Positions 1 to 64,000 of a DNA stretch of 64,000 bases are shown here, in pieces; position 1 is the stretch's first letter; every line of letters starts with the position of its first letter. The stretch is taken from NCBI RefSeq assembly GCF_039555335.1, contig NC_092641.1:37720548-37784547 (forward strand). The letters run 5' to 3'. Origin of the DNA: Amphiura filiformis. Its lineage: Eukaryota; Echinodermata; Ophiuroidea; Amphilepidida; Amphiuridae. The translations under genes were made by a program, and so were the position numbers. The notes beneath the pieces were generated by a model, which had not been told where the DNA came from, made no database searches, and saw nothing but the letters and a program-made list of their open reading frames with translations.

Positions 1-901
1 TTCGTGGTTTTCTAGGCCACATCGAGATGTATGCATTATGCAAATATCAATAGCATTTAATACCACCATATGCTTCACTATATAGCACAACAACGTCTGC
101 ATGTAGGGCCTATGGGCCTTTCTCAATGCAGGTCGAATGGACTAGATATTTTGTATTGATCAATCAATACAAAGGAACAATATATCACCAGGCATATACA
201 AGTATCAGGTTTATGGTCCAATTCATATTCATCAATAGGATTTTAACTATGTTAGCTGAATTTATACTACATTACTGACCGATAGTGATTGGTTAATGAG
301 ATAGAACTCCGGGAAAAGCGAGCTACCTTATTGGTCCAATACCAACCGCTCAGCGATGGAGTATATAGATTCAGCTTATTTTGTAACTCAGCAGCACCAG
401 CAGTGTATTGCATAGAGCCACATGCTTTGCTGTAGGGCATATTTCTATTAGTTTGTTTACTGCCTGTACAAAAATAATTATTTACCTGGCGTGGCCGTAT
501 GAACATACTGGCACTTGCCGCAAACATGGATTGCATTTTGCCCTTTTTTCCTGGTCTATCAATGACCCTTTTTCTGAGCCAATTTGATATATGGATGGAT
601 AGGTTTTCAAATTTGTTGGAAAATAGCCAAATTTTGCCTCATTATAGGAAAAAAATTTAGAAATTTCCCCAAACTTTGGGAAAAAGCTGTAAAAAATGTG
701 TTAAATTTGACCCCAAATTTGGAATTTTGGTATATCGATGGGGTAAATTTATTGAAAAATTGGTAGAATGATAGGTTTACTTTCAAATTATCAGTGACAC
801 CTATCTACCCAAACTTGAGTCCCCCATGATTTGACTATTGGATTGGATTGGATATATGCCCATTTGGCTCAGAGTGTTATATGTTAAGATCATCTTCTTA
901 C
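1..901. other. Intron or flank: nothing recognised
   Basis: AT-rich sequence downstream of the last exon. A minus frame at 267-536 was weighed as an exon and not accepted. No repeat family recognised. Confidence 0.5.
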
Positions 902-1027
902 CATTTATCATATCTCCACACAGTTGACCTATATACCCAGCAGTACAAGTACATGTGAAACCTGAAGTTCCCTCATCTGCTGAACAAGAAGCTCCATTCA
1001 TACACATATTAGGTGAACAGGGGTTCA
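902..1027 (-). CDS. Exon: EGF-like domain 4 (last exon seen)
   Basis: Peptide NPCSPNMCMNGASC, SGFTCTCTAGYIGQLCGDMIN, six cysteines; near twin of EGF 3. Acceptor TTCAG, donor AATG|GTAAGA; phase 1 in and out. A good donor shows that the gene continues past the window's low end. Confidence 0.92.
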
Positions 1028-4000
1028 CTGAAATTACAACAATAATTTTGTCTTGATATTGTATACTTATTACTTTATATTTATACTAAGTTCAATTAGT
1101 TAAGAGTAATATTACATTTTACATATCTACATAGAATACAGATTCTTAAACACTTGAGAACGTTCCTGCAATCTTATTGGTTCTTACCCAGGTTTACCTG
1201 TGTGATATGACACGATATGACACGGGTCAGCGTGCAAAGCGTCGACGCGACACGTGTACTCGCTATTTGGACCAATCGAGGCACACAGCAACAACGGGAC
1301 TGATCGATTTTAAGCCCTAGGTAATTCCTTGCAAAATGTAGGATTTAATTTGATTAAAACTTGTATAATATTTTTATTTGAATTGAAGTGTTTAAGAATG
1401 AGAATAAAAGTATTGTTTTTAGCCGCTGTCGTGCATCTATCATCTCATATAACACGGGCGATATCATTATTTTTGGCGTAAAACAACTCGGCTTCGCCTC
1501 GTTGTTTTACTTAAAATAATGATGCCACCCGTGTATATATGAGACGATAGATGCACTCCAGCTGCTAAAAACAATACCTTTATTCTCTAAATAAATAACA
1601 TTTGTGATGTAATCAAACAAAATGAGTCAGATGTCGGGAATATTGATTTTAAGATAAAGCCAATATTTTTAGCATTCAATTTCCTTTGTATTTTATTGTT
1701 CTGAGCAACACTAAAATTGTCATATCTCTAGAACCGTAAATCTAAGGGGTTTTGAGCAAAACAAAGCTCATTTAATGGAATTGAAAACTAAATTTTCATT
1801 TTGAATGCCATGAGACTCATTTTTCTTGATCGCATCACATTTTTTGTCACATATTTTCAAGACTGCACTATCAATCTGACATTATGAAAAACATAAACAG
1901 GTGATTATACCTGTTCAGTCACCGTGATTCCTCATGTTTTAGTAAATGCTCCCAATTACTCAGCTAGTGGGTTCCTTCATGAAGCGCTGCAGGTATATAT
2001 CGTCGTTGGGCAGGAAAAATCTCCTGTGTTATTGGCCCCTGAGCATGTTTAAAGCAAAACCTCCTATGTAACCAGTTGGCAGTTTTGTTTTTGAACATGT
2101 TCAGGGGTCATAAACACATAGGAGGTTTTTCCTACCCAACGATGATATGGCGCTAGTAGAAACCAATTGTTGACATTAGATAAATTTCCGGTGATTTGGC
2201 CTGTGATTACATATTGAGCAATTCCAGTTGAAATCCATACACCCCCCATGTAAGACATGATCTTAATCTTCCACACAGGGAGTGTGAACTGTAAATGGGG
2301 TTACCTGAATGGGCGACTCCATTTGCATTCTACACCCTCTGTGTGGGAGATTAAGGTCATGTCTTCCATAGGGGGTAAGTGGATTTCAAATAGAATAGCC
2401 CATTTAGCATCCGTGTTTAGATGCCCACTCACTCACCATCACACAGTTGGCCTGTATATCCAGTGGCACAGGTACATGTGAAACCCACAGTTCCTCCACC
2501 TGATGAACATGTAGCTCCATTCAAACACAAACTAGGTGAACAGGGGTCCTCTGAAATGACAGCATTTTTTTTTTGAGATGGTTTGTATATTTGAAGGTGC
2601 AAAATAAGGCACATTGTTTTACCATCACATTCATAAACCATTAAGACAAATCGTAAACAAATCGTTCCTGAGTTTCATTTAATTACAGGTGATGACAGAC
2701 GGATACCAGTCTTTTGATTCTGTTGTTGATTTATGATTGTGCATATCTGGGCAGCCAGGGGTTAACACCCTACTCTTCTCCAAACTGACTGTGAGATAAA
2801 GGTATAGCACTCTGTTCATAGGACCGATGGCTTAACACCCCCTCAGAAGGATGGAATACAATCATGGTTTATTTACCCAACTCAATTGCAGATGTTGCCA
2901 ATTAAATTTAGACTATTTTTACAAGTCAACTTGAATGTCCCAGCTAATTTCCACCCCACCAGCAGGAATCAGGGACCTCATGTACCAGAAGCTAGTATTC
3001 TCACCACTAAGCCATGCCCTCCCAGCTTAAGCATGAAAGTTCATTGAACCACAGTAATTACAGTCACAGTAATTTTGACGGAAATGTGATGATGGCACAA
3101 GCTTACGGCGGCCATCTTGGATACAAGTGTGTGAGGGAAAACATACACTACGTTTGAATTCTGGCAATTCACAATACGATATGCGCCACCAGCAGTTGCT
3201 CTTGCCAGTCCAATTTTTGACCTTCAGGGTCGACATCGCCATTCTAACCATCATTGAAAGTTCACACGAGTGTGATAATAATAATTTTGGAAACAGCTCC
3301 ACAAAGGATTCTGTGTAATCAATAGATAGAAAATGGATCTACTAAAATTGTAAATTACTGTTTTGCTGCGCATTCCTGTGTAACATCATTATATTGACAT
3401 TTAAACACACAATGACATTATGTTCCTGTAATGTATTCGCATTACGCGGGCTTTGGATGTTGACATTTTCCCATTATGCACTGCATGTTTTGACCTCTCA
3501 CCCAGCAAACGCTGGGGGCACATCATATTATGAATTGACCGAATTGATGATACATTTAACCAGAACACCCTAACAGTATATCGAAATTCAAATTAGCATT
3601 TTTGAAACAACAGTAATTCGGCTCATTTAAAAAACAAATAAGAATTTTTTTCAAATACAATTTTCTTTCAACATATTTACACATGTTCCAATTTACATAT
3701 AATTGGCATGTGTCAAATGTACTGAGCTTGTAGGAAAACAATGAATTTGAATTATTATCATAATTACAATGATAAATCTCTCAAGATACCACAGTAAGTG
3801 GTTTTTCATTTAAATTTCCCTACTTGGCTTAAAATTAATGGATAGCAATCTTGCTGACAGCTATTACTAATATACTGAATAATTTTGTGATTTTATAACA
3901 AAATTAAAATTTGACCAAAATTGTTTCTAAAATTCTTACCAGAGCAGACTACACCAACATCTTCACTATGGGAGCAAAAATTTACATATACTCCCCAGCC

Positions 4001-7000
4001 GTCATGTGTACATTCAGTCAAGGTACTCTCAAGGCCAGAACATCCAACATTCCTCAGCCATATCTGCCCAGATCCATATGGAGCTGTAAACGATGGCATA
4101 ACAGTACCAGATGCAAAGCCAAGCTGTCGACATGCAACTGAAGCACCATTGTTATTTGAATCAAAGGTATCATCACACACAGTCCCCCATTGACCATCAT
4201 GGTAGATCTCTAAACGTCCCGAACTAGAACTACCTGCAGCTAATTTTAAGTCTCCATCTGAAAACACTAAAAAGAAAATACAGAATGCGTTGTGATATCA
4301 TGTGTCCTAAAAACAACTTATTTTCTTATAATTAAAAAAAATCTACATTGATGTTATTGATTTTTTAAAGAAAATCTATATACCCTATCAGTATTTGTAC
4401 TAAATCACTGCACTTTTTTTGCACCCCATGTACTAGAGAAAGAATGCCAGCTTATTGGTTTGGTTCCCATGTTCATACAAGGGTGCCATACTGACATAAC
4501 ATCATAGGGGCATTGGGGGCATGTCCCCTCCGATCAAAGTGAACATTTTGAAAAAAGAAAACATTGAAAATTGGCTGGTGCCCCTCAATCAGACTTGGAG
4601 CACCCCAATACGCGGATTTAGGGTTTCTCTACGGAAGTCAATTTGTGCCGAAATTACTCTAAATGTCTTAAATTGGACAAATCGTCCTTCTTTTAATGCC
4701 CTGGTTGAATGGGGAATTAGGTTTGGCTGACAATAGAAAACACTCAAAAGAAGGACCAAAACAAGCTCAAATTAAGACCAAAATAAGCTGAAAGTTGGAT
4801 GAATGCACTTGAATGTTGGACCAGTCAATACATACAGTCACAATAGGAAGAAGTACTTTACTCAAGAGGGCACTCAAGTTAAGTGGTTGGAGTAAATTTG
4901 GCTTGTATTGGTCTTATTTTGAGCTAGTTTTGGAGTGGTTCAGCTTATTTTGGTCTTACTTTTGAGTGTTTTGGTCCTACTTTTGAGTGTTTTTTATTGT
5001 TAGCCAATGCTAATTCTCCATTCAAACTGGAAGATTAAAAGAAGGACGATTTTTCCAATTTAAGACACTGTGTGTTAGCATCATGGACTTCCTTGGTTAC
5101 AAGGTGTCCTTGTTTGCTCCGCTATTTTTGTGTGTGCCTCATCATTTGCAGGTCTTTACAAATGCCCACCCACCCCCACACCTCCCTACCCACACCCCAC
5201 ACACAAAAGAACCCATGTGTATAGTTGGGATCAAGCAAAATCAGTCAGAACTCGGCAATCCTAGTTTTGAGGTATGGGCCAAATAATGTGTGTAGGGGTG
5301 GATTGCAATATGGAAGGGAAAAATATTCTTCTTTCACATGAAAATGTTAAAAAAGTGACCTTTTTGATTGACCCCCATCCAACTTCGATAATTGTCAAAA
5401 AATTATTTAAAAAAGCTTGGATTTTGTGTTTTATTATGTCAAAGTTTGCTAAGTTTACTATGTATATATTCACATGTATTTTTGGTGTGCTAAAAAGACT
5501 CAATTAAAGTACTCTAACTTTAAACTTGATTTTCTCCATTTCTTTCTTTTGAATGTACTAGTGTTCAAATCGTTATAACTTTGTAACCAAAGGTTGTATT
5601 GACATGGGGTTTTCACTAATGTGGGGCTTTGAATACACTAAAAATGAAAATGTAAGAATCCCAAAATTGACCTGGGCCTACTTCAGACTGATTTTGCTTG
5701 ATCGCATCACACATATATATATCTATACTAACCTTTGGCTGTTTCACAATTCATGCCTCTATATTCAAACAAACATGTACACTGATAGCTGTTGTCATTC
5801 CTAACACAAGTGCCGCCATTTTGACATGGTGGTGGATAGCATGTATCTATCAACAAAAATAACACATATAAAGAAAACACATTTTAATGTATTTTAATAT
5901 TAAAATATGTTAATTTTGGTTGTTTATGTGAGCTAGTGAAGTAGACCATGCACTTTTCCATGGCATGTGTGACCATCCACCACGAATGAGCTGTAATGTC
6001 GGCAAAGCTTGTTTTATGGTCCATTTAATCTTTCAAAAAACAATACAAAAGAAAACAAAGGATTTCCTAACTCTTTTACTGATTCAATTTCAATATCCTG
6101 GCACGTAAGATAACAGAGATGAGATGATGGAGGTCCAACTTTTTGAACGACCCTCGTAAGTGATAAAAAGAACAACTTGATCTTTACCTCTAGTTTCACA
6201 ATGTGTTCCTATATATTCTGGAATACATGCACACTCATAGTTGTCACCATTCCTAACACAGGTGCCACTGTTTTGACATGGGTTTGAGTTGCATGGATCT
6301 ATAACAGAAGAAAACAATACATCAATTTAAATAATAAATAATGTGGAACTTGCATACATATAGGATCCACAATTTATTCCTCCCTAATGCTTTTTGAAAT
6401 AAATCGAAAAAACATTTTACGAAATGTAAAATGTAAATATTATGAGTATCCTTAATCCCATGTCTTCTTTAGGGGGAGTACCTTTAATAGCCCATTATGC
6501 AAATCAGGTATATTAATAAAGAAGAGAACTAAAATCGTATTAGATGTGGAATCTACATATAATGCTTATGCTCTTCTTATTCATACAAGCAAACTTGAGC
6601 CCTATGTGTGAGGTCAAACATATTGGGCTCTTCCTTTTAAAATCCATATTACCCTCTGGAAGATTTTAGAACTATTTTCTACTGGGGAATATGAATTTCA
6701 AATGGAATGAACACATTATGCAGCTCCATTTGAAATGTCCCCCCCCCCCTGTGGAAGATTTAGGTTGAACCTTTCTCAGAGGGTGTATGAAATTCAAATA
6801 GAGCTGCCTAACAATGGCTAGTTAAGATCACTATCAAGTATAGTTTGTCTTACCAGTAAACTTGAAGTACTCTGAGCTTGTGCTGCATTCAGGAATAGGT
6901 ATTCTTGCATTGTCCATTATGTTTCTTACATCACAGCTGTCATCAATACAGATCTTCAAAGCAAAGTCAATCTGAGCTGTACTCTCTGATGGCAGAATGT

Positions 7001-10000
7001 CTACACTCCAACTGTAGGCAAGGTTTGTGAAGTATAATTGTATGTGAATAAAAAAATCCGATATATATATAAAGCAGTTAAATAAGATGATGTTTGACCA
7101 CTGCTGGATGTAGCCATCTTGATCTTTTTCCTGTTCTTGATTGCCATTCTATATGCTGGTTTTTTTTTCATTTGCTATCTTCCTTTCATGCAAGTTGGCA
7201 TGCTCATCCCCATAATGTCATTGACTCAAGTTTGATGTCTTATTTCATCAATCTTAATTTTATCTCTTAAGGTAACGTGTAATATCTTCCTTTTCATTGC
7301 TCTTTGGGCTGTTTGTAGTTTCCATTCCAGGTAATTGGTTGTTGTCCATGTTTTGGCCCCATAATGTCATTGTTGGCAATGACACTTTGGTCCATGACAG
7401 ACCTTAGAAAGCATATAGCATCATTCAGGGATGCAGTTTAATAAGCATATAGCATACATGTAATCATTGCAGCCATGGGTAGATGGGGACAATTAACCCC
7501 ATGAGCACTACTTGCCGATCCAACATTGCCTCTGATTGGTCAATTACATGATATCTTTACTTTAATCACCAATCAGAATGGAGCTTTGCAAATAATTCAC
7601 CCCAATTTCTTTGTGTGGTGAAATTATTCTAACAATGTTGTAAAAGATTTAGCAAATATCATATGCAGGGAGAGTATGAATTTCAAATGGAATGAACATA
7701 TTAGGCAGCTCCATTTGGATTTCATACACTCCCTGAAAGAGATTTGACTTGAATCTTCCAGAGGGTGGGCAAGTTTCAAATGGAGCAGCCTAATGTGGCT
7801 ATTCCATTTAAAATTCATACTCCCCGGTGGAAGGCATTTCCAAAATGTTCACAGGGGTAGTGGAAGTGGAATAGTTCATTGTTGTGTTGACCTTTCTTTA
7901 CTGAATAATTTAACCCCCCTGGACACTACTGGTCATCTAACAGCATTTCTGATTGGTTGATAACTTGAAATGCTCATTTCAATTGCCAATTATGACTAGG
8001 CTTTAAACTATTTATGGTAAAATTTCTATTTTGCAGATGATCTTATTAATACCCTCCTTGATTGGTTTAAAATTGGACACAATATTCATTTTGGCCAATC
8101 GGCAGATTGTTCTCATGGGGTTAAGGATTTGGTGTGCCTCTAAAATTTGGCTACTTGAAAGAATTTGGAGTACCCAAGACCATCTTTTGAAAACACAAGC
8201 ATTTATCTTTCTCTCGTACCTTGCCTGAACAACTTGATGTACATCAATGTCCCTGACCTCCCCCATTGTATAGCCAACCAACGTCACATTTGTAGACCAT
8301 TTCTCTGTTCCAAAGGAGAACCAGAAATGACAAGGATCCAGAATAACCCATGCTGAGACAAACCAATTGGTGACTTTGAAGTCCACTTCTAGACAGCATT
8401 GTATACCATTACAAGAAGACATGACCTCACAAGAAGCATAGTTTGGTGTGGACAGACTCACTGATGGACATTCTGGAGTTAACAAAAAACAGCAAATATC
8501 TATGCTGATTACAGTTCTTGCATCATTTGATACATGATAAAAAAAACCATTATTTATTAGAAAAGAAAAATGATCTTTTGTATTTCATTGCTGTCTGCAA
8601 TACAAAGATGTATTGCGCGCATCAGATTATTTAAAATACCCATTCTTTGCTCAAAAGCAGATAATTAGGGCAATTAGGCTGTTGAACAGTGACATTATTA
8701 TACTGTTATCTCAAGCATGATCAATAGACCAGTCACTTATTTGTGTTGTAAACACTGCAGTCACCTCATCTTTAGATACATTATCAGCTATTTGATATTG
8801 ATATCAAGGTGTTGTACTATGTGGGTATTGGTTTGCAAAACTGATAGATAAGTGTGAACGTCTTGGCTGTATGTGTGTACTCCAGGAGGATGTTTTTGTC
8901 CCACTTTTTTTCTCCATCAAATTGGAGATTTTGGTATTGGTGAAGAGCCCATATTTTCTCATCGACCATGTGAAACTTTAGGGCTGAAAGAAAGATATTT
9001 AGTTTGGATTTTGTCTGAAGCAGTTAAATCATTTGCACAGTATTCTACAGAGTCTTCAAATGCTCATAATCCATTTTTGACTCTTGCATCAAACTAGATT
9101 GGAATACTGAACTCTAGGTCAGAAGGGGTGCATTAGAAAAGAAAATTACAAAGAAATTTGTTGTCCTCTGGAGAGCCCTTGATGGTTCTTAGAAAGAACA
9201 ATGAAAGGATCTTAGGACATCTGAAGAACCTTTTTGGTTCGCAGAAACTCGTCTAGAACCTTTAATTGGTTCTACAAAAGATTCTTAAATATTGAATTTC
9301 ATGAACCTTTTTTAATTTGAAGGGTCTAAAGGGGAACTTCCCTATTCAACCCTTCAAGGCTTGATAATTTAAAACCTTTGGAGAACCAAACAAATGTTTG
9401 AAATGTCTTTCAGAGAACTAAAAAAGCTCAAAAGCTCCTTTATGATTCTTCCTAAGAACCTTTAAGGGTTCTCCTGAGAGGATGAAAAGAGTTCGGAATT
9501 TCCTTTTCTAAGAGTGGTGTTTGAGGTCATTCAAAAAGCATGAGATGAAATCAGACCATTCTTGTGAGTAGTATGATAATCCAACAGAGTTTGTGCCAAG
9601 TATGATTGTGAGCAATTCTTTCTAAGTGATTGAGATAGCAATTTTTATCAAATTGCTGAATATTAATCTACCAGATTGACAAAATATTGAGAGGCGTGAG
9701 AGTGTTATGTATTCAGTTGCTTCAATGTGATATTTTGTCTGAATAATGGTACTTTGTAACTTGCCACATGTTTTGTATGATTTTTGTCTTTATTATTTGT
9801 TTATTGTCACATTTCTATTGTGGTTATTGGAATAAAATATTAATAAAATAAAAAAAAAAAAAAAAATACAAAGATGTTCACATCTCAAAAAATCCCACAT
9901 CCAATTACTGTAGGATTTGCAGCATAGCCTTTAAAATGTGCAAAAAAGTAAACTAAATAAATGGGGGGGATAGGGGTAGATTTCAAATGGAGTCACCCAC

Positions 10001-13000
10001 TGAGGTAAATCAATTTGAAAGTTACACTCCCTATGTGGAAAATTAATGTCATTTATTCCATAGGGGGTGTATGGATTTCAACTGGAATAGGGCATTGGCA
10101 CTGAGATGCTTCCTATTTATTTATTTATATCAGTCATTTTTATATAGTGCCTACTTACCATTAACAGTTGAGCCTGGACCATTACGCTTACACTGTTCAT
10201 CATTCAAATAGCTCTGGAAAATGAACAAAAAAAAAAAGAATTTGTTCATGATATGAAAAACACAAAAACCAAGTTAGAATGTGACATCTTTAATTCAATC
10301 ATGCAGACCCAGTTATAATAATTGTCATTCTAGCAAAGTAAGGACATTACAACATACTTTCAATCCAAGTTTTGTCATCACAACTTTTACAAGGTGTGAT
10401 GTCTTAACTTGGTTTAAAACCCAAGTTAAAATCTGTGATGCTTTAACTTGGTTTAAAACCCAAGTTAAAGCATTGCACCTTGTAAAAGGTATCACAAATT
10501 AAGCAGGTGCAACATGAAAGCTGTCATTGCCAACAAATATTAGCATTATTTTGTAAATTAAATCTAATACTGGAACTAAAATTTGCAACTAACTTTGCTA
10601 CGTTGCGTCCGAAAACTTTGGACTTTGTCAGGCATCTGATTGATGATGTTGTGATAATGTCAGGTGTTGTGACGTCAGACGGCGAGGAATGTCTCATAAT
10701 GCCGGGTCCCATGCGTGTGACAACTGAAAACGGAGTCCCCCTTTCTTGCTGATGGCGGGCTCCTCCACTCTCTCCCAAATTGATTCTCTGACTTCTTATT
10801 GCAGTGGTTGTAAACAGTGGAGTTCTGACGTCACAACACCTGACGTCATCACAACATCATCAATCAGATGCCTGACGAAGTCCAAAGTTTTCGGACGCAA
10901 CGTAGCAAATCGAGTTGCAAATTTTAGTTCCAGTATTAGATTTAATTTACAAAATAATGTTTTCAACTACTGGATGAATAATCTACACCAAGAAATATTA
11001 GCACTGATTACATCATCAGAACTTCAACATAAAAACATCAGTCATTGAACATAACAATTTACACCCAGATGACCTGATCAAGTTTAAGCATCACAGCTTT
11101 ACTACATTAACCAAGGTAGACCATAAAAACTTACATCAACATTAATTAAGTTTAAGTATTACAACTTTACCAGATAAACAAAGTTTAAATATAAAAACTT
11201 ACATTAAAACCAAGTTTAAGCACCAAAACTCAATATATAACCCAGGTTTGAACATAAATACTTACATTCAAATCCAGTTTAAGCATGACAACTTCAACAG
11301 CAGATTGTCCAATCTTTCCTCCAAGTTGCTGTACAAATCCTGCCACAGACCCATCACCAGGCAACTGATAATCATCAGCATCAAAGCTACATACAGGGAG
11401 ATGTAGCTGAATTGATTCCAGGATGGGACTATTGGTGCAAACACCATCTATACAAAGGCGAATACCAAGACTTACTCTGAAGACTTTGTCTGTTGGTACT
11501 TTGTTGATAGAATAACTGGAGAAGAAAGGTGAAACATGCATTAATGGAATTATATGCTACATTGTAAGATAGTCAGCCAAATACCTTACTGAGATGCCAA
11601 CAGTGGTGCAAATCCCATCTGTGCAAAGTTGGATTCAAAGGATTACTCTCAAATCTCTTTGGTACTGTGAAGTGAATCAAGAGTGAATACTAAAGTAAAA
11701 CAGACACAGGTGTTAAACAAAAGATGAAATTGAAAGGAGCTGAAAGGTCAGAAAGTTTCAGATAAAGACAGAGGGCAGCAGATCAAATCAGTAGAAGTAA
11801 AAGCAGAGGGTGATGGCACATCCGGGGCATATCCAACATTTAAAAAAAAATTCATTTTTATAAAATTAATCAAATTATCTATTTGCGACAATAGATTGGC
11901 CATGGAAAGATTGATAACAACATTACAGCATGTTTAGAAAGGTGAAATATGTGTTACAGGATTACAGGTTTTATTTGGTTTGGAGTGTCAAAGCTTCACA
12001 CTAAGATAATTAGCTGAATAATTTACAAGGTAGGAACATTGGTGTAAACCCCATACATCCAATGGGCTATTCCAGTTGAACTCCATACACCCCGTATGGA
12101 AGACATGACCTTAATCTTCCACCCAGGGAGTGTGAATTTCAAATGAGGTTACCTGGATGGATGATTCCATTTGAAATCTACACTCCCCGTGTGGAAGATT
12201 AAGGACATGTCTTTTATAGGGGGTGTAAGGATATCAACTGGAATAGCCCAATGTTCGGAACACTAATTACAGCATGTTTAGCTCGATCAACATGTAGCCA
12301 GATTCAACTTTTAGTAACAAAATATGTTACAGCTTCAAATAATTACAAGCAGGAAGATATTAATTCTGATTCATCTAATTAGTGATATAACATCCAGATT
12401 TTGTATGGACTGGCAATAATTACAGTTCAACTGGTGGGTTAAAATCTGTCTTGTGTATGTTTGTTGAAAATTTCATAAACAGTCCAACAAATTGGTCCAA
12501 TAATTAGAACAGTAACTCAACTTTTGATTGAGAACAATGCTTACCTTACAGTCAAGAAACTTCCAAGATTGAAATACTCTTGTGTTCCCCATGTGTAAGT
12601 GTACAATGTCTGGTTATGGCTCCAATTCTCAAACCCAATAGAAAACTGATAATTACATGGATCTAATACAATCCAAGCTTTGTGCATGAGCTTGGCAATC
12701 TTGTAGTCCATATTGATGCAACACTGAATGCCTAGGCATGTCTTATCCAGCACAGCACAACTGATTTGGTCTTTGTAATATGGTACATTGATGGTAGGAC
12801 AAGCTGTGAAACAAATATAAAAAGACACCTTGCTTAAGGGGGTACTACACCCATCACATTTTTTGTGGGTTTTTTGCATTTTGTGAAGAAATGAGAAAAA
12901 AACATTGGTCAAAGTGGTATGCATAATGAAGGGGCAAATCTTCTCGTTCTATTGGTGGTATTGATAATAATGTAGCTTACATGCTTTTAATTGTACAAGC

Positions 13001-16000
13001 CAAAGAGAGGTACATGATGACCCCATCACAATTTTGATCATATTTGCAATTTCATAACTGCTAGCGTGAATCGACCTACACACACTTATTTATCATCAAT
13101 GGCAGACCCTAATATGACCAAAATATTTTTTATTTTGGAAATGCATTAATTATGCACAGCTTTGAAAACACAAATATGCATCAATTTCATGTTATCAATG
13201 AAATTAAACTTATTTTCCCCCTTCCAGTTGACAATGATATGCAAAATTTGTGTTCGCAAGGCAGCACATTTGTTTCAGGTTTGATAAGGTTGAAATTAAA
13301 GAACAGTCAAAACAGTCAATTTTCAGTATTAGGTGAATTTTTGCTCAGTTTTCTGAGAAAATAGAAAGCTTACAAAATACGATTTATATGTGAATCGGTA
13401 TGTTCACAATGGTAAAACCTCAAAATTAAAGTGTTGGACACACCCTAAAACTTCATGTGTAGTAACGGTTTCGTCACTTACCTGTAGCGGGTGTGTATTC
13501 CTTCCATTTTGAGAAAATGATGTGTAAAAGCTTGCAAAATCCGTGAAAATCACTGCTCGCTTCGAAGACAAGCGAAGCCGACGAAATTACATGACGCCAT
13601 ATTTTTATAATTGGTTTTGACCTTTGACTAAGGTTGAGCGGTACTCGATATCGCGGATTCTCTGATACCGCATGCGCGTCACGATACCGTACTTTACAGA
13701 CATGACAGAAAAGGCCTAAAGAATTATTTAATTGAGCGTATTGAAAAAAATATTAGAAAATTGAAAACAAATAATTGTGTTAATAATGTTTTAAACTTAA
13801 ATTGTCAACAGAAAGAGTCAGCTGATCATCAGGTTTTATGTATTCTTTTAACAAGAGTGGAAACAAAGGAACCCGAAGAATGTGCAAAGTTATTGACTTG
13901 CTAGCATCTTAAATTTAAACTCTGAGTCAAAAATAAGCTTTGTTTCATTAATTAAAAAGAAAGTTGTAAAGTTGTTGTAGGCCTATCTTGTTGGTTTAAG
14001 TGAAGTTTGCTACTGGTTTTATTATTACCTGTGTTCGTTATTAAATGTGCCGTAGGCCTCGCCTCAGTACCCCCCTCCCCTCCCGGTCCCAACATACACA
14101 TTGACTCAATTAATGCGGATTCAGGTGGCTGACGGACCCACCCCCAAAAATAAAGAGAAGAGAAGGGGTAGAAAGGAGCAAAAGAGAAGAGAAAATGGAG
14201 GAAAGGAGGAGAGAAACTAAATTGCACGTAATTGAGTAGGCCCATGTGTAAATAACCGCCCAGTCGGGACGATTGGAAGTAGGTCCTATATAGGCCTGCG
14301 ATTATTTTAGGCATTGCTTGAAAGCGGGTCCTCGTCCTAAAAGCATGTGAAAATTACTATGGTCCGCCGATATGCAGGGCCCCTCACATTTTGCCACCAA
14401 TGTCAGTATTAAGACGGACTCCATACCGACTTCATCGATTTATGCATGCTTTAGTAATTGCCAATCTCAAGTTTTGCAAATTGAGTTCGGGCCCTTTTTT
14501 CTGTTAAAAAGCAATTGATTCAAATAGTAGTGTAAAAACAATGCACCTTCATTTTGCAAATTTTTCAAACTTCTCAGGGGAGACATCCCCCTCAGACTCC
14601 CCCTTGCGTAGTGGATAAACATATGATCATTTTCGCTCTTCTTCCAACATTTGCCAATTTAAGCCCTATGTTAACACAAATTTATAAGGGTATAGGCTTA
14701 CAGGGAAAACTTGTCCAAGGAAGGTTTCATGGACTATCATTTAACAAATTTGCGGCTTTTTCAAACTAAACTTTTACACATGCACTTGTACCAAAATGGT
14801 CCACCAAAACACTTCAATTTTCTTCATTTTACACTCCCCATGCGTAATCGATATACAAGTGGCCATTTTCGCTTCTTCTTTCGGGCGATTTATGTTTAAA
14901 ACAATTTATAGGCCTCGACAATAGGGAAACTTGTCCAAGAAAGGCTTCATGAACCGCACATTTCACAAATTTTCGGCCGCCAAACCTAAAATTTTACACT
15001 AGTAATAGTGCCAAAATTGTCCACCAAATCGCTTCAATTAGATCTTCATTTTGCACAAGTTTCTTTCTTCTGAGGGGGAACATCCTCCTCAGACAACCTC
15101 CTCTGCGTCGTGCAAGTGGCGCTCCATGACCATTTTTTTAAATTTAATTTTATTTTTTTCTAAAAATTACGCCCCACCCCCCTGACTGCTCTAGATCGAC
15201 AATTGGTATCGCCCATCCCTATGGAGATTGACATCACATACCAGGCGGTGATGGAAGCGATATCGCCAATTTTGAGGTCACCATTAGATTAACACATAAT
15301 CATGAAATCGTCACAAGCAATTCTAAATTTGTTATGTGGTGTCAAAGCAAAATTATCTTACTCTAAAACCGTGGGTACGACAAAGTACCCTACTGCAAGT
15401 ATGATAATTTTCTATTTGTAATTGCTAACCGTGTATTTTGAATGGGGCTGTCAGTGTATCTTCGCCAGCCTCGACGTCACGTGTTGCGCTTCCTCGCCGC
15501 CTGTCACAGCGTAAAAAGTGGATATAAGCGTCCTTACCAACCAATCAACTTTAAGACAAATGGGTGAAATAGGACACTTTTACGAAGTTGTTTCATAATT
15601 ATTTTTATTTCACATGATCCGTGCATATATCGCCTAGCTATAAATGAAAAAATATTTTTTTAGACCAATTCAAACCAATATATGGGTGTAGTACGGCCTT
15701 AAGTCAAATGTAATCATTTGAAATGTGAGATGTGCACAATGAAATGTTAGAAATGAAGTTATATTCGTCTCAGGTGGCAGCTCATTTTGCCAACAATGCA
15801 ATGTTGAACAGATGGGTGGAGAAGGAGGACAAAGAAGACATGAAGGAAGAGGAAGAGGAAGAGAGAGAAGAAGGAAAGGAAGATGAAGATGAAGAAGAGG
15901 AAGGAAAAAGAAGAGGAAGAAGAAGAGAAGAAGAGGAAGAGGATGAAGAAGCAGAAGAAGCAGAAAATAAAGGACAGGATGAAAGGAAGAAAAAGAGGAA

Positions 16001-19000
16001 GAGGAAGAAGAAAAAAGAATGGAAAGAAGGAAGTGGTGGCAGCAGCGGCAGTGCAAATAATCTTGATTGCATGCATCACAGCCAAAATGAAATCGCTGAA
16101 GAGGTAGGCATCCACATTCTTAAATTATAAATTCTTAAATCACTTACTTGAATAGTCTTCCTTTATAGCACACTCTTTGCCGCTAACATAATTCTGAAAA
16201 AAGTAAACAAACACAAATTGATCATACCAAATAAATTGTGAGATACTATTCAATACAATCTATTGTTTTATGTGAAACTGAAAAGCCTTGCAAATTTAAA
16301 GTCAATACATTGCTTTTTTCCAAACTTTAATATTCATCTATACATTTCTTCCATCTTTTTATACATTGCTTGTTTGTTTTTGTTGTATTTTATGTGGCAG
16401 CTCTAGCTTCCTCTCATTTCAATGCTAAGATCCTTTTTCCTTTAAACAGTTTCTCCTTGGCCTTTTATCAGAGCCTTTTTTACTTGTGATTCCATTTTTT
16501 CTTTTACCACCCAATGTTATAATCAGATTGCAGCGTTCAAGGAAGCAATGAAAGGGATTTTACAGAATGCATTGAGATGCACACTGTATTTTGAAACAAA
16601 TAAATCCAATATTTGCGCTGTGATATGTGATATGCTATACTTCTTTCAAAACTTACATTGAGATCAAGATGTGCAAACACCAGATCAATAGCAGTTTGCC
16701 CAGCACTATTTCCTAACTCTAACACAAAGCCTTGTACTGTTCCATCTCCAGGAAGGGTGACAGTGGTATTTTGATTACACAGTGGTATTGGTATCTGAGT
16801 CTTCTGCAGCACTGTGATGTCTGTTACATGGTCATCAAGGATGACATGTACAGTAAGGTCTACCTGGTAGGATTTCAATATGTCCAGCTTAGCAATTGTG
16901 AAACTGCATGGTGAAAAATATAAACATGCAATTATTAATTTTTAAATTTTAATTAAAATTAAAATTCTACAAATATGAGAAGTGTTACATGCACTTGATA
17001 TAAATTTGGCAAAAATCACATCTGGCTTTGACTCTTAATTACAGTGTACTATTAAAATTATGCTCAAATTCTTAGGTCTGCTTATAAATAGGCCATTTAG
17101 GCTTCAATATAGGATATAAGTCCAACTTTTGAGATATTTCGAAGAGCTATCTCAAGAACCACTGAACCAATACTAGGCTTTTTGTACTTGTTTTAATGCA
17201 TTTTTCATGCTGATTCCAAATATGGTCATAAAAATATACAATTCTGAAAAATAAAGAAAATTTAAAACTTGCCATCAGTACTACTAATCACAAGTGACAA
17301 ATGACTATGACACACTTTCTGATGACCTAGGTTTCATACCTGACATTCAGAGCTTCTCCAATACTCTTCATTTCCTCGACACCAAAGCTGTATGAAAAGA
17401 GGGATATATTGAGATACCAGGATCCTAGCCCTATAGACAACTGGTAATCACATGGGTCTAACAGGAACCATGCTCTGGTTGCTATGGTAACAATCTGTAC
17501 ATCCAGATTTAGGCAACATTGAACGCCAAGACATCGTGGGTCTAGTTGGCATGAAGCTATGTTGGGTAGAGTGCTGGTGTCAATATTAGCACAGTCTGGC
17601 ATAAAAAGAAACAAAATCATAATATGGTGATTAATGGTATGTTACATTCACAAATTAATTCTTTCTTTGAATTGTCTAAGGAATCCTTGACTGAACATGA
17701 GAGCAGTAAAATATTATTATTATTTTTTACAGTACCTCTGATATAATTCTGGTATAATTATCATGATTATATGATATACTCATCTGAGTAACCAATCAAA
17801 ATCTTTCTAAGCCTAATCAAACCAATGTAACCAATCAAAATAGCTAGAGGCTTCTTACGATATCTCTGATTGGCTCAATACATGATATAGTCCTCTCTAT
17901 AACCAATCAAAATAGTTCTTAGAGGCTGATCACATAATACTCTGGCAATAATTAAAATAATAAGAGAACCGTTGAACTTACTATCTCCAGTAATACTAGG
18001 CAATGAGCATGGATCCAATGACAAGAAATCCTGTTAAAAATGGAAATATATAAACACATATTGACATAATCATAAACTTCAAAGTTGTTACTAATAAGAG
18101 GAAGAATTTTACCATACTTTTTCCATAAATGTCGAAAGCTAGTGACTGGGTCAGTTGTAGAAAGAAGATCCACGATGCTGTGAAAAAAGTGAAGCGGAAG
18201 CGAAAGGAGAAATACCTTGAAGGATGGAGAAAGAGCCATCCAAGGATAACTTTTTCCATAGAAATTAACAAGGGTGTGATCCACCAAGATTAAGGGTTTA
18301 CCGTCGTAACTAAACCATTCGATCAAATTTTTTTTAAATTGACATATTTTGTACATTAATATGTGTAGATAACAAATCAGTAAAAAAAACAGGGGGTCCC
18401 GGACCTCACTTTTGAGCTACAGCCGTTTTAAAAGAGGTGTACATTTCCAAAAATCTCTGTACACCATCTATTGGACCCTACTGCCGTAAGCCTACTTTGG
18501 AGGAGGGGTCCAGGTCCGTTATCAGTGGAAGCACGCTGGCAAAATTTGGTTTGTAGGCCTACATGTTATATTTAAGCGGCCACTTTTCTTGCGCTCAGCA
18601 AACATTGTTTTCTTTATTTAGTGGCCCTGGTTATTGCCGTTGCGCAAAAATAGCGTTGACACGCACAAAACGCATCGTTCTTTGCGATGTCTGCAACGCA
18701 ACGCCGAGCACGACGCGGAGTACGCACGCGTTGAAAAGAGGCGCAATAGTCGAGTCGAATCGGGTGACGACGGAAAACCCTTAAGCAGAGATGTTATAAA
18801 CATGCAGCATACAATGCATTCTCTCCTGTTACTGTATAGCGGGGACATTTTTGCGGGGTTAAATTTTCGTGCTTTTTGCGGTCGAACAGGCAGCTGCGAA
18901 TTTTTATCACCGCGAAAATATTTATTACCCATAGTACCTAATGTGTATATATTTGGAAAAATGAATTAAACACTCACTAAAACTGTCCAGAATTGATAAA

Positions 19001-22000
19001 ATTGTGAAAAATTAACACATCAAAAATATCCCACAATAGAGAACTTACCTCCAAGCCAAAATTTTGTAGAACAGCCATGACAGCATCTTGGCCAGCCTGT
19101 CCTGCTATCTCCTTTACATATCCATTGATTGATCCATCACCAGGAAGGCTAACAGAACCATTTGTACTACACAATGGTATGGGAACTTTGACATCAAATA
19201 GTATAGGTACTGTGATGCAGGTACCATCTATGCAGATATTCAAGGATAGGTCCAAGTCAAACTCTTTAGTGACATCCAGTTTGGCAATGTTGTATCTGAA
19301 GCAAAAATTTGACTTTAAATGTTGTGAAATTGAATCTAAATATAAGAACAGCTCAATTTCCTGGCAATGGGTTATTCTCTTTGAAATCCACACTCCTCTG
19401 TGTATTGATGTAAATAAAGTCTCTGAGGGAGTATGAGTTCCAAATAGAGCTTCCATTTGAAATACTCATTCCAGTTTTGGAAGATATAGGTAAAGTCATA
19501 TACAGAGGGAATATGGGTTTCAAAATAATTAAATCTAGCCAATTCCATTTGAAAAACATATCCTCTCTGTGGAAGACATGCTTTAAATCTTCCAAAGGGG
19601 TATGGCAGATGATTTCATATGGAATAGCTAAAATTCTAAGTCAAACTTTTTCTAAGAATGTATGCTCTTGCATTTCTGGTAAGTCTGTAATTGAAGAGCT
19701 TTGTTGCAAAACCCCTACATCAACTTGAGCAATTTTGAGAATACATCAAAAAATTAGAAAAAATCACGGATATAAGGGGGTTTTCAATAGGAGCAGTTTT
19801 TGGCGGGATGCACATCCTACCCTAGCATCCCGCAGGATGCTCATCCTATACCAATCATCCCGCCAAAAACTGCTTTTGTTGCAAACCCCCATATATCAGT
19901 ACTTTTTTATGTTTTCTCAAAATTGCTCAAGTGGATGTAAGGGGTTTTGCAATAAAGCTCTTCAATTGTAAACTGACACAAATCAAGTAAATCAATGCTT
20001 TGCTAAGATAAACTTTATCTTGTTATAAGCTTACCTGAATTCAATTACATCCACTATCATTTCAGTCTTTTCCTGTCCCCAATCATATCCTACCAGAGTT
20101 ACATTCATTTCCCCCATTCCCAATCCAATATTGAGTGTAAACTGACATGGTTTAAGGATAATCCAAGCCTTAGTAAGCTTACCTGAATTCAATCACATCC
20201 CCTATCATTTCAGTCTTTTCCTGTCCAAAAGCATATTCTACCAATGTTATATTCAGTTCCCACATTCCTAATCCAATACTGAGTGTAAACTGACATGGAT
20301 CAAGGATAATCCAAGCCTTAGTTTGTAGCTTGGTGATGACTAAGTCTAGATCCACACAGCAGGTGACTCCTAAGCAAGTGGAGGCTGGGTAACATGACAG
20401 TGAGTTTGGGGTTAATGGTACGGTCACTGCTGGACAACCTATCAAAAGGAAAATGAAAAGGCAGAATTTACCTTGGGGCAAAGATATTTCACTGGCTAAT
20501 TAGTCTACCTTCCTTAAGCAATAAACCATGCAAAATGTTGCTCTTTTCACCATGTTACATCTGCTAAAGATTATGATTACAAGCTTACAAAAGCAAAATA
20601 CAAGTATAAAAGAAGTTTAAATTTGAATACATTTTTGGACTAATACAAGATGTAACTGTTGAGACTAACATTAAGGTTATCATTCAGATGACAGCCTATG
20701 TTCTTAAGTTTCTTAACAGGCAGAATTTAACCCTATGGGCAGGGCCGGATTTACCATAGGGCCAGATGGGCCCGGGCCCCCAAAGTTTGCCCTGTGCAGT
20801 GTGCATCTTCCATTTTAGCCGAAAAACACAAATTACAACATTTTTCACGCTTCAAGTGCACTGGCCTGTTTATAGCAAAATTCAGCTTCAATTTGGGCTA
20901 AAATAGTCTGAAATTGAATTTTTTTCACGCACTGAGCGAGCAAATGTCCTACTAAAATCTGAAACTTGACCACTTCAGTGCACAGTGCGTTTGGGGCCCT
21001 CTAAATTTTGGCCTGGCCCAGGGCCCCAAAAGGTAAATCCGGCCCTGCCTATGGGCACTGTGATCTATTGCCATTTGGTCTAATACCATTTTGTCTGATA
21101 CCCATTCAGTCTGTGTAAAACTAACCAGACAGGATAATTACTACTTAAGTCTAATAATCATAATTATAGTCTAAATGTCCATTTAGGTTTTTTTATAGTG
21201 ATAAATATAGCCAATACTAGCCTCATCATGCATCAACGTACATCTTTGATCAACTTATCACGCCCTCTATGGCAATTCCTGTTGCCCATAAAAGGTAAGT
21301 TTGATGTGATGAGTTGCCAGTCTAATGAAACCACAAGTGTAGTAGTGAAACATCACTAAAACATAGGTAAAACACCTTTGTTTTTATTTCAAATCGTTGA
21401 AAATGAACAAAATCCATGGTCACTAAAAGTGGTTCATTTTGCCATGCTACATGTGAACTGTTTATGCAACCAAGGTTTTTATTTTTGAAATATTTACTGT
21501 TTATAAGTCATTCATGATCATCATTATTGGTCAATATCTACTTTGCAGCCCAATTGTGGTAGACAAGCACAACAAGTCAGTAATTCAACCGTTTTGGTTC
21601 GGTAAAGAACCTCAATGTATCCGACTCATACTAGACATGTCATACTTATTGGGTACTTACCTCCTGATGAAGGGGTGAGTAGATTGCCAACACAAGTGTC
21701 ACTGCTCAAGAATTGCTGGAAAATAAATGTGACAACAAACAACTTAAGGCATTGTATCTAAATCTTTATCTGCTCAAAAGAAACAACTATGAAGTTTAGC
21801 ATAGAGTCCGAAATTTTCTGTTTTACAAAAAACGGAAACAAATCATGGAATCAGAGGTACAACCCGAAAAAATGACATTTTTTGTATGACGTGACAAAAA
21901 TTGTTAAAAGATAAGAGAAATAAATGTTAAAAACAATCTTGAGTTGTGTGTGTCAATTTTTATGATTAAAAAATACTCTTTAAGAATACCGAAATAAATT

Positions 22001-25000
22001 ATATTACCAAGGCATGAACCCCCTATCCATCCAAACATCGTAACAGTCAGCCTATTATTGTGAGAATATTCTAATCAGAGCATATTGATCGCAATATTCA
22101 ACACTTTATTGAGACATTAATATCATTCATAATCATTGTTTATACATTTTAAGCTTTATTCAAAAAACATGGATTTACAAATTTTACAACACGCATTACA
22201 ACACGGAAAATGGATTTTAGAAAACGGTAAAGTTCGGACTCTAGTTTAACATAGCATATGTTCAGTATTTCTACAATTAGTACCACAATACAACAGGCAT
22301 GTAATTACATATTAGCTTGCTATTATGCTAATTAATCACATTTATGATGCAAATGATCTTGTTTTCTTTTCACATGGATGCACAAAAGGAAGGATATTTG
22401 ACATCATAAGTTTGATGAAAATCACATATCACAAGCTAATGGGGTCACCTTTTAAATACTTACATGCACACCAAATCTGTGTAGAACAACATCAACGGCA
22501 GAGTTGCCAACTTTGCCACTAAGATCTTGAATAAAACCTGCCACAGTCCCATCACCAGGGAACTGATAGTTGGTAAAATTAGTATTACAGAGTGGTATAG
22601 GTACTCTTGTGCCCTCTAGAACTGAGACTGTTGAGCACACATCATCTATGCAGAGTTGGAGTTGAAGTGTTACTATGAACTCTTTATCAGCATTAGATTT
22701 ATTGATGGAGTACCTGGAGAAAGTGTAGAAATAACTATATATATGCATTGGCAGAATGAAACAGTGCTCTGCTCACTCAAAGCATTGGAGAATATTGGTG
22801 TAGATGAGTAACAGGCAAGAATGGATCTTAACATCTCCTCTTTACATCACAGACAACATGTGGCTGCTGCATCTGTGCTTTACAAAATACACACCAGCTT
22901 TAATATGCTTGCCACACTTGAAAGCATTGCTTCCCAAAGCTTGCATGATCAGACGAGCCACTCATGGCAGCCAAATCATGCACTCACTGAGCCAGTCTCG
23001 AGAACCTTCTCGACCGGTAGAACCTTTGTCCATATTGCAGTCCATCTTTGGAATAGACTACCAGACTGAGATGCTAGAGAGATCATTGATTATGAAGCTC
23101 AGTCCTTCAAGAGCCATGTACATTAACATCTTTTGGGATTATGATTTAGCAGAGGGTTCTTGCATGGCCTAAAGAGCATGTAGTGCGATGGACTAGACTT
23201 GGCACATCGATGTGAGGACAGTGATATCATACCTTCAAACAGAAGTCTTGACATTAATACGCTCTTTTACTTAGGCTATATTGCTGGTGGTGGCAGCAGC
23301 ATTTTTGTGTAATTAGCATATTCATGTTTTCTTGTCAAAATAGCAGATTTGAGCTAGCGCCTGCCAGGCATTATGGTAAATTTTCCCACAGATAACAAGC
23401 CAGTATTGTAGTAATATTTTCATGAAATATGTCACTTTTACTATTTGAAGCAAACTGAAGAAGCAAATCTGATAAACAAGGAGAAAAAGAAGCAGTGAAG
23501 AAGCAAAAGAAGAAAAGAATCAGAAAATAAAAAAAGTAGAAGATGAATATTATTATGAAGTAAAAAAGAAAAATAAGAAAGAAAAGAAAAAGAAGACAAA
23601 AAAGAAGCAGCACAAAATGAGAAGAGGAAGAAAAGAAGAAGGAAAAGCAGATGATGAATGCTCTTTTCTTAACCCCATGAGAACTACCTGCCGATTGGCC
23701 AAAAAGAAGTTTTCGTTATCAATTGGCCCAATCAGCAACATTAATTGTTAGAATAATTTCAACATGCAAAATGGAGTGAATTATTTGCAAAGCTCCATTC
23801 TGATTGGTGATTAAAGTGAAGATATCACGTAATTGACCAATCAGAGGTAATGTTAGATCGGCAGGTAGTTCTCAGGGGGTTAAAATGCACTACTGTCCAC
23901 TAACCTTGCTGTTAAGTAATCACTGATTGTCACACTTTCCTTCTTTCCCCACTCATAACTGAACAGGGTCAGATTGAAGTAAAAATTCTCAAATCCAACT
24001 GAGAACTGAAAGTTACAAGGGTCTAAGATGATCCAGGATTTCATCATCAGTTTGGCAATCTTGAAGTCTAGGCTGACACAGCATTGAATACCCAAGCATT
24101 TCTCATCCACAGAGCATTGTAAGATGTTGCTTATTGCAGGTAATTTAAAACCAGAGGGACATTCTGAAAATAGTAATAACAAAATATGAACAAAGCTGAA
24201 TAAAGATTACATGCAAACATTGATTCTGGTCTTCTATGTTAACATTTTGGTAGCTTTAGTATAATTACACCATATTCATGATAGATGGTATTGTCATGTT
24301 ATGAGAGATGTTTAGGGCTCTCCTAAATATCCAGGCCATTATGGCTTAAAATGCTTTTGCAAGATCTGTCAGCCACATGATATGACATCATATGATATGA
24401 CATCAGCCATTATTAACATAGGTACTGCATTTATGCCTCATAAACTTCAAGTTATTCAAAACAGGGCTGCAAGAACTATCTGTGGTGCACAATGGGACAC
24501 ACCTAGCATAGATGTCCGTGCTGAACTTAATTGGAAACCATTAATTGACAGACAAAACTCAAATTGTTTAATTTTAACCTACAAAATCTTAAATCATCTT
24601 GCACCTCCTTATTTGAGGCATATTTTCAGTCACGTAAACAATACCTATAATTTTCGTCAAAGCCAAAGCAATAACTGAACTATAAGAGTATTAACTGGAT
24701 ATAAGCCTTAACATGGACAATGTCTCTTTTAAAATGGAATGACCACTGCAAGTCAAATTAGAGAATAAACGATAGGAATTTTTATTTTGAGTATCCTCTA
24801 CCGTGTGATAGACGACAGGCAGGTGCAATATTTTGAGTAGTGGATGCTGGCGCACTCATTCTTAGTCAGTTAAATATTATTTTAATAACTGTAAACTACT
24901 TTTTAAAGCAAAAATTAAGTTACCGTCATAAAAAACCCCCATTTTCTAAAATGAACGAAACTTGTTTAGAACTTCACATCTTTTGTTGCGCGTACTGCTA

Positions 25001-28000
25001 GTATTCCACACTGCGTCTATGCATACAACACGATACATACACGCACCTCTATGTGCATGTTACAAGTTATCAACACTCATGATGATGTGGGGTCCTCTAC
25101 GTCCTGATAGATGACACCCAAAATCATGCGATTGTCCAATCAGATTATGTGTCTATGTAATAGTCCACGCTCACTGACTAAGAATAAGAAATAAAGAACT
25201 ACTTACGAGTTGTCTGAATGTCTGTTTGAGGTACAGAACATTCTGTTCCTGAAACATACTGATCAATTCCCAAATGGTTTAGCACAGCGTCTACGGCAGA
25301 CTGGCCAACATTCTTCCCCACTCCCCTGACAAATGCTGTGATAGATCCATCCCCTGGAAGGGAGAATGATGCATTGGGATCACAAAGGGGAATTGGCACC
25401 CTGGTGTTAGTTAGGATGTTGAAATCAGTGACTTCAATATCTAGCTTCAGTTGGAAAGTCAAGTCCACTTCAAAAGATTTTTCTGCATCAAGTTTCTTGA
25501 CTGAAAATCTGAATAACAAAGGATAGAAAAACATTTCAATCATAATAGGGAATCAACATATGTGAGGCAACTAAGGAAAAGAGTTGTATCTTTGGCTGAA
25601 TTCCACTTTCACTTAATTGCCAATTTTAATGATTACAACAACAACAACAACATTAACAATACCAAGAACAACTAAAAAACTACTCATTTTGTTGACCATA
25701 TCAGATTTATTTTAAAAACAGGAGAGTACAATGTCTCTAAGTTTGGTAGCTTAGGAGAGGGATGAGAGTGTGTTCATTTCTACACAAAGAACTTTGTCAT
25801 CATCCACAGTACCATCGACAAGGGAGTCAGGGGACATGTTACCCCAGGTCCAGGGTTATAAGGGGCCTGTTAAAAAGTTTTAAAAAAATATGTCAATGGG
25901 TCCATCATGCAAAGAATAAAGACCTTAAGAGGCCTGTAAAAAACAAAGAAGCAAAATGTTAAAGCAATATGGTTAAAACTAGTTAGTACTGGAAAGAGAA
26001 AAAGAATATTTTTACCCCTACCCCACTTTTTAGAACCTGAAGCAATGTAGGGAAAAAAATTGGGGTTAAAATCTAAGAAATTTAGTTGGCAAAAGGGCCC
26101 ATCTGTTCAATATACCCAGGCCAGCAATGGCTCTTGCCAGCCCTGACCATCCAGGCTATGGTTTTATGATTATAGTTAGGTTAAAATTATATTAGTGTTA
26201 GGATTAACATCAGGGTTAAAGTTGCTTTTCACATTCATACCTGATATCAATTGCATTTCCAAGACTTTGTGTCTCTATTGTACCCCATGTATAGGTAAAC
26301 AATGAAACATTCAGTGACCATTCACCAAAGCCAACAGACAACACAAAGTTGCAAGGATCTACTTGGAGGTATACATCTAAGCTTCTTCTGGTGATCTTCA
26401 AATCAATGTCTGCACAACACTGGAAACCATGGCAACTGTTATCCACAGAACATGAGACTCCTTGTGGTAGCAATGGTGGCACACTGATTTGTGTACAACC
26501 TAAAAAGAATTGGTGAATAAAAAAATTAAAATTTTACTGCAATAAAAGAACATTAGGAGTAGTCTTTCACATTGTATTTAGTACCCTATTGTGCATTACA
26601 ATCAAAAAGTAGAAATTCAAATAAAATAGTGGGCATTGCTGTGGAGCAAATCACTCTTTATGGCTTTAATGTCTAAATACGGCATTATGTCAAAAATTCT
26701 CTGCTGACCTGATAAACAGAATGAATTTGGCTGATTCCATTTAGGTGTGCGATGTAACATGTGTAAACATTAGAAATATGCCAAAAAATCAGGTTTGAAA
26801 AATATTGAACAATTTCAAATTATAAGATATTATACAAAAGTGTGAATTACCCATAAAATGAGATATTCAAATTGTAATGAGTGCTTAGAATGAATGGCGC
26901 TCAGAAACAAGTTGGACCAATTTCCACCTCATAAGGTCTCTAGTCCATCGCACTACATGCTCTTTAGGCCATGCAAGAACTTCTTCTTCTTCTTCCGGTA
27001 CTGTGCAAAACCTCAAAAGAGTATCGACGCACATTGGTTGATTTGTAGACATACAGGTGCAAAACATGCTCCACTTGAACAGCATATATGTACAGGATAA
27101 AAAAGTTTGATGTGTCTTATGAGTCTTCCAGCTGCTGCTTAGAAAGGCCATAGCAAGCAGGGTTACAGGAGCAGTCACAGCTACCCCATTTTTTGAGTAA
27201 TTTGTTATGTATTTTATTACAACATAATATCAATCTTAAAAGAAAACCTCATTTTTGGATGTACAAAATCCCAAATTGTCAACCTTACTATGCCCTTGCT
27301 GCTTAGAATGTTTTGTGTACTTTAAATTTCTATGATGCAAATATTATGATTAATGCTTTGTGGGCTAGCAGTAGGGTTCAACTTAAAAAAGTACAAGTTT
27401 TGACATTGTCTAAATTTTTTGAATTTTAAAGAAAAGTAAAAACTTGTCATCTGCAGTTGGCACCCATGTGGACAAAGTTATAAATATATACCAATAATGT
27501 CAATATAGTGAAAATAACAAACTGAAAACAGTGCTTCAAGAACAAGTAAAATCCAACTTCAGATTTTATTTGTCTTGAACTAAAATTGTACCAACTAAAT
27601 CTGTTTATATAGTATACGAGGGGGTATCAAAAAGTTTTAGAAATCGCCCAGAAGTGAAAGAGCTATATCAATGAAATTTTGTCAGTGCAATCACTGGTCC
27701 TTATGTACATTATGGTCCAAAAATGGTTTCATAGGTATGTTTACTTTTTTTACAGGTGGTACTAGATGCCAATAACCTGCTGCCCCAGTTACTGCGCATA
27801 AACTGCAAAATTGAGAAAATTGAGGCAAGCAGCATTATTAAGATCCTGCTTTTAAGGGTTGCAGTGCCTAGAAAATTGATGATGAAATGAAAGTTATCTT
27901 CGGTGGTGATTATGATATGTCACTGTCGCTTTTTGGAAAAGGAATTTTCATTTTATCACAGACTTTCTGGGCACTGTAACCCTTAAAATGGAACTTAATC

Positions 28001-31000
28001 ATGCTGCATGCCTCAATTTTCTCCATTTTGCTGGTTATGCAGTTACATAGACAGGTAGTGACATCTAGCCCCTGTAAATAAAAGTAAACATACTTATGAG
28101 ACCATTTTTGCACCATAATGTACATAAGGACCAGTGATTGCACTGACAAAATTTCATTGATATAGCCCTTTCACTTCTGGGCGATTTCTAAAACTTTTTG
28201 ATATGATAATCTTTACGTAACAAACCTTGCCCTGATGCTGAGGTTGGTACTGTACAAGCCTGATCACTCACAAATTCCTGAAATATGACAAAATGTAATA
28301 ATATTAATAGAATCGAAAGTATATTGACATCATCAGTTTGTCAGTATATATGTCTCTTTCATTTACCACAGCCTCTTATGCCCCCTACTGTCACGTTTTG
28401 AAAGACTATTAACAAGCTCCAAATATGTATGCTTCATCAACAAAAGACAGAACTATTGTATTGGTGTTACAGAATAGTAATTGAAGTGTCTAATGCCTGA
28501 ATCATATTTTTTAAAGCATAGTGATGTTTGGTGCACTATGCACAGGTATAAATCTACATGATTTAGCACACTTTACAGGAATCACTGGCCACTAGTGGCT
28601 CAAGACACATCATATAAACCATTTAGCAACAATCAGGGACTTACAGCTAAGAAACGCACACCCTATACATACCACAATAAACCATTACAGCCAGGATCAG
28701 CTCCAAGAATTCTCAAAAGGGTGAAACAATAAGCAGTTACTTCCTTGTCCAGGAAAATTTCAAGTTAACTCAATCATTTTATAAGACCAAACCAGGGCTT
28801 GAACCTGTTGCTACCCACCAATGCACAAGTCTTTACACCTTGCAAATTGATTCAACTTGACTGCTATATGTATCTCCAGAAAGATGAATCATGTGACCAG
28901 TATTTGCTCTGCGTGCTGGCCATATAAGCTTCAACATAAAAAGTCTCAAGTTTTGGAATATTTTTCCAAATATCAAGAGCTATCTTAAGACCACTGAACC
29001 AATACTGGGCTTGTTTTTACTAATTTTCATGCTGATTCCAAATATGGTCATGCATTTGTACAATTCTGAATTTTTTGAATTTTTCAAGAATTATGGAACT
29101 TGTCGTCTGCAGTCAACACCCGTGTGAAGAGGGTTAATAGATCCACCAAGTAAAGATTGGTCCATCAGAATAGTTATGTAAGTTTCCCATCCCTTAAAGG
29201 TCCGTGACCCGATCGACAGCATCATCCCCCCGATATTTTTCATTGTTGATGAGGTTTTGGTATCACATGATAGATACTATTTTTCTCATTACTATCCTGA
29301 AATTTGACGCTCCAAGTCGATGTATTTCCGGGAGAAATCATGAATCACAGCGGTTTTTACAGGTATACCAGTTTGTAAATACTAAAACTTCGTCGGAATT
29401 GTGGGGACGGAATTATTGCGAATCATCAGTCTCCTCAACAGCTACTTTGGTTTCGCGTCATACACATTCTGTGAAAAAAGCGAACCACACTAACTGCTGA
29501 GGAGACGGTATGCCGTATATAATAATACAATTCCAAGATGGACGATGTGGGCGATTTAGCTCAATCGACTAGCGCGTTGTGTTTTACCCGAAAGATACCC
29601 GGTTCAAAATCCGGTATCGGAAGTTTTTTTTTTCCTCTCCATTTTAACCCAAACTTTTTATATTCATTTGAAATGTACATATTGCAAGGGAAATATATTT
29701 TGTTTCCTTTTTTTCTGAAACGGAACGAAAAAAACAAAAATTTTCCGTTCAATCATGGTTCAATACGGGCCGGGCATTGTACAGCATTGTCGTCATACGA
29801 ACGGGAATTGTTGTTGTTGCTTGCCTGCCCATAATGCAATTCACGTATACCAAGGTATTGGATTGCAAATTTGGCTATTTATTCACATTTACGCTGAAAA
29901 TGCTCTCGTTTTCTCACAAAGCAGCATAAAGGGCCAATATTTGATATTATTATGTAATTTTAAAGACAATCCATATCCAAAACCAATAGGGTTACCCCCC
30001 TTTAAGTATAACTACTCCCTGTCTTACCTTAATTCCTAATGTATTCAGCACCAGGTCTATAGCAGTATCAGTGACATCTCCAGCAAGGTGAGTCAGGTAC
30101 CCATTAATAGATCCACCAGGTAAAGATAGGGTCCCATTGGTGTTACAGAATGGTATGGGAACAAGGAGCTGGGAGACGACAGGAATCATTTCACAGGTAC
30201 CATCAATGCAGACGATGACAGAAAGGTCAATCTGGAAAGACTTCTGTGCATCCAGCTTGTCAATCTTGTATCTGGAGAAATATATTATAAGGCAATAGAA
30301 ACAAATTAGTTTGATCTTTCTATCAACCATTGATGCTTGGTCGATCTGTATTATTTATGAAATCAATTAATTGACTATTGTTAATTGTGATAACAATTTG
30401 CCTGTTATCAATTTGGTTCTAGTGCCTAAATAACAATAAGTAGGCTAAATAAAAGGTTATACACACACACCCCCTTCCTCTGTCTTTAACATAAAAGTTA
30501 CTCATTAGAATTGAAAACTTCATCTATACATGCACTGGAAGCTGACATTGCTACTTGTAGACAGGAAGTCTGCACAGTTGACCTTTCCCATAGTCAGTGG
30601 ACTTCATGTACTTTTGAATGTGGTAAATGGTGGTACCTAAGGTCACCTTATGAATTTGTAACTTTGAATTAAAACATGTAATGCTGCTGATTGCAATATG
30701 CCAAGTTTCATTTATGGTCACTACTTATCAAGTCTACAATCATGTTTGGATGTAATTTACTTTCACTTTTTGATCGAACACAGAATTGGCGAATCCATTG
30801 AGTCCTTCATATGCGAACGCAAAATATTGCGCAGCTCCGACGTGTGAAATCATTTCACACATATCATGTTACATGTAATACAAGTTCAATACGCACTCAG
30901 GTGTACTATTGCCTCACAGAACACAGAAGCTGAAGAATGCTATTTTGATGTAGGAAGGGTGTTAGCTGTATGCATGTTGTCAATACTTACTTAATTTTCA

Positions 31001-34000
31001 ATGCATCAACAATCACCAGTTCTCTTTCAATTCCCCAATCTAAATCAAGAAGTGTCTTATTATACATCCAGCTGCCTAGTCCAACGGATAACTCAAAGTC
31101 ACATGGGTCTACAGCCAGCCAAGTTTGAAGGAAAAGTTGGGTGACTTTGATGTCTACGGCAGCACAACATGCTATGCCAGTACAGTACAGTGTAGGATGA
31201 CAAGAAAGCAGGTCTGCTGGAATAGGTAATGAAATCGATGGGCAACCTGTGTAAGAAAAAGTATAATACATTATATTGAGAGCAGGGCTCAAAAGAAGGC
31301 AGGTCTGAGGGCCTTCTGAAATTATGATCAAGGGCCCGAGTGGCCCTCTGATATTCTGGCTTATTGTGATGCCTGATTACTTAGCCATGAATTGGGCACA
31401 AAGAAGTCATTTTGATTTTAGGGCAGCATAACTTGTACTGTAAATGCCCGACTACCATTTCTAAAAAATTGTTGAAACACTTATTGTAAATGGCCTCCTC
31501 CTAGCCTCATCCAGGGCCGGATTTACCGTTGGGCCAGATGGGCCTGGGCACAGGGCCCCCAAAATTTGGGGGCCCCAAACTTGCCCTGCGCATCCTGAAA
31601 ATACCCATGTTTAGGGTCAAAATATGGTAAAAAATATGGGATATGTGCAAGAGGAGCATTGAGACAACACTATTATAAATCTTAGTTTCAAGTGACTAAA
31701 ATAGTACCCATGCACTATGGCTTAAAGAACATGCAAATTATGGAAAGATTTCAAACAGACGGTTTTCTGAGATTGTATGTGTAATGAAAAGCTGGTAGCT
31801 TGATTACTAGGTCTAACAAATTTACATATTCTTATGCATAGACCCCCCCACCCCCGAAGACATGAATGTAATCTCCCACACAGGGATGTAGATTTTAAAT
31901 GGAGACACCCATTCAAGTACCAAATTTGAAATTTACACTCCCTGCGCACCGCTGTTCTCACGAAGTAACTGAGTTCACGCGTGACGTCATATCCGCTTAT
32001 TATTTTCCCGCGCAAACTGATTGTTATTTTTGCTAAAAGTGCTGCACAGTCATAGCAGGGCGCATCGGATCATACCTCATAACAGGAAATCGCCTCGAGA
32101 TTGCGTTTTACCGTCTATATATTTTTTATCAATAACTATGTTGATTTAATTATTGAAGTTTGGTGGCTTTATATTTTTTTACTTAATAAACTTTCTGATA
32201 TATAATATTCTTCTTTAAAAGAAGAATTTTGTTGATTTTTTTTATATTTTTACACAAAACCACAATATTTATCGCTTTATATTTATCATTGGCGTGGTTT
32301 AGCGAAAGAAATTTTGACGTTTTTATTAAAAACACCCTTTTAACTTCACTATACAGTTCTGAAACCCGGTAGCAGATTTTATTTTCTTGCACAAATCGTA
32401 GATCCTTAGGCCTCATAAGTCACAATGCACGCAATGTACACTGTTTAACCCCGCACGTTCATGCCTAAAAAAGCTAAACCTACCGTCATCACTGATCCCA
32501 GTATTTATTATTGATTGTTTTTATTATTGTTGATGCTACATGCTAGCCATGTACGTACTTGACGAGTTATGTACCACATCTGGGGGTGCGGGTGCAGCCG
32601 AATACCCGGCCCTGCAGCCAATCAGAGAAGATTCTCTGTCTGGCCCGATGTTGCAAACCTCAGACTAGACGCGCACATGTGTATTTTTTGCAAAATGCAA
32701 CGTGACCGTGACGGGAATGATCACATAATAACACGCTAACGTTTTTTGCTTTTGGGAGTTTGCTATGACAGAAAAGCTGAACCATGAAACACATTTTTTG
32801 CAGTAAACATGCTCTTTATCAAGTGGAACTCTTAAATGAAAAGTTTGTTTGCCAACTGCTTTCTTGGAAAGATCGCGGAAAGTCAAGAAGTATAAATTCA
32901 TTGCATGAATGGATTCCAGTGCAGTGCATGATCGGGATATAGGCCTATAAAAAGCGGTGGATTTTAACTGTGGAATATTATTTATCTAGATAGGCATATG
33001 AATAAGCAGTTTTCCAATCAAGTGAAGTAGGCCTAATATTATTTGAAATACCCGGGGAAATACCATGGTCACATTTTGATCATTCTATTGTAGGCCTACC
33101 TCTGGAATGAGGATATGCAAGCCTCACGGAAGTAAACCTAGACTTGTTTTCTTATCTTTGTTCATGACTTTGTTTTGACTCAATCGGGTCATGGATGACA
33201 ATGCATGATGGTTTGTTTGATTGTGACAATGGTAAGTAGAAAATACTTTTTGGAGCTGGCATTGTTTCATTGTTGTTTTCTTTCTTATGTCTTGGCTTGA
33301 CCTCCTTAATTACTAATTAGGATCTAGGCCTAAGAATTTGCAACTGGTAGCATCTTTTTATTTTTAATTTCTTTTTTCGCCTAGGCATGCTAGGCCTAAA
33401 GTCATCATGCCATGCATGCGGATGTCATAATTTTCGGCATGATGATGCCTGGCGGTGTTCAATCAAAAAGTTATTTAACATCTTCCGAAGCCTGTGATAA
33501 AAATGTACGATACCGATATTTGAAAAGGAGTTTGGTCATTTAACAAAACTGATTTTTTTTTGGCACAGGCCTAATCATGATAATAATGTTTACACATGTC
33601 CGAAGTAGGCCTAAACAGCTAAATTGGATTCAGAATAATCCATAATTTTAAAACAAAGCAATCCGGGAAAGCAATGCTTAAATCCATCATGCGTGACCAT
33701 ACATGATAGTTTAACATGTTTAAGGCCGTAAAAAATAATGTTTTGGTTCTCGTCCAGAGGAAGTTCATGAATATATATTTTTTTAATGTGAGATTCTGAG
33801 GGCTAACCCCCCTATAGAGTAGACCTACCACAAAAAGTATAATTGTAAGTGATCCGTGTTCTCTATAAATAGGCCTTAACTTATTTTTATGCATAGTTTT
33901 CTTAAAGTATCCCAAAGTCTAAAAATTGGTGAAAAATCTAAAAACAAACTCTGACAAATCCCAGAAATTGAGGAGGGAGGGACGAGGACCAAAACAAAAT

Positions 34001-37000
34001 AATTATTATAGGGTCTAAGCAGCCAAGATAGAAAGTCAGTTTTCATTCGTTTGATCTCATTTATTGGGTTAAAATGACCAGAAAACTTTCCTGGCAGTTT
34101 TTTCGGGGTCCAAAACGCAACTTAAAAGGTAAAAATAAGAGGCTCTCGTCCAGAAGATTTTAACAAATTAATGACTGAGGGAGAGAGGTTTTCAGGTATG
34201 GTGTCTTTAATGTAAAATTCCTGAGCACGTTTAAGTGGCCCAGCCAGGCGGGGTGAGGGGGGAAGCTTCATCATGTCCCTCTGGGATACTAGCTGTCCTG
34301 TTATTTCAAAAAAAAGTAAAGCATTACCCATTTTTGACCATGTTCAGTCAAAGTTTGCCCCCTTGAAAGTTGCCTCCCCACCTCCTCCTGCATGCCCTCT
34401 GAATAGTGTTGGCTACGCCACTGGTACCTTTTTGCTGTTTTATTCGGTTTTTGCCAACCCTTTTCATTTCAAAAATACTAAATCACAATTTGAATGACCT
34501 GTCCTTCACTTTTTTTAAAGCAATTTACAAACAATTTTAATTTTTTCGTAGTGATCACTGAATGGGTCTTTAGTCTGCGTCTAGGGATACATCATGTAGG
34601 CCTACATGCAAAATGTCAATTAAATAGTATACCGTATAAACAAAACTGAATGCCTCTTTACACTGCATATCGGGCTGCAAAGTGCATACACACATTGATA
34701 TTGTTACATTTCACTATCATTTAATATAAAGACATAGGCCTACAGAATATGCACGTATGCCTATACATCAGGGCACTATAACAATAACATGTAGGCCTAG
34801 GCCTATCGTCCAGGCTTTCTCAAAGTTTTTGCAATGTGTTTATGATAAACCAAGAACTTCTAAACATGTCTTTTCATTTATACACTACTACAACATTTTC
34901 AGAAACAAAGTAAGGGGCTGGTTTTTTCTTCAGAAGAGGGAGGGGTCCCAAATATACTGGGGTAATAAATTTTTGGAAAGAAAAATAGGTGGGAAGTGGC
35001 GGCACAAGGAATTCCGGGGGCATGGGGGACAAAGTGAATGTCAGGGGGAAAATCGACCAATTTAGAGCAAAATTGACACAAAAAGTGGACATTTACGTAA
35101 TTTTGGGGTAGGCCTAATATAAAAGTGGGGGGAGGCGGCAAACTGGGGGGGGGACAAGAAAAATATTGGGGGGAAATGCCCCCTCCCCGTAACGCCGCCA
35201 CAGGGGGGGGGGGTAAAATTGTTAATGACCAATAAAGTCACAACTGCGATGTATTCAAAAAGACTGATTTCAATACACTTTTAGCCTAAAGTGTAGGCCT
35301 ATCGGTGGGGGGGGCGGGGGTGGGGTCATAAAATTTTGTTGTTGTCGAAATAGGGGGTCGCTATTTTATTGCTGCCGACTTTTTAATTTGTGACCCCTCC
35401 AGCCCCCTAATGCCATATAAAATTAATGTCATGGTTCTCGCCCTCCCTCCTCAATTTCTGGGATTTGTCAGAAGTTATATAGAATGTTCTAATTTTTTTA
35501 GACTTTGAAATACTTTAGGAAAAAGTTTATTAGGGAACATGAAATCATTTCCAAGACTTCTCATGGTAGGCATACTCTAGGGGGTTTATCCTTTCACATT
35601 TAAAAAAGGGGCCCCCTCCTTTCCTCTAGCACAGTTTGCAAAAAAAACGAAACTACTAACAAAGCTAATTTTACATTGAAAAAAAAACAACAAGTAGGCC
35701 TAGTAAGTATTTACACATTTGTATCTAGATAGGCCTACCTGTCATATGAATAATATATGGAATAAAAGTAAGTTTAGTGGGCCTAGATTTTTTTATATAA
35801 ACGTTTGTTATTTTTTGTCTTGTAAACATGAGCGGGAATAAAAAAATGTAGACCCTAAAAAGGGGAATCAAAAATATTTAGACCCTAAAAAGGGATCAAA
35901 CAATAATTTTTTTGTGTCCCAAGCGCAAGTTTTTTCACCCAAGCGCACCAAAGTATTTTATAAACACGCCCTAAATAACGCACTATTGTACACGCTCATT
36001 TGAGAACTTTAATAATCTGCTACCGTGATTTCAGCTTATAGATAAGCTTGTTTATATGTTATATTTTATTTAATTCAAATAAATATGAAATGTAAACCCC
36101 AAGGTAGTAAAAACTTGGCCACAAAATCTCTCCGTACGGCGACTACCGACTAACGTGTAGCGATCCTGTACATCGCGCAATGACGGATGCATGGACTTGG
36201 CGCAAATTAGACCGAGCATATTTACGAAATTTTTATCCCTACAACGAAATTAAATACACCAATAGTTGCTCGAAATGTCTTCTTTTCAGCATACTGAATG
36301 AATTCTATCAATATGACGGAAACCCCAGCTTTGCAGCTTTTTTTGTCCGCTCTCTTCGAGCTCTTGGTTTATGGACATCGCCATGTTACACCGCGCTCTC
36401 GTGATAGTAAAACGACTGCGCGTTTATAGATAAGTCTACGCCCGCGCTGTAACTGAATTGTCGCTACAGCGCGATATGAACAGCGGTGTGCGTGGAAGAT
36501 TATGGTCATGTCTTTCATAGGGGTGGAATTCAACTGCAATAGCCCATCTTTATGGCTTTAAGCCATATCTTAAAACAAGAATTGTAACCTGTGGCAGCGC
36601 CAGGAATATTTTTTTCGGGGGGCATTAGGGGGGAAAGTGAATTTCAGGGGGGGCAAAATCAACAAAATTTGAGCAAAATTACCGCATAAAGAGGCAATTT
36701 TCGTAGTTTTTGTTTTTTTCGGGGGGGGGGGGGCAACAGGGGCAACAGGGGGGCAAGAGTTTTGACTGGTTGCCCCCCAAGCCCTCCGTGGCATGGCATA
36801 TCTACTTACTGTTTCCTTTGCCAACCAGAGCACCTTCCCTGCAATCTTGTTTGCTCACATAATCCTGAAATAATACAATTGCAGCCAGAGATAAAACAAA
36901 ACATTTTTGCGTCTGACGTTACAGGTCAATCAAAGTCCGGAACTGTTTGTTTATGATTTGTTGTGATGATTGAAATTTCTGAATGCAGTAGATCACAGCA

Positions 37001-40000
37001 TGCTCTATGATTAGTTTGGCATTTTCAAACATGCAAACTGTCTCAATAGTTGTCAGACGTGAAATTGTTTCTTTATTTCTGACTTTTATCATAGTTAGCC
37101 ATATCAAGGTAAATTTGTAACCAGATAATTTTGTTAGGTTTCATAATAAGGTCAAACCAAGTAATGTACACATACATAAAGCTTTCTCAAACTTGTTGGC
37201 AAATTTCGAAAAAATAACCCATCATATACCAAAATTGGCCTAGAAAAAGGGTCACAAATGGCTGAAAATGTGACCTATGTTTGCAGCACATCCCCGTATT
37301 GTCATTTGTATTGAGTACCCCCCTCCCCCTAGATAAACTTACCCCAAGTCCTAACTTCTCAATAACTAAATCAACCGCAGAGTTACCAATCTTGCTTCCT
37401 AGTTCTGTAGCAAATCCTGCAATACTTCCATCACCAGGTAGTTGTATGCTACTAATATCTGTGTTACACAAAGGTATTGGTACTTTAAGCTTATCAATGA
37501 CTATGACCTCCTCACAAACATCATCAATGCAAAGGTTGATAGCTAGAGTCACACTGAACATCTTCTCCTGGTCCAGTTTGTCAACTGAGAGGCTGAAAAT
37601 AAATGTAAAAAACAGACACTATGTTAGATAAGTTGGATCAAACATCACACTTCAACCAACTTACAATAATATTTCAAATTCTATGTATGTTTAGCCCTTT
37701 CCACATAGATGTCAACTGCAGACGACAAGTTTCAATTTTTTTTTGAAAAAAATATTCAAAATTTGTTTTCAGAATTGTTAATGTTCATGACCATAGTTTG
37801 AATCAGCATGTAAACTGCATTAAAATGAGTACAAACAAGCCTAGTATTGGTTCAGTGGTTCTTGCAATACATTGATATTTTACGAAATTTTTAAAAGGAG
37901 GGAACTTGAGGAAAAGTGAATTTTAGGGGTCAAAAATCATGAAATTTTCGCAAATTTGCTGCAAAAATTGTAAATTTGTAATAATTGTTTTTTTTAATTG
38001 GAGGGACAACTGGGGGAGCAAGATTTCTGACTGGGGACATTTGACTCCCCTTGGCCCATGGTGCCACCACTGTGACCTAACATTCTACACCAACTCAAAT
38101 GACAGCATACAGTTCTTGAAATGAAATTTTCGCAAATTTGCTGCAAACATTGTACATTTGTAATAATTGGGTTTTTTTAATTGGAGGGACAACTGGGGGA
38201 GCAAGATCTCTGACTGGGGACATTTGACTCCCCTTGGCCCATGGTGCCACCATTGTGACCTAACATTCTACACCAACTCAAATGACAGCATACAGTTCTT
38301 CAAATCTGTCTCATAAATTGCTTGTTGGGAAGTGCCACTAGGTTACGTAAGCAGCAAATTATAACTCTAGAGTACACCCTATACCTAATAATGAATCCCT
38401 CTTGAGTGAATTGGGGGAGGTTTGAGACATAGGGGATAGAGGGCAAGTAACATTTGGTGCACAGTGTATAATTATGCCCTAAAGAGGTCAAAAAATCTAC
38501 ATACCGTAAACGTTTGCCTAATGGCGCTATTGGCTCCCTTGACATAACTGTAATTTTTGACATAAACTAAAAGTGCCCTCCCATAAAAAATCCCACCAGC
38601 AAATAAGGGCACTTACCCTTAATTCTTGTTGGGATTTTTAGAGGAGGGAGCTCTCAATTTGTACATGAAATTTACCCCAAGGTAAATGAACCCAGGTGCG
38701 CCATTAGGCGAACGTTTACGGTATTCAAACAATGCAAAATCTCCAGTTTGTTTGCTAATCTTACATCAAGCGGTGTAGACAAACATAAGAATATATTCAA
38801 AAATGCACAATTTTACAACAATTACACAACCCTTACCTTATTTCCAAGGCATCAGAAACTCTGAATTTTTCAAATTTGCCCCATTCATAACTAAACAAAG
38901 TCACATTCAAATTCCATTTCTCGAATCCAATGGAAAATACAAAATTGCATGGGTCCAGAATTATCCACGATTTAAAAGAAAACTTCCTGATTTTCAAATC
39001 CAGATTTGTACAACACTGTACCCCAAGGCACAGTTCACTCAATGCACAGGATATAGTATTTGGGTCAGATGGCAGAGTCACATCAGGGCATCCTGTAAGA
39101 GGAAAATAACAGTTTGACAAAAATGAGGTTAATTTCAGGAATCATGTTTAAAATCATGGGATCATTAATTTTAAAAGGCTTATTCAGGGATCCCAGTGCA
39201 AAGTGTACACAAATATATATTAACATTAAAATGTGAGCTGTTGTAAACTGCTTATCCACAAAAATAGCCTGTTAAGTAAAATTTCAAAGTTTTAGGGGCC
39301 TGAGCTTTCGATCCTATCAGGATCTTTATCAAAGGCAGAGACTTTGCCTTCGATAAAGATCCTGCTAGGATCAAAAGCTCAGGCCCCTAAAACTTTGAAA
39401 TTTCAAATATATATATTGTGTATAAATTGCCTTTTAGTGAAGGATAGGTCATTAAAATTGTCATTAGGTATTTTTGAAATGAAATATTTGGCAAAAAACA
39501 AGGAAAACAGCAGTATTGACAAAGTTGAAGCCCAATTCAAATACATGTAGCTAATTTCTCTACTTAAGTAGAGAAAATTACAGATTCAGGTAATATGTCT
39601 TACTTTGTCTTTAATGCAAGGTTTTCACCTTAACCACCAGTATGCTATGTTAACACATCTATTATACTAACAAAGGTGCCAAATCTGAATTTTGATGATT
39701 TGTACAATCCTCCAGATGAAAAAATCACTGAATAGGCCATTAACATTAATCCATAGTTTTCATATATTTGTTTTGAAAAGGTTTTTTGTAACACATTACA
39801 CAAACCACTTACTATTATTCATGACACTCTCTGCTGGTAAATTACATTGTTCATCTCTTAAGTATTCCTGCAAGAAAAATGCAATAAGTAATAAAATGCA
39901 TATTGGTAAGCAATTATTGCTTATGATTAGCAAAGTACGAGTATATGATCAGTTTGATCAATTTGATCAGTCAATTGTCATTGTTAATTTGTATTTCTGC

Positions 40001-43000
40001 TTTAACCCCATGAGCACTACCTGCCGATCTTCTGATTGGTCAATTACATGATACCTTCACTTTAATCACCAATCAGAATGGAGCTTTGTAAATAATTCAC
40101 CCCAATTTTACTACGTGGTAAAATTATGCTAACAACGTTGCTGATTGGGCCAATTGATAATGAAAACTTCTTTTTGGCCAATTGGCAGGTAGTTCTCATG
40201 GGGTTAAGGCATATTTCGTGATCTTAGCATCCTCTTTTGTATCACGTTTCTGATGGTATAAAAATCTCAACTTTTTTGGAGTAAGTTGGGGTGATGATGC
40301 TGTGAATCAAAAAGTGGTTCTTTATAACAAATTTAATACATAGCTTATATTTTGCATGAACACCAAATCAATGTCTTCAGATGCTATGGAATCAACTGAT
40401 GCTAGGGTAGAGGCAGTAACATTTTTAACTATGTAACATAAGCAAACTGATAAATTAACCCTACTAGCGGTCACCCGTCTTTCGCGGTCAGGGTCTTTCG
40501 CGGTTGGTAAATTTTGTATATTTTGTGTACATGTAAAATGTTTTATTTAATGTGATTAATGGTATGAGAGGAGATTATCATTTAGAACTTGGAAGTATAA
40601 TATTTAGTATCTTTTCCATATAAATCAATGGCTTGAAATTAGATCATTGATCGAAGCAAGTCTTCTTGCCACCATATCATATCGACCGTGAGAAGTCTTG
40701 CCCCTGTGGGATGCTGGCCGCTCTGATATTTAAGATTTTTATGCATTTGTTTCTACAGTACTTTTTAGCCCATTTTGGACAAATTTGTTGTACCTTTTAG
40801 CTCATTTTTTATCATTTTCATCCAAGTTTGTCCCCCACCTTGAAATGTACCTTGCTGCCCCTGCCTCCTGCAAAAGTCCTGGCTACATCACTGAGCAGAT
40901 GAACACAATTTTATTCACATCCTCTTTCTTGGCCCCTGTGGCCTGCTGGCTGATCTGATATTTTAGATTTCTATGCATTTGTTGTACTTTTTATTTGTTA
41001 GCCCATTTTGGATAAATTTGTCGTAATTTTTAGCCCATTTGTGACAATCCCCCCCTATGAAATTTGCCTTGCCCCCGCCCGCCCCCCCCTCTCTCTCTGA
41101 GGCCTAATTCAGGCTATGTCAACATTAGTGTATTGTGTTGTGGCAACCCTGATTAATTTGTCCTTCAAAAGTTTCACTTACAAACTAATTTAATAAACAA
41201 ACACTCTACTGTTGACTATAGGTTCTCCATAAAAACACAGAATACATGCTAATGTTGATAAATTAGTTGAATAAACAATAGATGTTAATTGAGTTTCTAC
41301 TGTGTCATGTAATAGTTGAGACTACAGGCATACTTCTACTGTGTCATGTAATAGTTGAGACTACAGGCATAATATCCTCACACCGATGACATGACAGGAT
41401 AGAAGGCCTAATTCAGGCTATGTCAACATTAGTGTATTGTGTTGGCGTGAAAAGTTTTAGCATGTAGGTACTCTGGTAGTGCCTTTGAAACTAATTAACA
41501 TAATTTGACACCTTTAACGTAAACAAAAACAAAATTGAACGTTTTATTGGGGTGCGGACAACTTTACTCTATGCAATGCAAAAATCCGTTTTCCGAAATA
41601 ATGTAAAACGTAGAAGTTTTTAGCCTTACCAAGTCGCCAAACTCAGTAATTTATTATAGATGGGGACTACAAGACATATGGTTGACCTCTAAGCTTGAAC
41701 TATTTTGATTGGTTACAAAGAGGACCATATCTTGTATTGAGCCAATCAGAGCTATGGTTAGAATAGTCAAAAGTGCTGAACCAAAAAGGAATTTAGCCTG
41801 TAGAGTATGCTAAGGCTTGTGGACCAACGTCTATAGTTTGTAAACCTTCATCGAGTCAGTAAACTAAATTCAAATTGTGAGATTTTCTCACAAACAGTTA
41901 CCTTTTTTTGCAGCAATCTGTTATGATAGTTAGATTCCTTGCATCATTTCCTTTTTAAAAATGTATACTTTCATATATTTCTCACCATTACATTTAAAGA
42001 TACAATGAAGGTATACAAACTATAGGCATTGTGCCTGTGTGGCGCACACTGTAAATCACTGCGCGTTTTTTTTATTGAACTACAAGGATCATTCTTAAAG
42101 TTCTGCTTCCACCCTAATAACTTTAATATCATATTGCCATGATTAATCATGATAATTACCAAATTTAAACACACTGTAATGTTATGCTCAAAAACTTACC
42201 TGAATTCCAAGTTCAGTCAAAACCAAATCAATGGCTGCTTGACCAACATTCTCCCCAACCTGTTTAGCTAGGGCACTAATACTGCCAACCCCTAGGTCTG
42301 ACAGGGACAGGTTTGTATTACACAGAGGTATTGGCATTCTTGAGTCCACTAGTACTGGTATGTCCTGCGGGTCATTGTCCAGTTTCAGCTGGACCACAAG
42401 GTCAAGTTCAAATTGTTTGCTGCTGTCAAGTTTGTTAATGGAAAAGCTGTAATAATGAAAGGAACATAAATAGGTTAAGATTTCTACATTATGTGGACAG
42501 TGCCTTAAAAAATCAAAGCAGAAAGACCTGTGAAAAAACCAAAATCACAGGTCATAAATATTTGTCATCCTAATCTGAGAGTGAGTGAGGCTGTATCAGA
42601 TCACAGATTTTTTTTATAAAAACAAAACGTTAGCCCTGGTCTAACTATAGAGGTTAGACTTAAGGAGGGATCCCTTTAATCCTTTCTTTTCCTTCTTCAC
42701 TCCTAGCCAAGTCTAAAAGTTAAACCACAGAAATCCAATATTAAGCTAAATGTTTCTGCCCTTAACAGGATCTATGATAATATATAATTAGGTATGTAAA
42801 TACCAAAAAGTTCCTTCTCCATAGGACTTTAGACCAGGTCTAAAGTTAGACCTGGTCTAACTTGATATGGGCATATGGACCTACAAGTCTATTATCAGGT
42901 CAAAGGTCAAGTATTAGCAGTCAAGTTAGCTCAATCGTTAAGGCGTTCGACTGTGGTGCAGGAGGTTGCGGGTTCGAACCCTGGCGGTGCCAAGTATGCT

Positions 43001-46000
43001 CTCGTGGAAAAATGGAGTTAGCTTGAAATTGAGTTAGCTTGAAATTCCCCTGGACAAGGAACTCACTGCTAATTTGTCTCGTTGTAACCCGTACGAAACT
43101 CGGGGAGCTGATCCTGGTTGCGATGGTTATTTGTGGAATGCCTAGGGTGTGCGCTCTTGAAGCAGCAAAATCCCTGAATTGTTGTTTAATGGTTTATGGA
43201 ATGATGTGGGGCTGTAGTGGTCAGCGACAACCTGTAAAGTGTGCTGAAGCTTGTGGATCAACGTCTAGGCGTTGTGCCTGTGCATAGCGCACTATAAATC
43301 ACTGCGCTTTTTTTTTTTTTTTTTTTTTACAGACTCATTTTCAATGGTGAAAGATACATGAGTGCTCTCTGAAAATGGTAAGGTTGGAATAAAAGTATGT
43401 TTTAAAAAAGTGCAAACTACTGAACCTATTAAGAAAAGATATTATGAGATGAAAACCTTACCTGATTACCAATGTATCATCACCAATAGCAATCATTTCA
43501 TCCTGTCCCCATTGATAAGTCAGCAATGTGAGGTTAAGATACCAAGAACCAAGGCCTACTGAGATCTCAAAGTTGCACGGGTCTACAATGAGCCATACTT
43601 GTGTGCTGAGTATGGCTACTTTGATATCTAGATTTATACAGCATTGTAGGCCTAAGCATTGGCTGTTAACAACACATGATATCTGGTTTGGTAATGTAGG
43701 AAGGTCAAATGCAGAACAAGCTGTAATAGGGACAATAACAAGATACAGTGGATTAGATTTTGACCTGCTCCCACGAAATAAGAAAAAGTTTCGAGAAGTT
43801 TTAACTGTTGAGTTGATGTTCTTTGCTTGATGACACTTGTATAGGCAGTGGTATGTCTTTTGTGAATGGGACAGAATTGAATACAGAGTACAGCATTATA
43901 TGTGACGTGTCATGTCAAAAGGAGACACTTTTGGGCAGGTTATCAATTTTGAGGTTTTTACATATCTTAATTATAGTGATATTTTGCTACACAACGCCAT
44001 TTTCCCCAATAAAACCCAAATTGTGAAAAAATCACCCCGGGCAGATTTTTGGCTATTTCTCCATTTCCAATCCTGCCCAAAAGTGTCTCCTTTTGACATG
44101 ACACGTCACATATTATGTCCCCATACACAAAGGACATACCACTGACACAAAGGACATACCACTGACACAAAGGACATACCACTGGCTATACAGGTGTCTT
44201 CAAACAAAGAACAGCAAACTCAGCAATAAGAAGGTCTTGAAACCACCAACTTGCAACTTTTACAACTTGACACTAATTCCCAATCAAATTGCTCATTAGA
44301 TGATATACACACATAATACCTAGAGGTTACTCATACCCATTAATGACCTCTGTGTGTGGTGAAGTGAATTATTATGTAATATGACTTCCGTGTGCACACA
44401 TTCCACCCAGAAAATTCACATGCCAGTAACTATATTTGTATATATATTTCACGTTACATTTCATTACATATTCATTTTTACACATTTCAGAGAATAAAAT
44501 CTTGATGTTTTGTAAAGTGAGGAGTTGAAAATTGAAAAGCGACAGTTATGTATTCAGTACTAACTTTGCATCAGTCATGTGAAATCTCTAAATATTTTGC
44601 TTTGGACCTTGGTTTCAAAGGCAATTTCCAATATCCTCCAAACAACTGATGCACAGTTATTTTAATAACTTTTATATAAACTTAAGTGTCCACCACCACA
44701 TCTGGAATAATGAACTACATAATTGAATTATGTGGCCTAGGGCATGTCAGTCCAGACACCACCAAAGTCCAAGTATACAGGAGTGTGATCTATAAGGACA
44801 AGGTCACCTACCAGTTGACCAGGCCAACGATTGTGGACCTTTAACCACAAAATGTACAAAAATAAAAAATAAACTTGAAAATTTCCCGCTATACAATACT
44901 ACATCAGAAGGATAACTTTTGATGTAGTACTGTATAGCAGGAACTGTAACTTATAATAACTTGGTGTATTGGATCAGAATCAGCTGCCCATGGCTAAACA
45001 GACTTTCTATTGGAGATTCAACAACTTCCAAGATGTACAAGAGAAATAATTATTATATAATTTGAAAAAATATAACACTTACTATTTTCACTGACAGCTG
45101 GTGGTAAAGAACATGGCTCTGTAGAAATGAATTCCTGGAAATAAACAAAGTGAGCTCAAAGTTACTACTCCATTTATATAGGGTCGTCTTCTATAATCGT
45201 CTCATTGTGCATCATAAGACATCATCACAAATGACAGATGCACACAATTTCATTTCTTTGAGGACATTCTCCTAATTATATTGCTTTAAACATGAAATCA
45301 AGTCTAGCTCTACTCACTTCTTTGCTAGGTTTTGCATTAATAATAGACACATCACCAGGTCAAGTAAAATTCATCATTAAACCACTGTCTAAGAGTCTAA
45401 GACAAAAATACACTGAATGAAAATAAGACTTACATCAAGACCAAGATGCTTCAGTACCAGATCAGCACTGGCCCCACCAGCTTTCTTGGCCAGATCTTGC
45501 AGGAAACCATCCAGTGACCCATCACCAGGGAGGGTGAAGTTATCATTACATAATGGGATAGGTATAAGACTTACATCAAGACCAAGATGCTTCAGTACCA
45601 GATCAGCACTGGCCCCATCAGCTTTCTTGGCCAGATCTTGCAGGAAACCATCCAGTGACCCATCACCAGGGAGGGTGAAGTTATCATTACATAATGGGAT
45701 AGGTATAAGACTTATATCAAGACCAAGATGCTTCAGTACCAGATCAGCACTGGCCCCATCAGCTTTCTTGGCCAGATCTTGCAGGAAACCATCCAGTGAC
45801 CCATCACCAGGGAGGGTGAAGTTATCATTACATAATGGGATAGGTATAAGACTTACATCAAGTCTAAGATGCATAGGTAGTAGATCAGGACGGGCCCCAC
45901 CAGCTTTCTTGGCCAGATCTTGCAGGAAACCATCCAGTGATCCATCACCAGGGAGGGTGAAGTTATCATTACATAATGGGATAGGTATCGTAGTCTGCTC

Positions 46001-49000
46001 CAAGACTTGGATAGATTCACATGTGCTGTCAATGCATAGGTTTACAGCCAGGCTGACTTTGACATCTTTTTCCACTTTGTCTATGGTGTAGCTGAAAGAT
46101 TGAAAAAAAAAAAGCATTTATTTTTGGATGTATTTTAAACACAGGTAGGATTTTTGAACCTGACCGTTAGTAGGGCAATTTTGGGGGCTATTTTTGAAAT
46201 GAAAGGGAAATACAAGGTATTTTTTTCATGAAGGTTGTATGATCTAAATTCATAGTATAGATACAACACTCTACATCATGTGCATCCCTTTAAAACTGAT
46301 ATAAAACACTCATGGCAGAGTACAGCATTGGTAGCCCTACCAGATATCACCCTGTTATTAATATACAAAGCTTTGAAAGCTGTCATCATTAGAGATGGTA
46401 GGCCATTCAAGATAACTCAATCACTATAGCAGTTGCTTTTAAGTTTTAAAAACCCCAGAGGTTTTTTTTCACTGACAATTTGCTTCTAATAAACACCCCC
46501 TTTTATAATATTGCATGCCCCTGGGCCATTTATTACAGACAATACAGTTAGGTGTTTTTCAAATTAGATGCAATAATTACCTGAATTCCACAGCATTTCC
46601 AAAACTCAGTTGTCTTGTTGATCCCCAGTCATAGTCAATCAATGTAATATTTAATGACCATTGTCCAAAGGCTATTTCCATCACAAACTCACAAGGGTTA
46701 ATTAATATTGATGCTCTCAGATATATCTTTGTGACCTTTAGGTCAAGGGTCACACAACAACTTATACCCAGGCATTTATCTGATACAGTACAGGTCAAGA
46801 TGTCAGAAATGGCTGGAGGCTTGATGAGTGGACATGCTATATACATAAAGTTAAAATCAGAAAAAGATGTTATCAATTAACTGCTATGTGATGTTTGTTG
46901 ATTAGACAAGTACATTTAGCTTTTGGGAGAAAAATATCACTTTTTTCTTTCGCTTTCATTTTCTATGTTTTTAGTGAGATTTTGTTCATTTTCACAAAGT
47001 TCATGATCAAACAAACCAAGTATTGAAGTTACATCAAAGTCACTTCATTTTCATAAAGTACCTTCAGTGTCGATCACACAGAATTTATCAATTCAAAAAG
47101 GCGTCTAATGACCATGGACAGCGCCATAGCCAGACCACTGCTCAATACCGAGTGATCACAATATATACAAAAAAACAGGAATTTTAAGAACAAAATTGGT
47201 GTGTAAAATTATTAGTTTGGATGAATGAGATTTTATCATGTTTGCAAAACTAAATTAAGAAACTATTTGCAGATGGAAATAAAATCTATTGATGGAAACT
47301 CTTATTTTTTGCATTGGATCTGGCAAAGCTAACCATTCAAATGTCTGGCCTGGTGATCACTCGTGCATACATACTACAAGTGCTTCACTTCTTCGAGCTG
47401 TATGGTGCGATGTAATTGTCTGTTCAGTACGTAAGTCACATGCCGTAGATAATGTTTAGACTTGTACTATCTGATTCATATTAGTTTAATGCAATAATGT
47501 GTGATTTGCATAAAGAATAGATTCTTATTTAAATGTTTGGTTTCACTGATCACATTATCCTCTTTTAATTTTGAGCCAAACAAATGAGGTATAACGAAGA
47601 AAATAGCTGACAATTTTGATTCATTTCAACGCCTACAATGCGTGTTCTACGTTCGCCGATCGTATTACATGTAACTGCATGGAGCATCGCGCTTGACGTG
47701 TGTACATACATGCTGACATCCACGGTACATGTTAGCAAATACTTGATCGTTGAACTCTGAATAAAACCGGGTCGACCCGGTTTTAATACAAAAAGTTACA
47801 TTTTACTGTTATTAACGCACTTCAGGCTTAGTCTTTTACGTGGTATTTTAGTATACCACAGGGCATTATAATTATGCAAAAAGTAGAAAGCCGAGTAAAA
47901 TTGAGGGCGTCGCTGTGAAGCAAATCACACATTATGGCTCTAATGCTTTGCATGCTAGCCATAGGCTTTAATATAAAAAGTCCAAATTTTTAAAATGTCA
48001 AAAGCTATTTCAAGAACTACTGAACAAATACTAGGCTTGTTTGTACTGCATTGCATTTTTTATGTTGATTCCAAATATGGTCATGATGTAAAATTTTGAA
48101 ATTTTGACTTTGTAAAGAAAATTCTAAACTTGTCGAAAGGTAAATTTAGTGTTAAAGAAACATTTTGTAATTGACAGAATTGAGTCTGGACCTAATGGTA
48201 CTCACCATTTTCCTGTGGTGCTAGTTGACCATGCTCACATGGTGCATCACTGACAAAGTCCTGCATGTGTGCATATCAAGTTATTAACAAGAAATTATAA
48301 ATAATAAATAGTTATGATACCTGCAACAATAAGTATAAAAACAGTTGAAAACACATCACAATGATTCAGCAAACCACAATTATAGGAGACAAGAACATAT
48401 ACTATTTTGATCCTCTGCTCATGACCTCCTTTGAAGAAAGAAGTTCTAATTCTAATAAAAGTAAAATATAGTTAAGTCAAGTCTCTCACTCCAAAGCAAA
48501 TAGATGATTATAAGCAATGCTTTTAGCAAGCTACAAGTCCTTTGATGAAACTATCAGCATGGTTTGTTAACATTTAAAAAATGCATCCTATATCTTTTAA
48601 CTTTGTTTCTAACCAATGTGCTGCACTGACAATGAAAAAAAAAAATGAAGACAATAAGGTGTTTGACAGTATTTCGATAGTTGATATGACTCATGCCCAA
48701 CTGTTGTTTTAAAAATGTATTTTGGAACTGGAACTTAAGTGCCAGAGAAGCACACTCTGCCATTCTCTCAACACATGACCAGCTTACATGTTTCTTCAAA
48801 GTAGGTAAAGTAAAGGTAAAGGAGACGATCCTGTAAACAGTGATCAGAGTGCCCATCTCTCTTTCATTGGCGATTGGGCCAGACTCCTCCATGTAATGTT
48901 GCTATAGGGGGATCGCTACACCTCCTCCACAGCGAGTCTGTTAGCTTCCCAGCATTTAAGAATGCCGGTAACCATTTATACACCTGGGTAGAGAGGAGTA

Positions 49001-52000
49001 ATCGAGATAAAGTGCCTTACTTAAGGGCACAACACGATGGCGTTGCCGGGGCTCGAACCCGCAACCTTCTGATTATGAGTCGGAGCCCGTTCTGCTCGAC
49101 CAACGTGCTTCAAAGTTAACTGTCCAAATCTCTGCATTATCAACATGCATCATTATACAAGAATATAGTACTATATTGGTCTAACCATTCATTAATAGTA
49201 AAACTTGTTGGTAATATTAAACTTATTCATACCTCTAATCCAAGTTTCCTAAGCACTGCTTGTATAGCCTCCGCACCAACTTTGTTCCCAATAACTGTGG
49301 CAAAACCTGTGATAGTCCCATCCCCTGGTAGAGTGAATGATGCATTGGGGTTGCAAAATGGGATTGGGACCAGGGACTTGCTCAGTACTTCCATGTCTAG
49401 GCATTCATCATCAATGCAGAATGTTAGATCAAGATCAAACTCAAATGATTGTAGCTTGTCGTTCTTGTCAATGCTGAATCTGTTAAAACAATCAAGAGCC
49501 AAACGTTTTCAATCAATCAAAGAGAATAGTATGAAGAGAAAAATGATTTCTTTAATAATAGATAGAGAAAAGCAAGGGAGTGGGGACATGGCTATTCCAT
49601 TTATAACCCTCACTCCTGTGGAAACTTCTTCAATCAATCAAAGAGAATAGAATGAAGAGAAAAATGATTTATTTAATAATAGATAGAGTAAAGCAAGGGA
49701 GTGGGGACATGGCTATTCCATTTATAACCCGCACTCCTGTGCAAACTTTTGGAAGTTTGAATTTCAAATGAAATTAGCATATTTTCACTTCCTCTGTGGA
49801 ATATTTAGGCTGAATATTTCTCATAGGGTGCCTGAAATTCAAATGGAGCTACCTACCTAATATATTCATTCCATTTAAAATTCATACTACCCTGTGGAAG
49901 ATATTTCCAAAGTCTTCCCCAGAGGGAGTGCAGAGAGAAGGGCAAATGAGAGATATAGACATACTATAAAAGACAAAAATACAGTATAACATACAGCTGG
50001 AAACACGTACAGGCTAACAGGAAAAAGTAAACAAATTCAAATTTGCTTTACCTCTAGTTCATTAGTGACATAGGTGCATATTTTGCTGGTTGCAGTATTC
50101 AATTGTGTCTGTAATGTTAATCACGCAGAACATACAAGGGCAGTTTGTTGACATGCTTGTGCTAGAACCGTGAAAAGACATTAATGTTACTACTACATAA
50201 CTTGAGGTATACCAAAGTATAGTAGGGAGAGAGAGATGCAAGAGATATAATAAAGTGTGCATGAAGGAGAAGAAAGGAACAAAGTGGAATGGATAAGAAA
50301 GGAGGAAAGCGGTTAAAAGAGAGAAAATGATGATGATGATAATGATGATTCTGATGATGATGATTCTGATAACAGAAGTAATGACAACAAGTACGTACCC
50401 AATCTGAAGAGGTTCTCCAATTGACAATAACTCTAGTTTTCCCCAATCATAGCTGAATATACTGATATTATGATTCCACTCCCCCAACCCCATAGTGATC
50501 TCAAACTGACAAGGGTCCAGGATAAACCAGAACCGTGTGCTTAGAGTGGCCACTTTGATGTCCAGTTCTACACAGCAGTCAAATCCAAGACATTTCTCAT
50601 GGTGTGTGCACACCATGTTGCTAGGCAGCTTGGGTAATTTGATTTTCTTGGGGCAATCTGATGGAAGAAGGAATACATAAAACACCATAGCAGCAAATGT
50701 TGGTTAAAGGCATCAAAATGGGCATAGTCTTAGAGTATTTTATGCTGAGTAAATTTAGGATGGAAACCAGGCTTGATTATGCCATCTTTGGCTGCAATCT
50801 TAATTCTCAAAATGCTATTATTTGGCCATTTCCTGCTCTACTAAACTAATTATTGTAGTAAAAAGATACGAATCAACAGTTCACTCACAAACAGCAACAA
50901 ATAGCAGTGAGTAATATCAAATTAATTAATTTGAATTAAACAAATTTAGAACCAGATAACAGTGATGCACCATTCAATTTTATTATTGAAAGAGTTTTTT
51001 TTTCAATTAAAAGAGAATTAAAACACTGACCTCTGTGCCATCCATTCTGTACCACCATGGGTTTGTTGCAGGGATCCAAACTCACAAATTCCTACAATTT
51101 GTAAATAATTACAACACAAATGAATACAGCTTAACTTTTATTGTAGTAGACATTTTTGATTAAGCTTACTTTGACATCACACATACACTAATAACAAAAT
51201 AATTTAAAAAAATTAAGAACTACAAATGGCAACAAAGAATATAAGAAACCTATGCAGAATTATACATGTTGAGTATTGAAGTCTTGTTTTCCCCTGACTG
51301 GGTGTGATTTCTCTGGCTACAACATTTTACAAAGACCCTTCGCGCTGCTTACAGCATAAACTGGATTTTAGCGACTTGTTCCTGCAGAAAACCCTACAAT
51401 GAAGACTGAAAATTCCTATGAGCAGGCACAGATGGGTCTTCAAGATCCAAGAGATACACTAAAGCAGAGCTGTGTAAGTCTACTATGAGCAGGCACATGG
51501 GATGAGATCCGAGAGATACACTGGAGCAAACACTGGAGAACTCCTTCAACATCTGTTACCAGATCGTATGATTATTGATCCTCGTCTGCGGCATTCTGTC
51601 AGATCCCACGACCTAGCTGTCAAAATCTCAAGATCCAACCTGGTCAGCCACCAGAGGTCATTCCTTCCATCCTCAGCTCACCTTTGGAATGCTCTACCTG
51701 GTCCAATTATCTCTAACCAGAATCGGCTGAGCTTCAAACGGGGGTTAACAACTATCTTGGCGCTTAACTCCATCAGCGCTTATCATACCGATAGCAGCTG
51801 TTAATGCCTTGCATAGTTTAGACATAAAAAAAATAATAATAAATAAAAAAGATGTTAAGACCTTGTACCTTCAAATATGCATGCCACTACCTGATTTGAG
51901 GAGAACCAAAGTTTATTACTTCTGCACCTTGATATCTACTTACATCTATGCCCAGCTTCTGCATAACTGCTTCAATTGCTGCCCGCCCTGCATTCTTGCC

Positions 52001-55000
52001 GACCTGCTTGGCAAATTCTGTGATGCTTCCACCTGGAAAAATTATGACAAATAAGCTCAGAACAAGGAGATTAGACCATTACTACTGACTAAAAACTGAC
52101 TCATGTTTTTACCTTATCCAGACTTATAAGCTCAGAACAAAGAGATTAGTCCATTACTACTGACTAAAAACTGACTCATGTTTTTACCTTATCCAGACTT
52201 ATAAGCTCAGAACAAAGAGATTAGTCCATTACTACTGACTAAAAACTGACTCATGTTTTTACCTGATCTAGACTTATAAGCTCAGAACAAGGAGATTAGT
52301 CAGTTACAGTGCAAAATGTGCATAGAGGTTGTATTCATATGTCCCTAATGTTTGTCCTACATGTTTCTCATTTTAGTCCAGTCAAACACCAATCTTTAAT
52401 CTATTGTTGAAGAGGATAATAAGCTTATACTTATGTATAGAATTAGTAAAAAGCTTAGTCTTTGTTTGCTTTGGCTAAATCCTGTTCAAGTGGTGGGTTA
52501 ACCAACAATTAACAATGAGAGGACATTCCTGAACCTCGTTGAGTTGGGGATGATTTGAAGTGACCGCCAATTATGACCATTTGATATTTAATACCAGCAA
52601 TGTGGAAAAAGAGAAATAATGTAGTGCCAAAATACTGTACCCTTTTACTGAAGGAGCAAAGTTTAACAAGTTATAACTCCGCTTCTGGATATCGTTTGAA
52701 GTCAAATGATATATCATTGTAAAGCTTATGATATATATTTTCTAAACACGGAAGAAATCAAATCTGACCAGGGGCTGACTTTACAAGCGTTTCGACCTGG
52801 ACGTCACATATTATGTTGACATAAACAATTGTCATTGTCACCAATGGTTACTGTAGCCAAACTCCATCAATAAATGAATCATGAAAATACAGTACTCTAT
52901 CTTTTCAAGCTTACTTACCAGGAATGCTGAGTGAGAAGTTAGTATTGCAGAATGGAATAGGCACATTGGTTTTCTTAAGAATGTCAAGTGAGGGCAGCAG
53001 ACAAGTATCATCATCAGGTAAACACACAGAGAAGGCAAAATCAAGCACAAACACTTTCTCATCTGTCAGTTTGTCAATGATGTATGTTGCCTTTACTGCA
53101 GAACCAATATTTATGTACTGTCTTGAACCTGTGAGGAAAAAAACAAAAGAAATATATCATTCTCCCCTGGGTAGAGAGGCAAGTGGGGCAAAGCGCCTTG
53201 CCCAAACATGATAGCACTGCTGGGACTCAAACTCACAATCCTCCAATGGCAAGGCAGAACCCATACCGCTGCACCACCGTGTCCCCATGAAGAATGAAGA
53301 TGAATACATGAAGATGAAGAATACTCTTTTATTTTACACTTTCATGAAGATATTGTGTTTTGAAAAATTATCCTTTTTTGTATATCATTATTCAGATTTC
53401 TTCATCACAGTACACAGACAAGTGGGGTAGAATGTAATAGCTGCCTTTTGTGTAATACCTAATTGTTTGCAGCACAATCCCTCATTGTAAATTGCTGATA
53501 TTCTGTTTTACTTTCATGATGGCCTCTAATTAACTAACCCAAGATATTACTTTTACATGCAGTCTGGGTTCTTCATGTGTTATTAATTAAAAGTACATTT
53601 ATTGGAATGTTGTAAATGGCAGCTAGTACATTCAACTGCACTTACTCCCTATTCCAGAAAAATACAGAGCTAATTTTTGGGATCAAAAAAATATTATCCT
53701 GTTTTGCCAAATGAAACATAGCTAAATCCTAATCCTTTAGTTTGTCCTAACTGGCAATAAAAGTCCAGTTTTAATATTTGGTCAATTTCTTGAAAAAAAA
53801 AGCCAAAAACATGCATTTTCGCCATATTTTCTAACAATCGAGTCACAAAAAACAAAGACTTGGAACAAGTCTAAGCATTCCAAATCTTGAATATATGCTG
53901 AAATTTTGCTATAATTTTCACTTTTTTTGAGTTACTTAAATTAAATGATTGGTTATCAGAATGAAACGTTTTCCAAAAATTAGACTGCATAAACTGAAAT
54001 TAGTCTTGGTACAAGTCTTTGGGCTTTATTGTCACAGCATACAAAAAACACCTTAAAATACATGTTTTTGCCGGCCCTTATTTCCAAAAATTGACCAAAT
54101 ATTTAAATTTGACTTTTATTGCCAGTTAGGACTACCTAAAGGATTAGGATTTAGCTATGTTTTATTTGGAAAAACAGGATAATATATTTTTTTAATCCCA
54201 AAAAATTAGTTCTGTATTTTTCTGGAATAGGGAGGAGAATGGTTTTTCATTCCTCAGTCTGCCATTAGTGTGGACTACTCACCCCAGTGATACTCAAACA
54301 ATGTGAGATTCAGTGACCATTCTCCAAATCCAATAGACAGAACAAACTCACATGGGTCTAGTATCATCCATGCATTAGTTGTCAGGTTCACTATTTGTAG
54401 GTCTATTTGCATACAGCAGCGTACACCCAGGCAGTAGTCACTGAAGGCACAAGTTAATGTGTTTGCTAATGAGGGCAGACTCAACGAACAATCTGTAAAT
54501 TTGGAGAAAAAATGATGACACATGTACCTTTATGTAAAGAAATATGATCAGAGGTATTGTTGCAATCAGGGTTAGGATTATGATTACGGTATAGGGTTAA
54601 GAGCTCCACTGAAGAAATTTAGAGGTGAAATAAGCAACAAAGTCAGGGCTCAGAGTACAACACAAAAATGGGCAAAAAGTAGGAGTAGTTATCTAATTTT
54701 GCAGAGAGATTAGTGATGTGAAGCAGATCAAGATAGAAACTTTTCTAATATTAAATGAATTTTATTTTCTATGTAAAAGTAGTAAGGAAAACGGTGTTGC
54801 TATAATTAGTAATTTTCTATGGAAAACTAGGGCTTTGCCGAAAACTTAACTACAGTTGTTTTATTAGGGGATGTATTAATTTCTTGAAATGTTAATATTG
54901 GCTGCCTTCTAAAATAAGTATTTTGTGATTCTAGTATCTTCTGTTTATGGTATGTTTCAGTAGATATGCACAAAAGAAGCCCATTCTCAAAACTTCAGTT

Positions 55001-58000
55001 GATTCTAATTTTAAAGTTGTTCAGGATTATGTATATTATATAGGCACTGTAATACACATTTGATGAATACAAATACAATATTTTTGACAAGTGAATGAAT
55101 CCCTAAGAACTTTTTTGCACCCAAACATAAGCTAGTGGTATAAAATCTTAACATTTTTTTCAGAAAATTGGAGGGATGAGGCTATGTATCACAAAATACC
55201 CTTTAACATGCTTAAAGCAAATTTGAATTCACACTTGTTTTAGTTATTTTCGTTCACATTTCCTATATTCTAAACTCAATTGATACAATACACACAATAA
55301 CACAAAGATAAGCAAAGGAGCAACAAAAAGGCAGAGAAGCCCTGTCAACCTGAAACCTCATGGCAGTATGGTGGGTGTTGATGATAATAATATAAAGTGA
55401 CAACTTTAAAAACAAATTCCCATTGTAAATAATCACGTTGTAACTCACCGCCACGGCTATCAATTATTGCTTGTGTGTCGCATGTTTCATCTACAGACAC
55501 TTTATCACTCAATCCTATGAAATCAAACAGGGCTTTGATGGCCTCCTGAGCTGCATTTTTTCCAACTTTTTTGATGAACTCAGATGCAGAAAATCCACCT
55601 GCATAAGTATATATAAACATGATCAGGATTTGGCAACAATCAAAGGTGTAATTACACACTTTTATACTTGAGGGACAGCAAAATTCAGATTAACCCCATG
55701 AGAACTACCTGCCGATTGGTCAAAAAGAAGTTTTCATTATCAATTGGACCAATCAGCATTATTGTTAGAATAATTTCACCACACAAAAAATTGGGGTGAA
55801 TTATTTGCAAAGCTCCATTCTGATTGGTGATTAAAGCAAAGATATCATGCAATTGACCAATCAGAAGCAATGTTAGATCGGCAGATAGTGCTCAGGTGGT
55901 TAAAGGGATGTTAAAGGGATGTTTAAAAAAATCTATAACATGTTCTGGCAAAAAAAAATCTATAACATGTTCTGGCAAAAAAAATCTATAACATGTTCTG
56001 AAGTCACTTACATATGTTTGAAAAAGTGGGGAATTAAATACATTTTCTTTTCAGAAATGTTGACAAAATATGTATAAACTGAAAGTCTGTCTTTGAGATC
56101 ATGTTTGCTGCTGGACTTGTACAAAATTCCTTATCCCCGGCTGATAAAGAATTAAAGATTTGTCTTTCTTTACATGAAAGTGCAGTGTTTAGTTTATCCA
56201 TTGTAGGGGTTAGTTACTACATTAGTTAATGTCCTGCAGTTTGGAATTACCAGATTTCTGAATGTCCTTTTAACTATCATTACATTGGGCATGAGGTTTC
56301 AAAGATAGGGGTCCAGGGCCGGTCTGAGGGATTTTCAAGTGGCCTATGTAATACATATTTCTGGTGCCCCCTTTGAAGACAAGAATGCAACCCTTATGAT
56401 GGAGGCATAAAAAGAAGGTGTTCAATTTTTTTATAGATCACTAGATGAATCTTTAACCCCCTGAGCCCTGAGCACTACCTACCGATCTAACATTGCCTCT
56501 GATTGGTCAATTATATGATATCTTTATTTTAATCACCAATCAGAATGGAGTTTTGCAAATAATTCACCCTAATTTTTTGTGTGATGAAATTATTCTAACA
56601 ATGTTGCTGATTGGTCCAATTGATAATGAAAACTCCTTTTTGACCAATAGGCAGGTAGTTCTCATGGGGATAAGGCAAACTTGACAGTTACTCACCAGGC
56701 AGAGACAGAGAGAAGTTATTATTACATAATGGTATAGGAATCTTGTGTTCTTGTACAAGGTCTACATCAAACACACAATCCTGTGAGTCTGGACACACTT
56801 TGGCAGCCATATCAATAGCAAACACCTTCTCGTCATCTAGTTTATCAATGGCATAGTCAATAGTTATAGCACCAATATCCAGAGACTCTGACTGACCTGC
56901 AAAAGAAGTATGAGATGAGACAAATTATCTTTAAACAGAGAGCATGTGTATCAAATGGGTCCTTAAATAATAAAGTCTTGAAAGGCAAAAAACAGCACTA
57001 TTTTTAAATTGAAAAGCTGTAAAGATGACCAGTTTTAGGCCAACATATGTGATTTACAAGTTTGTGAATGTAAAAGACATCAAATTTCCATATTAAATTT
57101 TACTGGTAAATATTCCAAATATAGAGTTTTTCACAAATATGATCAAACACAAAATAACCAAGCTATAATCCATTTGGCTTCCTCGAGAGAGTGATGTCAG
57201 TACATTGTCAGAGTTACTATGTGCGTGTACACATGTACCACCTTTGACTGCGCAAATGAACACACCAGTTCTTTAAGTCAAACGCATGCCATTTAATACT
57301 ATGTGCATTGGAGCACACTGAAGTCGCTCACTTGAAAATGTTGTATTTCTCTGTGTGTGTAAAAAACTGTGTAATGTGTGTATCATACTCCATTAATGGT
57401 AGTCTTCCTACATGTATGGCTGTGCTAATGCTAGTTTCATACTTTCTGCTGCTTGCCACTGAGTGGCAGGATGCTTCATCATGCTGCATGAACTTATCTG
57501 CAAGTGGACAGCACGATGCTGAGGAGCAGCAACATGACTCTGACAGGCAATGTTGCTGCTCTGCCAAAAATTGTTTCTATTCTCATACATCAGAGTGGTG
57601 CCGCTCAACTCCTAGCAATCTGCCACTTTGGGCAAAGCAGTGGAGTGATCCATATATTGGCTTGTTGCTGGTCTCCAGTAGTGTTTTTGGTGCTACTGGG
57701 CAGTGAAGCAAAATCATTGTCAGAGCAGCAAAGCGGCAAATGGCAGGAAAGTATGAAACCAGCATAATGACCACCTGATGACAAATGTCTTATTTAGATT
57801 GTCCAAATTTGTACTACTGACTGATTACAGCTTCCTCTAACCACAGTTTACTTACCCCAATCATAGCTGAACAACAAGAATTCATATTTAAGACTCTCAA
57901 AACCAACAGCAAATGTAAATTGACATGGGTCAATCTCCAGGTAGGCCCGAAATGACCGATGGAATCCAGGCAATGTGATGGTCAAGCATGTTACTATACT

Positions 58001-61000
58001 AAGGCAGTTATCACCAAGTGTCACATAGGCTACTTTGGCTACGCTGGATGGCAGGGGTGACAGACTGAAGTTCCTCCCCAAAATGGAACAAGCTGTTGGA
58101 AAAACAAAACAAAACAAGTTTTTATTTGAAATTTTGATAATTCAAAGAGATTTAAGATATGATTTTAGGAATGCATTTTTATAATAATAACTAAATAAAT
58201 TGTCTTTATATAGTGCATTTTGCCAGAGGATTCAAATCACTGTAACTTCGCTGTCACTGGTGAATCATCAGAATTGGATTGCATCAACTGGACTGGTTGT
58301 AGCCGAACAGGTCAAATATATCTGCACTTAGATTGTAACACCCACCAATTGTCTGTGCAGATTCTCAAATTCCATTAGGGCAAGGAAGTTTTTGATAACC
58401 AAACAACTACTTTTTTGCTTTGTTTATCCTTCATTGTGTGAACAATGTGGCAAATAATATTGGTGATGGCTTCCAAAACCTAACTGTTGTGTCTGCCAGG
58501 GTGGAGGTGGTCAGCCAGCAATAAGGTTTAAAGCCATCTCTTATATCCACTTATCTCTTATACCAAGCAAACACAAAAATGTTTTTAAAACGTTATAAAC
58601 ATGTTATAAAACACATTGTGGTTTTTGTTAATAAGTTAAAAAAAATTAAAATGATGGGTTTTATTAAGGTCATGAAAACATTTTCAAATGTTTGATATGA
58701 AAAAGCATTATATCAACATTTTAAATGTTTTCAAGATGTTATTGTAAAATATTTTTGACATACATTTTTGGAAAATATTTGGTCAATACTTAATAACATT
58801 ATGAGAAGTCCTACACATACAACAGATTGTCAAGATCCTTCCAGCTATCACAGGTGGCCTTCCAAATTTTTTCAAAATTGGAATACTGGCTCTATATCTG
58901 TTATGTTACTTACATCGATCATCTAGAGCAATTCTGTCTTCCTTTTCCAATCTTGTGCCTGTCATCACTAGGCCTTGATTTGAAAGTAAAGTCTGGAGGG
59001 CGCTGTCTGTGAGACTTTGTGGCTTGGGACATGGTTCTCCTCCGTCTAACAGATTCTGTGTGAAACCATTTTAGATATTCAAACATTAATTAAGGCAAAT
59101 GGCATGGCAGGAGCCATATATTTCCATTTAAATGTAGTGCACTTTTTATATTTTTTTTACTATTAACACATTGATTTTATAGGAAATGAGTTAAGGAAGC
59201 CAATAATTTAACCCCATGAGAACTACCTGCCGATTGGCCAAAAAGAGGTTTTCATTTTTAATTGGACCAATCAGCAACATTGTTAGAATAATTTCACTGC
59301 GCAAACAAATTGGGGTGAATTATTTGCAAATCTCCATTCTGATTGGTGATTAAAATGAAGATATCATGTAATTGACCAATCAGAGGCAATGCTAGATCGG
59401 CAGGTAGTGCTCATGGAGTTACATATCCATAGGTCTTGCAGTTCTTAAAGGTAAAGCCAATAATATATCAAAACAAAAGTTTCAGTTGTTTCCCCCTGCT
59501 GAGAAAAATCATGCACACCTGAGCACCGAGAAATGACACCTACAGAATGTCTATTTTTAAGTGCCACCCTGAGTGGCAAAAACATAGACAATCCATTTAC
59601 CTGTGGCAGCTCTAATTCTTTAAGTGCCACCCTGAGTGCTGTTTCCACCCCAGATGACACTACATCTTGTCCAATCTCCTTGAGACGATTCTTGAGTGCT
59701 TCTCGACTGAAATACTCCGTTATGTTCACTAGGAACAATGAAAACAAGACATCAATTATGGCCAGAAGTTATCTTCAATCAATTCCTTTTGCATATTGGG
59801 CCATTTTTACAAGTTTTTGCCCGCTTAAGATAATCTCTTATATCCTTTGAGTAAGTATGGGAATTATATTTCAAACAAAAATGGGAAAGAAGTTCAACTT
59901 GATCAGGAAACTACCATAAAATCAAGAGGCGTAAACCACAGAGCAGTCAAATTGCATTCGACTACGGTGTGAGAGGTTGTGGGCCCGAACCCTGACAGTG
60001 GTTTTAATAGTATGCTCTCGTGGAAAATTGAGTTACCTTATGTTACTGCCCCCTCTCTGAGACTTACTTTTAGGCCATGTGATGGTGCCATTAGGATGAC
60101 ATATTGGTAATGCAATAGCAGAATCTGTTAGGATATCAACAAACACAGCACAGTCTTCTCGGTCTGTCTTAGAGCAAAATCCTACACCCATATTGACCAC
60201 TACTTCTTGTAAGCTCTTTTGAATACCAAATCTGCAACATATATAGCAAGATATTATAAATACCACATGGGTCTTCACAGCTCTTCACATTTTTATTGAA
60301 ACCTAGTCTATAACCCCGTAACCTAACAAATTACTAAACTAATTATTTTAGGTTTATTAATTTTCTTAGGGTGTTTTGTTTTGTCATAACTCACCGCAGT
60401 ACCAGCTCTGTATTTTCAACAAACGGCAGCTCAAATGGAATCACAACATCATTTTGAATTTCTGCAACAACATGATGGAAACATATTTGGCAATTAATTC
60501 AAGAAGATTTTTACAACAGATATCAATTTTGTTACATTATGTCGTTAAAAAAACACTAGTAATCCACTCCCAAAATGAGGACTGCAATATTTTAACGAGA
60601 CAAATCTCACAGTTTGCTAGTTTCTTGTCTCTGATGGCCAGCAGTATTGCCACAGGGGACAGATTTCCCCCCACATTAAAACTTTGCCTCCCCCTTCAGT
60701 TGACCCCAGTAAGATTTTTTTTAAATCCCAAAGGCCTAAAATCTAATATCACAGTGGCCAGCACCCAACCAGAAAAAATTCCCCCAAACAAGAAATTGTA
60801 AGTCACACACCACATATGGGATGCTGTCCCTAAAGCACATTGATTGGCAAAAATGTATGATACATAAGATCCACAAAATGAGAGGGAACTTGCAAATCTT
60901 TATATCGGAGTTATGGCCAGATTTATTATCTCTGCTTTAAAATGATTTTTCAACTTGCTTAGGTTGCTCCCTCACTTGGTGTTCAAAAGCCATCATTTCA

Positions 61001-63528: not shown

Positions 63529-63576
63529 CTGTGATATACAGTGACAATATAAATCAGTTACCCCTCTATGTTAGAG

Positions 63577-63601
63577 CCATACATACATACATACATACAT
63601 A
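63577..63601. repeat. (CATA)n microsatellite at LINE 3' end
   Basis: About six CATA units directly after the LINE 3' region; on the minus strand it is a TATG tail, as expected for LINEs that end in a microsatellite. Confidence 0.85.
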
Positions 63602-64000
63602 AACAACATTTAATAGGGCGCCTTTCCAACTTGATCAAAGCGTCGTAACAACAAAGCAATAACAAAAACAGAGTCAATACGATGGATAAAAATGAGACTT
63701 CAAAACTTTCTTGAAACTAGGCAGTGTGCATGCCTCCCTGATGGTTCTTGGGAGGCTGTTGCAGAGTGTGGGTGCCGAAACATAAAACGATTTATCACCA
63801 ATGCGATTTTTCCCGACATGAGCAGTGAGAAGAGTAGTATCAGAAGATGAACGTGTCATGGGTCCTGTAGCAGGTTTGACTTTATGAGTGAGAAAGTTTG
63901 TGAGATAAACTGGTGCATTACCATAATGATCTATTAAAATGAATTTGGTCAATTTTTTCCAAACCAGATTTTTTGGCATATTATTTGTAATATTTACACA
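63602..64000 (-). mobile_element. LINE 3' end (RT C-terminus), runs off the window
   Basis: The minus frame includes NAPVYLTNFLTHKVKP, TRSSSDTTLL, IGDKSFYVSAPTLCNSLP and LPSFKKVLKSHF. This matches the RSSSD..LL...GDRSFS.AAP.LWNSLP..IR....SFK..LK.HLF ending of non-LTR retrotransposon ORF2. Trp of LWN is Cys here. It sits in the intron upstream of r0 C2. Confidence 0.88.

Follow-up and report, generated by a model that had tools for sequence, protein, structure and literature searches.

A ten-cysteine repeat array in the brittle star Amphiura filiformis as the likely tail of a large-lipid-transfer-like secreted protein

A window of 64,000 nucleotides of Amphiura filiformis DNA (the whole stretch analysed) most likely carries, judging from sequence comparison, the tail of an ancient bilaterian secreted protein of the large-lipid-transfer-like kind, whose presumed lipid head would lie beyond the window edge. 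The array of repeats that makes up this tail is common to giant lipoprotein-like proteins of bivalves (mussels, scallops and clams) and therefore seems to be an ancient relative, so far undescribed, of proteins that carry fat; the brittle-star head is out of view because the window ends inside the gene. We lean towards regarding the brittle-star protein as the counterpart of a bivalve protein composed of signal peptide, Vitellogenin_N, M23/LECT2-like segment, SAP domain and array, and as a circulating lipoprotein with multivalent binding or clotting properties. A lipid module very probably belongs to the brittle-star gene as well, located outside the window. The original prediction of a new stand-alone system is not supported, because bivalves share this kind of protein, with the array as its tail and an N-terminus that matches Vitellogenin_N.

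The minus strand holds two kinds of cysteine-rich open segment, B and C, between about 61.4 and 6.9 kb. Motif and stop-to-stop scans combined with splice-site scoring identified 14 B and 14 C exons, alternating from window position 61442 to 6854. An HMM trained on 55 repeats, all from outside the window, matched 33 stretches, each of them on the minus strand and in the right order; these cover every one of the exons (14/14 B and 14/14 C), so the predicted strict order of 14 B and 14 C modules is borne out; the stretches beyond the 28 B/C exons come from copies within C5, a duplicated half of B11 and exon C3b. Neither the reversed window nor any of 10 mononucleotide shuffles gave a match with the same HMM. 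The borders predicted for the array (6854..63528) also fit, with 6854 being the end of exon C14a and 63528 lying just upstream of the pre-SAP exon.

Together with the linkers, exon B1b and the pre-SAP exon, the array comprises 50 exons with AG/GT borders throughout, which together form a stop-free reading frame of 3,101 codons; because phase was one of the criteria in choosing linkers and small exons, the phase closure of this chain is not independent evidence. This length, and sequons that suit secretion, agree with the very large secreted-type protein that had been predicted. The public A. filiformis protein P0014 is identical to the exon model over residues 8-735, with the 12 exons from B11 through EGF1 connected in the same way, before the public model ends by read-through past EGF1. 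The exons after C14 encode EGF, EGF, SRCR, EGF and EGF, each entering and leaving in phase 1; both domain types score above their Pfam cut-offs, in support of the proposed EGF and SRCR cap. All features are listed in the table.

Table. Features of the array in window coordinates; repeats 1-14 are based on the HMM from outside the window together with splice borders and frame
Feature	Position	Strand	Details
Pre-SAP helical exon, phase 1->0	63344..63450	-	tblastn with 6/6 bivalve proteins tried (P0017-P0019, P0021-P0023; E 0.013 to 1.8e-5)
Linker D0 with SAP domain	62345..62483	-	Pfam SAP 35.2 bits, cut-off 23.9
Repeat 1	59601..61442	-	B1 61227-61442, B1b 60395-60461, C1a 60068-60231, C1b 59601-59728; in tree with bivalve first repeats
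Linker D1, SAP-like, phase 0->1	58914..59055	-	hit by the bivalve second SAP segment in tblastn (best E 4.5e-6)
Repeat 2	55449..58092	-	B2 57856-58092, C2a 56696-56896, C2b+D2 55449-55598; lacks Cys C2, C4
Repeat 3	51031..54492	-	B3 54283-54492, C3a 52919-53128, C3b 51944-52032, D3 51031-51091
Repeat 4	48206..50657	-	B4 50399-50657, C4 49233-49479, D4 48206-48260
Repeat 5	45083..46836	-	B5 46581-46836, C5 45434-46091 (four 141-bp copies), D5 45083-45134
Repeat 6	39813..43720	-	B6 43462-43720, C6 42200-42446, D6 39813-39867; lacks Cys C7-C8
Repeat 7	36810..39092	-	B7 38837-39092, C7 37343-37592, D7 36810-36864
Repeat 8	28226..31246	-	B8 30991-31246, C8 30028-30271, D8 28226-28277
Repeat 9	25207..26499	-	B9 26241-26499, C9+D9 25207-25508; lacks Cys C7-C8
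Repeat 10	21661..24163	-	B10 23905-24163, C10 22464-22713, D10 21661-21715
Repeat 11	17982..20438	-	B11 20183-20438, C11 19049-19295, D11 17982-18030; identical in P0014
Repeat 12	16148..17595	-	B12 17340-17595, C12 16657-16903, D12 16148-16193; lacks Cys C7-C8; identical in P0014
Repeat 13	10159..12803	-	B13 12545-12803, C13 11266-11515, D13 10159-10213; identical in P0014
Repeat 14, shortened	6854..8472	-	B14 8220-8472, C14a 6854-7011; no helix/D part found; identical in P0014
EGF1	6188..6298	-	Pfam EGF 28.4 bits, cut-off 21.5; joined to C14a in P0014
EGF2	5733..5846	-	Pfam EGF 28.8 bits; joined by phase only
SRCR domain	3940..4257	-	Pfam SRCR 94.1 bits, cut-off 26.1, E 7.2e-27; joined by phase only
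EGF3	2437..2550	-	Pfam EGF 31.4 bits; joined by phase only
EGF4	902..1027	-	Pfam EGF 29.2 bits; joined by phase only

The finer description of the repeats given in the original prediction holds with some qualifications. Its consensus words are looser than stated, with CLGxQCC exact in 5/14 repeats. One-cysteine D linkers are present for repeats 2-13 (D2 fused to C2b, D9 fused to C9) and the linker D1 is SAP-like, but a search of the window after C14 found none. The spliced length is 182-195 aa for repeats 2-13, close to the predicted 185 aa, except for repeat 5, which reaches 321 aa if every in-frame 141-bp copy is kept. The B exons, which enter in phase 1, run from phase 1 to 2 in repeats 4-14, the C exons from 2 to 0 in repeats 4-8 and 10-13, and the D exons from 0 to 1 in repeats 3-8 and 10-13; phase-1 splits are used in repeats 1-3 and 14. 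Identity to repeat 7 is 34-50 percent for the other 11 of the 12 aligned repeats.

Several tandem duplications were observed within the array. In exon C5 (window 45423-45988), four 141-bp copies lie in tandem and in frame, spanning the last beta-domain cysteine through the helix; the first is diverged, the last fits the family best by eye, and the GTAAG donor is kept in three of the four. At 20026-20322, a 148-bp tandem duplication puts the 3' half of exon B11 and its donor into the intron, where the half-copy is matched by the array HMM (34.8 bits). A 75-bp tandem repeat of 3.3 copies (52051-52301) lies immediately upstream of exon C3b.

The ten cysteine columns predicted for each repeat were upheld across 86 repeats, including the 14 of the window. 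When gapped cells are left out and alignment rows, which are not independent events, are counted, C2 and C4 are lost jointly in nine rows (one single loss), C7 and C8 in eight rows (one single loss; the pair is missing in window repeats 6, 9 and 12), and C6 and C9 in two rows (no single loss). These joint losses point to disulfides C2-C4, C6-C9 and C7-C8; by elimination, the remaining predicted pairs would be C3-C5 and C1-C10. Sequons are found within two columns of the NxTL site in 13/14 window repeats, and at a second site in 11/14; the same two sites carry sequons in 11/14 and 6/14 of the other Amphiura rows, and they are rarer in bivalve rows (15/58 and 17/58).

AlphaFold2 models of P0014 (13 sequences, mean pLDDT 72.3, pTM 0.46) and of P0002 (14 sequences, mean pLDDT 71.1, pTM 0.56) both contain nine strands per full repeat, including 4/4 repeats of P0014, where strand pLDDT is mostly 70-89. 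By position, the B exon supplies about six of the predicted strands and the C exon two, with one more running across the B/C border; one or two helices come next in each repeat except the shortened repeat 14. Since one strand crosses the exon border, and since C6 of the B exon and C9 of the C exon are lost together, B and C are most likely two exons of a single predicted nine-strand beta domain, and not the separate modules originally described.

No curated cut-off in Pfam or NCBIfam was reached by any of the 12 repeats scanned (2-4 and 6-14), and a profile of the 12 had no hit among PDB chains up to an E of 10, in line with the earlier statement that B and C match no known family. Structure searches also gave no strong match; the fold of the FAIM N-terminal domain (PDB 3mx7) was among the closest known systems considered, and a FAIM-like or lipocalin/FABP-like beta fold is a possible one for the single repeat. 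By sequence comparison, the repeat holds as a ten-cysteine domain uncatalogued in Pfam and NCBIfam. In the open-access literature, no paper describing this repeat family was found among the matches listed, as judged by title and abstract start, and the terms vitellogenin, SRCR and lipoprotein do not occur in the passages of PMC11310086 consulted.

Three word-based, length-bounded homologue searches returned 13, 4 and 12 proteins, the third scoring only the best 7,984 candidates by shared words. Of the resulting 27 relatives (two found twice), 11 are short proteins, 11 (P0017-P0027) are from the bivalves Mytilus, Mizuhopecten, Potamilus, Mercenaria and Ruditapes, and five are from Amphiura, namely P0014 from the window and four on another contig (78.6 Mb). 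The latter (P0001, P0002, P0015, P0016) form a similar array, several repeats of which pair with window repeats 7-10, 13 and 14. Array carriers in bivalves and the brittle star are proteins of about 1,500 to 3,500 residues; among the bivalve proteins, P0019 has the most repeat stretches by HMM (11), and P0026 (Mytilus galloprovincialis) contains two VWA stretches within its repeat array, an insertion in which it differs from the window.

In the best bivalve models, the order is Vitellogenin_N, M23/LECT2-like segment, SAP and array. Vitellogenin_N scored above the Pfam cut-off in three of the 11 bivalve proteins (P0018, P0020, P0022), some models being without an N-terminus; three of four N-terminal slices matched it at E<=1, the best being P0022 (40.1 bits, cut-off 24). 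When a profile of the N-terminal part (A6) was searched against PDB, the hits listed were nine helical-repeat proteins, designed or artificial, plus a cytochrome c555. A sequence match to lipovitellin or MTP was considered and rejected, as neither was listed, and the bivalve N-terminal module can thus be no more than a distant relative. For the segment that precedes SAP, M23 was matched at E<=1 in 6/6 slices (P0018, P0019, P0021, P0022, P0023, P0025; best E 1.3e-8), although under the Pfam cut-off wherever bits were given, and among PDB chains this segment matched SpoIIQ (E 0.00028) and LECT2 (E 0.0066). SAP is above the cut-off in eight of the 11 bivalve proteins, as it is in linker D0 of the window.

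The uncharacterised bivalve SAP/Vitellogenin-domain proteins resemble the window protein in the repeat domain and in the order SAP, repeat 1, SAP-like linker and repeat 2. They differ in that Pfam lists no EGF or SRCR in any of the 11, and in that their repeats beyond the second are separate expansions. With the large lipid transfer superfamily (vitellogenin, apoB/apolipophorin, MTP), the likeness consists of Vitellogenin_N above the cut-off in those three bivalve relatives, whereas the M23/LECT2-like segment, SAP and the disulfide-rich array set the relatives apart. According to PMC10799875, vitellogenin proper contains SP, LPD_N, DUF1943 and VWD; for the 11 bivalve proteins, neither DUF1943 nor VWD was among the matches at E<=0.1, and neither was listed for the window pieces scanned. 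Likeness to LECT2 and peptidase M23 is confined to the pre-SAP segment of the bivalve relatives, which is absent from the window. With SRCR proteins the window protein shares one SRCR domain, but this single copy follows another kind of array.

Searching the window with the bivalve proteins by tblastn recovered, in bivalve order, the pre-SAP helix (63448-63344), SAP (62480-62343), B1, C1a, C1b and D1; the bivalve arrangement is kept in the window from the pre-SAP helix as far as repeat 2. In a tree of 69 rows (incomplete repeats dropped, window repeat 1 without exon B1b, long branches on two Amphiura paralogue rows), window repeat 1 (Win_01) groups with six bivalve first repeats and a divergent Amphiura paralogue repeat, AfilC_04 (support 100/99), and window repeat 2 (Win_02) with six bivalve second repeats (96/64). 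Apart from these, the Amphiura repeats cluster together (23 rows, 97/84), as do the bivalve repeats (31 rows, 98/97). Cysteines C2 and C4 are missing alike in window repeat 2 and in eight bivalve rows taken as second repeats. Repeats 1 and 2 look orthologous between molluscs and an echinoderm, and the simplest reading is that a single ancestral protein with at least these two repeats predates the mollusc-echinoderm split, with separate expansions afterwards.

The Amphiura expansion shows a three-repeat period in its identities, which stands out in the paralogue P0015 but is weak in the window; the pattern was noticed first and tested after. Mean identity at multiples of three is 40.7 percent, versus 37.9 percent at other distances, in window repeats 3-14 (p 0.004; p 0.04 with all 14 repeats), and 44.3 versus 32.8 percent in the eight repeats of P0015 (p 0.001).

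The apparent orthology of repeats 1 and 2 makes the architecture traceable through bilaterian evolution, and the repeat adds a domain family and probably a branch to the superfamily that carries yolk and blood lipid. Members of the large lipid transfer superfamily form clots in some arthropods. In addition, the fragmented public gene models of the array can be mended in annotation.

In the proposed mechanism, the N-terminal module would fold in the ER and take up lipid, like vitellogenin or apoB; lipid loading by the head is expected from large lipid transfer proteins. Each repeat (B, C and D) would form a disulfide-braced beta domain of nine strands, after which come one or two short helices and then a linker with one cysteine, and the tail would become a long, N-glycosylated, protease-resistant rod with the EGF and SRCR domains at its far end. 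As a lipoprotein, the whole would then circulate in haemolymph or coelomic fluid and serve in multivalent binding or in clotting. The sequons, the cysteine pairs and the EGF and SRCR domains argue for secretion, and the protein is very probably secreted; a rod shape of the array is rather likely, and its humoral role in recognition or clotting as a multivalent rod is a tentative suggestion. The full scheme is speculative: the lipid module would have come to head a giant rod, secreted and built from a new ten-cysteine beta domain, which brittle stars (by copying blocks of three repeats) and bivalves lengthened independently; the protein would serve as a humoral opsonin or in clotting as a lipoprotein, and in the brittle star it would be tipped with EGF and SRCR. 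A role in adhesion or matrix is possible.

Alternatively, the protein might be a yolk or blood apolipoprotein in which the array serves as an extra lipid-binding beta surface, for cargo capacity and not for recognition. Vitellogenin_N in the bivalve relatives and strands that alternate amphipathically (judged by eye in the alignment) are consistent with such lipid storage, which we nevertheless consider unlikely, given that ten cysteines and two conserved sequons per repeat are better suited to a compact exposed domain than to a lipid-facing sheet, that an EGF/SRCR tail is present, and that DUF1943 and VWD are not listed. Slightly less probable is a matrix or biomineral protein, a rod deposited in shell, byssus or the brittle-star skeleton. 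The named relatives are bivalves and a brittle star, all calcifiers, and the long, disulfide-rich array with EGF and SRCR would suit this role, but the calcifier-only distribution may stem from the limits of the homologue searches, and no open-access paper was found linking vitellogenin and the SAP domain with shell matrix or mussel.

It is improbable that the SAP, array, EGF and SRCR exons form a separate receptor or adhesion gene whose lipid head was lost or never present. The lipid head is not within the window, the bivalve proteins are without the EGF tail, and EGF and SRCR are typical of recognition proteins; however, the bivalve order is kept from the pre-SAP helix through SAP and repeat 1 to the SAP-like linker, and the pre-SAP exon begins in phase 1 and is therefore not a first exon. 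Decayed or mis-joined exons, with the array not expressed as a single protein, are highly improbable despite the tandem duplications in C5 and beside B11 and the fragmentary public models, as 50 exons are stop-free with AG/GT borders, 12 are joined identically in P0014 and the cysteine columns are invariant.

Outside the array, scans of the window for RNA families and tRNAs found none. Finally, an open segment without a Pfam match was observed on the minus strand at 63677-64000, which resembles the end of a LINE reverse transcriptase.
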